64,000 nt of DNA from Planctomycetia bacterium. Lineage in GTDB: Bacteria > Planctomycetota > Brocadiia > Brocadiales > Brocadiaceae. Where the stretch lies: contig JABTVC010000001.1 in assembly GCA_015075005.1 (NCBI GenBank), positions 434,001 to 498,000 of the forward strand. Reading direction: 5' to 3'. The notes under the pieces were generated by a model that was not told the DNA's origin, made no database searches, and saw only the letters and a list, made by a program, of their open reading frames with translations. Shown in pieces: positions 1 to 64,000 of the stretch. A program made the position numbers and the translations under genes. Every line of letters begins with the position of its first letter. Position 1 is the first letter of the stretch.

Positions 1-225
1 ACGCCTAAAAAGATAACGTTGCGGGGCATCCTGATTCTTGGGAATACCAAAAAAGCCTTAATAGAAAATCCTGATCAAACCGTAAACAAGAAACCTTTCA
101 TCTTCATCGAAGAAGGCGATGAGATTGTGGAGTATAAGGTAAAAAATATTGAACCTGATCAAATTAAACTTGACTGGTATGGTGAAGAACAGGTAGTTGT
201 GATGAGATCGAATATTAAAAAATAG
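1..225 (+). CDS. GspC/PilP-like secretion protein, C-terminal end (partial)
   Basis: The reading frame is open from the first base and stops at 223-225, so only the C-terminal 74 residues are seen. The segment has the layout of the GspC homology region or PilP domain: a Gly-Ile-Leu strand, an A-L-I-E strand, then a glycine-acid turn (EEGDEI), a V-x-x-I-E-P-D turn and a closing strand with a polar-aromatic turn. In type II secretion and type IV pilus systems such domains link the inner-membrane platform to the secretin. A gspF-family gene follows 6 bases later, which supports the assignment. The family call rests on pattern and context only; the diagnostic N-terminal membrane anchor lies outside the window. 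Confidence 0.5.
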   Translation, partial: TPKKITLRGILILGNTKKALIENPDQTVNKKPFIFIEEGDEIVEYKVKNIEPDQIKLDWYGEEQVVVMRSNIKK

Positions 226-231
226 CCGTTT

Positions 232-1434
232 ATGAGTATATTTAAATACAAATTACTAACAACCTCCAGTGGCATTGTAGAGGGAGAGAAAGAAGCCCTG
301 AGTAAGGTTGAATTGATTAGTGAACTCCGCAAATCAGGGCATATAATTTTACATATTGAACAAGCAGATAAAAATAAAAAATTTGGCTTTCTCCTGAATC
401 GGGCAAACAAGAAAGCTATTTTGCCTTTTACGCAGGAACTTGCAACACTGCTTGAAGGTGGAATTCCTATTGACAAGAGTTTGTCTATTTTGTTGTCCGG
501 GCAAGAAAAAAATGCAATCAAAGACATTGTTGAGGATTTACTGAACGGAATTAAGTCGGGAAAATCCTTCGCTGAGGTACTTACAAATCATGGTAAGCTA
601 TTTACCGGCGTTTATATAAATATGGTGCGTGCCGGAGAGGAGGGAGGGGTATTGCCGCAGGTACTCAGGAGATTGGGAGCATTTCAGGAAAGGCTGCAAA
701 AAGTCAGGAGTGAAATTATTTCTGCAATGATTTATCCACTCTTGCTGAGCAGTACTGGTCTCGTTTCTGTGGGTGCGCTTATTGTGTATGTTATCCCTAA
801 GTTTTCTCAGATCTTTGAAGGAATGGGAATTTCTCTTCCCTTTTCCACCATGATGCTCATGGGGATGAGCCGGTATTCTATACGATATGGCTGGGTTTTC
901 ATTGTGGCTGCAGTGGTTGCCTTCTTTTCATATAAAAAGGCAATGAAGGACAAGAACACATCCATAAAAATAGATCAAAAGAAGTTAAGATTGCCGCTCG
1001 TTGGTAACCTTTTGTGGAAAATGCAAATATCGAATTTTGCCAGAACGCTTGGTACATTATTAGAGAATGGCGTACCTTTGCTGAAATCAATGGATATTGT
1101 TAAGGATGTGCTATCCAATCAATATCTTGCGGACATTTTAGGGAATGCAAAAGGAAATGTAAAAGAGGGTGTTGGTCTTACTGTATCACTTGCAAAAAGG
1201 GACTTTTTACCGGAGATTGCAGTTCATTTGTTAAAAGTAGGAGAAGAAACGGGAAACCTGGACAAAATGCTTCTTAAAGTTGCAGATAATTTCGATACCG
1301 AAGTGGAGCAGAAGATGAAAAGACTTGTAACAATGGTTGAACCGGTACTCATATTGCTCATGGGCGCTGTTATCGGTGTAATTGTAATTTCAATGCTAAC
1401 GGCAATCCTTAGTGTAAATGATCTGAAGTTTTGA
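232..1434 (+). CDS. gspF: Type II secretion / type IV pilus inner-membrane platform protein GspF/PilC family
   Basis: This 400-residue protein has the standard GspF architecture: a short N-terminal soluble part, then two copies of the T2SSF domain (about residues 65-190 and 265-395), each with the signature of a helical bundle followed by membrane helices (about 165-190, 212-232 and 368-395). The repeat is visible as A-x-x-L-x-x-G-I-P near residue 80 and L-L-E-N-G-V-P near 280. It would form the cytoplasmic-membrane platform that couples the assembly ATPase to pseudopilus or pilus growth. It starts 6 bases after the GspC-like gene, so the two are probably co-transcribed. The length is normal for the family. 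GspF and PilC cannot be told apart from this fragment of the operon. Confidence 0.9.
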   Translation: MSIFKYKLLTTSSGIVEGEKEALSKVELISELRKSGHIILHIEQADKNKKFGFLLNRANKKAILPFTQELATLLEGGIPIDKSLSILLSGQEKNAIKDIVEDLLNGIKSGKSFAEVLTNHGKLFTGVYINMVRAGEEGGVLPQVLRRLGAFQERLQKVRSEIISAMIYPLLLSSTGLVSVGALIVYVIPKFSQIFEGMGISLPFSTMMLMGMSRYSIRYGWVFIVAAVVAFFSYKKAMKDKNTSIKIDQKKLRLPLVGNLLWKMQISNFARTLGTLLENGVPLLKSMDIVKDVLSNQYLADILGNAKGNVKEGVGLTVSLAKRDFLPEIAVHLLKVGEETGNLDKMLLKVADNFDTEVEQKMKRLVTMVEPVLILLMGAVIGVIVISMLTAILSVNDLKF

Positions 1435-1457
1435 AGAATGTATAGAAGAATGTATAA

Positions 1458-2169
1458 ATGAGTGAATGTTTTCTATCAATAGTTATTCCTGCTTACAACG
1501 AGGAAAAGAGATTACAGACCATGCGCAAAATTTGTACATACCTTTCCAATCAAAAATTTTCCTACGAAATAATCATTGTAGATGATGGTTCTCTGGATAA
1601 TACCTGCACGTAATAAAGAATTTTGCGTGTTCTGACAAACATGTTGTTGTTTTAACAAGTGGGCAGAATAAGGGTAAGGGTTATTCCGTGAGAAAAGGTA
1701 TGTTATGGCAGCACGGGGTGAATATATCTTTTTACTGACGCCGACCTTTCCACCTATTGAGGAAATAGAAAGTGTTTGCCGTATCTTACCCATGGTTATG
1801 ATGTAGTTATCGGGTCGCGCGAAGCATGCATGGCTCACCCATTTCTATTCGGCAACCCTGGTATAGGAAAAAATGGCAAGATCTTTAATTTTATTGTAAG
1901 CATGGTGTTGCTGAAAGGATCATAGATACCCAATGCGGATTTAAAGTTCAAAAGGAGGTTGCAAAACAGTCTTTCGCAGGTGTAGCATCGACGGTTTTCC
2001 TTTGATGTGGAAGCCCTTTATGTGTCAAGAAATTCAATTTTAAGATAAAATTCCCATTCGATGGGAAAATTCTGCATTAAGTAAAGTGAATCCAATCCGA
2101 CATTCCCTTCAGATGTTTAGGGATATATTCAGGATAAAATTGAAAGATTTTCGGGGATGTTATCGGTGA
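1458..2169 (+). pseudogene. Broken family 2 glycosyltransferase (dolichyl-phosphate glucosyltransferase-like)
   Basis: The gene opens with a clear GT2 start (SIVIPAYNEE) and the first nucleotide-binding acid motif (IIIVDDGS), but the frame stops at 1611. The rest of the enzyme is recognisable in other frames: S-G-Q-N-K-G-K-G-Y-S-V-R-K-G near 1660-1700, the DADLS-type metal-binding segment near 1735, the V-V-I-G-S-R segment near 1805 and a C-terminal end reaching the stop at 2167-2169. Intact relatives transfer a sugar from a nucleotide donor to a polyprenyl phosphate at the membrane and often supply GT-C enzymes such as the two on the opposite strand just downstream. At least four small indels are needed to restore it, so it is either truly decayed or hit by consensus errors. 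Confidence 0.75.
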
Positions 2170-2171
2170 CG

Positions 2172-4193
2172 TCACTTTTTATGAAATAAAACGTGACCTG
2201 GTATAAAAGATTCATTGCCGCCCGGTGGGGTCCAGAAAAGCTCCATGATTGCCCCGCCACCTCCATCAAAATATCGTATGCGAATATTATGAAACCCTGT
2301 TTCCAGAGGTATACTGGCGGAAACATACTTTAACGCATGCATATCGTCATTGTTGACGACCAGCTTCTCATCAATGTAAACTACAGAGCCGTCATCTGAC
2401 TTTGTCGCAAATTGATAGACCCCTTTTTGCGTAATAGACAGATACCCTTCCCATTCAATGCCGAAAGGAGACCGGTAAGGTTTTTTCGACTCGTCATTAT
2501 AGACAAAAGAAATAGGATCTTTTTCTACCCGTGACAAAAAAGGATTGCCAACACACTCAATGCTATAGTAATATTTTGCAATTAACCCAGGGCCGAGTTC
2601 TTCTTTTGAAATATTGGCACCTGGTTGAGCGATTGTCTTTGCCGTTGCTTTCGTATCAAAAACAACATCGTAGAGGCTTTTTTGTATATATGCTGTGAGC
2701 CAAACACCAGGTCGTAATACAAAACGTTCTTTCTTATACTCGCCCTTTAATTTTTTATTCAGGTCTGCTTCTCCGGTTTTATCTACCAGGATAACAGGGG
2801 CTTTTGGATTATCAACTACGTTGCCCCAGAATTTTGCATTTTTATATTCTCTGAGATACCAGGGTAACGGCCAGTAGTCTCTCGAAACGATATTAATAGC
2901 CATGTCTTCCCCGCATGTATTCGAGAGAGATTTTAATCTGGCCAATAAATTATAAATATCCCGCTTGGTTTGCACATAGACAAGTTCATACCGTTCGTCA
3001 TCGTAGTTTATAAAATTTAGCATAATAGACTGATAACAGGGAAAAGCAAAAATACTAACGTACAGGGGATAAAAGACTGCATAATGCCATCTCTTTTCTA
3101 CCAGACTGAATATATTGTTTACAAATATCCCCCCCAGGAGTGAAAGCGGTAGTAAGATATTTAAAATCAACCAGGGTGTTTTGTAAGGTATAAAGGAATA
3201 GGTGAGATAGATAAGAATAGTCCACGAGGCCACGAAAACGGTAAATTTATTTCCCCGCCTGAATGAATAATAAAATCCAGCTATCCCTAAAACCAGCATA
3301 GGAAGTTCAAATTTGTAAAGTATCTTGAAATAATAAAAGAACGGCTTGGCATGGCCGCCACTATGTACACCAGTCTTTGACCATATTTTCAGTGTAGTCA
3401 AAATGCCTTTAATTCCTGCATAATAGGTGAGAAAAGATGAGTAAAACAAAAAATTGATAAGTAAAAATATTCCAATGCTTATACCCAGAGCATATTTCTT
3501 TTTTTTGCAAGTAACTGCAAAAGTAATAAATATATCTTTAAAATGTTGAAATCTACCACTCTTAAACGAGAAAAGTATTTCATAACTATACGTAATTGCT
3601 AAAGACAATACATAGACGGCAAAAGTCACTATATAAGTTTCTTTTATGGTAATGACAAAGGCGATGCTTGCAGCAGCGAAATAAATATACCTCGATTTCT
3701 TTGTTTCGGAATAAAGAAAAAAAGAAACAACAACCGCCAGTGAAAAGAATACTAAATAAATTTCGTGAATTGTATCCCTCGAGAAGAATGAATTTGCAGG
3801 AGAAACCGCAGTGAGTAATCCTGCCGTTAGTAGACCCATAGTGCCCAATCTTTTTCGCAAGGGATATAACAAAGCCACGGCCATAATACCGAACAACGCA
3901 GGCATGAGACGAAATGTAAAGTCAGAAAGGCCCAAAATATAAAATGGGATTAAGCCCAGGTAATAAAGGAATGGGCCGTGATAATTGGCCGGGTCATAGT
4001 GATAATAGTTTCTATTGAATAAATTAAGCATGAAAAAACTATTTACACCTTCGTCTGAATGGAAAGGTCTGAGACCAATGTCCCAGAAACGGAGTAATGA
4101 TGCTGTTAAAATGGGAAGAAAAAAGGCTACGAATAATAGAATCCTTTGTTTTTGTTGTTCTTTCATACTCCCATGTTCCTTTTTGTCTTTCAT
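2172..4193 (-). CDS. GT-C glycosyltransferase-like membrane protein (TIGR03663/Agl23 type) with C-terminal PA14 domain
   Basis: A protein of about 673 residues with some dozen membrane helices. The N-terminal loop carries HSDEGVNSF, the Asp-Glu pair typical of PMT/GT-C enzymes that use polyprenyl-phosphate sugars, followed by a YHGPFLYYL motif seen in the TIGR03663 family. The last 140 residues form a PA14 domain (WEGYLSI, a K-S-D-D-G-S turn, Y-F-D-G-G-G-G, ending in W-T-P-P-G-G), a beta-barrel module used for carbohydrate binding outside the membrane. The start at 4193 is preferred over the upstream in-frame ATG at 4277 because it has an AGAGG ribosome site and avoids a long overlap with the next gene. 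It ends 3 bases from the broken GT2 gene, tail to tail. The sugar acceptor is unknown. Confidence 0.75.
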   Translation of the reverse strand: MKDKKEHGSMKEQQKQRILLFVAFFLPILTASLLRFWDIGLRPFHSDEGVNSFFMLNLFNRNYYHYDPANYHGPFLYYLGLIPFYILGLSDFTFRLMPALFGIMAVALLYPLRKRLGTMGLLTAGLLTAVSPANSFFSRDTIHEIYLVFFSLAVVVSFFLYSETKKSRYIYFAAASIAFVITIKETYIVTFAVYVLSLAITYSYEILFSFKSGRFQHFKDIFITFAVTCKKKKYALGISIGIFLLINFLFYSSFLTYYAGIKGILTTLKIWSKTGVHSGGHAKPFFYYFKILYKFELPMLVLGIAGFYYSFRRGNKFTVFVASWTILIYLTYSFIPYKTPWLILNILLPLSLLGGIFVNNIFSLVEKRWHYAVFYPLYVSIFAFPCYQSIMLNFINYDDERYELVYVQTKRDIYNLLARLKSLSNTCGEDMAINIVSRDYWPLPWYLREYKNAKFWGNVVDNPKAPVILVDKTGEADLNKKLKGEYKKERFVLRPGVWLTAYIQKSLYDVVFDTKATAKTIAQPGANISKEELGPGLIAKYYYSIECVGNPFLSRVEKDPISFVYNDESKKPYRSPFGIEWEGYLSITQKGVYQFATKSDDGSVVYIDEKLVVNNDDMHALKYVSASIPLETGFHNIRIRYFDGGGGAIMELFWTPPGGNESFIPGHVLFHKK

Positions 4194-4213
4194 TTTTTTT
4201 TTCCTCTTTTGTC

Positions 4214-6610
4214 TTAATCTTGTATTGTTAAGCTTTCCACCGGTATCCCTGATTCGACACCGCCGGGTGGCAACCACGACAGGCTAAGAACTGCCCCGCC
4301 CCCCTCATCAAAATATTTAATTGTTATTTTATGTGTCCCCTTTTCTAATGCAAGAGTGCCTGTTTTAGATTTTATTGGGTGGCTTCCCCCATTATCTATT
4401 ACCAGTATATCATCGATATAAAGCCAGGAACCATCATCTGACGTTATCTTAAATGTGTATTTACCTGCGGTATCAATGTCAATAGAGCCTTTTAAAATAG
4501 CGCTAAAAGGGCTTGATACGGGCTTTTTTTCTTTATCAGGCCAATTAAATTCAATAGACTCCAGAATCTCCTCATATACCGGCTCACCCTCCCAACGGGT
4601 GTTACCATAATAGTATATACGTAATCCATACTTTCGACCGATCAGATTTTCTCTATTACTCACGGAAGGGGCGAGTGGTTGTTTGGTTTTCCGGGTGGTA
4701 AGGGTATAAATATTATAGTTTTCTGTGGCGATAGTGCATGGGTAATTTTCGTCGAAGAATGCCTTGTTGACACCGATACGCCTTTCGTGCGGGCCAATCG
4801 TAACGTAAGACGGCTTATACGTGTTTATCAGGTCAATGGCATTGGGTTTCCCTTTTAACATCGCATGGACGTCCTGTTCGCGCCTATAGGCGTTGCTGTA
4901 GCCGTGGCTCCATATATGGGCAGGATAACCCATTAATGACTTTCTACCAGACATAAATACAGGATGATTAAATGTTGGTGCATTTAAAAAGACTGCATCT
5001 TGTGGTGTATCAGCAGAAATACGCCTGGCAAGTTTTATTTCCTCTGCACTAAATTCCTTCCATCCTTCCCGGGGGGGTATGGCATATTTAAATATATCAA
5101 TACCCCCTGCAGCTACAAGAAAAAACATGATTATAAAAAACCCCACCCTTGAAAGTGTCTTGAAACGGCCATTTTCATATAACCAAGTCAGTTCCAGAGC
5201 CGCAATGGGCGTTAAGCCGAGAAACCAATAAATTAATATTTTTATATTATCCCAACTCCACGGTGCAAAGAGCACGAGATTGGGTAACAGAAAAAGTATT
5301 AAGAACGGCAAAGAATATAATCCTAACCGTATGGGGAAATAGCGGTTTCTTGCTGTAAAAATGGTTACAAATCCGCCTATAACCAGTAACCAAAAAAGGC
5401 TGGTATTTTTTAACCAGAACCACAGGAAATTTTCCTTTCCTGCCATCCAGCCAAAGCTTGGTTTGAAAAAGCTTCCACCGCCAATATGCCCGGAAAGGTA
5501 CAGTACCTGTGGGAGTGACAGGATAAAGGCAGGCATAAAGAACAGAAACCATTTACGACAGTCCCAGAATATAAGACCTAATGGGATGGTAACTATCAGT
5601 ACCACCAGGAAACTGTGCGAATGAAGGAAAGGAAGCGCACCAGCAAGGATACCTGCAAAGAGGAATTCTTTCCACTTCTTTTGTTCGATGCCCGTGTATA
5701 AGAGGGAAAAAATTAACAGGGTAATTGGAAAACCAAAAAGGAAAGCCCGTTGTGGTATGTTAAGGCATGTTAACGGTGTTATCCAATGGTAATTCAAAGA
5801 CGGAATCTTTGTATAATCCCGCGGGAGGTTCATGAGAAATGGCCATAGGTTATGAGATGTATTTACCAGATCATAGAAGAAATAATAAAAACCAAACCCG
5901 CCGGAAAAAAAGAATAGAAACGTCGAAATAATTGCAGCAAGCCGTTTTTTGGTCAAACGATAGGTAAAGTAATAGAGGACACAATAAAGAGAAATAGTCA
6001 GTAATAGACCGGGAATGAATAATATGTCTCTAAAATCCAAACCCAATTTAAGAAAAATGGCAGATAGGAAATCTGACAGGAATGGATAAACGAGTTTTTC
6101 TCCGGCGAACGAGGGGTCCTGAGGAGGGATATTATTGCCCCAAACAAAAGAGGTGATATAGGCAAGATGGAGCGGCAGGTCTCCGTAATTGTTTGGAAGG
6201 CCAATATACATGCCGTCCTTTTTCCAGATAATTGTTCTGGAGAACAGACGCCAGAATATCGTGGTAAAAAAAGAAAATAGTGCAATATGCACAAAATAGG
6301 ATACCTTATTGAGAAAAAAGCCGTTTTTTATCTCAATTACTTCAAACAATATCTTTTCTTTAAAAGAGACCCATTTGATGGTGAGTGTTACGGTACAAAA
6401 CACAACAAGTAAGATTGTAGCGATATATATACTTTTGCCAGAAAGTCCCCATAGTAATGAAAACAGATAAACAATCCATGTGTAGAGTCCTAATCCAATA
6501 GTTATTCCGTAACCAGATCTTTCAAGAATAGAGTATTTGGCTGCCAGGAGATAGGTAAGTAAAAATCCCGTTATCGCAGAAACAATAATAAGCAAAATAA
6601 CATAAGTCAT
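4214..6610 (-). CDS. Large polytopic membrane protein (GT-C-like) with C-terminal PA14 domain
   Basis: 798 residues: about 11-13 membrane helices through residue 500, a soluble segment with a conserved GYPAHIW stretch (about residues 568-574), and a C-terminal PA14 domain (about 660-795) containing G-K-Y-T-F-K-I-T-S-D-D-G-S-W, Y-F-D-E-G-G-G-A and S-W-L-P-P-G-G. The NNYGDLPLH motif in the first outer loop (around residue 140) has an acidic residue where GT-C transferases place the catalytic Asp. It lies directly upstream of the other PA14-bearing GT-C gene on the same strand (20-base gap), suggesting one transcript. The fold call is inference; the PA14 call is firm. Confidence 0.65.
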   Translation of the reverse strand: MTYVILLIIVSAITGFLLTYLLAAKYSILERSGYGITIGLGLYTWIVYLFSLLWGLSGKSIYIATILLVVFCTVTLTIKWVSFKEKILFEVIEIKNGFFLNKVSYFVHIALFSFFTTIFWRLFSRTIIWKKDGMYIGLPNNYGDLPLHLAYITSFVWGNNIPPQDPSFAGEKLVYPFLSDFLSAIFLKLGLDFRDILFIPGLLLTISLYCVLYYFTYRLTKKRLAAIISTFLFFFSGGFGFYYFFYDLVNTSHNLWPFLMNLPRDYTKIPSLNYHWITPLTCLNIPQRAFLFGFPITLLIFSLLYTGIEQKKWKEFLFAGILAGALPFLHSHSFLVVLIVTIPLGLIFWDCRKWFLFFMPAFILSLPQVLYLSGHIGGGSFFKPSFGWMAGKENFLWFWLKNTSLFWLLVIGGFVTIFTARNRYFPIRLGLYSLPFLILFLLPNLVLFAPWSWDNIKILIYWFLGLTPIAALELTWLYENGRFKTLSRVGFFIIMFFLVAAGGIDIFKYAIPPREGWKEFSAEEIKLARRISADTPQDAVFLNAPTFNHPVFMSGRKSLMGYPAHIWSHGYSNAYRREQDVHAMLKGKPNAIDLINTYKPSYVTIGPHERRIGVNKAFFDENYPCTIATENYNIYTLTTRKTKQPLAPSVSNRENLIGRKYGLRIYYYGNTRWEGEPVYEEILESIEFNWPDKEKKPVSSPFSAILKGSIDIDTAGKYTFKITSDDGSWLYIDDILVIDNGGSHPIKSKTGTLALEKGTHKITIKYFDEGGGAVLSLSWLPPGGVESGIPVESLTIQD

Positions 6611-6894
6611 TTCTTTGTTAACCTGAGGTAATGTCGCCCTAAATTTTACTTCTCTTTTCTCTTTCTGGAATCAGATCCATTCGTCTCCAAAATATACAAC
6701 CTTTCGGGTCTTTTTTCAATAAAACATACAAATAGTTTAATTTCTTTACAAGTAGTCTTTAATATAGAACCTAAATTCTGCAAACAGGGCGAAGCCTTGT
6801 TGCAGGTTAGGCCAGAAGTGGTAAAAGCTCCAGGGGATTTGATAATACAAAACAACTTATTTGCGACAAATTTGGATTTATAGATACTCATGGA

Positions 6895-7215
6895 GAGAGA
6901 CAGAGCGGCGGGTGCATAAAAGCGCTTCGGGAGTTAGAGTGCAAGAAGCACATAGTTCTTCCCAGACCTGTTCGTATACGGGGCAAAAAGAGTCCAAGTC
7001 GTCTTGTTGAGGGGGTAGCGGAGGCGAAAGAAGTACCCGGTGATGTCGGCGAGACAAGGGAATTACGGTTAATAAGGGTAGAAACGGAAGAACAGATGCG
7101 GGTACGGAATGAGTTGATGATTCAGGGACATCCGTGGAAAGCAGGTCCGTTGGCAGGGCGCCAGCTCTACTATCTGGTGAAATCTGAGCAAGGATGCTTC
7201 TGGCGACATCGGAGA
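6895..7215 (+). pseudogene. DUF4338 (DruA-like) family gene fragment
   Basis: An open stretch reads G-x-x-x-x-C-I-K-A-L-R-E-L-E-C-K-K-H-I followed by L-P-R-P and later HPWKAGPLAGRQ and LYYLVKSEQG. These match the N-terminal two segments of DUF4338 proteins, which include the Druantia protein DruA and many transposon-borne relatives. No start codon or ribosome site is evident and the domain stops after the K-S-E-x-G strand, so the catalytic-looking remainder is absent. This is a relic left by a mobile element rather than a working gene. The family assignment is from memory of motif order. Confidence 0.5.
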
Positions 7216-7572
7216 TAATAATTCATTCTCAGCATTCAATAGGGTATTGGAGTATCCCCCCATGGTTAATAAATGGGGTAAATGGGGGTGTTGCCTTTAC
7301 TGTCGTTTCTTATAGTCAGCACGTTGTACCGGTGCAACGGTACGTTTCCAGAGAGCGGTTTCAAAACTTGCCAGAATGTTGCCTGGAATAGTCAGCATCA
7401 GAATTGAACAGTTAACCCCCTAAGATGCAATTTGAATATTGAATAACCTCGGAAATATAATGGTTGCCAATAGATATGCCAACTGCATTTGCCGTTTATC
7501 TTTGATTCCCACAGAACTTTCTGATATTATCGGGAAACTATTCAATACCTTGTTAGCTCATGGAGATAAAAC
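7216..7572. other. Gene-free stretch, probable mobile-element debris
   Basis: Between the DUF4338 relic and the small coiled-coil gene no convincing coding frame is seen. The stretch contains short C-rich and G-rich runs near 7255-7290 that can pair imperfectly, and a last part (7440-7560) that is open in the plus direction without recognisable homology. It may be the remains of the same insertion that left the DUF4338 fragment. Confidence 0.3.
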
Positions 7573-7929
7573 ATGGCAGAATATGGTGAGTGGAATCGCA
7601 AAGGGGCAACTCTCAGCGATGTAACGGCGCAGAAGGAATATGGAGTAGACCGGGACTTCATTGTGAAGGGTATACGCGCCGGAAAACTTGAATATCGGGA
7701 GGGGGTGATATGGGGAAATCCATATCTCAAGCTTTTGAGAAGTCAGCTTGAGCGGTACATCGCCGAAGAGCTTGGCAAGGATCGTTTGTCGAACGTCCAG
7801 AAACAAACCGGGCTTCGCAAGATCAAGAAGGAAATCGCCAATCTGAAAAAAAGGCTGAATGAACTCCAAACCAGGAAAATGGAACTTGAGAAACAGATAA
7901 CGAAACAGGAGACCGAACAAGGCGCTTGA
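7573..7929 (+). CDS. Small hypothetical protein with coiled-coil tail
   Basis: A 118-residue protein with no function I can name. The first 60 residues look like a compact DNA-binding-type fold (S-D-V-T-A-Q-K-E-Y-G-V resembles a helix-turn-helix entry, followed by a short beta wing with EYREGVIWGNP). Residues about 75-115 form a charged coiled coil rich in Lys, Glu and Leu. A GGAGA site lies 6 bases before the ATG. It sits beside a DUF4338 relic, so it may be an accessory protein of a mobile element. No membrane segment or signal peptide is present. Confidence 0.5.
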   Translation: MAEYGEWNRKGATLSDVTAQKEYGVDRDFIVKGIRAGKLEYREGVIWGNPYLKLLRSQLERYIAEELGKDRLSNVQKQTGLRKIKKEIANLKKRLNELQTRKMELEKQITKQETEQGA

Positions 7930-8078
7930 GAAAGGAAGGGGTCAAATCTTCCCCGAAATGAAGAAATAAAATGGATAATGCTATGAAGTTGTACCGTATG
8001 TATGATGCAAAAACTCCCCTTAGAAAAGCAAGGAGGGTGTAAATAATTATCCTTCAAAGGAAAAAACAACCCCCCCGA

Positions 8079-8102
8079 ATCCCCCTTTTTTATGGGGGAT
8101 TG
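8079..8102. repeat. Palindromic C/G-run hairpin repeat
   Basis: AATCCCCC and GGGGGATT form a perfect 8-bp stem around an 8-base T-rich loop. The same class of element (C-runs facing G-runs) occurs inside pstC at 47368-47406. It lies in the 246-base gap before the transferase fusion gene and may act as a weak terminator or be a dispersed repeat. Confidence 0.5.
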
Positions 8103-8175
8103 ATTTCCGTGTATTGGTATCTATTTCTTAATTACAGAAACCTGTGGGAACTTTTCTGTGTGTTCCGGGCGTCAT

Positions 8176-9516
8176 ATGAATCGTAAATCATTTCGTAAAA
8201 CGCAGGAAACGCTGATTATTGAATTTGCAAAATACCCACAACCCGGATACGTCAAGACCAGGCTGGCGGTTAAATTGGGAAACGAATCGGCGTGCCAGAT
8301 TTATAACTCGATGGCACAAAAAACTCATTATGAACTCCTTACCTTGCAGGAACAGGGCATAGCAAAAGTGATTGTGTATGGAGACGGTGCAGACCGGAAG
8401 ATGATTTCCCGATGGCTCAGGGACGCCTACGATGTATGGCTCCAGCCTCACGGGGGACTCGGCCATAAACTTGAATATGCCTTTCTCAGGGCCTTTAAAA
8501 TGGGATTCCAGGCCGTTCTTGCCGTGGGTACGGACTGCCCTGGTTTGACGGCTGAAAAAATACAGGAGGCAATCGAACAGGTCACCCATGCAGATGTCGT
8601 GATAATTCCATCGGAGGATGGTGGGTACGTGTTGATTGGTACCCGTGCGCTACAGACTTGCCTGTTTGAAGACATTGCATGGAGTTCGAGTCAGGTGCTT
8701 GAACAGACCGTAATGCGTGCGCGGGAGAATAACCTGTCAATAGCGCAGCTTAAACCGGAGATTGACGTTGATACCCTGGAAGATTTAAACAAGGTTAAGG
8801 GTACGGTGAAGCCGGAGGTATCTGTTATTATTCCGGTACTCAATGACAGGTATCATCTTGAAAAAACCCTCGCAGCGCTATCTTGCATTAATTATTTGAG
8901 GGAATTTGAAATTATTGTAGTTGACGGCGGTTCTACTGATGGGTCAGACAATGTAACGATTGATTTCAAAACAAGGTTGCTGAGAAGTTCACTGGGACGT
9001 GCCCGACAGATGAATCTTGGGGCACGTAATGCCCGTGGACGCTGGTTCTGGTTTCTTCATGCTGATTGCCAGCCAGACCCGGAAGTAATGGTAAGTTTAC
9101 CATCGTATTTGCTTTCCACACGTCTCGCGTGGGGATATTTTCAACAACGGATAACAGACCCATCACCATGGTACCGCTTGATAGAAATGGGAAACAGGCT
9201 GCGCGGCAAGATATGCGGACTCCCTTACGGTGATCAGGGAATTATCGTTCGCAGAGATATTTTTCATACGTGCGGCAGTTTTGCAGACGTGCCATTTTTA
9301 GAGGATGTGATTTTATCACGCACGCTATCAAAGATATGCCGTCCCAAAATGGCGCCCGGTGTGATAGCTATGTCTCCACGCCACTGGAAACCACTCGGTC
9401 CTTTCTCTACCACAATCAGAAATATGTCTATGGTGTTTCGATTATTGGCACTCAGGCAGTCTCCACCAAATTTACTAAAGTACTTTCTGAAATGGAGGAA
9501 AAATGAATCTTCGTGA
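8176..9516 (+). CDS. Fused rSAM/selenodomain-associated transferases 1 and 2 (TIGR04282-TIGR04283)
   Basis: Two enzymes in one chain of about 446 residues. Residues 10-205 match the transferase-1/DUF2064 family (FAKYPQPGYVKTRL near the start, A-V-G-T-D-C-P-G-L near 120, P-S-E-D-G-G-Y-V near 145). Residues 215-446 match transferase 2, a GT2 enzyme (SVIIPVLND, IVVDGGSTDGS, HADCQPDP, and YGDQGIIV near 350). Both families usually occur as adjacent separate genes linked to sugar or arsenosugar-like metabolites. The ATG at 8176 is chosen over GTG at 8158 because conserved sequence begins only after it; neither has a strong ribosome site. The stop overlaps the start of the hydroxylase gene by 14 bases, so the two are translationally coupled. 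Confidence 0.8.
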   Translation: MNRKSFRKTQETLIIEFAKYPQPGYVKTRLAVKLGNESACQIYNSMAQKTHYELLTLQEQGIAKVIVYGDGADRKMISRWLRDAYDVWLQPHGGLGHKLEYAFLRAFKMGFQAVLAVGTDCPGLTAEKIQEAIEQVTHADVVIIPSEDGGYVLIGTRALQTCLFEDIAWSSSQVLEQTVMRARENNLSIAQLKPEIDVDTLEDLNKVKGTVKPEVSVIIPVLNDRYHLEKTLAALSCINYLREFEIIVVDGGSTDGSDNVTIDFKTRLLRSSLGRARQMNLGARNARGRWFWFLHADCQPDPEVMVSLPSYLLSTRLAWGYFQQRITDPSPWYRLIEMGNRLRGKICGLPYGDQGIIVRRDIFHTCGSFADVPFLEDVILSRTLSKICRPKMAPGVIAMSPRHWKPLGPFSTTIRNMSMVFRLLALRQSPPNLLKYFLKWRKNESS

Positions 9517-10345
9517 GTATGTCATACAACACGAGGTTGCTATTCGCCTGGGACTCTTTTTTAGTATTCTATTGATTATGACATTGTGGGAACTCGTGGC
9601 TCCCAGGCGAAGGCTCACGGTTTCGAAGCCACTCCGATGGATTAACAATCTTGGTATGGTGTGCTTTAACAGTCTCCTGCTGCGCCTTATCTTCCCCACA
9701 GCCGCTGTGGGTATGGCAGTATTTGTCCAGAAACATGAATGGGGGTTTTTTAATCATTTCCCAGTGTTATATGGTTTCGCTGTTATCGTATCGGTAGTTG
9801 CCATGGACTTTGTTATTTACTTGCAACATGTAATGTCCCATGCCATTCCTGTTTTCTGGAGAATACACCGTACGCACCATGCAGATTTGGATTTCGACGT
9901 TACCACGGGAGTCCGGTTTCATCCTTTTGAAATTATTCTATCCATGTTGATTAAGTTTGGGGCAATTGCGGTTATAGGTGCGCCTGTGTTATCTGTGGTT
10001 ATATTCGAAGTACTCCTGAATGCCACGTCCATGTTCAATCATGGCAACGTGCGTATCATGCATAGTTTGGACCGCGTGCTGCGCTGGATCGTTGTGACGC
10101 CTGAAATGCACCGGGTGCACCATTCGTCACTATACTATGAAACCAACTCCAACTTCGGTTTTAATCTGCCGTTGTGGGATCGATTTCTCGGTACATATCG
10201 TGATCAGCCTCGCATGGGACACGAGAGTATGACTATCGGTATTGAGAATCTTCGTGATATAAAACACTGTGTAATTTTGCCGGGTATGTTGGTTATTCCT
10301 TTTATTGGTAAGATAGCCGGTTATACGATCGATCATCGCAAATAA
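9503..10345 (+). CDS. Sterol desaturase / fatty acid hydroxylase family protein
   Basis: A 280-residue membrane enzyme with the three histidine clusters of the family: H-V-M-S-H (about residue 112), H-R-T-H-H (about 125) and M-H-R-V-H-H (about 200), which hold a di-iron centre for oxygen-dependent C-H oxidation of lipids. Four or five membrane helices surround them (about 15-35, 50-75, 85-105, 150-180). It overlaps the end of the transferase fusion by 14 bases and may act on the same lipid-linked product. The substrate (sterol, hopanoid or fatty chain) cannot be told from sequence. Oxygen use is notable if the host is an anaerobe. Confidence 0.8.
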   Translation: MNLREYVIQHEVAIRLGLFFSILLIMTLWELVAPRRRLTVSKPLRWINNLGMVCFNSLLLRLIFPTAAVGMAVFVQKHEWGFFNHFPVLYGFAVIVSVVAMDFVIYLQHVMSHAIPVFWRIHRTHHADLDFDVTTGVRFHPFEIILSMLIKFGAIAVIGAPVLSVVIFEVLLNATSMFNHGNVRIMHSLDRVLRWIVVTPEMHRVHHSSLYYETNSNFGFNLPLWDRFLGTYRDQPRMGHESMTIGIENLRDIKHCVILPGMLVIPFIGKIAGYTIDHRK

Positions 10346-10356
10346 GAGTCAAACTT

Positions 10357-10545
10357 ATGAAAGCAGCTAACATTATTCGTATCATAGTATTCGTCTTTTT
10401 AATAGCCGGGATTGCAACTGCGGTTACTTACCGCAAGCAATTCGATGTTGCCGCACGGGAGAGTTGACTTGCAGGTGCAGGGGTCGTGGCTCCGCTTCTG
10501 TTCATGGGTATTTATGCGATCTCAACCCAAGTTCGACAAGCAAAA
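10357..10545 (+). pseudogene. TVP38/TMEM64 family membrane protein, truncated remnant
   Basis: A start-like ATG 12 bases after the hydroxylase gene opens an N-terminal membrane helix (I-I-V-F-V-F-L-I-A-G-I-A), is interrupted by an in-frame TGA at about 10465, then continues with G-V-V-A-P-L-L-F-M-G-I-Y-A, the family's second conserved hydrophobic segment. The remaining 150 or so residues are missing. The remnant would have been a DedA/TVP38-type membrane protein. It looks like a real deletion, since no further fragments follow. Confidence 0.45.
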
Positions 10546-10850
10546 ACCATATCTCTTGTAACATCAATAAGTTGCAATTTTGACACTTCATTTTTTGGCA
10601 CTACATCTTTGAGTTTTAATAGGTGATTTTATATATTTTCTGCCTGGCGGTGTATGTTTCATATGAAGATTATTATAAATCATGTGTTGCTCTTTTCAGT
10701 ATTGATATACCCTTTATTTATGGTAAACTACGGATATATGAAAATTACCCTAAGCGATGACCAGAAACAAAAGCCAGAAGAACAGCACGTCCAAGATACT
10801 TATTTACCAGTTTACCTGATTTACGAAACAGAAATAACGATAATTTTCAG
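10546..10850. other. Gene-free stretch before hflX
   Basis: About 300 bases of AT-rich sequence. A 67-codon frame at 10654-10857 begins with a hydrophobic, signal-like segment but has no ribosome site and no family resemblance, so I do not call it. The stretch ends at the hairpin listed next. Confidence 0.3.
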
Positions 10851-10875
10851 AGACTGAAACCAATGGTTTCAGTCT
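10851..10875. promoter_or_regulatory. Perfect 11-bp hairpin immediately upstream of hflX
   Basis: AGACTGAAACC and GGTTTCAGTCT are exact complements separated by AAT. The structure ends 2 bases before the first possible hflX start (TTG at 10878) and 14 bases before the alternative GTG at 10890. No T-run follows, so it is not a simple terminator. It could be a protein-binding palindrome or an RNA hairpin that affects translation start. Confidence 0.5.
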
Positions 10876-10877
10876 GA

Positions 10878-12188
10878 TTGAGTATATACGTGAAATTAAA
10901 AGAAACTTCATTTACCGTAAGGGCTGAACGCGCCATCCTTTTCCGGGTTATGCTATCTGGAGATCGCAATAATGGTGAAGCACCGCTGGAAGAACTCAGG
11001 CGACTGGCCGAGACTGCGGGTGCAACCATTGTTCATATGATAGTTCAAAAAAGGGCACATATCGATCCCGTTTATTACATTGGGAAGGGAAAGGCTGCTG
11101 AATTATCCGCGATTTCAAAGGAACTGGCTGCCGATGTGCTTATCTGCGATGACGACCTTAGTCCGGCACAAGTCAGAAATCTGGAAAAGGTCATCGAAAA
11201 AAAGGTAATTGACAGAAGTGAATTAATCCTGGATATATTTGCCACCCGCGCAAAGACATTTCAGGCAAAGCTTCAGGTGGAGTTGGCTCAATTAGAATAC
11301 ACGAGGCCACGATTAAAGAGGATGTGGACGCACCTCTCCAGAATCGAGGGTGGTATTGGAACCAGGGGGCCTGGCGAAAAACAATTAGAAGTTGATAAGC
11401 GCATCGTGTTACGAAAGATTCACGACCTGAGAAAGAAATTGCATGAGGTCGAAAAGAGACAGGAACGATTAGTTGCCTCGCGAAAGGAATTCTTTACGGT
11501 GTCTATTGTGGGATATACAAATGCCGGGAAGTCAACCTTGATGAATGCCCTGACGGAGATTAATACCTTTGTAGAAGACAAACTCTTTGCAACGCTTGAC
11601 ACCAAAACAAGTATCTGTAAATTGGAAAACGGGAAAAAGATTTTGATGAGCGATACCGTAGGTTTTATCCAGAAATTACCCCACCATCTCGTTTCATCAT
11701 TTAAGGCGACACTTGAAGAAGCCCGACACGCAGACCTCTTGCTTCATGTTGCTGACATGAGTTCCTCTTTAGTTCACAAACAAATCGAGGCGGTGAATGC
11801 CGTGTTGAAGGAATTAGGATGCGATAAAAAACCGACGATTATGGTATTGAATAAAATAGACGCCATAAAAGAAGATGCCATTATCCCTTTACTTCAGAGT
11901 CGTTATAAGGATTGTGTTTTGATCTCCGCAAAGACGCACCGGGGCATACAAGACCTCAAACGCAGGATTGAGGAGATGCTCGAAAGGAACTTTATGGATA
12001 TAGAGATTACCTGCAGCCCGGGCAATGGGAAGTTAATTGCATATCTTCATGAACATGCACGTATTTTAAGTAGCCGTTTTGATGAACAGCGGGTAACATT
12101 CCGACTGCTTATGGAAGAAAAGCTCATGCATAAATTGCGTCTGCTGGATGATACTATTCATATAAAAGAAACCACCGATTCAAATTGA
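10878..12188 (+). CDS. hflX: GTPase HflX (ribosome-associated)
   Basis: A 436-residue HflX. The N-terminal half carries the nucleotide-binding helical domain and the family hallmark R-I-E-G-G-I-G-T-R-G-P-G-E (about residue 155). The G domain follows with G1 GYTNAGKST (about 212), G3 DTVGFI (about 258) and G4 NKID (about 330). HflX splits stalled or hibernating 70S ribosomes under stress. The start is uncertain: TTG at 10878 or GTG at 10890, and the latter begins the conserved KLKETSF stretch. Neither has a strong ribosome site, and a perfect hairpin lies just upstream. The gene stands alone. Confidence 0.92.
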   Translation: MSIYVKLKETSFTVRAERAILFRVMLSGDRNNGEAPLEELRRLAETAGATIVHMIVQKRAHIDPVYYIGKGKAAELSAISKELAADVLICDDDLSPAQVRNLEKVIEKKVIDRSELILDIFATRAKTFQAKLQVELAQLEYTRPRLKRMWTHLSRIEGGIGTRGPGEKQLEVDKRIVLRKIHDLRKKLHEVEKRQERLVASRKEFFTVSIVGYTNAGKSTLMNALTEINTFVEDKLFATLDTKTSICKLENGKKILMSDTVGFIQKLPHHLVSSFKATLEEARHADLLLHVADMSSSLVHKQIEAVNAVLKELGCDKKPTIMVLNKIDAIKEDAIIPLLQSRYKDCVLISAKTHRGIQDLKRRIEEMLERNFMDIEITCSPGNGKLIAYLHEHARILSSRFDEQRVTFRLLMEEKLMHKLRLLDDTIHIKETTDSN

Positions 12189-12272
12189 ATCTTTTGTAAT
12201 TAGTGCGAAAATACCCTCACACAGACCCCCTTCCACACGAGGCGAGTAAACTTTCCATCCCTTGTTTTTTTA

Positions 12273-12300
12273 TTGACAGCATTTGCCAAAATGGTATAAT
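12273..12300 (+). promoter_or_regulatory. Near-consensus sigma-70 promoter for the TonB receptor
   Basis: TTGACA at 12273-12278 and TATAAT at 12295-12300 are both perfect consensus hexamers with a 16-base spacer. They lie about 160 bases before the TonB-dependent receptor start, leaving a leader of roughly 150 bases in which I recognise no known riboswitch. Confidence 0.75.
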
Positions 12301-12458
12301 CCGCGGAAAGTCAAGCCACGAACCGGGTCATTGCATAGATCCTTAGATATACTTCGAGTCAGACTTTAAATCAATTCCGGTGTCTTTGGTTTCAGAATCT
12401 TTCGTAAAATGAAAACCTAAACATCTGATATTCCGTCCTGAACTCAGAGGTTGTATTC

Positions 12459-14695
12459 ATGACCAGACGCACGACTCGCAATCTATTGCTGCATGTACGA
12501 TTACCAATTCTTTTGCTTTTCAGTTTCCTTTCTTTTCATTCATCTGAAGTTTTAGCCGAGGGTACTGTTACCTCCTCGATTGAGATCAGGGAAACAATCC
12601 AATCCACAGAGACCTTATCCGATAACAAAAAAGAACATACCAACAATAGGAAATCCTCCCTGGAAGAAGGAATTTCAACAGAGGCCATCTGGTTTGGTTT
12701 AGAGGAAGAAGTATCCATCGCAACAAGACATGAGACCCCTATCGGCAGGGCGCCCGGTGTTGTTACCGTGATTACAGCCGAAGAGATTAAGAATTTAGGA
12801 TACCGCACCTTTGTGGAAATTCTGAGGACGGTACCCGGATTTGAAATTTTAAAGACTGGCGACTTAGGGGAGGTTTTTCCCGCCGTAAGGGGTTTTGCAG
12901 GTCCGGAGAAAATAAGGGTGATGCTTAATGGACATTTTGTAAATAGTCCTCGCACAGGCAGTGCCTTTCAACTATTTGACGATTTTCCTGTAGAAAACAT
13001 AAAGAGAATAGAAATCATCCGGGGCCCTGGCTCTGCCGTATATGGTGAAAATGCGTTTTTAGCGGTTATCAACATTATCACCATGGATGCAAAGGACATT
13101 GACGGCATAAAGATAAGCGGTGGTTATGGGAGCTACGACACTGAGGAGGGAAACATAGTATTTGGGAAGACTTATGGGGGGATTGATATCTCCGGCATGG
13201 CTCACTACAGGCGTACCGACGGCTTTGATGGCGTTGTCGAAAGTGATATTGTAACACAGATCGATAACGCCCTTTCTCCCCTGGGTTTTCCGCCTGCCTC
13301 ACAAGCCCCGGGAAGTGTGGAGGATTGGAGACAAGAATACGACTTGAACATGAAAGTTGCCTACAAGGGTTTCTATGTTGCGGGATTGTATATTAATAAA
13401 AAGATGGGGCCTTTTATCGGCCCTCAATTTGCTTTGGCTGATGAATCGAGTATTGAACAGAACTATGTGTTTGGTGAAGTTGGATATAAAAACACCTTTG
13501 ATGAGAAATTTACGATAAGGCCGAGACTCTATTATGATCAGTTTGACAGGAACTCATACATTGAAGCATTGCCAGAGAACACACATGTACCCTTAGACAC
13601 CGACGGAGATGGTAACATTGACAAGATTAATACGTATCCCGGCGGACTCATTGGTAACGCTTATATAAGAGAAAAGATTGTCGGCACAGAGATTCCTTTT
13701 GATTATGAATTATTTGATGGAAATCTCATTACCCTGGGATTCGAATATCGTTTGAGCAATCAAACCAATCCACACTTTTTCACTACGTATAATCCACAAA
13801 CGCTAGATCCCCTGGATAGCCTCCAGGATGTCGCCGACACATATCCCTTTATAGAAGATGCCACACGGAGGTTATGGTCGGTTTATCTTCAGGATGCGTG
13901 GGATATTACCGATACCATAAACCTTACCTTGGGAGTACGCCAGGATGAATACAGCGATTTCGGCAGTGCCACCAGTCCGCGGGGCGGCTTAACGTGGGTA
14001 TTCATAAGAATGCATCGCTCAAACTCCTTTATGGACAGGCATTCAGACCACCCAGCTTTACTGAGATGTTTACCGTCAATAATCCAGCTATCGTGGGAAA
14101 TAAAGATTTGGACCCGGAAACGATCAGGACATACGAGGTTGGGCTAAGTTACGAGTTTAACAAACATGTTACGAGCAGTATTAATTATTTTTATAATGAC
14201 ATCAGAAACCTCATTGTCCAACATATCAGGTCAACCACCCAGGGGACTTCACAGTATGAAAATTTTGGAGATGCCCATGTACAGGGCATCGAGACGGAGA
14301 CCAGGGTGAATATCATTAAAGATAATTACGTCTTTATGAATTATACCTTCCAAAATCCGGAAGATGAAGATGGGAACGACCTACCATTTGTTGCACAACA
14401 CTACGGCAACTTCGGTGTAAATGTTCACTACCCGAAATATATCAATACCAACCTGAGTACCTTTGTCAGCGGGACACGTTCCAGGGAACAGGATGACCCA
14501 AGAGACGACTTGCCCGTTTATGCATTACTCAACCTTTCTGTTATTGCAAAAGAATTTTTTAAGAACATGGAGGTGCAGGGGACGGTGTTCAATCTCCTCG
14601 ACAAGGACTACAGTGATCCTGGTCCGCTTTCCATACCAGATGATTTTCCAAGACCAGGAAGGACATTTTTTGTTGGATTGAGCTACCAGTTTTAG
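12459..14695 (+). pseudogene. TonB-dependent outer-membrane receptor, one frameshift
   Basis: The first frame (12459-14147) gives a signal peptide, a plug domain (RAPGVVTVITAEEI at about 90, F-V-E-I-L-R-T-V-P-G-F, then I-E-I-I-R-G-P-G-S-A-V-Y-G) and most of the barrel. Near 13996, after G-G-L-T-W, one base is missing and the barrel continues in another frame (N-A-S-L-K-L-L-Y-G-Q-A-F-R-P-P-S-F) to the stop at 14693-14695, ending with the usual terminal Phe. Restored length is about 745 residues, normal for the family. Such receptors import siderophores, cobalamin or other scarce ligands with energy from TonB/ExbBD. The single clean shift suggests a sequencing error or a very recent mutation. 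Ligand unknown. Confidence 0.85.
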
Positions 14696-14913
14696 CAGCC
14701 ATCAGCTATAAAACGCAGTGGGATTCTTGCCTTGCTGGTGCAGTCGTCATCGATTAAAGCTAAACATTTTGCAGGGTTTCATGACATAGTACGCTCAAAA
14801 CCGTAATTGAGTTCAAAGCACAGCCATAGAGAAATAATGAAATAATTTCTTAAAACATTTTTTTATGCCGGTATCTTGGTTTGTATTTTGCTCATACATT
14901 GGACAGGAAAACA

Positions 14914-14998
14914 TTACGATAAAGGCAAACCCTGAGCGATCAGGGGACACAAAGTAAAGGTCTTCCACAGGATAGAAACCCAGAAGCCAGAAACAAGA
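14914..14998 (+). promoter_or_regulatory. Probable cyclic di-GMP-I (GEMM-I) riboswitch aptamer
   Basis: The segment has the GEMM-I order: ACGATAAAGGCAAACC, a hairpin CCCTGA-GCGA-TCAGGG closed by a GNRA tetraloop, then GACACAAAG (consensus GACGCAAAG), then a second stem region with GGTCT and GGATAG. The GNRA loop docking into the second stem is a hallmark of this aptamer. It ends a few bases before a strong intrinsic terminator (15005-15059), which would be the expression platform, and controls the radical SAM gene at 15074. The second stem is shorter than usual and one consensus G is A, so an atypical or weakened ligand response is possible. Confidence 0.65.
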
Positions 14999-15004
14999 AG
15001 ATAG

Positions 15005-15059
15005 CCTTACTGCCGAAGATGTTTTCATGAACATCTTTGCAGTAAGGTTTTTCTGTTTT
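15005..15059 (+). terminator. Intrinsic terminator / riboswitch expression platform
   Basis: CCTTACTGC pairs with GCAGTAAGG and AAGATGTT with AACATCTT around a 6-base loop, giving a stem of 17 pairs with a small internal bulge, followed by TTTTT and further T-rich sequence. The nearest upstream gene ends 310 bases away and the next gene's ribosome site (AAGGAG at 15061) follows at once, so this acts most plausibly as a conditional attenuator for the radical SAM gene. Confidence 0.85.
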
Positions 15060-15073
15060 AAAGGAGAAACAAA

Positions 15074-16548
15074 ATGAACGCGCTGTTGATCTACCCCGAA
15101 TTCCCAGATGCTGTATGGAGTATCAGCACGCACTCAAATTCATACGCAAAAGGCATATTCGCCACCGCTGGGTCTCCCTAACCGTTGCGGCGATACTACC
15201 GCCAGAGTGGACAAAGCGCCTGATCGACCTCAATGTGACAAGGTTGACAGATGAAGACCTGGCATGGGCTGATTATGCGTTTATCGGTGCCACGTCTGTG
15301 CAAAGAGTGTCAGTACTTCAAGTCATCAGCCGGTGCAAAGCAATACGTGTAACGGTCGTAGCCGGGGGACCGCTTTTTACAACCGAATACGAACAATTTA
15401 AAGATGTTGATCATCTCGTGCTCAACGAAGCCGAGGTGACCCTCCCGCCCTTTCTGGCCGATCTGGAACGGGGGTATGCCAGGCATATCTATATGACATC
15501 CGAGTTTGCTAACATACAGAAGACCCCTGCTCCTCTTTGGGAATTAGCCGATCTGCAACAGTATGCAACGATGAGTATTCAGTTTACACGCGGATGTCCT
15601 TACCATTGCGAGTTTTGCAACGTGACGGTGTTATTCGGTCACAGGTCACGTACCAAGACCATCGGGCAAATCATTGCCGAATTGGATAGTTTCTACAATC
15701 TTGGGTGGCGTGGATCCACCTTCTTCGTGGATGACAATTTCATCGGAAACAAGAGGTATCTCAGAACCGAACTGTTACCCGCATTAATCGAATGGCAGAA
15801 AGACAAGGTGGGGATGCCGTTTTACACTGCAACCTCTATCAACCTGGCCGATGACGAGCACTTGATGCACATGATGGTCGAAGCGGGTTTTGATCAGGTT
15901 TTTATCGGAATCGAGACGCCGAATGAGGAAAGCTTGACCGAATGCGGCAAAAAGCAGAACAAAAGCCGCAACCTGGTTGAAGACGTAAAACGCATACAGC
16001 GAGCCGGATTGCATGTGCAGGGAGGCTTCATCGTCGGCTTCGACAACGACACGCCCTCCATCTTCCGGCGACAAATTGATTTTATTCAGAAAAGCGGGAT
16101 TGTAATGGAGAATGTTGCTATACTTCAAGCCCCGACCGGATCAAGACTCTATGAACGCCTGAGACGAGAAGGCCGCCTGCTTGGTCAAATGTTGTTTGAT
16201 GTCGCATATGGCTCGACAAACTTTGTCCCTACTATGGACATTGCTACCCTGCGAGAAGGATATAAGGATATCATGCGAAACATTTATTCACCTGAGCACT
16301 ATTATCAGCGCGTCAAGACTTTCTTGCAGGAATATAAGCCGCCAAAGATTGTAGCACCACTAAACTTAAGGGACATTCCCGTGTTTTTTCGCTCCATCTA
16401 CCACTTAGGGATCATAGGTAAAGAGCGTTTCCCTTATTGGAGATTATTATGGACATGCCTTCACCGCCCTAAATTATTTCCAATGGCCATTAAACTTGCG
16501 ATTTACGGTCATCATTACCGCAAAGTCACGGAACTACACATCCTTTGA
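15074..16548 (+). CDS. B12-binding domain radical SAM protein (DUF4070 type), frameshift near the 5' end
   Basis: The main frame runs from about 15115 to 16548. It has a B12-binding-like N-terminal Rossmann segment (ADYAFIGATSVQR, V-A-G-G-P-L-F-T-T-E), the radical SAM triad CPYHCEFC (about residue 170) and a DUF4070-type C-terminal half (Y-K-D-I-M-R-N-I-Y-S-P-E-H-Y-Y-Q-R). The true start is ATG at 15074, which has AAGGAG 8 bases upstream and encodes the family's opening MNALLIYPEFPD; one base lost near 15120 puts this out of frame with the rest. Relatives act on lipids, tetrapyrroles or natural products; the substrate here is unknown. Position behind a c-di-GMP-type riboswitch suggests control by surface or biofilm signalling. 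Confidence 0.82.
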
Positions 16549-16627
16549 GAACCCAGCTGTACTGATTAAACAATCCTGTAATGGAATTTTAAGATAATGT
16601 ACAATTACACTCTTAGTATTTGTAAAT

Positions 16628-16653
16628 GGTGGGTTCGTTTCACTTAACCCACC
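16628..16653. terminator. Hairpin between convergent genes (dispersed repeat type)
   Basis: GGTGGGTT and AACCCACC form a perfect 8-bp stem with a 10-base loop in the gap between the convergent radical SAM and lgt genes. The flanking CCTAC makes it a widely dispersed palindrome class. It could serve as a terminator, although T-runs are weak on both sides. Confidence 0.5.
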
Positions 16654-16718
16654 CTACATCAAGACCACATAAATAAAATCAATACTCCTATGCAAGTAAT
16701 TTAAAATGCCCATGAAAT

Positions 16719-17573
16719 TTATCCAACCTTTCTTACGGTTTTAAATCTGCTAACGGTAAAAAGGCTTGTTGATACAATAAACATACCGATACTGATAATT
16801 TGAGCTACGGTAAAAAGATTAAAGAACATGGGGTTATCTCCCCGAAGTAGTTCCATGCAAAATCTTATAACAGAATAAATTATTCCAAAGAGAAGCAACA
16901 CCTCCCCGTTCCTCTTGCGAAACCGAAAAAATGCACTCAGGATAAAGAAAAGCACTACGTCAGAAAGAAACGAATACAATTGTGTGGGATGTATGGGGAG
17001 GGAGTGCAAGTCGGAAAGGTGAACCAGTCCAAGTTCATATTGATGAAGAAAAGCCGGGCTGCCGTCAACCATACCAGTTTTATCCAGCGTCCTCGGAAAC
17101 TGCATTGCCCATGGCACATGCGGGGCAATCTTTCCGAAACAGCAACCGTTCATGAAGCATCCGATACGGCCGAAACCGAGTCCTAGCGCAGCAGAAGGCG
17201 TGACGGCATCAATAATCTTTAAGAAGGGCAGATGATGCTTTTTGACATACAGATACAGCGTAACGATACCAGCAAAGAGCCCGCCGTAGTAAACTAACCC
17301 ACCTTCATAAATTTTAAAGATACTGAAGAGATTGTTCTTGTAATCATCGAAGAATTGAATAATGGAAAAGAGTCTTGCCCCTAAAATTCCTGCACACACC
17401 ATATAAATTCCAAGGTCTGTAATCTTATTAGGGTCAATACCTTCTTTCCTTGCCCGCCATCGCGCGATGCTGATAGCCACCAGAAAGGCGATCATTAGCA
17501 TGAACCCATATGAATAAATGGGTATGTGTCTCTGGAAAAAAGGAAGGGGAATTTCAAATAAGATTTTTCTCAT
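16719..17573 (-). CDS. lgt: Prolipoprotein diacylglyceryl transferase, left copy
   Basis: 284 residues starting [10 protein letters not shown]. It has seven membrane helices and the Lgt signature [17 protein letters not shown] (about residue 125) with the catalytic Arg, then H-P-T-Q-L-Y-S near residue 195. Lgt moves diacylglyceryl from phosphatidylglycerol to the lipobox Cys of prelipoproteins, the first step of lipoprotein maturation. The start at 17573 is set by comparison with the other copy at 51829, where it overlaps the panD stop by four bases; upstream in-frame residues belong to the broken panD. This copy is intact despite the decay around it. Its C-terminus (K-T-V-R-K-V-G) differs from the right copy. 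Confidence 0.92.
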   Translation of the reverse strand: MRKILFEIPLPFFQRHIPIYSYGFMLMIAFLVAISIARWRARKEGIDPNKITDLGIYMVCAGILGARLFSIIQFFDDYKNNLFSIFKIYEGGLVYYGGLFAGIVTLYLYVKKHHLPFLKIIDAVTPSAALGLGFGRIGCFMNGCCFGKIAPHVPWAMQFPRTLDKTGMVDGSPAFLHQYELGLVHLSDLHSLPIHPTQLYSFLSDVVLFFILSAFFRFRKRNGEVLLLFGIIYSVIRFCMELLRGDNPMFFNLFTVAQIISIGMFIVSTSLFTVSRFKTVRKVG

Positions 17574-17929
17574 AATGGGAGTGTCTTGATGAGCTTGTTG
17601 TTCCCATCTACCAGAATAATCCTGGGCTTCCAGCTTCTTGCCCTTTGTCTTCAACGAGGCAATAGGAAATGATGATTACCTTGTCGCCTGGCTGTGCCCA
17701 CCGTGCAGCGCCCATTTAAACAGATAACACCTGAATTACGCTCACCCTCAATCACATAGGTCTCCACCCGCGTTCCGTTATTAATATTGAGGACCCGTAC
17801 CCGTTCATAGTGCAAAATATCTACGGTGTCGAGAAGGACTTTGTCAATAGTGATACTCCCGTTGTAATTAAGATTGGTCTCCGTCACTGTTGCAGCATGA
17901 ATTTTCGCTTTGCACATCTCACGTAACAT
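17570..17929 (-). pseudogene. panD: Aspartate 1-decarboxylase, left copy, frameshifted
   Basis: The frame begins [11 protein letters not shown] and holds the self-cleavage site N-Y-N-G-S-I-T-I-D (Gly-Ser at about 24-25, where the pyruvoyl cofactor forms). It follows the right copy until G-V-I-C-L-N-G, then loses two bases in a G/C-rich run near 17705 and leaves frame. PanD makes beta-alanine for pantothenate and coenzyme A. The intact copy at 51470 presumably supplies the activity. The region after the shift still resembles the right copy at base level down to the lgt start. Confidence 0.85.
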
Positions 17930-18517
17930 TGTTTCTCCCAATAGTTTGATTGCATACAAATTTCATTTATTCATTTAAACGCGGATGAATTCAGAGTTTG
18001 TCTGTGAAACCTGAAAACGCCAAGAAGCGTATATATTCAGTTGGTGCAAATCCAACCCGCCAATTGACCGTTCGGGCGGTAGTGAAAGAGGCAGAAAACC
18101 TCACGGGAGGACGCAAACAGCGATGAATGCGTTCGAGTTCCCTGTAGCGAGCAGTCAGACTGTAGCGCAAGCGAACACGCAGGCTTCGTTACGCTAAAAA
18201 TACGATAGATGAGCCTCCCGGATTGGGCGAAATCTGTAATCGCATAAGTAGAAAGAGACAAACGGTAGAACTATGCGGTGTCGTCGGAGTTGAGAGTGAC
18301 GGTATGATTGTAAAAGGTATATATATGAACTTGGGAGGTCCTCTCATTGTTCAGGTTGATGACCGAAACGCATACTATAAGGGAAGCCGAAGGGTATAGC
18401 GGGATAATGAGAAGTCGGAGATGCCCATAGTAGTGAAGATGGTGAAGACAACATAACTTCACCGTAGCGAAGGGGCATTACTTCAGTTAGCGTTTACAAA
18501 GAAAGGAGGAAATTGTA

Positions 18518-19857
18518 TTGGGAGACCTGCAAGCAATACCGAAATCGCAAAAGAGCGATGAGGAAAGAGTCCGAGACTTTCAGCGTAAACTATATCGAAA
18601 AAAGCCAAACAGGAAGAAGGATTTTCGCTTTATGTATTGTATGACAAGGTGAGAATGTTGCATTTTTGAGAGAGGCGTACAAGCGTTGCAAAGCCAATGG
18701 AGGAAGCGCCGGGGCAGACGGGATTACATTTGAAGATGTGGAGTCATGCAGGGGTGGAGAAGCTTCTTGAGATAATAGAGGAACTGAAAACAAAACCACA
18801 CGAACCACAGCCGGTACTGAGTGTACATACCTAAAACCAACGGTAAAGACACGACCATTGGGAATCCCGTGATAAAAGACAGGGTAGTGCAGATGAGCGT
18901 AAAGCTTGTAATAGAGCCGATATTCGAAGCAGACTTTGAAGATAGCTCCTACGGATTCCGACCGAGGCGTTCAGCGGGCGATGCTGTGAAGAAAATCAAA
19001 GAAAACTGCGAGAAGGGAAGCAGAGGTATTTGATGCAGACCTTAGTTCTTATTTTGACACGATACCGCACAAGGAATTGTTACTGTTAATAGGGATGAGG
19101 ATAAGCGACAAGAACGTACTGCACCAGATAAAATGTGGTTAAAAGCACCGGTGGTAGAGGAAAGCAAACCAGGTGGCGGGAGGAAAATAAGATAGGAACA
19201 CCGCAGGAAGCGTAATATCACCATTATTAGCAAACATATATCTGCACATGCTCGACAAAGCAGTCAATAGAGAGAATGGGGTTTTCTATAAGTATGGGAT
19301 AACAATCATACGTTATATGCGGATGATTGGGTATTGATGGCAAAGCGAATACCTCGTGAAGCATTAGACTATCTCAACAGGTTGTTAAAGAAGTTAAAGC
19401 TGAGTCTTAATGAGGATAAGAGTAAAATAGTAAAGCTGAAGAAGAGAGCTTTGACTTTCTCGGACATACCATATCCTTCTCAGAAGATTTGTTTGGTAGG
19501 AAACACAAGAAATACTGGAACATAGAACCAAGCAAGAAATCACAAAAAGAAGGTTAGGGAAAGATAGGAAACCACCTCAAGAGCAATGGGCATAAAGCGG
19601 CGGAAAAAGTAGCTAATGAATTGAATGCAATAACAATAGGATGGATAAATTACTTTGCAATGAGGGAGTAACGTATCAAACAAGGCGAAAAGAGACCTAC
19701 GATATTATCTTTTCAAGAGATTGACGAGATATTATAAGAGGAAAGTCAGCGCAGGAGCAAGCTCTATAATCGAGGAGCGTTTAGGGAATTAGTCAATAGA
19801 TATGGGCTAATAGACCCAACAAAATATGTTCCTGTCAGACAACCCGTGAAAGCTTAA
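18518..19857 (+). pseudogene. ltrA: Group II intron reverse transcriptase/maturase, multiply frameshifted
   Basis: A TTG start at 18518 follows AAAGGAGG. Fragments in all three frames give the N-terminal R-E-A-Y-K-R-C-K-A-N-G-G-S-A-G-A-D-G, the P-K-x-N-G-K segment and I-G-N-P-V-I-K-D-R-V-V-Q (RT1-RT2), YGFRPRRSAGDA (RT3), a Y-A-D-D-W active-site block at about 19318-19330, the L-S-L-N-E-D-K-S-K-I block, and a C-terminus reaching the stop at 19855-19857 (P-V-R-Q-P-V-K-A). At least six indels are needed to restore it. An intact protein would promote splicing and retrohoming of the surrounding intron. Confidence 0.85.
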
Positions 19858-19870
19858 GAAGAAGACTGTC

Positions 19871-19904
19871 GGAAAGCCGTGTGGGAAAATCGCATGCACG
19901 GTTT
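19871..19904 (+). ncRNA. Group II intron domain V-like hairpin
   Basis: GGAAAGCCGTGTG pairs with CGCATGCACGGTTT around GGAAAAT, the size and shape of the catalytic domain V hairpin, 13 bases after the maturase stop. The catalytic triad appears as AGC near the 5' base of the stem. The structure fixes the plus-strand orientation of the intron. Confidence 0.7.
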
Positions 19905-20090
19905 GACGAGGGGGCAGATGATAAGTATATGGCGGAGATATGGTGGCACTGGCGGGAAACCAGCCAGCAAACAGAGAAACAAACTTCTGCCTAAGTTCTC
20001 GTCGTCTGTTTCTACTCTACCGTCCTATTTTAATCTTCAATAACCGTTTACAAATTTTATCTTAAAGCACCACAAAATCAATAGGAATCC

Positions 20091-20450
20091 TTATTGTCCT
20101 TGTGGCGGGTAAAAACTTCTGACGCATACCTTGACCAGGTCAACAATCTCCTCGTCAGTTAGCTTACCCTTATAGCCTGGCATCTTCTTTTTACCATTGG
20201 CCACGGATATAATTAATCTCGAATCAGAGACATTGTCTTGCCATTTGGTATTGGTAAAATTAGGAATTTTAAATATGAATCGACCAAACAAAGAACCCTT
20301 TCCGTTAACCCGATGACATTTTCGGCATTCCCTTTCATATACTGCCCAAATACCACCTTTTTCTGACAAAGCCGTCTGTTTAGAACTACATCCGTAAGAT
20401 ACCAGGACAAAAAAAACACAGACACCTATTATAGAAATAATTTTTTCCAT
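20091..20450 (-). CDS. Lipoprotein mono-heme cytochrome c, left copy
   Basis: 119 residues. The N-terminus is a lipoprotein signal with lipobox V-S-Y-G-C at about residues 17-21. One heme site CRKCH lies near 42, and the distal Met is probably in K-K-M-P-G-Y (about 88). The domain ends with the usual L-T-D-E-E-I-V-D-L-V helix. It would be a small outer- or inner-membrane-anchored periplasmic electron carrier. It is transcribed away from the phosphate porin from a shared 500-base intergenic region that is also conserved at the other arm. The copy at 50965-51322 is frameshifted, so this is probably the working one. Confidence 0.85.
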   Translation of the reverse strand: MEKIISIIGVCVFFVLVSYGCSSKQTALSEKGGIWAVYERECRKCHRVNGKGSLFGRFIFKIPNFTNTKWQDNVSDSRLIISVANGKKKMPGYKGKLTDEEIVDLVKVCVRSFYPPQGQ

Positions 20451-20756
20451 CTTCCGCTCCTTTGATATTTTCTAGTTTGTTTTCCAGTCATCTCAAGAGT
20501 TTACCATAAAACCTCATATATTCAAGTCTCTTATCCTTTCATTTGATTACTTCATAAATCTTGAATTATTTTGACATCGCTATGTCATTGATGGCATAAT
20601 GCCTGCCAAATAAGAGAACAAGGCCTTTCTCAAAATAGAATAGGCAATCAAAATTTCATCACGGGGGCTGCAAGCAAATAACTTCTTCTTTGGCGCCTTG
20701 CCTTGTTTATTGTGACTTCTCTGGTGGATTATTAGATAAATACTCAAATTTTCATC

Positions 20757-20810
20757 TTAACACAAAATTAATAAATTCTTAATATTTGCTTAATATTCAA
20801 AGTTTAAAAT
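20757..20810 (+). promoter_or_regulatory. Pho-box-like array and -10 element upstream of the left porin
   Basis: TTAAC at 20757, then TTAAT at 20768, 20779 and 20790: four direct repeats in exact 11-bp steps, the helical phasing used by PhoB/PhoP-type regulators. TAAAAT at 20805-20810 starts 10 bases after the last repeat, the expected place for a -10 element. The same array with the same 10-base gap stands before the right-arm porin. Confidence 0.7.
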
Positions 20811-20814
20811 ATTT

Positions 20815-20935
20815 GCATGATTAATTCCTGTGTAAATCTCCGGTAAGGACAACCGGACCCATGCGGGAGGGGAGATTTTCCTCCTCCACTCCCGCAATTC
20901 TTGAATTGTGCGGAATAAAATAATTTTAATTTAGA
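20815..20935 (+). ncRNA. Conserved structured leader of the left porin mRNA
   Basis: The segment CCTGTG, then CTCCGGTAAGGACAACC, is shared with the right porin leader. After it, TGCGGGAG (20862-20869) pairs with CTCCCGCA (20889-20896), followed by a second hairpin CAATTC-TT-GAATTG. In the other copy the first stem has an A-T pair where this one has G-C, a compensatory change. The leader ends at the AAGGAGG ribosome site. I do not recognise it as a known riboswitch class. Confidence 0.55.
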
Positions 20936-20951
20936 AAAGGAGGGTTTTGAA

Positions 20952-22391
20952 ATGCAGGGGAAATGGTGTAAGTATGTTATATCGTCAGTAATTATATTGT
21001 GCGTTACATACATAAGCAATATGGGACAAGATACATACGCCCAGCAGTCAGCACAGCAATCTGAAGTATCAGGAGGTGCTACAGAAGATTTAAAATGGCA
21101 ATTGAAGCAGATGGAGGAGTCGCTTGCAAAACAGCAAGAACAAATGAAGCAGATAGTGGAATTAGCAACAAGACAGCAAGAGCAAATACAAGTTTTAAGA
21201 AACCGCATAGATACCACGAGTCCTCAGGCCACAACGATTAAAACAGAGGAGATCAAATCTACGCTGGCCAAGGAAGAAGATATCAAACAGGTTGTTGATG
21301 ACTATCTTTCCACGGACGAGGCACGGAAAAAGATGGGACTTGGTTTATCCTACGTTACGGCCGAATACACTCCAGATGATGAGAAATATGCACTAGGTTT
21401 GAAATCTGCCGACGGTAACTTTTCATTAAACACGGGTGCAAGGATGCAGTTCAGATATACGTTCGAGGATAATGACGAAGATTTTGGGGAAGTCGATACT
21501 CAGGATGTTACCATTCGTCGGGCGAGGGTTTACTTTGGCGGGAATATCTACAGTAAGATGGTGCATTATTATGTTGAGGCTGATTTTGATAACTTCACCG
21601 CTGGCATGAGAGATTTTTACGTATATTTTACTCCTCTTGAAGATTTGAACGCCAAGATTGGATATTTTAAAGTGCCCTTTAACAGACAGAGGATGGCATC
21701 GTCTGCAAAGCTTCTTCTTCAGGATAGATCCATTGCCAGTGAGGAATTTGATCAGGATCGGGATTATGGTGCAGATATCTATGGAAAGCCCTTTGAGGGC
21801 TATATGGAATACCATGCCGCTCTGTTCCAGGGAGCAGGCGAGAAGAATATTAAAGGGAATACAGACAATACACTTATGTATGTCCTGAATGTCAGGTACA
21901 ATCCGTTTGGAAAATATGATTACTACGATGAAACCGATGTGAAGTATTCTGATAAACTCAAGGCAACGGTTGGGGCATCCGTGGTATTTAACGCAAAGGA
22001 CGGAGACAAAAAACTTGAGAATACCGATACGATAGACGGAGTCGTTGATCTTGGTGTAAAGTACAGAGGCTTATCGTGGAACAATGAGTATTACGTGAGG
22101 ACTGAAGATCCTGAAGATGGCGGCGACTCGATTGATTCCGATGGATTCTTTACCCAGGCAGGATATTTCGTAATACCAAAAAAGCTTGAAGTTGCTGCTC
22201 GTTATTCCATGCTTGATCCCAACACCGATGTTTCAGACGATCTTCAAAGGGAATATACCGGGGGTATAAACTATTACTTCCGTGCCCATCGTTCCAAGAT
22301 ACAGGCAGATTTCGGACATTTTGTGACCAATACAAAAACGCATGATAAACAGGAGGAAAAGATCAGGATACAGTATCAAATTATATTTTAA
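20952..22391 (+). CDS. Phosphate-selective porin, OprO/OprP family, left copy
   Basis: 479 residues: signal peptide ending near A-Y-A-Q-Q, a periplasmic coiled coil (about 40-100, repeated K-Q-Q-E-Q), then a 16-strand-type OprO/OprP barrel (T-I-R-R-A-R-V-Y-F-G-G, Y-Y-V-E-A-D-F-D, K-I-G-Y-F-K-V-P-F near 235) ending in Phe. An AAGGAGG site lies 8 bases before the ATG. Such porins pass phosphate or other anions across the outer membrane. It begins the left pst set and is preceded by a Pho-box-like array. Its leader peptide and coiled coil resemble those of the porin at 48995-50434, but the barrels are only distantly related. Confidence 0.85.
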   Translation: MQGKWCKYVISSVIILCVTYISNMGQDTYAQQSAQQSEVSGGATEDLKWQLKQMEESLAKQQEQMKQIVELATRQQEQIQVLRNRIDTTSPQATTIKTEEIKSTLAKEEDIKQVVDDYLSTDEARKKMGLGLSYVTAEYTPDDEKYALGLKSADGNFSLNTGARMQFRYTFEDNDEDFGEVDTQDVTIRRARVYFGGNIYSKMVHYYVEADFDNFTAGMRDFYVYFTPLEDLNAKIGYFKVPFNRQRMASSAKLLLQDRSIASEEFDQDRDYGADIYGKPFEGYMEYHAALFQGAGEKNIKGNTDNTLMYVLNVRYNPFGKYDYYDETDVKYSDKLKATVGASVVFNAKDGDKKLENTDTIDGVVDLGVKYRGLSWNNEYYVRTEDPEDGGDSIDSDGFFTQAGYFVIPKKLEVAARYSMLDPNTDVSDDLQREYTGGINYYFRAHRSKIQADFGHFVTNTKTHDKQEEKIRIQYQIIF

Positions 22392-22517
22392 AATCGGATG
22401 AGACACTTAAAGAATTTGACAGCCTTCATTCCAAAAAATAAGTCGACTTCCATAATAAATTTGAGTAAGATACTGGCCACGCATGTGGCAGGAAAAAATG
22501 AAAGGAGAAACGTGTCT

Positions 22518-23488
22518 ATGGTGAGAAAAACGTGGTTTTCAATAACGTTTTTTAGTTTTAGTCTGGCGGTATTCACTATTGCAGGCGGAGCAGTCATGGC
22601 TGACACAAATATAAAGCCTTATGCCAAAGTGGGTGGGGTTTCAGGAAACCTGAATATTATCGGCTCTGATACCATGAACAACATCATGACTTACTGGGCT
22701 GAGGGATTTAATAGGCTTTACCCGAATGTGAAGATTCAGATAGAAGGCAAGGGTTCTACCACCGCACCACCGGCCCTAATCTCAGGCACAGCACAGATAG
22801 GACCCATGAGCAGGGCAATGAAGCCTACAGAAATTGATGCCTTCGAAAAAAAATATGGCTATAAACCCACCGCAATAAGGACGGCCCTGGATGCCCTGGC
22901 AGTGTATGTAAACAAGGACAATCCTCTCAAGGGTCTAAGTATGCCCCAGGCTGATGCCATTTTTTCAAAAACCGGAAGGCAAGTATAAAGAGGACATTAA
23001 TACCTGGGGACAACTTGGCTTAACAGGCGAATGGTCAACCCGTCCCATAAGTCTCTATGGCCGTAATTCCGCATCGGGTACCTATGGTTATTTCAAGGAA
23101 CATGCCCTTTATAAGGGAGACTTCAAAGATATCGTAAAAGAGCAGCCAGGTTCTGCCTCTGTTATACAAGGCGTAGCTGCGGACAGATATGCCCTGGGTT
23201 ACAGTGGTATTGGTTATAAGACCTCTGGAGTTCGCACCGTGCCTCTTTCATTTAAAGAAGGAGAGCCTTATAAAGAGGCTGAAATGAAAAGTGTAATAAA
23301 TGGTTCTTATCCGCTGGCAAGGTTTCTTTGTGTATATATTAATAAAAACCAGGTCAGCCGCTCGATCCTCTGGTCAGGAGTTTGTAAAAATATATCCTGA
23401 GCAAAGAAGGTCAGGAAGTGGTTGTAAGGATGGATTTTTGCCTGTACCGGCATCGGTTGTCAAAGAGGAACTGAAGAAAGTAGAATAG
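22518..23488 (+). pseudogene. pstS: Phosphate-binding protein PstS, left copy, frameshifted
   Basis: ATG at 22518 (or GTG at 22512) follows AAAGGAG and opens a signal peptide. Conserved phosphate-site segments are present: [18 protein letters not shown], and R-N-S-A-S-G-T-Y. The frame breaks near 22970 (a C and an A fewer than in the right copy within AAAAACCGGAAGG) and again near 23350-23400. Restored length is about 320 residues. PstS delivers phosphate to the PstCA channel from the periplasm. The stop lies three bases before the pstC start. Confidence 0.88.
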
Positions 23489-23491
23489 TAC

Positions 23492-25812
23492 ATGAGAAGT
23501 TTGAGGAGAAGAAAGTTTACAGACAGAGCCAGCCACTGGGTAATTACCCTCAGTGGAGCGGCTACCGTCTTTGTTGTACTTGTCTTGTTTTTTCTTTATC
23601 TTCCTGGAGGTTTATCCACTCCTCAAAGGGGCTAAGGTATCAAAAGAAAATACGTACGCATTACATGGCAAGGCGGTCTCCATAGGAGTGGGCGATCATC
23701 AGGTGGTTGCCTTTGCCATGTATAACGACGGCACGATAGAGTTTCTTTCTCTTTCACATGGAGAGATTTTAAAAAGATACACTATAGCAAGTCTTAACGG
23801 TTCTTCCATAGTATCCGTTAGTAAAGATCGTGACCGTCTTGCTTTTGGGAACAAATGACGGAGGATTTTAACGGTATCTGTCAACTTTTCTGAGTCGTTT
23901 GACAATGGAAAAGGACGATTTTCCCTGAGATATCAGAAGCAGAAACTGTACAAGCTAACAATGAGGGAAAAGGATCGCTTGTATTACATCCAGGGAGATG
24001 GAAGTGCGACAGTTACAGCGGTCCATACCGTGGATGGCAGGTTAATACTCATATCTTCGGAGGTCGAAAGGACGCTCTTTGGTGAAGGAGAAAAGAAGGA
24101 AATCAAGAAGGATATTACCGGTCTCATAGTACAACATAGCCTCGACCAATCCTCACTTAAATCATACGAGGACAAGATTACCCCATTTGCAAAGAAGGGA
24201 AATGGGGAGGGCAGGAAAAACACGAACGTACCGGAACACGTGTAGCAAGTACCTCAATACTACATTCGTCAGTGCAGAAAGATGAAATCGAGATAACCTC
24301 GATGGCACTCGACCTTTTATGGAAAATCTTTATGTTGGAACTTCTTCAGGCGAGATATTTCATATAAATGTGCAGGATAGGGAAAACCCATTTCTTGCAG
24401 AAATGGTAAGGGTGTCTGACAAGGCGGTCACTGCCTTGGGTTTTTACTGGGGACATCTCCCTTGTCGTTGGAGACCAATATGGCAGCGTGAATATCTGGA
24501 TGCAGGTAAGGGATGCGGTATCGCCTTCCGGTTGGGCCCTGAAAAGATTCATACCCTGAAATCGCATAACGCACCGGTTATTGCTATTGCTCCCTCAATG
24601 AGAGATACAAGGGCTTTGTGACAGCGGCAACAGACGGAACGATACACCTCAGCCACGCAACTTGAACAGACACGTTTAAACCTCGAGACAAAATCTCTGC
24701 CTGCAGCGCTTGCCTTTTCACCAAAGGCCAATGGTATTCTTGCGGCTGATTCTCATGGCCATTTATTCCAGTGGAACATTTCAAACCCGCACCCGGAAAT
24801 TACCTTAAAACCCTGTTCGGGCCGGTATGGTATGAGGGTTATGAAAACCGAATTTGTCTGGCAGTCCACGGAGGGACTGATGACTTTGAACCAAAGTTGA
24901 GCCTTGTGCCACTAATCTTTGGCACTATCAAGGGGTACGGTATACGCACTGATCATCGCTGTACCTGTTAGCATCCTTGCCGCGCTCTACACATCCCAGT
25001 TTCTTCATAATTCCTTGAAAATAATAAAACCGGTTATCGAGATCATGGCGGCGCTTCCCAGTCATCCTGGGTTTCCTTGCCGGCCTGTGGCTTGCGCCGT
25101 TGCTGGAAAGGATATTTCCTGCAATCATTATCATGCCGTTTTTTATTCTGCTCTCTATTGTAATAGCTCTTTCGATCTGAAGATTCTGCCTGCCTTTGGA
25201 AAAGGCCGGTACAGGCATGGGATAGAGGCATTGTTTTTGATACCTTTATCATCGGCGCTGTATTTGTGTCTATCCAGCTTGGGGTGTCTATGAGTCCTCC
25301 TTCTTAACGGGGATTACAGGGCATGGTTTGCAAATGTTCTTGGCTTAGAGTACGATCAAAGGAATGCTGTTCTCGTGGGCATTGCCATGGGGTTTGCCGT
25401 AATACCCTTATCTATACCATATCAGAAGATGCCATGAGCAATGTCCCCAACAGCCTTCGCTCGGCCTCGCTGGCGCTTGGAGCAACTCCATGGCAGACGG
25501 CTGTCAGGATCATTCTCCCAACTGCAAGCCTGGAATTTTTCAGCCATTATGATTGGTTTTGGAAGGGTGGTGGGAGAGACGATGATCGTTCTTATGGCCA
25601 CCGGAATACACCCATCATAGACTGGAATTTGTTTAATGGCTTTCGTGCGCTTTCAGCAAACATAGCAGTAGAAATACCCGAAGCACCTATTGAGGAACGC
25701 TTTACCGGGTGCTTTTTCTCGCTGCACTGCTTCTTTTATAACAACCTTCATTGTTAATACCTTTGCCGAAATGGTAAGGCACAGGATGAAGTTACGGTAT
25801 AGTAAACTATGA
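23492..25812 (+). pseudogene. pstC: Phosphate permease PstC, left copy, many small indels
   Basis: Comparison with 45298-47748 shows the full gene from ATG at 23492 to TGA at 25810-25812, but split into about ten frames. Before about 23930 the copies differ by many substitutions, and this copy lacks the 105-base palindromic insert of the right copy. After that point they are almost identical except for one- and two-base gaps or insertions, often but not always in homopolymers (for example a G missing in the run near 24450, CT missing near 24663, CG missing near 25061). The encoded protein would have an N-terminal membrane helix, a periplasmic propeller-like domain and a six-helix permease. 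Confidence 0.88.
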
Positions 25813-26895
25813 AAAAATTTATTCGGACCGGGAATCCTTATATATGGTTGACGGCAGGAACTCCTGACCATCTGCCTCCTGATGATTTGCGGATTAGTTG
25901 TACCATTATGGTAAATGGGTTTGGCATATTCTGGCCTCGTAAGGTCGTCAGGGTTACGCTTTACGATGGTACCGTAGCTTTAGAGAAATTGCAAACGGGA
26001 GTCTATCCCCACCAGAAGGGCCTTTTCGGACGAAATTGAAGATAGGGAACAGGGACGTAAATGGCCTTGACTTCACCTGGATTGATGATGCAGACATTGT
26101 GTCCTGGGAATATCCTGCTGATACCCTGGTTTTGAGAGGCGTGAATGGGGTAATATGTATGGTTTTTTAAAAGGTTTGAGGCAGGACGGCGCCGTCAAAC
26201 CCCAGAGACTGAAGTCATGATGCCTTTGCTGGAAAAAGCCAAACACTTTTTAAACAGATACGGCACGTTGAAAAAAAGGAAATTGGTAATATAAACTACC
26301 AGATGGAAAATGTCGTCTTGAGTCGAAGCATCTCGAGAGGTTGCAACCATCTGAAAAAATTCAAAATAAACTTGCAACGGTAAAACAAGGATGAATAACC
26401 TTGAAAGGAAATATCGGGAAAAGGAAGATACTCTTACCGCCCTTTATACAACGGCGAGAGAAAAAGAGGTTGTTGTGCTTCTTGCCGATGGGAGAGAAAA
26501 ATCATGCCCGTTTTTCAGATCATCCGCGTCTATGCACCAAATAAAATGGGGTTTTTGCCAAAATGAGTTTTTATATAGCAAAGTTCTGGGAATTTATATG
26601 GGAGAACTGAGAGAGGCCAACACGGAGGGAGGGTCTTCCCGCAATTTTGGAACGGTTATGCTGGTGCTGATCATGAGTATTGCGGTTGTCCCACTTGGTG
26701 TGTTGACCGCGGTATATCTCAAAGAATATGCCCGCGATAGTTTTATTGCCAGACTGGTTCGGATATCCGTGAGTAATCTTGCAGGCGTTCCTTCAATTGT
26801 CTTTGGGGTATTCGGTCTTGGGTTTTTCATATATTTTATTGGCGGGGTATAGACAATCTGTTTTTTCCGGATGCCTTACCAACCCCTACATTTGG
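25809..26895 (+). pseudogene. pstA: Phosphate permease PstA, left copy, indel-ridden and truncated by an IS
   Basis: The ATG overlaps the pstC stop by four bases, as in the right copy. At least five indels occur in the first 250 bases against the right copy, with few or no substitutions. The gene stops at 26895, where the terminal repeat of an ISL3-type element begins; the corresponding point in the right copy is 44199. The conserved permease half after the F-F-I-Y-F-I-G-G helix is therefore missing, as are pstB and phoU on this arm. Confidence 0.88.
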
Positions 26896-28214
26896 GGTTC
26901 TTCTCCAAATTAGTCAATAGAAATTGAGGAGAAATTTCATTAAATCATTGAAAAGAGTGGACATTTGTGTTTCCTATATACCGATATATAACTTATTTAC
27001 AGGAGGCCAGCAATGTCCACGTTAAGTATATTACCATATTTTCCTTTTCAGCGGTAAGAATTACAAAGCAAACTGTTTTTTCTGATGCTGAGATATCCAG
27101 CTTACTGCAGTGCCCGATGAACGATTTCACCCAATATGTCATGTGTGGCAGCAAAGCACAGCGCATTTATCGTCACGACAAACGAGCTTTGCGGATATGA
27201 ATCTTGGTTCGTTCGCGTATGGATAAATTGTTCGTATCGTAAGATAGCCTGTGAGTCATGCAATCGAATCGTAGTTGAAGACTTAGGTTTTTTTCAACCT
27301 TACAGTCGTGTTACGCATCGTTTAGCAGCGTATATTCACGAACTGTGTAAAATGTTAACCATTACCGAAGCTGCAAAACATTTGGAATGAACTGGAAAAC
27401 AGTAAAAACAATCGATAAGTTTTTTCTGGAACGACAATACGCGCAGACTGACTATCAGCATCTTCGCATACTGGCAGTAGACGAAATCTCTGTTAAGAAG
27501 GGACAGCGCTATTTGACCGTTGTTCTGGACTATCTGGTGGTCGGGTAGTCTGGTGGGTAAGGAAAGAACAAAGAAACCCTGAAACCTTCTTTGCCGGTAT
27601 GACAGAGGAGGAAAGACAGTCTCTTGAGGCCATTGCCATGGATATATGGGACCCTTTATATTCTTGCAGTAAAAAGCATGTGCCGCATGTCAAGATAGTC
27701 TTTGACCTGTTTCATGTAGTATCAGGTTTTGGTAAAGTTATTGACAAGGTACGAAATGCTGAATACCAAAAGCGTCGAAAGAGGACAAGGACGTCTTCAA
27801 GGGTTCAAAATATCTTTGTTAAAAACAAACGAAATATTCGCAGGAAAAACACCGGGAACATCTCAAACAGCTCTTGTCACTCAATGAAACAATAAATACC
27901 GTTCTGATTCTTAAAGACAAACTCAAACATATTTGGACTTATACCTCACGGACGTGGGCGAGAAAAACCATTGACGAATGGTGCCTTTTAGCGAAAACGA
28001 TAAACCATTCTGTTGTGCATAAGTTTGCAAACATGCTTATGAAACATAGCTATGGAATCTTGAATCACTGTGACTATAAAATTCATACGAGTAAACTCGA
28101 AGGGGTTAATAATAAGATCAAAGGTTATCAAAAGAAAAGCTTATGGATTTCATGACGAACGGTACTTTCATTAAAAAATTATACAAGCTTTTGCAAACTA
28201 ATTTGAGAAGAACC
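26896..28214 (+). mobile_element. ISL3-family-like insertion sequence
   Basis: GGTTCTTCTCCAAATTAG at the left end and CTAATTTGAGAAGAACC at the right end are near-perfect terminal inverted repeats (one base different in length). The element is 1319 bases and holds one transposase gene. No target duplication is visible: the left flank ends ACATTTGG and the right flank begins TTTTTT, so one side was rearranged after insertion. A second, internally deleted copy lies at 41322-41984 in opposite orientation. Confidence 0.85.
27013..28174 (+). pseudogene. ISL3-family transposase, frameshifted
   Basis: ATG at 27013 follows CAGGAGG. Fragments in all frames give the N-terminal zinc-finger-like part (W-I-N-C-S-Y-R-K-I-A-C-E-S-C-N-R), a helix-turn-helix region (M-N-W-K-T-V-K), the DDE transposase domain (ILAVDEISVKKGQRYLTVV, near 27475; V-F-D-L-F-H-V-V near 27705), and the C-terminal N-H-C-D-Y-K-I-H-T-S-K-L-E-G-V-N-N-K-I-K with a stop near 28172. 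At least five indels separate the parts. The catalytic residues themselves are preserved. Confidence 0.85.
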
Positions 28215-28267
28215 TTTTTTAACAAGGTAATGTGAAGAATTTAAAAATTGATAACGATGCACGGCTA

Positions 28268-29733
28268 ATGATGGTGAACGAAACAAAAGAAAGGTGGTGG
28301 TATTTAGCCTGGCTGTTTGCAGGCAGTATTATTTTATTTTGAAATTAGAGGATATTGTCGGACTGCATCGGGACGAAGCGGTCTTTGGCCTTTTGCTGAA
28401 ATGATCATTGATGGCGCAAGGCCACTATATGGTATTTTTAATTTTATACTTCCGGTTCACGCATATTTGCTGGCCATCGCAATCAAGGTGCTAGGGAATT
28501 CAATCTGAGTTTACGATTTTCAGGCCCGGTTTTTACCCTCTTAACAATAGTGGCAATTATCGATATCGTACGACGGTTTTCCGCTATTTGTGCACGATGG
28601 ACAGCCTGCCTCCTCGTAACCTTTCCACCAATTGTTATCCTTTCGCGGCTGTGCGGTGAGGTGTTTGTATTTAATCCGTTTCTTTCTTTGGAACAATCTG
28701 GGTCTACGTCAGACTTTGTCGGGGTCAAAACACTACATCTGCAAAACAGGGTGGATACTGCGGGCTTTCTGATGTCGCTCGGGGTATGGAACCATATAAT
28801 ATTCCTGCCCAGCGCTGTATCCCTTGTTATTTGTTATACGCTATTCTGTGGCTGGGTTTCCGGCAATATTTAGTCAATGGTGTCTTTTGTTCAATCGGGT
28901 TTCTGGTGGGCTTAATAATACTGATTCGTTTCAGCATGGGTCTTCGGAAATGTTTTTTCAAAAAGCCGGCAATTCCCTCCGTCTTCGTTGGCATCTTCGC
29001 TATTAAATTATTTGTATACCCTGTCCAGTGACGGGCTTTATGCCCGTTTTTCCGGAGGAAGCGTTGTCCCATTCATGGGGAATCCCCGGAATTTTGGTAG
29101 TAGTTTTGGTTACATTTTGTTTTTCAAGGTGTGATAAAATGAAAAGAACCTATTTTGGGGATGTGGGTTTTTCTCGTTATTAACTTCATTGAATTTGGCA
29201 AATTACACCATTTGGCTCAATGGGTTCACGCCTATGGCTGATTCCCGTATGGATATTCCCTGATTCTGCTAGGGATATGGCTGGCAATGCTTTTGGCCGG
29301 AAGCGGTGTATAATAGGCGGTGTCATGATTTTTATCCAGGTGGCGCTGCTTGTGGTGAATTACTATATCCCGAACCACCGTTCAAGCGGTGTTATCAGTC
29401 CTTCTGTCTATATCGGGGCAAATACGATAATACCTGGATTATTATGATCATCGTCACATAGTAAAGATACTGACCCAGACGAATGAAGAGTGTATATTTA
29501 TTTCGAATATAAATGTATTTACATTCTATTATTTAATGCCAAAAGAGCAAAGACACCGGATAAAACTGCTTTGGCCATTAGAACAAGGCGGTATGGGAAC
29601 GACCCTGGAGAAGCAACGACTTTACAGCCGTATTAGCTATAATGGCCTCTATGCCGAAATCAGCGCTCTTTGTTTTACGATAATGATAGAGATTACCTGG
29701 ACCATTTTTGAAGCAATGGTATTTCCCTTATGA
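28268..29733 (+). pseudogene. GT39/ArnT-like glycosyltransferase, multiply frameshifted
   Basis: Pieces in all three frames spell a GT-C enzyme: an N-terminal membrane helix, L-H-R-D-E-A-V-F-G (the acidic first-loop motif) near 28360, S-P-V-H-A-Y near 28460, R-F-S-G-P-V-F near 28512, and hydrophobic helices up to about 29450. The last portion (N-x-x-Y-Y-L-M-P-K-E-Q-R-H-R near 29530, ending at 29731-29733) looks like a C-terminal soluble tail. Intact relatives move a sugar from a polyprenyl phosphate to lipid or protein outside the inner membrane. At least eight indels are present, so the gene is dead or badly sequenced. Confidence 0.6.
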
Positions 29734-30095
29734 CAATCCCGGACAATGATATCAGTTGTCCCGGATTTAAGGTTTTCGTTTAAAATAAGGCACTGCTTCT
29801 GCTATTGAGTGCAGGAAAATGGGGATACCATTCTCCAGGGTTGACTTTGTGGTGAAGAATGACTAAGATTCAGCCATACGCAGAATTGTTCTTCTGGTAA
29901 CTACATTACCCTGTCTTTGACACAGGAATGTTTGCGTGCGGATGTTTTGTGTGGAGAAAGGCATGAGGTTTAGACGGTATGATCACTCAAATACTTTTGA
30001 AGAGCTTATTATTGGGCAGCCTGACGCTGTCAAACACTATGAAATGACCTTAACACTGCGAGCCAGGCAAAAATCAAACGGATACTTGTTCTCAG
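29734..30095. other. Gene-free stretch before msrA
   Basis: About 360 bases with no convincing gene. An open frame at 29936-30178 runs into the msrA start region in a different frame from the enzyme and has no recognisable family. It may hold the lost promoter and 5' end of msrA. Confidence 0.3.
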
Positions 30096-30650
30096 GGCAA
30101 GGATGTTGTGACACTCGGAGGCGGCTGCTTCTGGTGTATCGAGGCGTTTTGATGAACTGGAGGCGTGGAGTTGGTTGAATCCGGTTATTCAGGCGGCTGG
30201 GCTGATAATCCAACCTATCAGCAGGTCTGCACCGGAACTACCGGTCATGCGGAAGTGGTGCAAATCACGTTTGACACAAAGGTCATTTCTTTAAAGGAAA
30301 TATTAGAGGTCTTCTTTACGATGCACGACCCCACTACTCTGAATCGACAGGGGGCTGATGTGGGTACGCAGTATCGCTCGGTTATTTTCTACCGAAGCCA
30401 GGAACAAAACTACAGCCGAACAGGTTGTCCGGGAAATAAAAAAGGCGAATTTGTGGAGTTGCCCATTGTGACCGGGATAGTGGAGTTTAAGGCCTTTTAC
30501 AAGGCAGAAGACTATCATCAGGCATATTATAAACTGAATCCCGGGCAGGCGTATTTTCGTGCCGTGATTACACCGAAGATACATAAATTCCGGGAATACT
30601 TTCAGCATAAGCGAAAGAAAAATAGATCTGCTGGTAGCTGTCTCCGATAA
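30096..30650 (+). pseudogene. msrA: Peptide methionine sulfoxide reductase MsrA, frameshifted
   Basis: The catalytic motif GGGCFWCIEA is encoded at about 30117-30147, then the frame stops; the rest follows from 30165 in another frame (GVELVESGYSGGWADNPTYQQVC, G-H-A-E-V-V-Q-I-T-F-D, then H-D-P-T-T-L-N-R-Q-G-A-D-V-G-T-Q-Y-R-S) to the stop at 30648. A small indel near 30155 separates them. MsrA reduces methionine-S-sulfoxide in damaged proteins. The start codon cannot be fixed. Apart from the shift the domain is complete, so the gene may be functional in the living cell. Confidence 0.85.
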
Positions 30651-30713
30651 AAAGTATCAGAAAAATAGAAACACACATACTCTTTACATAAGATTCAATG
30701 AAAGGCAAGAATT

Positions 30714-31103
30714 ATGAAACACCGTGATCCACTATCTCATGTTATTACTACAAATTTGAAGACGGTGCAGATAAACCAAAAAATGAGCGATGTTCTCCGG
30801 ATATTGATGGAAAATCAAATCCATCATGTCCCGGTCGTAGATGGCCGGAGGCTTGCTGGTATGATCAGCGCTACCGATATCATCAGGTTAAACATTACCG
30901 TATCCAATGCAGACGATTGGTCGATCGGGAAGGTTATGAAAAAGAACCTTGTTACCACAGAGATTAACGAAACTGTGCGAAAGGCAGCCCAGCTCCTTAG
31001 TGATGGGGTGTTTCATTCGCTTCCTGTAATTGATAAAGACAACAATCTTGTTGGAATTGTTACGAGTACGGACCTGATCAAATATCTGGCAGAATTGTGT
31101 TAA
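30714..31103 (+). CDS. CBS-domain pair protein
   Basis: 129 residues made of two CBS motifs (about 8-60 and 72-128) and nothing else. Each has the usual pattern of a V-x-x-x-x-x-x-x-A-x-x-x-M entry, H-H-V-P-V-V-D/H-S-L-P-V-I-D strands and a G-I/M-I/V-x-x-x-D-I/L-I/L end. Such stand-alone pairs bind adenine nucleotides and act as sensors on partner proteins; the partner is not evident here. The ATG at 30714 has AAAGGCAAG upstream. The gene is isolated between two broken genes. Confidence 0.85.
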   Translation: MKHRDPLSHVITTNLKTVQINQKMSDVLRILMENQIHHVPVVDGRRLAGMISATDIIRLNITVSNADDWSIGKVMKKNLVTTEINETVRKAAQLLSDGVFHSLPVIDKDNNLVGIVTSTDLIKYLAELC

Positions 31104-31249
31104 CCCCAAGCCGAACAAGCCGGAAAAGACGCCTTTTAGACGAGAGACGACGGACGAAATGACGAGGGACGTCTGACGTTAATTTTGCTAAAAGCGTCAA
31201 AATATTTTATTACGTGCCTAAAGATGCTTCTCCGATTTCCTTTTTCCTT

Positions 31250-32018
31250 ATGAAAGCTGCCAGCTTTAATGTCAATTGATTAGGCCCAGATTAAAAATAG
31301 TGCTCGACTGGCTACAGAAAGAATCACCTGATCTTCTTTGTCTTCAGGAGACAAAGGTGACGGATGCTGAATTTCCACAAGCAGCATTTGAAGATATCTA
31401 TTACCATGCTTTTTTTTTGTGGGGAAAACCTATAACGGCGTGGCTATTCTCAGCAAAATTCCTTTAAAAAATGTCCGAAGGGTTTTGATGCATCTGGTTC
31501 TGAAAGGAACACGTTTGATTACAGCCACAGTAAATAATATTTCAGTAGTCAATACCTATATTCCTCAGGGAGTTCATCCACTTTTAAAACAATTCCGTTA
31601 TAAATTGGATTGGTTTCAAAGATTGTATGATTACTTTGACAAAAACTTTCAGCCAGAGAATGCATTGCTGTGGATGGGGGATTTTAATGTTGCCCCAGAA
31701 CCAATTGATGTTTATGATTCAGACCTTTTACTCGGAAGCATAGGCTATCACCCGGAAGAGCATGCAGCCCTTCAGAGATTCAAGGAATGGGGGTTTGCTG
31801 ACGTCTTTCGGTTACATGAGCATCGTGCTGAACAATACACCTTCTGGGATTATCGGGCAAAAAACGCAATAGCCAGAAAAAAGGGATGGCGGGTTGATCA
31901 TATCTGGGCAACTCAGAGCCTGGCAAAAAAATCAACAAAGGCGTGGATTGATATCTTGCCGAGACTTTTAGAAAGACCATCGGATCATACCTTTATTGTG
32001 GCTGAATTTGAGATTTAA
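31250..32018 (+). pseudogene. xth: Exodeoxyribonuclease III family, two frameshifts
   Basis: ATG at 31250 starts K-A-A-S-F-N-V-N, the family's opening strand; a base is missing at about 31280, after which I-R-P-R-L-K follows in frame with L-C-L-Q-E-T-K-V (catalytic Glu). A second shift in a run of eight T at about 31410 is followed by Y-N-G-V-A-I-L-S-K, W-M-G-D-F-N-V-A-P, R-V-D-H-I-W-A-T and S-D-H-T-F, completing the metal and phosphate site. Restored length is about 256 residues. The enzyme cuts abasic sites and removes 3' blocks in base-excision repair. Both shifts are single-base events, one in a homopolymer. Confidence 0.85.
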
Positions 32019-32137
32019 TGGTTTGATTGTTTCAGAATCGAATGTTTCGATGAAAAAATTATAATGATGCTAGACGAAATATGGGTTTTTGCTAAAATAG
32101 AGAAAAATATCATAACCTTTTAAAGGAGGAACATAAC

Positions 32138-32359
32138 GTGGAAAAAAAGATGCCCATTGTTGTTACACTGGAACCAGGCGCTTACTATTGGTGCACTTGC
32201 GGAGAGACTAAAAAACAACCATTCTGTGACGGCTCCCATAAAGGAACCGGATACGAACCACAGGTATTCACGATGGCTGAAAAAAAACAGGTGGCAATCT
32301 GTAACTGCCAGCATACCCATAATCCGCCCTTTTGTGATGGCACCCATTTTAATCTATGA
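32138..32359 (+). CDS. CDGSH iron-sulfur protein with two CDGSH motifs
   Basis: 73 residues with GTG start 8 bases after AAAGGAGG. Two CDGSH-type sites are present: C-T-C-x10-F-C-D-G-S-H (about 19-34) and C-N-C-x10-F-C-D-G-T-H (about 55-70). Each would hold a 2Fe-2S cluster with three Cys and one His ligand. Tandem single-chain CDGSH proteins act in electron transfer or cluster handling. The gene stands alone; nothing nearby names a partner. Confidence 0.9.
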   Translation: MEKKMPIVVTLEPGAYYWCTCGETKKQPFCDGSHKGTGYEPQVFTMAEKKQVAICNCQHTHNPPFCDGTHFNL

Positions 32360-32384
32360 ATAAAACACGGGCGAATAAATGTAT

Positions 32385-34157
32385 CTATCTCCAGTAGGTA
32401 TCCCATCGCCTGTTTACTTTGTCAATTATTTCATCCGACATTACCAGTGGTGAAGGATAACCCGGTTTCCACGTGGCATCAATACCCATTTTGCCTCGGA
32501 ATACAGGACTTATACCCACCAGTTTTTCCTGAGTAAATACAATATCTCGTTCAGCATCTAATCTGGTGAAGATTCCCCAGAGAGTTTGTACCTGGTTATG
32601 AATATCAAAATCGGGACTTATTGTCGCAATAATATTTGGTCCGGTGAGTTCCGGAGATTTGGTTAATTTAGTAACTATCTCTCTCCCGTTATCAGGCACA
32701 GTAACGACCAATAACGTTTCGTCAAGGATGTTCCAGTCAATTATTCTCGTGTCAATTGTTCTCAAGAGTCGTTCAATATCCTGGGATTTGAATGTGCGTT
32801 CTTTTGCCGTCTTCTCTATGTCGTCTCTTGTGGCATCGATAATCATTTTGCTCCCTAAATTCATTTTATAACTGGTAAAATCGAGGGTATCCAGCGGCAC
32901 CTTTGGAATCATAATGAAATCATATGCGGGATCAAAATTTTCATGGATTGCCTTGAGGACCGCATGAAAGTCACGAGGGTTGACGTCTTCAGAAACGGTA
33001 ATAATGCATTTGGTGAGAGAAAGTTGGCCTTCGCCCATAAGGGAAAGGGCAGTTTTCATTGCTTCTTTGCGATAACGTTCTTCTACGGATACCACCAGCA
33101 GGTTGTGAAATCCGGCTTCGTAATATGCCCAGAGATTACAAATTTCCGGATGGATCAGGCGAATCAGTGGTCCCAGTACCTGCTGGGTTGCATTTCCCAG
33201 ATATTTATCTTCCATGGGTGGACGACCCACGACCGTTGCCGGATAAATAGGATTTCTTCTATGCGTGATGGTGTTAATGTGGAAGACGGGAAATTCTGAG
33301 GCGTTAGAATAATGGCCAAAATGGTCGCCAAAGGGACCTTCCATGCGTAACTCCGTCAGGTGAACTGTGCCTTCGAGAATAAATTCTGCATCGGCAGGCA
33401 CAAGAATTGAGATAGTTTTGCCCCTGGTCATCCTCGTCCTTCTGCCGCGAAGGAATCCACTGAACATGACTTCATCTATCCCTTCTGGTAATGCGGCAAC
33501 CGTGGCCAGCAAGAGGGCAGGATCGGTTCCCAGTGCCACGGCAATTTGAAATTCCTTTCCCATCTTTTTTGCACGATAATAGTGAAATCCTCCGCCCTTT
33601 TGAATCTGCCAGTGCATACCAGTCGTTTTTTCATCAAAAACATGCATGCGGTACATGCCTACATTTCGTTTTTTCGTATGGGGGTCATACGTAAAAACCT
33701 GCGGCAGGGTAATAAAACGTCCGCCGTCTTCAGGCCAGCTGGTTATAATGGGAAGATCTTGTAAACTAATACCGCTAACCACTTGCTGAGATGGCGGTCT
33801 GGATGTTGTTTTTGGAAGGGTACAAATCAGCCGTCTTGCTATGCCGGGATGTTTGAAAAACACCTTTGGTTTCGGTGGCATAGCCTCTTCCATAAAGGTA
33901 ATCAATTCCTCGCCAAGCTGATCAGGATGCTTCCCCAGTGCCAGCTCAATCCGTTTTTCACTGGCAAGGACGTTCATGGCCAGAGGGAATCGGGCGCCAC
34001 GAACATTTTCAAAAAGCAAGGCAGGCATACCTTCACGGATCGCCCGAATAGAAATTTCCACGACTTCCAGTCTTGCGTCGACTTCGGTTTTGATCCGTAG
34101 CAGCTCGCCGTTTTTTTCTAAATACGTGATAAAATCCTGCAATGAGTAGATTCGCAT
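32385..34157 (-). CDS. ubiD: UbiD-family decarboxylase
   Basis: About 590 residues of the UbiD fold: R-I-K-T-E-V-D near the start, P-A-L-L-F-E-N-V, then the central Y-R-M-H-V-F-D (about 175) and K-M-G-K-E-F-Q-I-A-V-A-L-G-T-D-P (about 200), E-G-P-F-G-D-H-F-G-H-Y (about 275), and a C-terminal domain after P-V-F-R-G-K-M-G-I-D. These enzymes use prenylated FMN to decarboxylate aromatic acids in ubiquinone or menaquinone synthesis. The ATG at 34157 (MRIYSLQDF) is preferred to 34187 because similarity begins there. UbiX, which makes the cofactor, is not in the window. Menaquinone via futalosine (MqnP/MqnL) is a likely pathway, by inference. Confidence 0.85.
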   Translation of the reverse strand: MRIYSLQDFITYLEKNGELLRIKTEVDARLEVVEISIRAIREGMPALLFENVRGARFPLAMNVLASEKRIELALGKHPDQLGEELITFMEEAMPPKPKVFFKHPGIARRLICTLPKTTSRPPSQQVVSGISLQDLPIITSWPEDGGRFITLPQVFTYDPHTKKRNVGMYRMHVFDEKTTGMHWQIQKGGGFHYYRAKKMGKEFQIAVALGTDPALLLATVAALPEGIDEVMFSGFLRGRRTRMTRGKTISILVPADAEFILEGTVHLTELRMEGPFGDHFGHYSNASEFPVFHINTITHRRNPIYPATVVGRPPMEDKYLGNATQQVLGPLIRLIHPEICNLWAYYEAGFHNLLVVSVEERYRKEAMKTALSLMGEGQLSLTKCIITVSEDVNPRDFHAVLKAIHENFDPAYDFIMIPKVPLDTLDFTSYKMNLGSKMIIDATRDDIEKTAKERTFKSQDIERLLRTIDTRIIDWNILDETLLVVTVPDNGREIVTKLTKSPELTGPNIIATISPDFDIHNQVQTLWGIFTRLDAERDIVFTQEKLVGISPVFRGKMGIDATWKPGYPSPLVMSDEIIDKVNRRWDTYWR

Positions 34158-34251
34158 AGTGTACACAAAACCGTATACATACTTCACCCGCCAGAGTGCC
34201 CTTTATATCATGGCAGCGGTACGATAGTATTTACACAGTAATTCTCTATTT

Positions 34252-35437
34252 TCAAATTGCCTGTGTAATCATTGTCTCTTGTTTCAGTTTGTTACAGATT
34301 TCCTGGAGTTGCGCTTCATCAGGAATATACTGTACCTTTATAGGCTCCATCATTTTGAAACCGCACTCTTTTAAAGCGTCATCGACGTGGCCAACCGACT
34401 GTCCTCCCCAGCCATAAGACCCAAAAGCCAGTCCAATCCTGTTTTTTGGGGACAGCCCCTTTAAGTAGGTCAAAAAACCTGACACGGTAGGAAGCATATT
34501 GCTATTTAACGTGGGAGAACCGACACAGATAAATCGTGTAGTCAATACATCGGCAACAATATCAGAAATATGATCATGCCTGAGATTGGCCATCTTCACG
34601 GGAATTCCATGGGATTCGAAAGCTTCTTGAATACTATCGGCAATCATTTCCGTAGATTTCCACATGGTGTCATAGATTATCAGACACTTATTATCTACCT
34701 GGTTGGAAGCCCATTTCTTATATTTATTCTTCCACAATGGTCTTTCCGTGCGAACGCCAGACAATTCCGTGGCCCGGAGCAATCATATCCATCGTTAATG
34801 GGGCAACAGCGTCCATGGCCTTCTGAACCTGACTGGAATAAGGTAAAACAATATTTGCATAATATTTCTCTGCCTCATCAACAATAATATCCAGGGGATA
34901 TTCATCATCAAATCTTTCAGAAGAAGCGATATGCTGCCCAAAGGCATCGTTTGAGAACAGGATACGGTCTTCTTCCAGGTAACTCACCATATTATCAGGC
35001 CAGTGTATCAATGGAGTGAGAACAAACCTGATGTTTTTCCTGCCAAGAGAGACAGTTTCCCCCGATTTGACGACTTTAAAATTCCAATCATTTTTTTTAT
35101 AATGAGCTTGCAACCCCTTTTGTCCATGAGGAGAGGTTATAATTGTGGCATTTTTCGCAATCTTCATGAGGAGTGGCAGACTGCCCGAATGGTCCATCTC
35201 CACGTGGTTTGAAACAATATAATGAATATGTGAAGGGTCGATGAGAGATGACAACCTCTTCATCATTTTGTCGGAAAGGTATGACCTTACTGTATCAATT
35301 AAGGTAATTTTCTCGTCAAGAATGAGATAGGCGTTATATGTTGAACCTCTTTGCGTTGAATAGCCATGAAAATTCCTTAATTCCCAGTCAATCTCTCCAA
35401 CCCAATAAACCCCTTCTTTTAGTTTAACAGGATTCAT
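34252..35437 (-). pseudogene. Flavodiiron protein (A-type), split by one frameshift
   Basis: The first part (35437 to 34724) is the metallo-beta-lactamase domain with di-iron ligands NHVEMDHSG (about residue 78), N-D-A-F-G-Q-H (about 160) and P-G-H-G-I-V-W-R (about 222). The second part (ending 34252) is the flavodoxin domain with an FMN-binding Y-D-T-M-W-K-S-T loop and S-P-T-L-N. The two meet at about 34725, where one extra T makes a stop in GAAGAATAAATATAAG; without it E-E-K-Y-K-K-W reads through. Flavodiiron proteins reduce oxygen or NO to water or N2O, valuable in an anaerobe. A true two-subunit split is possible but less likely. Confidence 0.85.
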
Positions 35438-35599
35438 GCATCTTCCTCCTTTGAAAAATTAAACTTCACTAAGCAGTGTATAGTGTTCCCGTGCCTGCGT
35501 TATAAACTGTCTGCATAAAAAAACCATGATAGCAAATTCCGGCATCAATAAAAAGGAAAATGGATATAAAAAAATTGTTACAAATAAAATATCCCTGGC

Positions 35600-35713
35600 T
35601 TCCTGAAAAATGTTTTGACGATCATTTCCTCTTTGGGTAACATGGCTAATATCGTTTGAAAAAACTACCCTTGCAACACATGGCAGATTCAAACATTTAT
35701 CCCTATTTTTCAC
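35600..35713 (-). pseudogene. IS200-like / REP-associated tyrosine transposase, N-terminal remnant
   Basis: L-P-C-V-A-R-V-V-F-S-N-D-I-S-H-V-T-Q-R-G-N-D-R-Q-N-I-F matches the start of Y1-type REP-associated transposases. The catalytic H-x-H and Tyr segments are absent; downstream sequence is scrambled. The relic lies between the flavodiiron gene and bioA. Confidence 0.65.
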
Positions 35714-35735
35714 AATAGTAAATTTCCAGACAAAA

Positions 35736-37097
35736 GTGATTCATAAAACTTATCAAGAACAATTACAAACCTGGGACAAGCAATACCTCTGGCATCCCTT
35801 CACCCAAATGCAGGATTACGGCAAAGAAACGCCCCTGATTATTGAAGAAGGAAGCGGTATTTTTATCAAGGACGTTGATGGCAAAGAATACATCGATGGT
35901 ATTTCCTCCATGTGGTGCAATATCCACGGTCACCGCAAAAAGGAGATCGACGACGCCATAAAAAAACAGCTCGGTAAAATTGCGCATACCACCCTCCTGG
36001 GTCCGTCAAACATCCCGGCTATTGAATTGGCAAAAAAGCTCGCTGAAGTAGTTCCGCCCGGGCTCAAGAAGGTATTTTATTCAGATAACGGCTCTACCGC
36101 CAACGAAGTTGCCCTTAAAATGGCATTTCAGTACTGGCAGCATAAAGGATGTAAGGGAAAGACCCAGTTTGTGGCCTTACAGTACGGATATCACGGAGAT
36201 ACCATCGGGACCATGGGTGTTGGCGGTATCGACATCTACCACAAGGTCTTTCAACCGCTCTACTTTAAGACCCACTTTGCGCCGGCGCCGTATTGCTACC
36301 GCTGCCCCCTTGGAAAGCAAGACAGAGACTGCACATTACAATGCCTGGATGAACTGGAAAATCTCTTAAAAAACAATGCTGATCAAATTGCCGCTATGAT
36401 TATGGAACCACTCGTGCAGGGTGCCGGTGGAATGATCATCCATCCAACGGGTTATCTCTCCGGTGCACGTGCGTTATGCAGGAAATATAACGTGCTTTTT
36501 ATTTTAGACGAGGTGCTCACCGGTTTCGGTCGAACGGGTAAAATGTTTGCCTGTCTTCATGAAGACGTCGTCCCGGATATTATGTCATTGTCCAAGGGTA
36601 TCAATGGAGGCTATATGCCACTGGCCGCTACACTTGCCACGGATGAGATCTATAACGCCTTTTTAGGTGAATATGCTGAGTTGAAAACATTTTTTCATGG
36701 GCATACTTATACAGGAAATCCTTTAGGGTGCGCGGCTGCGCTGGCCAGTCTGGAACTCTTTGAAAAGGAACATATCCTGGATAATTTAGCACCTAAAATT
36801 AAACACATGCAAACGAAACTTAATTCCTTTAAATCACTGGAACATGTTGGAGATGTCAGACAGTGTGGACTTATCTCCGCAATCGAATTGGTTACGGATA
36901 AGACAACAAAGGAACCATATCCCTGGGTGGAGCGTGTGGGGATTCAGGTATGCCATGAGGCCAGGAAGCGTGGTTTACTCATAAGACCGCTCGGACACAT
37001 CATCGTCATCATGCCGCCATTAAGTATCAAGGTTGACGAGTTAAAGAGAATGCTTGATATCATTTACGAATCTATACAAATTATCACAAATGAATAA
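35736..37097 (+). CDS. bioA: Adenosylmethionine-8-amino-7-oxononanoate aminotransferase
   Basis: 453 residues of a class III PLP aminotransferase. Features: W-H-P-F-T-Q-M at the start (the BioA substrate-binding signature), Y-H-G-D-T-I-G (about 155), F-I-L-D-E-V-L-T-G-F-G-R-T-G (about 253), and S-L-S-K-G-I-N-G-G-Y (PLP lysine at about 288). It converts 8-amino-7-oxononanoate to 7,8-diaminononanoate with S-adenosylmethionine as amino donor. A GTG start at 35736 is used; the ribosome site is weak. bioD follows 75 bases later, giving a biotin pair; bioF and bioB are elsewhere. Confidence 0.95.
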   Translation: MIHKTYQEQLQTWDKQYLWHPFTQMQDYGKETPLIIEEGSGIFIKDVDGKEYIDGISSMWCNIHGHRKKEIDDAIKKQLGKIAHTTLLGPSNIPAIELAKKLAEVVPPGLKKVFYSDNGSTANEVALKMAFQYWQHKGCKGKTQFVALQYGYHGDTIGTMGVGGIDIYHKVFQPLYFKTHFAPAPYCYRCPLGKQDRDCTLQCLDELENLLKNNADQIAAMIMEPLVQGAGGMIIHPTGYLSGARALCRKYNVLFILDEVLTGFGRTGKMFACLHEDVVPDIMSLSKGINGGYMPLAATLATDEIYNAFLGEYAELKTFFHGHTYTGNPLGCAAALASLELFEKEHILDNLAPKIKHMQTKLNSFKSLEHVGDVRQCGLISAIELVTDKTTKEPYPWVERVGIQVCHEARKRGLLIRPLGHIIVIMPPLSIKVDELKRMLDIIYESIQIITNE

Positions 37098-37172
37098 AAA
37101 AGCGACTTAAACGCTGAAACCATACTATTTATGGATACCTGAAAACTCTAATTCGATTGTGGGGAAGTTATT

Positions 37173-37883
37173 ATGGGAAGAGGATATTTTATAACCGGAA
37201 CGGACACAGGTGTAGGGAAAACCATTGTCGCTGGTGGATTAGCGGCCCTTTATAAGAACAAAGGGCTTGACGTTGGTGTTATGAAACCAATTGCTACAGG
37301 CTGCAAAAGGATAAATAATACCCTCATATCGGATGACGCCATCTTTTTAAAACGTTCAGCAGAAGTAGACGACGAATACGGGATCATCAATCCCGTCGGC
37401 CTTGAGCAACCCCTTGCCCCAACAGTTGCAGCACGTTTAAGTAATACAAGAATAGACCTGGAAAAGATACGTATGGGCTATGCCTCCCTATGCGAACGGC
37501 ACGAGTATCTTATTGTTGAAGGTATTGGGGGATTATTGGTCCCTATTGACGCATACTATTTTGTCGTGGATTTGGCTAACGAAATGGAACTCCCGCTCAT
37601 CATTGTCTGCCGGCCTAACCTCGGCACCATAAATCACACATTACTAACGGTTTCGTATGCACGTGAACACGGACTCGACGTCAAAGGAATCATTTTCAAT
37701 GAATCCGTAGAAAACTGCGACGATGTGGTCAAAAAGACGAATGCCGATGAAATAAAAAGACTTACCAATCTTCCGCTATTGGGCATGATCCCCTTTGATA
37801 AAAGGCTGGATGTAAACAAATTTAACAAAGAGGTATTGCTAAAAATTTTTAGTGATAAAATAGACAAAGATATTATAATGTGA
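37173..37883 (+). CDS. bioD: Dethiobiotin synthetase
   Basis: 236 residues. The P-loop GTDTGVGKT lies at residues 8-16, with the K-P-I-A-T-G-C segment at 40 and the E-G-I-G-G-L-L-V-P-I switch at about 115. It closes the ureido ring of biotin using ATP and CO2. ATG at 37173 follows GGGGAAG. It is downstream of bioA in the same direction. The C-terminal sequence is slightly longer than usual and Lys-rich. Confidence 0.94.
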   Translation: MGRGYFITGTDTGVGKTIVAGGLAALYKNKGLDVGVMKPIATGCKRINNTLISDDAIFLKRSAEVDDEYGIINPVGLEQPLAPTVAARLSNTRIDLEKIRMGYASLCERHEYLIVEGIGGLLVPIDAYYFVVDLANEMELPLIIVCRPNLGTINHTLLTVSYAREHGLDVKGIIFNESVENCDDVVKKTNADEIKRLTNLPLLGMIPFDKRLDVNKFNKEVLLKIFSDKIDKDIIM

Positions 37884-37944
37884 TTTTGTTCGGTATTTTA
37901 TTTCGCTTTCTTAAAAACAATTCTGCATTTTTAATTTGATAATA

Positions 37945-37977
37945 GGGTGGCACGAACAAATTTTGTTTGTCCGTGTT
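37945..37977 (+). repeat. Dispersed palindromic repeat, copy 1
   Basis: AGGGTGGCACGAACAAA followed by TTTGTCCGTG forms a 10-bp stem with one mismatch. The same element in reverse orientation is at 56749-56781 (AGGGTGGCACGGACAGA on the minus strand). It sits in the 250-base gap between bioD and thiC, where I find no TPP riboswitch. Confidence 0.6.
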
Positions 37978-38135
37978 GTACTTGTACGGCATTATCTGTA
38001 AATCACAAATTGTGCGCCTATTGAGTATAAAATAGGAGTAAGGTGTATTTTCTTTATACTCCGTGTTCCCTGCGATCTCTGCAACGAATTATTTATTAAG
38101 TTTTGACAACACTCATTCATTTGGAGTAAAAATAC

Positions 38136-39467
38136 ATGAAAACGCAGTTAGAGCTCGCACGCGCGGGTATGATAACGGAAGCCATGAAAGAGGCGGCTGT
38201 CTACGATGACGTTTCTCCGGAATTTATCCGTGAAGGTATTGCTAAGGGACAGATCGTTATCTACGGAAACCCAAACAGAAAAGCCCGCGTCGTGGGCATT
38301 GGTAAAGGACTTAAGACAAAGGTAAATGCCAGTATCGGTACCTCACCTGATATCGTTGATATTGACATGGAGGTAAAAAAGGCACAAACCGCAGAAAAAT
38401 ATGGCGCCGACACCCTGATGGAACTTTCAACTGGTGGAGATCTAACCAAGATAAGAAGACGCGTGTTAGACTCCATTTCTCTCACGGTAGGCACCGTACC
38501 CCTTTATCAGGCAGCCATCGAAACCAACAAGAAAAAAGGTTCTGTCGTACATATGGAAGCAGATTTCCTCTTTGATGTTATTGAACAACAGGCAGAAGAG
38601 GGGATTGGCTTTATGGCGATCCACTGCGGGATCAACCTCATAACGCTTGAACGGCTCAGGAAACAAGGGTATCGCTATGGCGGACTTGTCAGTCGTGGTG
38701 GTTCCTTTCTGACGGCCTGGATGAACCACAACAAGAAAGAGAATCCCCTCTATGAACAGATCGACCGCCTCATCGATATCATGAAAAAGCACGATGTCAT
38801 CCTCAGCCTTGGAAACGGTCTGAGGGCTGGTGCCATCCACGACAGCACCGACCGTGCCCAGATACAGGAACTCATTATCAACTCTGAAATCGCCGAATAT
38901 GCCCAAAGCAAGGGCGTACAGATTATTGTGGAAGGACCAGGACACATACCCATTGATGAAATCGAGGCTAATGTAATTATTCAAAAGAGGCTCAGCAATA
39001 ATGCCCCATTTTATATGCTTGGGCCGATTACCACCGATGTTGCCCCCGGCTATGATCACATCTCATCGGCCATAGGTGCGGCCTTGTCGTCGTGTTATGG
39101 GGCCGATTTTATCTGTTATGTCACACCACCAGAGCACCTGGCCCTCCCCGGACCGGATGACGTGCGCGAAGGTGTCATGGCAGCCCGTATCGCCGCCCAT
39201 GTAGGTGACATGGTTAAATTAAAAGACAAGGCAAAGAATTTAGACCTGAAGATGGGCATTGCCCGCAGGGATTTGGACTGGAAGACCCAGTATGAAACAG
39301 CCATCACCAAGGAACGTGCGCAGGAGATCCGCAATGGCCGTCCCCCTATGGATGAAGATACGTGTACCATGTGTGGCAGCCTGTGTTCGCTAAAGGGTGT
39401 CATGAAATACTACGAGCAGGACCTCGAGAAAAGCCGCAAAAAAAGCGTAACCACCGCGGCATTTTAA
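38136..39467 (+). CDS. thiC: Phosphomethylpyrimidine synthase ThiC (or BzaF-like paralogue)
   Basis: 443 residues. ThiC segments are present: N-A-S-I-G-T-S-P (about 65), D-T-L-M-E-L-S-T-G-G-D (about 90), S-R-G-G-S-F-L (about 189), and the cluster-binding C-T-M-C-G-S-L-C (about 413). It is a noncanonical radical SAM enzyme that turns aminoimidazole ribotide into the thiamine pyrimidine. The cysteine motif has three residues in the second gap, as in short ThiC proteins and the related 5-hydroxybenzimidazole synthase BzaF, so the paralogue cannot be excluded. No TPP riboswitch is visible in the 250-base leader. TTTGGAG lies 8 bases before the ATG. Confidence 0.9.
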   Translation: MKTQLELARAGMITEAMKEAAVYDDVSPEFIREGIAKGQIVIYGNPNRKARVVGIGKGLKTKVNASIGTSPDIVDIDMEVKKAQTAEKYGADTLMELSTGGDLTKIRRRVLDSISLTVGTVPLYQAAIETNKKKGSVVHMEADFLFDVIEQQAEEGIGFMAIHCGINLITLERLRKQGYRYGGLVSRGGSFLTAWMNHNKKENPLYEQIDRLIDIMKKHDVILSLGNGLRAGAIHDSTDRAQIQELIINSEIAEYAQSKGVQIIVEGPGHIPIDEIEANVIIQKRLSNNAPFYMLGPITTDVAPGYDHISSAIGAALSSCYGADFICYVTPPEHLALPGPDDVREGVMAARIAAHVGDMVKLKDKAKNLDLKMGIARRDLDWKTQYETAITKERAQEIRNGRPPMDEDTCTMCGSLCSLKGVMKYYEQDLEKSRKKSVTTAAF

Positions 39468-39507
39468 AGTGAACATGAACAAGGGATAAACATCTTTTAA
39501 AGAATCA

Positions 39508-39699
39508 TTGAAATCGGATGGTTATGTTGCTTATCCTTTAGGTGTAAAGGGTGTTGTCGTTGGTCAAGGCGAAACATATGAAGAAGTCCTTTCGGATGTG
39601 AAATCTGCAATTCGTTTTCATATTGAATCTTTTGGAGAAGATGTTTTTGTAATTGACCCACCAATTCTTGAAGCTTTTGTTGCAGAGGCAGGGGTATAA
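39508..39699 (+). CDS. hicB: HicB-type antitoxin, 5' end doubtful
   Basis: 63 residues with the partial RNase-H-like fold of HicB: D-G-Y-V-A-Y-P-L-G-V-K-G-V-V-V-G-Q-G-E-T-Y-E-E then an amphipathic helix. The usual first dozen residues (M-x-x-x-V-x-V-E-K) are missing and the only start is TTG at 39508 without a ribosome site. HicB neutralises HicA. The gene is followed 5 bases later by a cut-down hicA, in the less common hicB-hicA order. Confidence 0.6.
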   Translation: MKSDGYVAYPLGVKGVVVGQGETYEEVLSDVKSAIRFHIESFGEDVFVIDPPILEAFVAEAGV

Positions 39700-39704
39700 G
39701 AGGA

Positions 39705-39848
39705 ATGCCTAAATTCCCGGTTGATGCATCAAAACAGAGGGTGGTTAAATCCTTAGAGAGTTTAGGATTCAATATAGTAATACCTGTGCCAATCAATGAT
39801 ATCTTTGGCTCACCAGAGGAGTGGGAACGCTTATTGATAGATCCGTGA
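39705..39848 (+). pseudogene. hicA: HicA-type toxin, truncated
   Basis: ATG at 39705 with AGAGGA upstream opens PKFPVDASKQRVVKSLESLG, the HicA double-stranded RNA-binding start, up to F-N-I-V. The catalytic region with the conserved His (normally R-E-G-x-H) is replaced by an unrelated I-P-V-P-I-N-D-I-F-G-S-P-E-E-W tail that stops at 39846. It cannot be an active mRNA-cutting toxin. Confidence 0.65.
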
Positions 39849-39927
39849 AGCCAGAAATTCCCGTATTACCTGTCCCCTTGTGGAGGAGGATCAAAGTGAT
39901 GGTTCTTTTCGTACCAATAGTGTACAT

Positions 39928-41118
39928 CTATTCTTTTTTTGTATAGGGAAATACCCTTGCAAAGACCGCCTTGAGATATCTACCCTCAGGAAAGATGGTG
40001 GAAAAAGGGTGATCAGGAGATGCACCGCTAACCCGAAAGATTTGTAACACGACTCCAGCCTCCGCAGCGGAGCGGGTCAGGATGGAAAGAAAGTCCATTT
40101 CCGATATGAGACCTGAGCAAGAACATGTCAGCAGGATGCCACCCGGACTAACGACCTGCATGCCAAGCTTGTTGATATCCCCGTAGGTTCGATGCGCCCG
40201 GCTGATCTCTTCGGTACATCCGGCAAGTTTTGACGGATCAAGGATCACAATATCCGCTTGCATACCCTTGCTGATCATCATACGCAGATGATCGAACACA
40301 TTAGCGTGCTGAAACGTTACTTTTACCGAGTTGAGTTGCGCATTTTCCCGGGCTGTTTCCAATGCTTTTTCATCCAGGTCTATTGCAGCAGACGACTTTG
40401 CACCAGCCAGCATTGCAGAAATGGCAAATCCGCCCGTGTAGCAAAAACAATCGAGCACCTCCCTGCCGTTGCAGTACTGCGACAGGGTAAACCGATTCTC
40501 ACGCTGATCAAGGAAAAATCCCGTTTTATGTCCCGTTTTGAGATTCACCTTCATTCTCAAAAGGTTTTCCCTGATTTCTAAAAAATCAGGGCCGGGGTAA
40601 GCCCTGGCAACCCTTGAAAAATCAGCCCCCTCCTTAACGGCAATTCGTTCATCCGGACGAACAACAATCCGGCTGCCGGGATAAAGGGACTGTAAAGACG
40701 ATACGATCCATTCCATGATTCCGATATAGCCGGCAGAATATGGTTCTACGACAAATACATCAGCGAACTTGTCAATAATCAAGCCCGACAGGCCATCGGC
40801 CTCTCCGTGTACCAGCCGATAGCAATTAGAAGTTCTGTGAATTCCCAGAATTTCCTCACGAAGTATCTTTGCCTGTTCAAATTTCTTGAAAAAGAACTCG
40901 CTTCCCAGCATTTCAGAGGCATTCCCGGTTAGCAAACGAATACCAATATTACTTTTATAATTGTAGATGCCTCTGCCAATAAAACTCCCTTCCCTGGAAA
41001 TTACCTCAACCAGGCTGCCTGGTTGAAGGCGTTGTTGAGGATGGCGGATCATTCTGCTGAATATCCATGGATGGAGTGAGTTTCTTTTGGCCTTTAGTGA
41101 GATTACCGGTAGTTCCAT
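39928..41118 (-). CDS. rlmI: RlmI-like 23S rRNA (cytosine-5)-methyltransferase
   Basis: 396 residues: an N-terminal PUA domain (about 1-75, H-P-W-I-F, F-I-G-R-G-I-Y-N), a linker beta-hairpin, and a Rossmann methyltransferase with L-D-C-F-C-Y-T-G-G-F (SAM site, about 225), D-L-D-E-K-A-L (about 250) and I-L-D-P-S-K-L-A-G (about 298), plus T-C-S-C-S with the catalytic Cys (about 338). The D-Q-R-E-N-R motif before the SAM site is typical. It would methylate one cytosine of 23S rRNA. The gene is alone, tail to tail with hicA. Confidence 0.88.
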   Translation of the reverse strand: MELPVISLKAKRNSLHPWIFSRMIRHPQQRLQPGSLVEVISREGSFIGRGIYNYKSNIGIRLLTGNASEMLGSEFFFKKFEQAKILREEILGIHRTSNCYRLVHGEADGLSGLIIDKFADVFVVEPYSAGYIGIMEWIVSSLQSLYPGSRIVVRPDERIAVKEGADFSRVARAYPGPDFLEIRENLLRMKVNLKTGHKTGFFLDQRENRFTLSQYCNGREVLDCFCYTGGFAISAMLAGAKSSAAIDLDEKALETARENAQLNSVKVTFQHANVFDHLRMMISKGMQADIVILDPSKLAGCTEEISRAHRTYGDINKLGMQVVSPGGILLTCSCSGLISEMDFLSILTRSAAEAGVVLQIFRVSGASPDHPFSTIFPEGRYLKAVFARVFPYTKKE

Positions 41119-41321
41119 ACTGTAATTGACCCTTAAAATGTTTTTTGTGTAATTCTTAGGAGTAATGGTTTTGTGCCGCGAGTTACGGATTTCAAGCTGG
41201 AAAGTCCCCTCTTGGTATGGGTTAGGGGCATACGCATCAACCTAACATTTACTAAAAAACGAGCAGTTAGAGCAAAGGAGAAGTAAAAAATAGTAAATTT
41301 TCAATGTGAGATTAATTTTTT

Positions 41322-41984
41322 GGTTCTTCTCCAAATCAGATAGTCCAGAACAACGGTCAAATAGCGCTGTCCCTTCTTAACAGAGATTTCGTCTACTGCC
41401 AGTATGCGAAGATGCTGATAGTCAGTCTGCGCGTATTGTCGTTCCAGAAAAACTTATCGATTGCTTTTACTGTTTTCCAGTTCATTCCAAAATGTTTTGC
41501 AACTTCGGTAATGGTTAACATTTTACACAGTTCGTGAATATACGCTGCTAAACGATGCGTAACACGACTGTAAGGTTGAAAAACCTAAGTCTTCAACTAC
41601 GATTCGATTGCATGACTCACAGGCTATCTTACGATACGAACAATTTATCCATACGCGAACAGAACCAAGATTCATATCCCGCAAAGCTCGTTTGTCGTGA
41701 CGATAAATGCGCTGTGCTTTGCTGCTGCCACACATGACATATTGGGTGAAATCGTTCATCGGGTACTGCAGGGCTAAGCTGGGATAACTCAGCATCAGAA
41801 AAACAGTTTGTTTTAGTAATTCTTACCCGCTGAAAAGGAAATAGGGTAATATACTTAACGTGGACATTGCTGGGCCTCCTGTAAATAAGTTATATATCGG
41901 TATAGGAAAACACAAATGTCCACTCTTTTCAATGATTTAATGAAATTTCTCCTCAATTTCTATTGACTAATTTGGAGAAGAACC
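41322..41984 (-). mobile_element. Internally deleted ISL3-type derivative with matching ends
   Basis: On the minus strand it begins with GGTTCTTCTCCAAATTAG, reads colinearly with the first 640 bases of the element at 26896 (transposase N-terminus, D-E-I-S-V-K-K-G), then jumps at C-T-A-T-C-T-G straight into ATTTGGAGAAGAACC. Both ends therefore carry the terminal repeat, although two thirds of the transposase is missing. The element is 663 bases and looks like a non-autonomous form. It is downstream of phoU. Confidence 0.85.
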
Positions 41985-42080
41985 AGAATTTTAATATTTC
42001 GCCCTTGCAGCCTGAAGCAGCAGGAAAGAGGCTTGCGGTCTTGAAAATTGAGCTGATTTTCGGAAGCAATCACAGCCAGA

Positions 42081-42746
42081 CTAATACTTCGACACATTTA
42101 TCTCTTCCATCTTCCCTGTGACCATAAATACAATCCTTTCAGCAATATTGGTAACCCTGTCCGCAATACGTTCCAGATTATGGGACACCCAGATGAGATA
42201 GGTAGCCATGTGGATTATTCTTGGATTCTCCATCATGAGTACCAGGAGCTCCCGATAAATCTGGTCATGAAGGGCATCTACCTGATCGTCTTCATTACAG
42301 ATGCGTCTTGCCAATTCCGTATTCCTATCGACAAATGCCTTAAGACAGGTATCAAGCATAGATAGCCCTATGTCTGCCATCCTGGGGATATCGATCAGGG
42401 GCTTCACCAATGGCTCGTCACCCATCAAAATGTTTATCTTGGCAATCCCCCCTGCATGGTCACCCATACGTTCGAGATCGGTTACTATGCTTAATATAGA
42501 GGTCAACGTCCTTAGATCAACGGCCATGGGCTGTTGTGTGGCAATAAGTGCAATGCACTGTTCTTCTATATCAAACCGTTTCTTATTTATCAGCAGGTCG
42601 TTTTTTACGATCTCTTTGGATGTATTTATATCCCTTTTCCGGAGTGACTCCACAGATTTTTTTATGGCATGTGCTACCATATCCCCCATGAGCAATACTT
42701 CATTCTCCAGCTTTATTAGTGCCTTGTGATAGGCCTCGCGTGTCAT
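42081..42746 (-). CDS. phoU: Phosphate-specific transport regulator PhoU
   Basis: 221 residues, all helical, with two PhoU repeats (about 15-100 and 118-205). Metal-binding E-R-M-G-D-H-A (about 92) and L-E-R-I-A-D-R-V-T-N (about 192) match the family. PhoU links the PstSCAB transporter to the PhoR sensor and lowers phosphate uptake when phosphate is plentiful. It is the last gene of the right-arm pst operon, 144 bases after pstB, and has no counterpart on the left arm. Confidence 0.95.
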   Translation of the reverse strand: MTREAYHKALIKLENEVLLMGDMVAHAIKKSVESLRKRDINTSKEIVKNDLLINKKRFDIEEQCIALIATQQPMAVDLRTLTSILSIVTDLERMGDHAGGIAKINILMGDEPLVKPLIDIPRMADIGLSMLDTCLKAFVDRNTELARRICNEDDQVDALHDQIYRELLVLMMENPRIIHMATYLIWVSHNLERIADRVTNIAERIVFMVTGKMEEINVSKY

Positions 42747-42890
42747 AATTTCTCCCTGTGAAAAAGAGATGTAAGTGTTGATTTTCTCTTCGAACTCAAA
42801 CGTTAAATCTTCCTACTTTACACCATTCTTAACTCCTGGAAGATTATTATTTATGCTTTATTCTTTTTTAAATTCTTCTGTATAATTTTC

Positions 42891-43670
42891 CTAACCAAAC
42901 CTTCCAGTAATATAGTCCTCCGTCTGTTTTTCGCGAGGATTTGTGAATATCTCAGTGGTGATGTCATATTCAATAAGTTTACCCATCATAAAGAAACCTG
43001 TGTGATCTGATATCCTGCCTGCCTGCTGCATGTTATGCGTAACGATAATAACGGTGTAATCTTTTTTCAGTTCGACCAGCATATCCTCTATCTTGGCTGT
43101 GGCGATTGGATCGAGGGCGGAACACGGTTCGTCAAGCAGTATAATCTCAGGTTCTGTGGCTATTGCCCTGGCAATACAAATCCGCTGTTGCTGACCTCCG
43201 GAAAGATCAAGGGCATTTACACGGAGTCTATCCTTCACTTCATCCCAAAGTGCGGCCTTTTTCAGGGCGTTTTCGCAAATATCGTCCAGGGTATTTTTTT
43301 TATTGATACCCTGAACACGGGGGCCGTATACCACATTTTCGTAAATGGTTTTTGGAAATGGATTCGGCTTCTGAAAGACCATGCCAACCTTTTTTCTGAG
43401 CTCTGTAATATCAACGGTATGGGCATAGATGTCCTGTCCGTCTATCTTAATACTCCCTTCGATCGTCACATTATCTATGATGTCGTTCATCCGGTTTAAG
43501 CACCGAATCAAGGTAGACTTCCCGCACCCGGACGGTCCGATAAAGGCGGTTATCTTTTTTTTGGAAATATCAAGATTTATCCCTTTCAGCGCCTTTGTCT
43601 TGCCATAATAAAGGTTCAGATCGTTGATAGTAACTATCGGCTCAGTGACTTTTATTTTCTCATATTCCAT
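42891..43670 (-). CDS. pstB: Phosphate import ATP-binding protein PstB
   Basis: 259 residues: Walker [10 protein letters not shown] (about 43-51), Q-loop V-F-Q-K-P-N-P-F-P (about 98), signature L-S-G-G-Q-Q-Q-R (about 158) and Walker [14 protein letters not shown] (about 178). It drives the PstC-PstA channel. It follows pstA at 32 bases. Only one copy exists in the window. Confidence 0.96.
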
Positions 43671-43702
43671 AATAGTTCACCTTAGGGTATTCACAGAATT
43701 TT

Positions 43703-45301
43703 TTACATCGACCCTGTACTATACCATTTTTTCAGCTTATTTCTCACTACGATAGCCGTAAGATTCAGCACAAGCACCGTAAAAAGCAAAGCAAGGGTTG
43801 TGGCATAAACCATGGGAATGGCTGCCTCTACATTGGGCGATTGGAATCCGACATCATAGATATGAAATCCCAGGTGCATGAATTTTCTTTCCAAATGGAT
43901 AAAAGGGAAGTGACCATCCATCGGAAGTGACGGCGCCAGCTTAACGACGCCCGTAATCATGAGGGGCGCAACCTCTCCGGCGGCCCTTGCCATGGCCAGA
44001 ATTGTGCCGGTAAGTATACCCGGGGTTGCCTGGGGAAGCACTACCCTCCACAGGGTTTCAATCTTTGTGGCGCCGAGCGCATAAGAACCCTCTCGCAGGG
44101 ATATGGGAACGGCAGACAATCCCTCTTCCGTTGCTACGACGACTACCGGTACCGTCATGAGCGCCAGGGTAAGCGACGCCCACAGAATACCACCCGTTCC
44201 AAATGTAGGGGTTGGTAAGGCATCCGGAAAAAACAGATTGTCTATACCCCCGCCAATAAAATATATGAAAAACCCAAGACCGAATACCCCAAAGACAATT
44301 GAAGGAACGCCTGCAAGATTACTCACGGATATCCGAACCAGTCTGGCAATAAAACTATCGCGGGCATATTCTTTGAGATATACCGCGGTCAACACACCAA
44401 GTGGGACAACCGCAATACTCATGATCAGCACCAGCATAACCGTTCCAAAAATTGCGGGGAAGACCCCTCCCTCCGTGTTGGCCTCTCTCGGTTCTCCCCA
44501 TATAAATTCCCAGAACTTTGCTATATAAAAACTCATTTTGGCAAAAAACCCCATTTTATTTGGTGCATAGACGCGGATGATCTGAAAAACGGGCATGATT
44601 TTTTCTCTCCCATCGGCAAGAAGCACAACAACCTCTTTTTCTCTCGCCGTTGTATAAAGGGCGGTAAGAGTATCTTCCTTTTCCCGATATTTCCTTTCAA
44701 GGTTATTCATCCTTGTTTTTACCGTTGCAAGTTTATTTTGAATTTTTTCAGATGGTTGCAACCTCTCGAGATGCTTCGACTCAAGACGACATTTTTCCAT
44801 CTGGTAGTTTATATTACCAATTTCCTTTTTTTCAACGTGCCGTATCTGTTTAAAAAGTGTTTGGCTTTTTTCCAGCAAAGGCATCATGACTTCCAGTCTC
44901 TGGGGTTTGACGGCGCCGTCCTGCCTCAAACCTTTTAAAAAGCCATACATATTACCCCATTCACGCCTCTCAAAAACCAGGGTATCAGCAGGATATTCCC
45001 AGGACACAATGTCTGCATCATCAATCCAGGTGAAGTCAAGGCCATTTACGTCCCTGTTCCCTATCTTCAATTTCGTCCGAAAGGAGCCCTTCTGGTGGGG
45101 GATAGACTCCCGTTTTGCAATTTCTCCTAAAGCTACGGTACCATCGTAAAGCGTAACCCTGACGACCTTACGAGGCCAGAATATGCCAAACCCATTTACC
45201 ATAATGAGTACAACTAATCCGCAAATCATCAGGAGGCAGATGGTCAGAGTTCCTGCCGTCAACCATATATAAGGATTCCCGGTCCGAATAAATTTTTTCA
45301 T
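43703..45301 (-). CDS. pstA: Phosphate permease PstA with large periplasmic coiled-coil domain
   Basis: 532 residues, about 240 more than a typical PstA. After an N-terminal helix (14-40) comes a periplasmic domain (about 45-270) containing a long charged coiled coil (about 150-215). The ABC permease part (about 285-530) has S-A-V-P-I-S-L-R-E-G-S-Y-A-L-G-A-T as its EAA-type loop. The ATG overlaps the pstC stop by four bases. The extra domain is also present in the left copy, where it is broken. Confidence 0.93.
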   Translation of the reverse strand: MKKFIRTGNPYIWLTAGTLTICLLMICGLVVLIMVNGFGIFWPRKVVRVTLYDGTVALGEIAKRESIPHQKGSFRTKLKIGNRDVNGLDFTWIDDADIVSWEYPADTLVFERREWGNMYGFLKGLRQDGAVKPQRLEVMMPLLEKSQTLFKQIRHVEKKEIGNINYQMEKCRLESKHLERLQPSEKIQNKLATVKTRMNNLERKYREKEDTLTALYTTAREKEVVVLLADGREKIMPVFQIIRVYAPNKMGFFAKMSFYIAKFWEFIWGEPREANTEGGVFPAIFGTVMLVLIMSIAVVPLGVLTAVYLKEYARDSFIARLVRISVSNLAGVPSIVFGVFGLGFFIYFIGGGIDNLFFPDALPTPTFGTGGILWASLTLALMTVPVVVVATEEGLSAVPISLREGSYALGATKIETLWRVVLPQATPGILTGTILAMARAAGEVAPLMITGVVKLAPSLPMDGHFPFIHLERKFMHLGFHIYDVGFQSPNVEAAIPMVYATTLALLFTVLVLNLTAIVVRNKLKKWYSTGSM

Positions 45302-47748
45302 AGTTTACTATACCGTAACTTCATCCTGTGCCTTACCATTTCGGCAAAGGTATTAACAATGAAGGTTGTTATAAAAAGAAGCAGTGCAGCGAGAAAAAGC
45401 ACCCGGTAAAGCGTTCCTCCAATAGGTGCTTCGGGTATTTCTACTGCTATGTTTGCTGAAAGCGCACGAAAGCCATTAAACAAATTCCAGTCTATGATGG
45501 GTGTATTTCCGGTGGCCATAAGAACGATCATCGTCTCTCCCACCACCCTTCCAAAACCAATCATAATGGCTGAAAAAATTCCCGGGCTTGCAGTTGGGAG
45601 AATGATCCTGACAGCCGTCTGCCATGGAGTTGCTCCAAGCGCCAGCGAGGCCGAGCGAAGGCTGTTGGGGACATTGCTCATGGCATCTTCTGATATGGTA
45701 TAGATAAGGGGTATTACGGCAAACCCCATGGCAATGCCCACGAGAACAGCATTCCTTTGATCGTACTCTAAGCCAAGAACATTTGCAAACCATGCCCTGT
45801 AATCCCCGTTAAGAAGGAGGGACTCATAGACACCCCCAAGCTGGATAGACACAAATACAGCGCCGATGATAAAAGGTATCAAAAACAATGCCTCTATCCC
45901 ATGCCTGTACCGGCCTTTTCCAAAGGCAGGCAGAATCTTCCAGATCGAAAGAGCTATTACAATAGAGAGCAGAATAAAAAACGGCATGATAATGATTGCA
46001 GGAAATATCCTTTCCAGCAACGGCGCAAGCCACAGGCCGGCAAGGAAACCCAGGATGACGCTGGGAAGCGCCGCCATGATCTCGATAACCGGTTTTATTA
46101 TTTTCAAGGAATTATGAAGAAACTGGGATGTGTAGAGCGCGGCAAGGATGCTAACAGGTACAGCGATGATCAGTGCGTATACCGTACCCTTGATAGTGCC
46201 AAAGATTAGTGGCACAAGGCTCAACTTTGGTTCAAAGTCATCAGTCCCTCCCGTGGACTGCCAGACAAATTCCGGTTTTTCATAACCCTCATACCATACC
46301 GGCCCGAACAGGGTTTTTAAGGTAATTTCCGGGTGCGGGTTTGAAATGTTCCACTGGAATAAATGGCCATGAGAATCAGCCGCAAGAATACCATTGGCCT
46401 TTGGTGAAAAGGCAAGCGCTGCAGGCAGAGATTTTGTCTCGAGGTTTAAACGTGTCTGTTCAGAAGTTGCGTGGCTGAGGTGTATCGTTCCGTCTGTTGC
46501 CGCTGTCACAAAGCCCTTGTCTCTCATTGAGGGAGCAATAGCAATAACCGGTGCGTTATGCGATTTCAGGGTATGAATCTTTTTCAGGGCCCAACCGGAA
46601 GGCGATACCGCATCCCTTACCTGCATCCAGATATTCACGCTGCCATATTGGTCTCCAACGACAAGGGAGATGTCCCCCAGTAAAAAACCCAAGGCAGTGA
46701 CCGCCTTGTCAGACACCCTTACCATTTCTGCAAGAAATGGGTTTTCCCTGTCCTGCACATTTATATGAAATATCTCGCCTGAAGAAGTTCCAACATAAAG
46801 ATTTTCCATAAAAAGGTCGAGTGCCATCGAGGTTATCTCGATTTCATCTTTCTGCACTGACGAATGTAGTATTGAGGTACTTGCTACACGTGTTCCGGTA
46901 CGTTCGTGTTTTTCCTGCCCTCCCCCATTTCCCTTCTTTGCAAATGGGGTAATCTTGTCCTCGTATGATTTAAGTGAGGATTGGTCGAGGCTATGTTGTA
47001 CTATGAGACCGGTAATATCCTTCTTGATTTCCTTCTTTTCTCCTTCACCAAAGAGCGTCCTTTCGACCTCCGAAGATATGAGTATTAACCTGCCATCCAC
47101 GGTATGGACCGCTGTAACTGTCGCACTTCCATCTCCCCTGGATGTAATACAAGCGATCCCTTTTCCCTCATTGTTAGCTTGTACAGTTTCTGCTTCTGAT
47201 ATCTCAGGGAAAATCGTCCTTTTCCCATTGTCAAACGACTCAGAAAAGTTGACAGATACCGTTAAAATCCTCCCGTCATTTGTTCCCAAAGCAATGCGAT
47301 TATTATCTTTGCTGACTGATGTTATAAAATTACGCTGCAGGCTTGTTTTTTGGGAAAAAGTTTCCACCTCCCCCTTATCCCCCCTTTGCGAAGGGGCGTG
47401 GGGGAGTAAATTCGTTACATTTTGTTGTGCTACGGAAGAACCATTAAGGCCTGCTATCTCACACCTCTTTAAAACCTCTCCATTTGAGAGAGAAATAAAC
47501 TCTATGATGCCATTATTATAGAGGGCAAAAGCGACATCCTGACGATCATCTTCTCCTACAGAGACTGCCTTACCCTGTAAGGCATACGTATTTTCTTTTG
47601 ATATCTTAGCCCCTGTGAGGAGTGGATAAACCTCCAGAAAGATAAAGAGAAACAAGGCAAGTACAACAAAGACGGTAGCTGCTCCACCGAGGGTAATTAA
47701 CCAGAAGCTGGCCCTGTCTGCAAACTTTCTTCTCTTCAAACTTCTCAT
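45298..47748 (-). CDS. pstC: Phosphate permease PstC with N-terminal periplasmic propeller-like domain
   Basis: 816 residues, more than twice the length of Escherichia coli PstC. One helix (about 18-42) precedes a periplasmic region (about 45-500) with repeated beta segments of WD40/propeller style (N-R-I-A-L-G-T-N-D-G-R-I, Y-V-G-T-S-S-G-E-I-F-H-I, V-V-G-D-Q-Y-G-S-V-N-I-W, F-V-T-A-A-T-D-G-T-I-H-L, I-L-A-A-D-S-H-G-H-L-F-Q-W). The permease (about 510-816) has the EAA loop S-N-V-P-N-S-L-R-S-A-S-L-A-L-G-A. It starts three bases after pstS. A 35-residue stretch near 110 comes from a palindromic DNA insert. Confidence 0.93.
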   Translation of the reverse strand: MRSLKRRKFADRASFWLITLGGAATVFVVLALFLFIFLEVYPLLTGAKISKENTYALQGKAVSVGEDDRQDVAFALYNNGIIEFISLSNGEVLKRCEIAGLNGSSVAQQNVTNLLPHAPSQRGDKGEVETFSQKTSLQRNFITSVSKDNNRIALGTNDGRILTVSVNFSESFDNGKRTIFPEISEAETVQANNEGKGIACITSRGDGSATVTAVHTVDGRLILISSEVERTLFGEGEKKEIKKDITGLIVQHSLDQSSLKSYEDKITPFAKKGNGGGQEKHERTGTRVASTSILHSSVQKDEIEITSMALDLFMENLYVGTSSGEIFHINVQDRENPFLAEMVRVSDKAVTALGFLLGDISLVVGDQYGSVNIWMQVRDAVSPSGWALKKIHTLKSHNAPVIAIAPSMRDKGFVTAATDGTIHLSHATSEQTRLNLETKSLPAALAFSPKANGILAADSHGHLFQWNISNPHPEITLKTLFGPVWYEGYEKPEFVWQSTGGTDDFEPKLSLVPLIFGTIKGTVYALIIAVPVSILAALYTSQFLHNSLKIIKPVIEIMAALPSVILGFLAGLWLAPLLERIFPAIIIMPFFILLSIVIALSIWKILPAFGKGRYRHGIEALFLIPFIIGAVFVSIQLGGVYESLLLNGDYRAWFANVLGLEYDQRNAVLVGIAMGFAVIPLIYTISEDAMSNVPNSLRSASLALGATPWQTAVRIILPTASPGIFSAIMIGFGRVVGETMIVLMATGNTPIIDWNLFNGFRALSANIAVEIPEAPIGGTLYRVLFLAALLLFITTFIVNTFAEMVRHRMKLRYSKL
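47320..47428 (-). repeat. In-frame palindromic insert within pstC
   Basis: About 105 bases absent from the left pstC copy. The core at 47368-47406 is CTCCCCC, CCCCTT, GCG, AAGGGG, GGGGAG in nested inverted order. It adds about 35 residues (including L-L-P-H-A-P-S-Q-R-G-D-K-G-E) without breaking the frame. The C-run/G-run design matches the dispersed hairpin at 8079-8102. Confidence 0.7.
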
Positions 47749-47751
47749 GTA

Positions 47752-48727
47752 TTATTCTATTTTCTTCAGTTCCTCTTCGGCAACCGATGCCGATAAAGGT
47801 AAAATTCCATCCTTTACAATCACATCCTGGCCTTCTTTGCTCAGGATATATTTAACAAACTCCCTGACCAGAGGGTCGGGTGGCTGACCCGGTTTTTTAT
47901 TAATATATATATAAAGAAACCTTGCCAGTGGATAAGAACCATTTAGTACATTTTGCATTTCAGCCTCTTTATAAGGCTCTCTCTTCCCTAAATGAAAGAG
48001 GTATGGTATGCACACCAGAGGTCTTGTAACCTATACCACTGTAACCCAGGGCATATCGGTCCGCTGCTACGCCTTGTATAACAGAGGCAGAACCTGGCTG
48101 CTCTTTTACAGTATCTTTGAAGTCTCCCTTATAAAGGGCACGCTCTTTGAAATAACCATAGGTACCTGAGGCGGAATTACGGCCATAGAGACTTACCGGG
48201 CGAGTTGCCCATTCACCTGTTAAGCCAAGTTGTCCCCAGGCAGTAATATCTTCTTTATACTTGCCTTTCCGGGTTTTTGAAAAAATGGCATCAACCTGAG
48301 GCAAACTTAAACACTTGAGAGGATTGTCCTTGTTTACATACACTGCCAGGGCATCCAGGGCTGTCTTTATTTCTGTGGGTTTATAGCCATATTTCTTTTC
48401 AAAGGCATCAATTTCTGTAGGCTTCATTGCCCTGCTCATTGGCCCTATCTGGGCTGTTCCTGAAATGAGAGAGGGTGGTGCGGTGGTAGAACCTTTGCCT
48501 TCTATCTGTACCTTTACATTCGGATACACCTTGTTAAACCCCTCGGCCCAGTAAGTCATGAGGTTGTTCATGGTATCAGAACCGATGCTATTCAGGTTTC
48601 CCGAAACCCCACCCACTTTGGCATACAACTTAACCTTCTGGTCAACATGGACAGTTTCTCCAGCTGTAGCAGCACTGGCCAGACCAAGACAAAAAATTGA
48701 CATCAAAAGCCACGATTTTTTCATCAT
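47752..48727 (-). pseudogene. pstS: Phosphate-binding protein PstS, right copy, one frameshift
   Basis: Signal peptide, [18 protein letters not shown], and R-N-S-A-S-G-T-Y all lie in the first frame (48727 to about 47990). There, G-A-A-G-A-G-A-G-A-G has one more base than the left copy, and the rest (E-P-Y-K-E-A-E-M to E-E-E-L-K-K-I-E) is in another frame. AAGAGGA precedes the ATG. As both pstS copies are shifted, either the cell relies on a PstS elsewhere or these are consensus errors. Confidence 0.9.
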
Positions 48728-48813
48728 ATATTTTCCTCTTTACGTATGTTCGTGAACAATATTCTAATCAAATTTATTACAGAAGTCGATTTATTTTTCG
48801 GAATGGTGTTTGT

Positions 48814-48975
48814 TATATTCTTTTCACCACCTCATCAGAATCAAAGACAACTGTCTCCCCGTCCACTCCGCATCCAACCTTAATAACAGCCTTGCCTGAC
48901 TCTCCTGTCTTTGCAAAGTCTGCCCTCCTTTCCTGTGAAGCAAAGATGTAAAGCCTTCCATCTATTCATTTCCCA
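48814..48975 (-). pseudogene. Unrecognised C-terminal gene remnant
   Basis: An open minus-strand frame of about 50 codons (D-G-R-L-Y-I-F-A-S-Q-E-R-R-A-D-F-A-K then V-I-K-V-G-C-G-V-D-G-E) ends at a stop at 48814-48816 and has a stop just upstream, so no start. The composition is protein-like, with a YHS-domain-like run, but I cannot name the family. It lies between pstS and the porin. Confidence 0.3.
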
Positions 48976-48994
48976 ATTACCTCTTTAAACCTTC

Positions 48995-50434
48995 CTAGAA
49001 AAATATATTAAATCTCAGTCCAACAAGGTCTGCGGTTCCATCCTCTCCACTGAAATCCGCATCAGCATGGACATAGTTCAACATTACCCGCATATTGGGA
49101 TTTAGGTACCAATTTACTCCCACTGTCCCATCCTGAAGGCGTCCTCCGCTAATATCTTCATCTTCTAAATCAACAGCTGAATAGCGTGCTGCAAGCTCAA
49201 TTGCGCCTATGCTCTCGCCCCATTTAAAATTTTTCTTCGGTTTGACTATATCAAAGCTACCATTTTTCGTGTTATATCTCCTATTTTCTCCTGTCAGGAA
49301 ATAACTCGCATAAAAGTAAAATCCAGAAAAATCAGGGTCTGAACCGCCACCATCTTCAAGATCAACCTTTGCAAATACGTATTCTGTTTGAAATGAAAGC
49401 GGACCATACACAATGGCCAATTCCGGGCCAAAAAGATGCACCGCTTCAGCAGCAATAGTGCCTGTATCTACAAACTTATCTGCCATATGCATTTCCGGTG
49501 TTTGACTAAAACGAATCTTGTTCTCAAATGCATTCTGATAACTATAGCCAAAACCCGTGTGCAAGAGCCTTCTCCCTTCTTCTTCATACCATGGCAACCC
49601 AGTCAGCCTTCCGCTAAAACTATAACCTCCTTCTGTGGTTGAATCCCCCTCACTGTCACCAAAATCGTTCGAATTACGGAAGACACCACCAGCCCATGTC
49701 ATGCGTTTATCCATAGCAGCATTGTAAAGCATCATTCCCGTGTTTCTTGCAGGCGAAAAAACATTCGGTAGTGCACGTTCCATAAAGGTAATATAATTAT
49801 TTGAGGTAAGTGTTTCTAAGCTAAAAGGTTCTTTAAAATGCCCTACCCTAAAATTTCCTGCAACAGGGATTTCTTTCAATTCTACAAAGACATCGGTAAA
49901 ACTAGGCCTCCCGCCGCCTGCAAAATCATACTCCATCTTGAAGTCAATATTGTTGTAAATTGTGCCGGAGATATACAGCCGAGCCCAGCGAAATTCTGCG
50001 CCATCCACTTGATCGCCTATAGTATCTCTTATTTCGTTATCCTCCCTGAACCACCCCCAATCCTGCCCAATCCTGCCGCCAATTTTAAGTTTAAAGTTTT
50101 TGTTGATCGTATCAAAATTAAGCCCTTCCTTCCAATAAACCCGGAAATCTTCCGGCTCTTTTGCAGTTGATCCACTTTTTTTGACCTCCTCAACGCTGGC
50201 ATTCGTAGTATTTAAGCGATTATTTATGGCCTGTATTTGCTCTTGTTGCCTCTTAATACCCTCTTCCAACAGCTTCAACTGCCATTTCAAATCCTCCGAC
50301 TCCGCCTTAGTTTCTGATGATTCTCCTTGTTGTATAGCCTGTTGGGCAAGCACACATTGCAACATACCACCTGTATATACACCCCCTAATACTATTACCG
50401 ACGAGAAAACATATTTACACCAGGTACTATGCAT
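48995..50434 (-). CDS. Phosphate-selective porin, OprO/OprP family, right copy
   Basis: 479 residues, the same length as the left porin. The signal peptide and coiled coil (about 1-75; E-D-L-K-W-Q-L-K is shared) are clearly related to the left copy; the barrel is a different OprP branch (F-R-W-A-R-L-Y-I-S-G-T-I, V-G-H-F-K-E-P-F near 215, R-N-T-G-M-M near 255, ending N-I-F-F). GAGGAGGG lies 7 bases before the ATG. It heads the working pst operon with a Pho-box-like array upstream, and a pentanucleotide tract lies 48 bases from the start codon. Confidence 0.85.
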   Translation of the reverse strand: MHSTWCKYVFSSVIVLGGVYTGGMLQCVLAQQAIQQGESSETKAESEDLKWQLKLLEEGIKRQQEQIQAINNRLNTTNASVEEVKKSGSTAKEPEDFRVYWKEGLNFDTINKNFKLKIGGRIGQDWGWFREDNEIRDTIGDQVDGAEFRWARLYISGTIYNNIDFKMEYDFAGGGRPSFTDVFVELKEIPVAGNFRVGHFKEPFSLETLTSNNYITFMERALPNVFSPARNTGMMLYNAAMDKRMTWAGGVFRNSNDFGDSEGDSTTEGGYSFSGRLTGLPWYEEEGRRLLHTGFGYSYQNAFENKIRFSQTPEMHMADKFVDTGTIAAEAVHLFGPELAIVYGPLSFQTEYVFAKVDLEDGGGSDPDFSGFYFYASYFLTGENRRYNTKNGSFDIVKPKKNFKWGESIGAIELAARYSAVDLEDEDISGGRLQDGTVGVNWYLNPNMRVMLNYVHADADFSGEDGTADLVGLRFNIFF

Positions 50435-50481
50435 TCTAAAACCCTCCTCTTTACCAAGTGACCTTTATATAAAATACATAC

Positions 50482-50550
50482 CTTCTCTTCTCTTCTCTTC
50501 TCTTCTCTTCTCTTCTCTTCTCTTCTCTTCTCTTCTCTTCTCTTCTCTTC
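50482..50550. repeat. Pentanucleotide (TCTTC)n tract, about 14 copies
   Basis: A perfect run of TCTTC units over 69 bases with no interruption, starting 48 bases upstream of the right porin start codon. It lies within a stretch of about 100 bases that the left porin upstream region lacks. On the minus strand a TATATAAA stands just downstream (about 50463-50471), so the tract would cover the -35 position of any promoter using it. Confidence 0.95.
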
Positions 50551-50589
50551 CTCCACCCCTATTATTATTGGTTTCAGGTATAAAAATAG

Positions 50590-50676
50590 CATCGCAATTT
50601 TAAGAATTGCGGAAGAAAGGGAAAAGACATCTCTTCCGCAAAGGGTCAGGTTGTCCTTGCCGGAGATTCACAGGTA
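50590..50676 (-). ncRNA. Conserved structured leader of the right porin mRNA
   Basis: On the minus strand: ACCTGTG, CTCCGGCAAGGACAACC, then TTGCGGAAG (50633-50641) pairing with CTTCCGCAA (50607-50615), then GCAATT-CTTAA-AATTGC as a second hairpin. Both hairpins are also in the left leader, with one compensatory pair change in the first. Here the pentanucleotide tract separates the leader from the ribosome site. Confidence 0.55.
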
Positions 50677-50703
50677 AGGGTAAGTCATGCAAATCATGAA
50701 AGT

Positions 50704-50756
50704 ATGATAAAATTTGCATATTAAGAAATCATTAAGAATTATTAATTTTATGTTAA
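50704..50756 (-). promoter_or_regulatory. Pho-box-like array and -10 element upstream of the right porin
   Basis: On the minus strand TTAAC (50752-50756) is followed by TTAAT at 50741-50745, 50731-50735 and 50720-50724, steps of 11, 10 and 11 bases. TATCAT (50704-50709) starts 10 bases after the last repeat. The design is that of the left array although linker bases have changed. Confidence 0.7.
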
Positions 50757-50964
50757 GATGAAACATTGTCTGTTATAGTGAGAGAAATGCCTTTGTTGTT
50801 TTATTTGGCATATGTTATAGCCTCAACAACATAGCAATTTCAAAATAATTCAAAATTTTATAAACTAATCAAATGAAAAGATAAGAGACTTGAATATATG
50901 AGTTTTTATGGTAAACTCTTAAAATCAATTGAAATCAAACGAGAAAACATCAAAGGAGATGAAG

Positions 50965-51322
50965 ATGAAAAATTTATTTATATGATAGGTATCTGTGTTT
51001 TTGTGCCCTGGTATCTTACGGGTGTAATCATAAACAGATGGCCTTATCAGAAAAAGGGGGTATTTGGGCTGTATATGACCGGGAATGCCGAAAATGTCAC
51101 CAGGCGAACGGAAAGGGTTCTTTTATCGGCCGATTTATATTTAAAATCCCTAATTTTACCAACACCAAATGGCAAGACAATGTCTCTGATTCGAGATTAA
51201 TTATAAACGTGGCCAATGGTAAAAAGAAGATGCCGGGCTATAAGGGTAAGTTAACTGACGAGGAGATTGTTGATCTGGTCAAGGTATGCGTCAGAAGTTT
51301 TTACCCGCCACAATCACAATAA
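50965..51322 (+). pseudogene. Lipoprotein mono-heme cytochrome c, right copy, frameshifted
   Basis: ATG at 50965 follows CAAAGGAG, but the frame stops after six codons. Compared with the left copy, small indels occur near 50975 and in a T-run near 51000 (five T instead of eight). From the lipobox S-Y-G-C on, the frame is open to 51322, with heme site CRKCH and K-K-M-P-G-Y. The mature protein would be nearly the same as the left copy. An internal ATG at 51038 cannot give an exported protein. Confidence 0.8.
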
Positions 51323-51469
51323 GGATTCATATTGATTTTGCGGTACTTTTAGATAAAATTTGTAACCAGTGATTAAGATTAAAACAGGACGCAGGTTTTC
51401 ACGGATAAACCCTGCGTTCATCCGTGTCTAAACAAAATTTGTATGCAATCAAGACTATTGGGATAAACA

Positions 51470-51832
51470 ATGTTACGTGAGATGTGCAAAGCGAAGATTC
51501 ATGCCGCAACAGTGACGGAGACCAATCTTAATTACAACGGGAGTATCACGATTGATAAAGCCCTTCTTGACGCTGTGGATATCTTACCCTATGAACGGGT
51601 ACAGGTCCTCAATATTAACAACGGGACGCGGGTGGAAACCTATATAATTGAAGGCGAACGTGATTCAGGTGTTATCTGCTTAAACGGGGCCGCTGCACGG
51701 TGGGCACAACCAGGCGACAAGGTCATCATTGTTTCTTATTGCCTCGTGGAAGATAAAGACGCAAGAAACTGGAAACCAAAGATTATTCTGGTAGATGGGA
51801 ACAACAATCTCATCAAAACCCTCCCATTATGA
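51470..51832 (+). CDS. panD: Aspartate 1-decarboxylase, right copy
   Basis: 120 residues, complete. N-Y-N-G-S-I-T-I-D holds the Gly-Ser self-processing site, and N-G-A-A-A-R lies near 73, as in active PanD. It yields beta-alanine from aspartate for pantothenate. The ATG follows GGGATAAACA; the stop overlaps lgt by four bases. The left copy is frameshifted, so this is the functional gene. Confidence 0.95.
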
Positions 51833-52695
51833 GAAAAATCTTATTCGAAATTCCCCTTCCTTTTTTCCAAAGACACATACCCATTTATTCGTACGGATTC
51901 ATGCTAATGGTCGCCTTTTTGGTGGCTATTAGTATCGCACGATGGCGGGCAAGGAAAGAAGGTATTGATCCTAATAAGATTACCGACCTCGGAATCTATA
52001 TGGTATGTGCAGGAATTTTAGGGGCAAGACTTTTTTTCATTATCCAATTTTTTGACGATTACAAGAACAATCTCTTCAGCATCTTTAAAGTTTATGAAGG
52101 CGGATTAGTCTACTACGGCGGGCTCTTTGCTGGTATCATTACCCTGTATCTGTATACAAAAAAACATCATCTGCCCTTCTTAAAGATTATTGATATCATC
52201 ACGCCTTCTGCTGCGCTAGGACTCGGTTTCGGTCGTATCGGATGCTTTCTGAACGGTTGCTGTTTCGGAAAGATTGCTCCGCATGTACCCTGGGCAATGC
52301 AGTTTCCGAGGACGCTGGACAAAACGGGTATGGTTAATGGCAGCCCGGCATTTCTTCATCAGTATGAACTCGGCCTGGTTCACCTTTCCGACCTGCACAC
52401 CCTCCCCATACATCCCACACAATTGTATTCGTTTCTTTCTGACGTTGCGCTTTTTTTTATCCTGAGTGCGTTTTTTCGGTTTCGCAAGAGGAGCGGTGAG
52501 GTGTTACTTCTCTTTGGAATACTCTATTCCATTATAAGGTTTTGCATGGAATTACTCCGGGGAGATAACTCTTTGTTTTTTAACTTTTTTACCGTAGCTC
52601 AAATTATCAGCATCGTCATGTTTGTTGTATCAACAAGCCTTTTTACCCTTAGCAGATTTAAGACCGTAATACAGCAGAACCAGGCCATCGAATAA
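51829..52695 (+). CDS. lgt: Prolipoprotein diacylglyceryl transferase, right copy
   Basis: 288 residues with the [17 protein letters not shown] signature and H-P-T-Q-L-Y-S. It is over 90 per cent identical to the left copy; most changes are conservative and neither is broken. Two complete lgt genes in one genome are unusual. It ends 7 bases from the stop of tex, which converges on it. Confidence 0.94.
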
Positions 52696-52702
52696 TTTCC
52701 CT

Positions 52703-54844
52703 TTATGCTTCTGATTGTTTTTTTAAGGAAAGGGAGATTCTCTTCCTTTTCAAATCCACTTCCAGTACAGAGACAGTCACTTTTTGATGAACTTTGACTA
52801 CATCGTTGGGATTTTTCACAAAGCGATCAGCAAGCTGGCTTATGTGCACCAATCCATCCTGATGAACACCTATATCGACAAAGGCGCCAAACGCCGTTAT
52901 ATTGGTCACAACTCCAGGGAGTTTCATACCTGGTGCAACATCCTCAAACTTTTCCACCCCCTTGGTAAAACTAAATGCTTCGAACTTCTCACGTGGGTCA
53001 CGACCGGGTTTTGCTAATTCCTTCATGATGTCATTGAGCGTAGGCAAACCTACTGAATCTTTCACATATTTTGTGAGGTCTATCCTGTTCCGGAGACTCT
53101 CATCCCGCATTAAATCAAGGATTAAACATCCACAGTCTTGCGCCATGGCATCGACGATGTGATAGCTTTCAGGGTGGACGGCGCTTCTATCAAGAGGATT
53201 TTCTCCGTCACCAATACGCAGGAAGCCTGCCGCTTGTTCAAATGCCCTTGGCCCCAATTTACTTACCTTCTTCAGGTCATCTCTGTACCGGAAAGGGCCG
53301 TGTTCATTCCGATATTCAACGATGTTTTTTCCCAGTTGCGGCCCCAAGCCAGACACATACATAAGCAGTTGTTTGCTGGCGGTGTTGACCTCAACACCAA
53401 CCAGATTTACACAACTGATAACTACGTCATCCAGGCTGCGTTTCAGGACTCCCTGATCCACATCATGCTGGTATTGCCCAACACCAATGGACTTTGGTTC
53501 TATCTTTACCAACTCTGACAGGGGATCCATAAGCCGTCTGCCAATGGATACAGCTCCACGTACCGTCACGTCCTGGTCAGGAAATTCTTCACGGGCCACA
53601 TCTGATGCGGAATAAACGGAGGCTCCACTCTCGTTTACCATTATTATTTGAATCCTTTCCGGCAGATTGAGTTTTCTTACAAATGCCTCGGTTTCTCTTC
53701 CGGCGGTGCCGTTTCCAATTGCAACGGTCTCCGCATCAAATCTTTCACAGAGGCTTATAATCTTCGCTGCTGCCTCCGAAGCTCTTTCTTCGGACTGATG
53801 GGGATATATGGTTTCGGTATGCATCAGCTTTCCCTGTCTGTCCATACAGACCACCTTACATCCTGTACGAAATCCAGGATCGATAGCAAGCACGTTTTTT
53901 TGTCCCAACGGCGGCGCTAGCAAGAGTTGCCGGAGATTTGCGGCAAAGACCAGGATTGCTTCCTCATCAGCTCTTTTCTTTGTCTCCAGGCGTACCTCCG
54001 TTTCCATTGATATGGACAGAAGTCTTTTGTAGCTGTCATGTACTGCCATTTTAACATGCCGGGCAGCTGCCCCGTTTCCTTTCAAAAAGAGCGATTCAAG
54101 GACAGCGACGGCGACCTCTTCGGGCGGAGTTACCCGCAGGCTTAAAAATCCTTCTTTTTCTCCACGCCTCATCGCTAAAATTCTGTGGGATGGGACTGTT
54201 GATACAGCCTCTTCCCAATCAAAATAATCCTTATATTTTATCCCTTCCTCTTCCTTACCAGAAATTACCTTTGTCCTGAAGACGCCTTGTGTCATAAAGA
54301 GCTCACGGATTTTCGCCCGGGAATTTTGATCTTCACTGACCCATTCAGCTATAATGTCACGCGCCCCTTCAAGGGCATCTTCAATAGAATTAACCCCCTT
54401 TTCTGCATTCACAAAGGCCCCTGACACAGTATAAGGGTCGATATCTTCCTGGATGAAAATACGCTGGGCTAAAGGTTCTAATCCCTTTTCTCTGGCTATG
54501 ATTGCCCTGGTGCGGCGTTTTGGACGATAGGGCAGATAGATATCCTCAAGCACTGCCATCGTCTCTGATGCATGGATTTTCTCCTTCAGCTCATCGGTAA
54601 GTTGCCCCCGCTCCTCCATCGACTTAAGAATAGCTTCACGCCGTTTATCCAGCTCCCTGAGCTGATCAAGCCGATCACGGATCGTTGTAATGACAACTTC
54701 ATCGAGAGAACCCGTGGCTTCCTTTCTGTATCGGGCAATAAAGGGCACCGTAGCGCCTTCCTCAAGGAGTGCAACAGTTGCCTGTACTTGTTTTGTTGTT
54801 AGACTGAGCTCTTTTACAACCCTTGCAATATTTCCGTTGTTCAT
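52703..54844 (-). CDS. tex: Tex-family RNA-binding transcription accessory protein
   Basis: 713 residues, full family length. The N-terminal Tex domain (P-F-I-A-R-Y-R-K-E, about 35), an YqgF RNase-H-like domain (A-I-D-P-G-F-R-T-G-C-K, about 322), helix-hairpin-helix motifs (S-V-G-I-G-Q-Y-Q-H-D-V, about 460, and G-P-F-R-Y-R-D-D-L, about 528) and a C-terminal S1 domain (G-A-F-V-D-I-G-V-H-Q-D-G-L-V-H-I, about 655) occur in order. Tex binds nucleic acid and affects transcription and toxin expression in some pathogens. Confidence 0.95.
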   Translation of the reverse strand: MNNGNIARVVKELSLTTKQVQATVALLEEGATVPFIARYRKEATGSLDEVVITTIRDRLDQLRELDKRREAILKSMEERGQLTDELKEKIHASETMAVLEDIYLPYRPKRRTRAIIAREKGLEPLAQRIFIQEDIDPYTVSGAFVNAEKGVNSIEDALEGARDIIAEWVSEDQNSRAKIRELFMTQGVFRTKVISGKEEEGIKYKDYFDWEEAVSTVPSHRILAMRRGEKEGFLSLRVTPPEEVAVAVLESLFLKGNGAAARHVKMAVHDSYKRLLSISMETEVRLETKKRADEEAILVFAANLRQLLLAPPLGQKNVLAIDPGFRTGCKVVCMDRQGKLMHTETIYPHQSEERASEAAAKIISLCERFDAETVAIGNGTAGRETEAFVRKLNLPERIQIIMVNESGASVYSASDVAREEFPDQDVTVRGAVSIGRRLMDPLSELVKIEPKSIGVGQYQHDVDQGVLKRSLDDVVISCVNLVGVEVNTASKQLLMYVSGLGPQLGKNIVEYRNEHGPFRYRDDLKKVSKLGPRAFEQAAGFLRIGDGENPLDRSAVHPESYHIVDAMAQDCGCLILDLMRDESLRNRIDLTKYVKDSVGLPTLNDIMKELAKPGRDPREKFEAFSFTKGVEKFEDVAPGMKLPGVVTNITAFGAFVDIGVHQDGLVHISQLADRFVKNPNDVVKVHQKVTVSVLEVDLKRKRISLSLKKQSEA

Positions 54845-54993
54845 AATTATCCTTTTCTTTTCAATCCGTAATCATTCGTTGTTTTATTCTCTTGATGAAA
54901 TTATTTGGAAGAATTGAACGCAGAAGAGATCATCCCGATTGACGATGAGTAGTTTCAAGAGTTCAACAAATTGCGGCTAGTGAAATATATTTT

Positions 54994-55056
54994 AATGAAT
55001 TGATAGTCAATCGGGAATTATGCCCCCTTCCCTGTCTCAAAGACTATCAATTCATT
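54994..55056. repeat. Perfect 15-bp inverted repeat with 33-base loop
   Basis: AATGAATTGATAGTC at 54994-55008 and GACTATCAATTCATT at 55042-55056 are exact complements, in the gap between the tex start and the BatA-like gene end. No T-run follows on the minus strand, so a terminator role for the BatA operon is uncertain. Confidence 0.7.
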
Positions 55057-55074
55057 TTTGATTTACATTGTCCG

Positions 55075-56085
55075 TTATAAAATAAAATATAGCGCAAGCA
55101 ATGCCAGCGCACCGCCCAAAAAATATTGGGAAATATCTTTTATAATACTTTTCTCTTTGATTCCCACAATATTCTTATGTTTCTCAAGCACCTGTCCAAA
55201 GATGTGTTTAAGCTCATTACCGGTAGCATCGTGCTGATAGGTTCCGCCTGCCATCTCGGTAATCTCCCGTAAAAATATCGGGTTTGGTTTGGTGTAAATA
55301 ATTTCTTCCTCTTCCGTGATTTCGTAACCTGTTATATTCCCTTCTTTATCTCTTTTTGGTATGGGTGACGCCTTTTCTGGATCTCCAATACCTACTACAT
55401 AGATAACGATATCCTTCCTCTCCAGCAGCAATTTTACGGCCTCTGCACTCTGGCTGCGGGTAATAATTTGTTCCTCACCATCGGTGAGAAGGATCATTAC
55501 CTTTTTTGAATTTCCCTTGCTAAATGTATCCATAGCCAGGATAAATGCATTGCCAATATTTGTTCCGTACGGCACAAACCGGACATAATGTTCATTAACC
55601 ATATTCAAGATGCGGAGGAATACCCTTTCGTAATCATTCGTAGGATACGGTAACAATGAAAATGCACGGGCTGCAAATACCACCAAGCCCACACGGTCTC
55701 CTTCCAGGCCTTGTACAAGACGGGCGATCTCTATTTTTGCGCGTTGCAACCGGTTTGGTTTTACATCTTCAGCAAGCATGCTGATGGAGACATCCAGCAC
55801 AAAGATGATCTCCAATCCCTCTTTTTCATAATAAGCCTGTGTTGTTTGCCATTTCGGTTGTAAAACAACCAACCCCAGGGCACAACAGGCGGCACTCATA
55901 CAAGCGCCTTTCAGGAGGTTTCTATAGATTTTAGGAATTTTGCTAAATCTATTGATTAAACTTCTCTGACCAAATGCCCTTAACCAGGCAGACTTTCTCC
56001 AGCAAAGGAATAGATACAAGAGAAATATCAGACCAGAAAGGGTATAAATAATGATTCTATATTCTTCACACTTAAAAAATACCAT
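55075..56085 (-). CDS. BatA/BatB-like von Willebrand factor A membrane protein
   Basis: 336 residues: two N-terminal helices (about 8-28 and 55-75), a VWA domain (about 85-290) with the metal-binding D-V-S-I-S-M (about 96) and a T-D-G-E-E-Q (about 206), and a C-terminal helix. Such proteins form the Bat (aerotolerance) group with a TPR partner, MoxR ATPase and DUF58 protein. The next upstream gene is a TPR protein, as in bat operons. moxR is not in the window. Confidence 0.85.
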   Translation of the reverse strand: MVFFKCEEYRIIIYTLSGLIFLLYLFLCWRKSAWLRAFGQRSLINRFSKIPKIYRNLLKGACMSAACCALGLVVLQPKWQTTQAYYEKEGLEIIFVLDVSISMLAEDVKPNRLQRAKIEIARLVQGLEGDRVGLVVFAARAFSLLPYPTNDYERVFLRILNMVNEHYVRFVPYGTNIGNAFILAMDTFSKGNSKKVMILLTDGEEQIITRSQSAEAVKLLLERKDIVIYVVGIGDPEKASPIPKRDKEGNITGYEITEEEEIIYTKPNPIFLREITEMAGGTYQHDATGNELKHIFGQVLEKHKNIVGIKEKSIIKDISQYFLGGALALLALYFIL

Positions 56086-56108
56086 GTAATGTCAGACTTT
56101 CATGCCAA

Positions 56109-56693
56109 TTACCAGCGCATCTTTTGCCCTCCGCTATATTTGTATTTCGTGCCCCACGGAATGAGTTTTAAGGCTTCAATCCTATCTTCCTTCTCTTGCT
56201 GTTCCGGGCTGAACATGGTATTGAACTGCTGTTCTCCCACCCTCATCCTTTCTAAGTTTTTCTTTGCCTGAAAATCATCGGGATCGATCTTTAATACCTC
56301 GACATATTGCAAGGCAGCGGTTGAAAAATCCATGTCGGCTGCGATGATATTCGCATTGTTGTAAATTGCCCTTGCCTTGAGTGTAAGGTCACTTGTTTCC
56401 ATAGCCTTACGGTACTCGGCGCCCGCCTTTTTCTTGTTTTCCATAAGCGTATACAAGACCCCTGTATTGTATGCAATTAGGGTGTCTTCTTTTTCTAATT
56501 TCTTTATGGTGCGGATTACTATACAGCTTTGTAATTCCTGGATGGATGCCAGGGCTTCTTTATACCTTCCCATCTTAATCTTTCCGTCAAGCATGGCTAT
56601 GGTATGGCATTTTTTATAATACCCATAACCATATACCATCAGGAAGCATGCGAGGACAAAAACAAACAATTTTATAAGATTATTTCTCAACAT
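56109..56693 (-). CDS. TPR-repeat protein, BatC-like
   Basis: 194 residues: N-terminal membrane anchor (about 8-25), then three or so TPR units (A-Y-N-T-G-V-L-Y-T-L, about 72; A-I-Y-N-N-A-N-I, about 108; A-A-L-Q-Y-V-E-V-L-K-I-D-P-D-D, about 126). The sequence ends in a charged tail with Y-S-G-G-Q-K-M-R-W. It ends 23 bases before the BatA-like gene. Confidence 0.8.
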   Translation of the reverse strand: MLRNNLIKLFVFVLACFLMVYGYGYYKKCHTIAMLDGKIKMGRYKEALASIQELQSCIVIRTIKKLEKEDTLIAYNTGVLYTLMENKKKAGAEYRKAMETSDLTLKARAIYNNANIIAADMDFSTAALQYVEVLKIDPDDFQAKKNLERMRVGEQQFNTMFSPEQQEKEDRIEALKLIPWGTKYKYSGGQKMRW

Positions 56694-56748
56694 AGCAGTC
56701 TCCTTTTAAAGGCTTAGCGGACTCTTTCTTAAACAAACTAGCCGAAGA

Positions 56749-56781
56749 GCACGAATAAACAAGTCTGTCCGTGCCACCCTT
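56749..56781 (-). repeat. Dispersed palindromic repeat, copy 2
   Basis: Minus strand AGGGTGGCACGGACAGA, then TTGTTTATTCGTGC; GCACG and CGTGC pair at the ends. It is the same element as at 37945-37977, in reverse orientation. Confidence 0.55.
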
Positions 56782-56849
56782 TGTGCAACATATGGAACAG
56801 CGCGTTCATGTTGTTTTATGTCAAGCCCATTATACCCCGGACCCTCACT

Positions 56850-57194
56850 TTATTGTTGTGGCGCCGGCGTTTCTGTTTTATTCTCTTGTATTGTTTCTTC
56901 TTCAGTTCCCCGTTCCTGCAAACCCTGGCTCATCCTGGCCTTTTGTTCCGCTTCCGCTTTGGACTTGGCCGCCGCTTCCGCTGCACGCCGTTTTTGCATA
57001 CGTTGCTTCTCTGCCTCTCTCAAGTCATATTCAAGCTCTCTGTTCAACTTGTCTGTGTCCGTTTTTGAGTCGTCAGTGTAAATTTGCTTTGACGTTTTAA
57101 ATTCAAGGTTGACCCGGTCACTTCCACAACTGAAAAGAAACAACAGCAGGATACTGCTCAATAATGGATATATCATATAACCACGGATACGCAT
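56850..57194 (-). CDS. Small lipoprotein with charged coiled coil
   Basis: About 114 residues. ATG at 57194 (M-R-I-R-G-Y) has AGAGGAAG upstream, opens a signal segment with lipobox L-F-S-C, and is preferred to 57239. After the lipid-attachment Cys, a polar stretch leads into a coiled coil rich in Glu, Lys, Arg and Ala (about 50-95) and a Glu/Thr/Pro tail. Function unknown. It probably belongs to the TPR/BatA transcript on the same strand. Confidence 0.65.
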   Translation of the reverse strand: MRIRGYMIYPLLSSILLLFLFSCGSDRVNLEFKTSKQIYTDDSKTDTDKLNRELEYDLREAEKQRMQKRRAAEAAAKSKAEAEQKARMSQGLQERGTEEETIQENKTETPAPQQ

Positions 57195-57361
57195 AGAAAT
57201 CTTCCTCTTTACAGCAAAATTAATCTTCGTCGTCTTCACATGAGACTAACATGAGAGCGGAAATCTCACAGAAATCAAAAACATCCCCTGAAACACAGGG
57301 GATTCCTTTATATCAGGAAATGGCAGCGTTCACAAAAGGAATAACCCGGTGCAGCCATGCA

Positions 57362-58408
57362 TTATCCCAGGATTCGCCGGATATTTTCAACAGAAGGTTT
57401 TTGGATTACCCCCTTTTCAGTAATAATTGCGGTGATATTTTTTGCAGGGGTAATATCAAAGGCAGGATTAAAGACCTTTATCCCTTCCGGTGCAGTTCTC
57501 TTGCCAAATCCGTTGGTTACCTCTTCCGGGGAACGTTCTTCAATGGGAATTTCATCGCCTGATTTTATCGTTAAATCAAACGTTGAAACAGGCGCTGCGA
57601 CGTAAAAAGGAATACCATGCTCCTTTGCCAAAATGGAGACGCCAAAGGTACCGATTTTGTTTGCAGTGTCACCATTGGCTGCAATCCTGTCTGCGCCCAC
57701 GATCACGTACTGCACCTTTCCCAGCTTCATTACATGCGCTGCCATGTTGTCACATATCAAGGTGACATCAATTCCTGCATGGAGCAGTTCCCATGCTGTT
57801 AGCCTTGCACCCTGGAGCAAGGGACGCGTTTCATCCGCATATACCGTAATACGTTTGCCTTGCTCCTTGGCTTTAAAGAGAACGGCCAACGCAGTCCCAT
57901 AATCAGCAGTGGCTAATCCCCCGGCATTACAATGCGTTAAAATACCACTGTCGTCTTTGATAAGACCAACGCCATTTTCCCCAATCTGTCTGCAAATAAC
58001 CTTGTCTTCATTTTGTATCTTGAGTGCTTCTTGCAGGAGTATCTCTTTTATTTCCTGAACCGATTTACCCTTATTTTCCTGTGCAACGCGCTCCATGCGG
58101 GCAAGTCCCCAAAAAAGATTTACCGCTGTAGGGCGGGATGTACCCAAATAGGTTGTTACCTGTTTAAGTTCCCTTAAGAATGCATCCGTATGCTTCGCGT
58201 GTATGTCTTTAATACCTAAGACCACACCCATGGCTGCTGCAATACCAATTGCCGGAGCACCCCTTACCATAAGCGTCTTAATGGCATGCCAGATGCTTTT
58301 TATATCCTCGCAATAAACGAACTTTAATTCTGTCGGTAATAAAGTTTGGTCGATCAGACGGACGCGACCACTAATATCTCCCTCCCATTCTATGGTTGGT
58401 AACGGCAT
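57362..58408 (-). CDS. mtnA: S-methyl-5-thioribose-1-phosphate isomerase
   Basis: 348 residues. Motifs: M-V-R-G-A-P-A-I-G-I-A-A (about 50), T-H-C-N-A-G-G-L-A-T (catalytic Cys, about 165), A-D-E-T-R-P-L-L-Q-G-A-R-L-T (about 205) and V-G-A-D-R-I-A-A-N-G-D-T-A-N-K-I-G-T (catalytic Asp, about 245). It opens methylthioribose phosphate in methionine salvage. Other salvage genes are not adjacent, but the phosphorylase HpnG downstream of purE is related to MTA/adenosine nucleosidases. Confidence 0.94.
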   Translation of the reverse strand: MPLPTIEWEGDISGRVRLIDQTLLPTELKFVYCEDIKSIWHAIKTLMVRGAPAIGIAAAMGVVLGIKDIHAKHTDAFLRELKQVTTYLGTSRPTAVNLFWGLARMERVAQENKGKSVQEIKEILLQEALKIQNEDKVICRQIGENGVGLIKDDSGILTHCNAGGLATADYGTALAVLFKAKEQGKRITVYADETRPLLQGARLTAWELLHAGIDVTLICDNMAAHVMKLGKVQYVIVGADRIAANGDTANKIGTFGVSILAKEHGIPFYVAAPVSTFDLTIKSGDEIPIEERSPEEVTNGFGKRTAPEGIKVFNPAFDITPAKNITAIITEKGVIQKPSVENIRRILG

Positions 58409-58500
58409 TTCATCTCCCTTGTGTAATTATAGTATTACAAAAATTGACCACCGTGCTCAGAAATTCGTTTTCAGACTTTTCTCTGTATTGAACCTTTTCG

Positions 58501-59007
58501 TCATGATAGTCCAAGTTCTGTTCTCATAACCTTATCCTTTTTTGCAACCTCATCTGCCAGCTTCTTTTTATAGGAAACAAGTTTTTGACGTAATTCTGGA
58601 TCTGACACGCCGGCTATCTGGATTGCCAATATTGCGGCATTGATAGCTCCCGGCTTCCCAATACCCATCGTTGGCACCGGAATACCTGACGGCATCTGTA
58701 CCATGGAAAGGAGAGAATCTAACCCACCCAGTCCGGCGGTAGGCATGGGTACGCCAATAACAGGAATGGGGGTCAAACTCGCAATAACTCCGGCCAGATG
58801 TGCGGCTCCGCCTGCACCGGCAATAATGACATCGTATTCCTTTTCCGCTTCTACCGCATACGCATGCGCTCGTTCCGGCGACCTGTGGGCAGAGATGACA
58901 TGCACATCGAAGTCCACTTCAAATTCCTTCAGTATATTCACGGCCTCCTTCATTGTTGTGAGGTCAGAATCGCTACCCATTACAATGCCAATCTTTTTAT
59001 GTGTCAC
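58501..59007 (-). CDS. purE: N5-carboxyaminoimidazole ribonucleotide mutase
   Basis: 168 residues with the PurE class I features: G-S-D-S-D-L (about 11), S-A-H-R-S-P-E-R (about 41, catalytic His), A-G-A-G-G-A-A-H-L-A-G-V (about 67) and S-M-V-Q-M-P-S-G-I-P-V. It moves the carboxylate of N5-CAIR to give CAIR in purine synthesis. purK is not adjacent. It lies 20 bases downstream of hpnG on the same strand. Confidence 0.95.
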   Translation of the reverse strand: MTHKKIGIVMGSDSDLTTMKEAVNILKEFEVDFDVHVISAHRSPERAHAYAVEAEKEYDVIIAGAGGAAHLAGVIASLTPIPVIGVPMPTAGLGGLDSLLSMVQMPSGIPVPTMGIGKPGAINAAILAIQIAGVSDPELRQKLVSYKKKLADEVAKKDKVMRTELGLS

Positions 59008-59027
59008 AAATCACCTCCGAAAGTTTT

Positions 59028-59801
59028 TCATGTTAACAAAGAATTGTATATTTGTGTAATAAAATTTGGGAAGAATGACGACAGGGTATGGGTTGCCAAT
59101 TTGGTCTGTTTACGAAGGCGATTCAGGTATGGAATGTGATGCGGTTTATTCAGGAGATACCGCACAGTAGCCGAAACATTGACATTCCCACCCCTCGTCA
59201 CCATATCTTCCCCAATGTCCATATCTTCATCTACCCCATCTGAAATTGCACGCACAGCGATAAAAGGAATACCCATGGCATTAGCCCGTTCTGCTATCGC
59301 AAAAGATTCCATGTCTACAGCGATTGCAGAAGTTTGGTTTCCGATATGCGCCTTAAGAGAGGATTGACGGATTATTTTATCAACGGATAAGATGTCTCCA
59401 CAATGGAATTTAAGGGCACCGGCACTGCTTAAGGCAACAGCAATATCCACAGCTGACGCATTACAGGGGAGCGTAGCATCGATATTGAACCCTTCCTCAG
59501 AAACGCCTCGTGAGGAAGAGAGAACGTGCCTTCCTATAACCAGATCACCAACTCCAACTTTTGGGTTTACGCTGCCAGCAAAACCAGAAGAAACCATGAA
59601 CTGTATCCGAAAATATGTTGATAATTGGTGGATAGTCTCCGACACATTTTTCCCCACACCTGTTTGAACAAGGGTTACTGGGAAACCACAAAATTCCGCC
59701 TGATAAAATACGGCGTGGGCATACCGAATCTTTTTTAAGATATTCACCTGTGATTTCAGGGACGACACTTCCTGACGTAATGCAAAAAATATTGCTATCA
59801 T
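59028..59801 (-). CDS. hpnG: Hopanoid-associated phosphorylase HpnG
   Basis: 257 residues of the nucleoside phosphorylase fold: G-V-G-K-N-V-S-E-T (about 53), S-S-G-F-A-G-S-V-N-P (about 72), and V-D-M-E-S-F-A-I-A (about 161) with the nucleoside-contacting Glu. HpnG removes adenine from adenosylhopane made by HpnH, giving ribosylhopane in bacteriohopanetetrol synthesis. The divergent hpnH and the nearby shc support this over a plain MTA nucleosidase. Confidence 0.82.
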   Translation of the reverse strand: MIAIFFALRQEVSSLKSQVNILKKIRYAHAVFYQAEFCGFPVTLVQTGVGKNVSETIHQLSTYFRIQFMVSSGFAGSVNPKVGVGDLVIGRHVLSSSRGVSEEGFNIDATLPCNASAVDIAVALSSAGALKFHCGDILSVDKIIRQSSLKAHIGNQTSAIAVDMESFAIAERANAMGIPFIAVRAISDGVDEDMDIGEDMVTRGGNVNVSATVRYLLNKPHHIPYLNRLRKQTKLATHTLSSFFPNFITQIYNSLLT

Positions 59802-59938
59802 TTATCTTCCTATTCAATATAAAACAGATAAATGGAATCAAATTTAGTGAAAATTTTCAATATAATTATGAAAAAGTGCATAATTCCATAAATCGCGACA
59901 TCAGGAAAACTCCCCATGCGTTGTGCTTTAAATAATGC

Positions 59939-59965
59939 TTGACAGTACTATATAATTGATATAGC
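59939..59965 (+). promoter_or_regulatory. Candidate promoter of hpnH
   Basis: TTGACA at 59939-59944 and TATAGC at 59960-59965 with a 15-base spacer, shorter than usual, about 70 bases before the hpnH start. Confidence 0.35.
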
Positions 59966-60035
59966 ATCACGTCTTACAATTTATCTTAATCACGATAGCT
60001 TTTTGCTTTTCTATAAAAACGGAGTTTCGCCTATC

Positions 60036-61026
60036 ATGAGGGTATCATTATCACTCGGTTATTCTTTGGCTAAATATTTGATTAAAAAAAAGTTTTTCTC
60101 CAAAGAACGGTTCCCTCTGGTATTAATGCTGGAGGTCACTCACTTATGCAATCTTGCCTGTGAGGGTTGCGGACGCATACGGGAATACAAGGAAACCATG
60201 CGGGAGATGTTAAGCGTAGAAGAGTGTATTCAGGCAGTGGACGAGTGCCCCGCACCTGTTGTCACCGTTACCGGCGGTGAACCCCTGATGCACCAGGAGA
60301 TTGACAAAATTATCAACGCCATCATAGAGAAAAAACGTCATGTCTATTGTGCACGAATGGAATCTTGTTAGCAGACGCTATAAAAAATTAAAACCAGTAA
60401 GTATTTTAACATCAATGTTCATATCGATGGACTTTCCAAAATCCATAATGCCATTGCAGGAAAAGGGTCTTTGAACGTGCAATCCAGCGGTATTCAGGAA
60501 GCGAAACGGGCGGGATTCAAGATTTGCACAAATACCACCATATACAAAACACCCGTGAAAAGAAATAGAGGAATTGTTCTCACTTCTTGAGGGATTGGGT
60601 GTGGATGGTATGTTGGTCTCTCCGGGGTTTAGTTTTGAACACAACGAAAATGAGGTGTTTCTTTGCCGAAAGGAGATACAAGAACGGTTTGGATTTATTT
60701 ACGGGATTTCAAAGAAATATAAGATACTCAACTCTCCCTTGTATTTGAAATTTTTAAAGGGAGAAAGGTCTTTAAAATGCACACCGTGGGGAAATCCAAC
60801 CCGAAACTATTCAGGTTGGAAAAGTCCTTGCTACCTGATTACCGACACACATTATAAAACCTTTGGTGAGTGTATGGAAAATACCGATTGGGACAAATAT
60901 CAGGAAGGGAAAGACCCGCGTTGTGCAAATTGCATGATGCATTGCGGTTTCGAGCCTACCGTGGTATTAGAAGGTGGCAAACGACTATCGGACATTATAG
61001 AAATGGCGAAATGGAGTTTCACTTAG
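60036..61026 (+). pseudogene. hpnH: Adenosyl-hopene transferase HpnH (radical SAM), frameshifted
   Basis: The first frame starts R-V-S-L-S-L-G-Y-S at 60036 and holds the radical SAM cluster C-N-L-A-C-E-G-C-G-R (about residue 37) and T-V-T-G-G-E-P-L. Between about 60345 and 60580 several indels split the next 80 residues (N-V-H-I-D-G-L-S, F-K-I-C-T-N-T-T), after which L-L-E-G-L-G-V-D-G-M-L and the C-terminal C-A-N-C-M-M-H-C-G-F-E-P follow in one frame to 61024. HpnH attaches a 5'-deoxyadenosyl group to hopene, the first step of extended hopanoids. The restored protein is complete. Confidence 0.85.
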
Positions 61027-61066
61027 AAAATGTGCGGCTAAATCCAATGTAGCCGAAGTCCCTTCT

Positions 61067-63109
61067 CTAGGCTTTTTGAATAAGATTGCGATATCTGCCC
61101 AGTGCCATCAAAGGGAAGTAGTTGCGATACATGTGATATTTCAGATAAAAGACCTTGGGAAAACCCGTTGCAGTAAATTCCATTTCATCCCAACTTCCAT
61201 CTTCTTTTTGTTTGGACAAGAGAAATTTTATCCCCCATTCTACAGCATCGCATTTTACCTCATCAGCGGTCATTAAGCCCAGCAGAGCCCATGCCGTTTG
61301 TGATGCCGTACTTTTACCTATCGCCTTGAGGAATGGGTCGTCATATGACTTTATCGTCTCACCCCACCCCCCATCAGAATTTTGGACACCTTTCAACCAA
61401 TCAACGGCCTTTTTAATGTATGGTTTGTTCATATCCTCTCCGGCCGTTGAAAGTCCGGAAAGCACCGACCATGTACCATAAAGGTAATTTGCACCCCAAC
61501 GCCCAAACCACGACCCATCTTCTTCCTGTTCTTTCTGGAGATAGTCTATTGCCCTTTGAACATGGAGAGATGACTTGCTGAGCCCTATACGTCCCAAAAA
61601 ATCCAGGCATCGGCCAGTAACATCGCTCGTGCTTGGGTCCAATAATGCATTAAAATCAGCAAAGGGTATATGATTTAAAATTGCCTTATTGTTATTCCGG
61701 TCAAAAGCACCCCATCCACCATCATCACATTGCATGGCAAGAATCCATTGTAATCCACGCAAAACTGCCTGCTCCTTATGCATACGTTCCGGTAACGATA
61801 CCCGTTGCAGTGCCATAAGTACGGCAGCGCTATCATCTGTATCAGGATAGAACTCGTTTGCATATTGGAAGTACCAGCCGCTCGGTTCCTCTACCTTACA
61901 CTTTAATGCCCAATCACCATAATGCCTTACTTCCTTGCTAAGCAGCCATTGCCCGGCCTTTTGTAATGCCGGATCAGCGCCGGCCACCCCGGATTCGTGA
62001 AGTGCAATAATAGCCCATGAAGTATCCCAGACAGGCGATACGCAAGGCTGCAAATAAAGCTTATCGCCATCATAAATAATCAGATTTTCTATTTCTCTCA
62101 GCTGATTTACCATTGCCGGATGATCATCAGGATAGCCAAGACATTTCATGGCAAAGATCGAATTGACAATTCCCGGCCATATAGCCCCTAAACCACCGGA
62201 TTTCTCCATATGGTACAACATCCATTTTTCTGCCTTGCGGAGGGCCATCTTCCTGATAAATTTAATGGGCTGCTGTTCATACCGTCTGAAAATGCTATCC
62301 GCATCGATAAAGAAGTTACGCCAACACAATCCCTCCTGGTCACGCTTGATACGGTAAACCACCTTATCACGCGGTATCAGATAGAGTTCCTTGAGTAAGT
62401 CATCGCCTACTGAAACATGCGGTTTTGCTATAGCGATGGACAGGGCACACGATACATCTTGACCAATAGGACATCTCATAAATGCTAAAATAAAACCGGC
62501 GGAACAGGATCATTTCAGCCGGAACTGCGGGCACAGCTTACAATCAACCTGCCCAACATGGCAAGGTAAATCTTTGTAAAACAGTTGGCCTTCATGATGC
62601 CTCCCATGCCGAGGATGCATTTTCTGGCCTTCGCATAAAGGCCCGTCTCAGAGTATCCCTAATTTTAAAGCGAAATACGCCTTTACAGAAGCGCTGATTT
62701 CACTTGGTCCTCCATAATAAATATTCCATCCACCGTCAGAGAGTTGCTGTGCACGGATCAAATTCGCAGCCATCCGCTGTTTTTCTGAATCTATATTTCC
62801 AAGAAAATGCATTACCATAATATAGTCCGATGTTATGGTTGTGTCTGCCTCTAACATGCCTACCCAATGTCCATCAGGCAGGTTCTGATTCCTGAGAAGA
62901 TAGTGCCTCGCCCTCTGTATTGTGACGTCCAGGGGATTTTTCGCAGACAATGGAGTATAGAGACTTGCGCTTACCGGTGTGCTTTCAAATCGTAATTCAT
63001 GTTCGGATAATTCAGGAACAGGATGTTTACCATTTCCGTTTCCGTTTCCATTGAATTTATAGATACTCGTTTCCAGTCGTTCAAAAAAGTTCAATAAAAA
63101 GTTTCTCAT
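61067..63109 (-). pseudogene. shc: Squalene-hopene cyclase, frameshifted in the first third
   Basis: The N-terminal part (63109 to about 62650) starts after GGAGGAG at ATG 63109 and has Q-N-L-P-D-G-H-W-V-G-M-L. The long C-terminal part (62479 to 61067) holds the catalytic D-T-D-D (about 215 residues from its end portion start), QW repeats such as Q-E-E-D-G-S-W-F-G-R-W-G-A-N-Y, Q-C-D-D-G-G-W-G-A-F and a normal end. The 170 bases between encode M-G-G-I-M-K-A-N-C-F-T-K-I-Y-L-A-M-L-G and F-Y-F-S-I-Y-E-M-S-Y-W-S-R in two further frames. At least three indels are needed; the total would be about 680 residues, as expected. The enzyme makes hopene or hopanol from squalene. Confidence 0.88.
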
Positions 63110-63319
63110 TAGTAAACACTCCTCCACCCAACACTCACAGTATCACTATTATTGGCATATTTAAGTAGACAATCACGCTAGGTTACGCAAACAATCAGGA
63201 CACAAAATAACAAATTTAGAAATCAATTTCAAGGAAAACTTGTCTTATTGTTAACTTTTGTGATAGGGAATTGCCTGTGTGTAGAAGATTGTGATGAAAG
63301 AAGTACTCTTTTTACGACA

Positions 63320-64000
63320 TCAGCGAGGTAACAGTAATGCGTCTCGTAGTACCTGTATCGTGTGGGTGCATTTAACTGCAGAACCCTGTGCTGCAAGGAG
63401 GTCTTCAATTTGCAGCCGGCATCCGGGGCAACCCGTTGCCACAACATCCGCACCGCTTTTCTCTATGGCCTTTGTCTTGTACTCACCGATCTTCCTGGCG
63501 AGGTCATAGTGCAACAAGTTAAACACCCCACCACCACCGCAGCATCGCTCCGGGTTTTCCATCTCCTGGAAGCCGGAAGAACGTCTCAAAATATCCCTGG
63601 GCTGTTTCGAGATGTTTTGTCCCCAATAGAGATGACAAGGATCATGATAGGTAATTTTTGTATTCAGCGACTTTGCCTCGTAGGTACAATATTTTTCAAT
63701 AAACTCAGAGATATCATATAATTTATTGGTGAATTTTAGACAACGCTCTCCCAGAATGCGCGGGTAATCCCTTTTCAGGGTTCTTCCGCAGGTGGCACAT
63801 GCATTGATAATAAAATCGACGTTGGCCTTCTCAAATACCTCCACGTTTGTTTCCGCCAATTTTCGGGCTGTTTTGATATCTCCTAATGATCGTGCAGGGA
63901 TGCCACAGCACAACTGCCCCTGAGGGACAACAACCTCTATCTCAAAATGGTTTAATACCTCAATTACTGCATCAGCAATATCGGTATAGATGTAATTGAT
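63320..64000 (-). CDS. HdrD/GlcF-like iron-sulfur protein with CCG domains (partial)
   Basis: The frame is open through the window edge, so only the C-terminal 226 residues are seen. Two cysteine-rich domains are visible: L-C-C-G-I-P-A-R-S (about 33) with A-C-A-T-C-G-R-T-L, and E-R-C-C-G-G-G-G-V-F-N-L with G-C-P-G-C-R. These bind a noncubane 4Fe-4S cluster in heterodisulfide reductase subunit D and in glycolate/lactate oxidase iron-sulfur subunits. An N-terminal ferredoxin domain would be expected beyond the edge. It lies upstream of shc on the same strand, with a 210-base gap. Confidence 0.75.
   Translation of the reverse strand: MNYIYTDIADAVIEVLNHFEIEVVVPQGQLCCGIPARSLGDIKTARKLAETNVEVFEKANVDFIINACATCGRTLKRDYPRILGERCLKFTNKLYDISEFIEKYCTYEAKSLNTKITYHDPCHLYWGQNISKQPRDILRRSSGFQEMENPERCCGGGGVFNLLHYDLARKIGEYKTKAIEKSGADVVATGCPGCRLQIEDLLAAQGSAVKCTHTIQVLRDALLLPR

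Follow-up and report, generated by a model that had tools for sequence, protein, structure and literature searches.

The duplicated cluster of lgt, panD, cytochrome c, porin and pst genes described here looks like the product of ordinary duplication, rearrangement and gene conversion, viewed in an assembly that has flaws of its own. It lies in a stretch of 64,000 nucleotides (the window) from what is probably a MAG of a Candidatus Brocadia. Taken as a whole, an account made up of duplication, gene conversion, a later inversion and homopolymer errors is the best explanation and is probably correct, and it leaves a switch function unneeded.

Structure of the duplicated cluster

As the preliminary description had proposed, two seven-gene arms stand in mirror orientation, with inverted matches in a self-comparison at 16.7-26.9 kb and 44.2-52.7 kb, and the order lgt-panD-cytochrome c-porin-pstS-pstC-pstA is shared by both; the gene names are backed by Pfam families (LGT, Asp_decarbox, cytochrome c on the left, Porin_O_P on the right, PBP_like_2 and BPD_transp_1). 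The core between them, given as 17 kb, measures 17,303 bases and contains bioA-, bioD- and thiC-like genes (35736..39467, + strand; Pfam Aminotran_3, AAA_26 and ThiC_Rad_SAM). Hereafter, A denotes the right arm copy and B the left arm copy. An Rfam scan of 16.7-54.0 kb returned no family at the gathering score, and a literature search on Brocadia, pstB and phosphate found no paper.

Near-identity, which had been ascribed to parts of the arms, holds for pstC-pstA (about 23860-26895) and for no other segment. Overall, the arms form a mosaic, with 89% identity in lgt/panD, 84% in pstS, 98% in pstC-pstA and 26% (protein) between the porins. The underlying inverted matches are 16733-18013/52669-51392 (89%), 20021-20648/51391-50765 (87%), 20750-20905/50763-50599 (74%), 20935-20998/50451-50388 (78%), 22409-23811/48823-47430 (84%) and 23813-26895/47320-44199 (98%).

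At the outer end, the right panD (51470..51832, +) and lgt (51829..52695, +) are unbroken. The left panD (17651..17959, -) has a broken frame, in which substitutions are still third-position biased, and the left lgt ORF (16719..17654, -; 311 aa) is extended at its start because this upstream panD is frameshifted. A group II intron-type element of 2.0 kb (18014..20021) separates the left panD from the cytochrome c gene (20091..20450, -; 119 aa), and the right cytochrome c region (50850..51391, +) carries a frame shift near the signal peptide at about 51.0 kb. The two porins are of different classes, both 479 aa long: the right one (48995..50434, -) matches Porin_O_P, and the left one (20952..22391, +), whose class is found more often than the other at this slot when related loci are compared, has no Pfam match at 0.01 but shares 66% identity with a relative's Porin_O_P-matching protein.

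On the inner side, the right arm continues on the minus strand through pstS (47969..48727), pstC (45298..47748; 816 aa, unbroken), pstA (43703..45301; 532 aa, unbroken), pstB (42891..43670) and phoU (42081..42746). The left pstS (22398..23400, +) is split into two ORFs by small deletions, and most of pstC with the 5' part of pstA (23860..26895, +) matches the right arm at 99.8% when indels are disregarded, its frames shattered by homopolymer deletions. The final ~500 bases of the left pstA are missing, and the B copies of pstB-phoU sit 87 kb from the left arm. Whether there is one working transporter, as had been supposed, is uncertain, for the right pstS has a C-terminal frameshift near 47.98 kb that is absent from the left copy and from 4/4 relatives.

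Broken reading frames

At first sight the ORF map suggests pseudogene decay, but the error spectrum speaks against this, as do the mobile-element controls. Between the left and right pstC-pstA there are 39 deletions (33 of them in homopolymers), 3 insertions and 7 substitutions, about six indels to one substitution, whereas the control comparisons with the relative G003 gave 324 substitutions and 1 indel for the right pstC-pstA and 165 substitutions and no indel for tex. The imbalance is milder in the intron pair (27 indels vs 17 substitutions). An excess of homopolymer deletions over substitutions with one repeat copy clean is the pattern of repeats in unpolished long-read assemblies, and it is from this spectrum that a long-read platform is suggested. 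The mobile elements and their neighbour are broken similarly, with one unbroken copy apiece: among four genome copies of the intron-type element only one (L187) keeps an open RT/maturase frame, 19 of 20 ISL3 copies are broken, and gene X, which encodes a 513-aa PMT_2-like protein (28216..30086, +) in a shattered frame, has a 98% copy with an unbroken frame at G000:C1:548226-550120.

Genuine decay of the left arm into a pseudogene copy, following the duplication, would fit its truncated pstA, the missing pstB-phoU and the broken frames, as well as deletions in B pstS (22.97-23.43 kb) and B phoU, error-rich stretches that are not near-identical repeats and count against the error reading. Substitutions in left-type genes nevertheless stay third-position biased, at 54-64% in B pstS and 57-64% in B phoU, slightly below the A copies (64-69% and 67-73%), and we regard a genuine pseudogene arm as improbable. 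The apparent decay of the left arm is largely an error signature and the broken pstC-pstA frames look technical, at least as judged from the sequence; the frames would have been shattered mainly by homopolymer errors of long reads that went uncorrected in repeats.

Origin of the arms and probable gene conversion

Gene-order comparison with relatives identifies the left arm as occupying the older site, because its left flank together with lgt recurs in G005, G003 and G004, and tex (52703-54844), which adjoins the right lgt, has no lgt next to it in either G003 or G004; the same neighbours speak against the right arm as the older site. Since lgt/panD is matched once in every one of the 10 congeners and twice in the present genome, the right arm is the extra copy. 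Its pre-insertion site was sought through the G003 sequence beside tex, for which the only long match was on C12. Linkage of lgt to pst is not general: the two are ~640 kb apart in G002 and on separate contigs in G008, and among 24 loci compared only L051 has lgt near pst, with lgt-panD-cyt adjoining porin-pst. The chromosome would have held two homologous clusters running from lgt through pstB-phoU, with B at the older site and A, carrying a different porin class, arising by duplication or coming from a close relative. A may be foreign or derive from a second strain, because the trees disagree on the point at which A and B split.

Only 7 substitutions separate the arms in pstC-pstA, yet the adjoining pstS is at 84%, so that a near-identical block with bounded edges lies between diverged homologous flanks, as in gene conversion, which is the better reading of this near-identity. 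The displaced B pstB extends the pattern, being free of substitutions relative to the right copy in bins at about 43402-43501 and 43002-43251 and diverging thereafter; the proposed tract is broken by 10 substitutions (about 43252-43401), and the comparison has no data for right-arm positions 43620-44198. Conversion between A and B probably spans about 4.3 kb, from pstC to the first part of pstB, and probably preceded the split of the cluster.

Proposed inversion breakpoints and assembly

In the relative G009 the cluster is a single uninterrupted block, with a second ABC-importer operon after it, and these map here to C1:450.7-460.9 kb and, reversed, to 548.2-536.9 kb. A later inversion of ~87 kb, with breakpoints in B pstA (at an ISL3 element) and in B pstB, would have removed pstB-phoU from B and turned A from direct to mirror orientation. 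The left ISL3-family element (26896..28214) is full length and has no target-site duplication (its flanks are unlike), and is therefore probably a recombinant junction; matching 8-bp flanks were present in 11/12 other ISL3 copies displayed, L105 being the exception. Simple insertion of ISL3 into the left pstA is rejected, the 8-bp duplication being missing. An internally shortened copy (41322..41984, -) abuts the phoU side of the right cluster (inverted match 26896-27536/41984-41337, 96%). Confirmation of the second breakpoint was sought upstream of gene X, where the sequence is not syntenic with G005 and maps to C12.

Some of these junctions could be artificial. Misjoins may account for the junctions at 23.86, 26.9 and 28.2 kb and at C1:548.2 kb, all of which lie in error-rich sequence; contamination is given as 3.31%, and lgt/panD of A and B differ by 0.11 changes per site in the tree, as much as the left copy differs from G003. 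A chimera, in which a wrong join of two loci, or of two Brocadia strains occurring together, produced either the left pstC-pstA-IS-X segment or the entire right arm, is thus a possibility to be taken seriously, if an unlikely one. Two stretches separated by 87 kb share sequence with A, as would fit a single past tract, and the two breakpoints look reciprocal. Moreover, lgt/panD of the two arms pair as sisters in the tree (100/98). Beside the right arm, tex and the methyltransferase gene are 91-92% identical to G003, and the joins of this arm itself fall in clean sequence. We prefer a conversion tract divided by a later inversion.

A proposed porin switch

The arms had also been proposed as a switch between two porins. 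The geometry for a flip was described correctly: an inverted repeat of ~3.04 kb in pstC-pstA, 99.8% identical apart from indels, flanks the 17.3-kb core, and homologous recombination there would complete the left pstA and place pstB-phoU behind the left porin and PstS. Switching itself is unsupported, with a single lgt/panD match in 10/10 congeners and a near-identity better read as gene conversion.

A reversible switch, in which recombination at the inverted pstC-pstA flips the core and alternates the porin/PstS front end on pstA-pstB-phoU, would draw on this repeat, on the alternation of two porin classes at one operon slot among anammox lineages and on a right pstS that is frameshifted where the left agrees with relatives; we give it only the slightest chance. 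No site-specific recombinase was found among the 13 core ORFs in the Pfam scan, which extended to some of the smaller and the broken ORFs and to part of the remaining window, and the core contains ISL3 transposase sequence. A dedicated recombinase is not needed if RecA-type recombination acts. For inverted cassettes in Salmonella, recombination is reported to average 2.6e-6 per cell per generation, with the inversion carried by 5/59 isolates checked (PMC8262849); such events would be too infrequent to look like a typical switch. Hardly more credible is a looser form, in which both porin classes, each with its own PstS, are kept and an occasional inversion of the 17-kb core changes which class precedes the complete pstA-pstB-phoU, with standing variation in phosphate uptake as the result. 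The alternative orientation, if found in reads, would be a real instance of porin swapping ahead of one transporter.

Implications and comparison with known systems

Across different anammox lineages (24 loci compared) one operon slot holds two porin classes, both of them carried by the present genome; the slot has exchanged classes among Brocadiaceae and Scalindua. The cluster further offers a likely example, from an anammox bacterium, of gene conversion in a duplicated operon, and a warning that frameshifted 'pseudogene' arms in assemblies can be error patches concentrated in repeats, for which one clean copy per repeat family and the indel-to-substitution ratio against a relative provide a simple test.

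The porin-pstS-pstC-pstA-pstB-phoU operon of Brocadiaceae and Scalindua keeps its gene order in most compared loci that hold the whole stretch; unlike there, it is duplicated in the present genome, each copy with its own porin class. Inversion switches work by recombination between inverted repeats, and the arms resemble them in that their homologous segments are inverted and could exchange front ends, but differ in that no evidence of alternation was found here, and no dedicated machinery among the core ORFs scanned. In short-read-polished repeats, residual errors are mostly homopolymer indels, and one repeat instance is error-free, as reads align there (Polypolish, PMC8812927); the same contrast between copies is seen here, although platform and pipeline are judged from the error spectrum. 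Another parallel is gene conversion between duplicated bacterial genes, for which tuf genes are given as an example (PMC8262849), with two homologous copies per chromosome and a bounded near-identical tract between diverged flanks, whereas here the tract would belong to a multi-gene cluster that was apparently split later by inversion.

Structure of the inverted duplication

Self-comparison of the window found the inverted duplication of the preliminary description, with a left arm (B copy, 16719-26895) and a right arm (A copy, 44199-52695) around a core of 17,303 bases. The gene order lgt, panD, cytochrome c, porin, pstS, pstC, pstA is common to both arms in opposite orientation, and pstB and phoU continue the cluster beyond pstA in the right arm. 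Similarity between the arms is a mosaic: pstC-pstA is 98% identical, lgt/panD 89% and pstS 84%, the cytochrome region reaches at most 87%, and the two porins share 26% identity as proteins. A 2.0-kb element interrupts the left arm; its unbroken relative, locus L187, encodes a reverse transcriptase/maturase and scores above the gathering score of the group II intron model. An ISL3-family insertion sequence occupies 26896-28214, and an internally deleted ISL3 derivative of 663 bases, which retains both terminal repeats, lies beside phoU (41322-41984). Two short dispersed repeats of ~190 and ~150 bases (14501-14696 and ~14908-15060) are present many times over in the 11 Brocadia genomes that were searched.

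The window belongs to a 1.63-Mb contig (C1) of a 3.89-Mb genome in 22 contigs (completeness 93.0, contamination 3.3). Among named records, those closest to its PstC belong to Candidatus Brocadia and are for the most part MAGs, and we infer that this genome is a MAG as well.

Probable duplication, rearrangement and gene conversion

Ordinary duplication, conversion and rearrangement, overlaid by sequence errors, is the reading we consider probable. lgt/panD matches once in each of 10 congeners and twice here; the left flank and lgt recur together in G003, G004 and G005, while tex, the neighbour of the right lgt, is separate from lgt in G003 and G004, which suggests that the left arm occupies the older site. 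In the relative G009, lgt through phoU form a single unbroken cluster with a second ABC-importer operon after it, and locus L051 has porin-pst near lgt-panD-cytochrome c. Nevertheless, lgt and pst lie ~640 kb apart in G002 and on separate contigs in G008; because not all members of the genus share this linkage, we hold the favored reading with slightly less confidence and give slightly more weight to an assembly chimera, which we still regard as rather unlikely.

A B-type pstB-phoU, probably displaced from the left arm, is found in reverse orientation at C1:546.6-548.2 kb. It adjoins a copy of X, the gene for a PMT_2-like protein, and is followed by the second ABC-importer operon (C1:540.2-543.9 kb). 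It is 88% identical to the right arm over the stretch and 95% in pstB alone. An inversion of ~87 kb (460.9-548.2 kb of the contig), right arm included, would produce this pattern, and reversing it would bring both clusters into direct orientation. The window ISL3 copy lacks a target-site duplication, which 11 of 12 other copies displayed possess; no insertion sequence was found at the other proposed breakpoint, nor synteny with G005 on the upstream side of X. The second operon also encodes a 337-aa protein with ABC-transporter ATPase and TusA sulfurtransferase domains (L104:4914-5927; G000:C1:542913-543926), for which G009 has DNA conserved at 86%.

Different parts of the cluster give conflicting trees: the two arms are sisters in lgt/panD (100/98) and cytochrome c (92/95), as are displaced and right pstB (100/98), whereas left pstS groups with G003 (90/90) and displaced phoU with G005 (99/98). 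In pstC-pstA the two arms are essentially identical. Compared with the right arm, displaced pstB is free of substitutions in bins ~43402-43501 and 43002-43251, has 10 between them, and diverges from ~43001 on; the counterpart of right-arm 43620-44198 is now absent from the B copy. A conversion tract of ~4.3 kb, which would date from a time when the left cluster was still intact, best explains both tree conflict and identity pattern.

Broken reading frames

Over 23860-26895, the left copy shows 7 substitutions relative to the right, together with 3 insertions and 39 deletions, of which 33 fall in homopolymers. A second aligner, starting at 23813, counted 39 indels, including 36 left-arm deletions, and 34 substitutions, with 18 of the latter in the opening 47 columns ahead of the tract. 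Controls against G003 gave 324 substitutions and 1 indel (right pstC-pstA), 165 and 0 (tex), and 84 and 1 (left lgt). The density of frameshifting deletions relative to relatives is 0-0.6 per kb at 42-46 kb but rises to 9-16 per kb in the aligned bins between 24 and 29 kb; a single bin of the right arm (50 kb), covering 552 aligned bases, also has a high value. The frame of X is shattered at 28216-30086, and its copy elsewhere is an unbroken 513-aa ORF.

Other multicopy sequence shows an error spectrum like that of left pstC-pstA. An open ISL3 frame of 309 aa occurs in one of 20 full-length copies listed, window copy included (<=152 aa in 19), and a 458-aa intron frame in one of four. Against the unbroken copy, 18 ISL3 copies carry 377 deletion events (248 homopolymer), 59 insertions and 244 substitutions, so some copies have also truly diverged. 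According to the Polypolish paper, when one instance of a repeat is free of errors, reads align to it preferentially and the other instance keeps its errors (PMC8812927). Left-type panD, pstS, pstB and phoU still show a bias of substitutions toward third codon positions, somewhat weaker in pstS and phoU than in the right copy. Taken with the error spectrum, the multicopy controls and this precedent, the bias suggests that the broken left frames are mostly technical, although B-type pstS and phoU carry similar deletions without being near-identical repeats. Few or no open frames of at least 200 aa occur at C1:508-516 kb (L211) and C1:544-556 kb (L104), perhaps further error patches.

The right arm has single apparent frameshifts, within otherwise clean sequence, in pstS (47969-48727; near 47.98 kb, against four of four relatives and the left copy) and cytochrome c (near 51.0 kb, against six of six comparators), which may be real or residual errors.

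Porin classes and the proposed switch

Both porin classes are present in this genome. Among 24 loci (L029-L052) classed by the porin ahead of pstS, 14 are nearer the left class and three the right (L039, L042 and L049; 82%, 60% and 49% protein identity); L046 and L047 are ambiguous, and five gave no match (L031, L037, L041, L045 and L050), some beginning too close to show a porin. Since both classes precede pstS across loci, the porin slot has exchanged classes. The right-arm PstC (45298-47748, 816 aa) has a long N-terminal part with WD40/beta-propeller matches below Pfam's cut-offs; matches over most of its length come from Brocadiaceae, Scalindua, Nitrospirae and some Gammaproteobacteria.

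The preliminary description proposed that flipping of the core might switch porins. The geometry allows this, as recombination between the inverted pstC-pstA blocks could flip the core, but use as a switch is unsupported. For inverted cassettes in Salmonella, one report gives recombination averaging 2.6e-6 per cell per generation, with the inversion carried by 5 of 59 isolates checked (PMC8262849).
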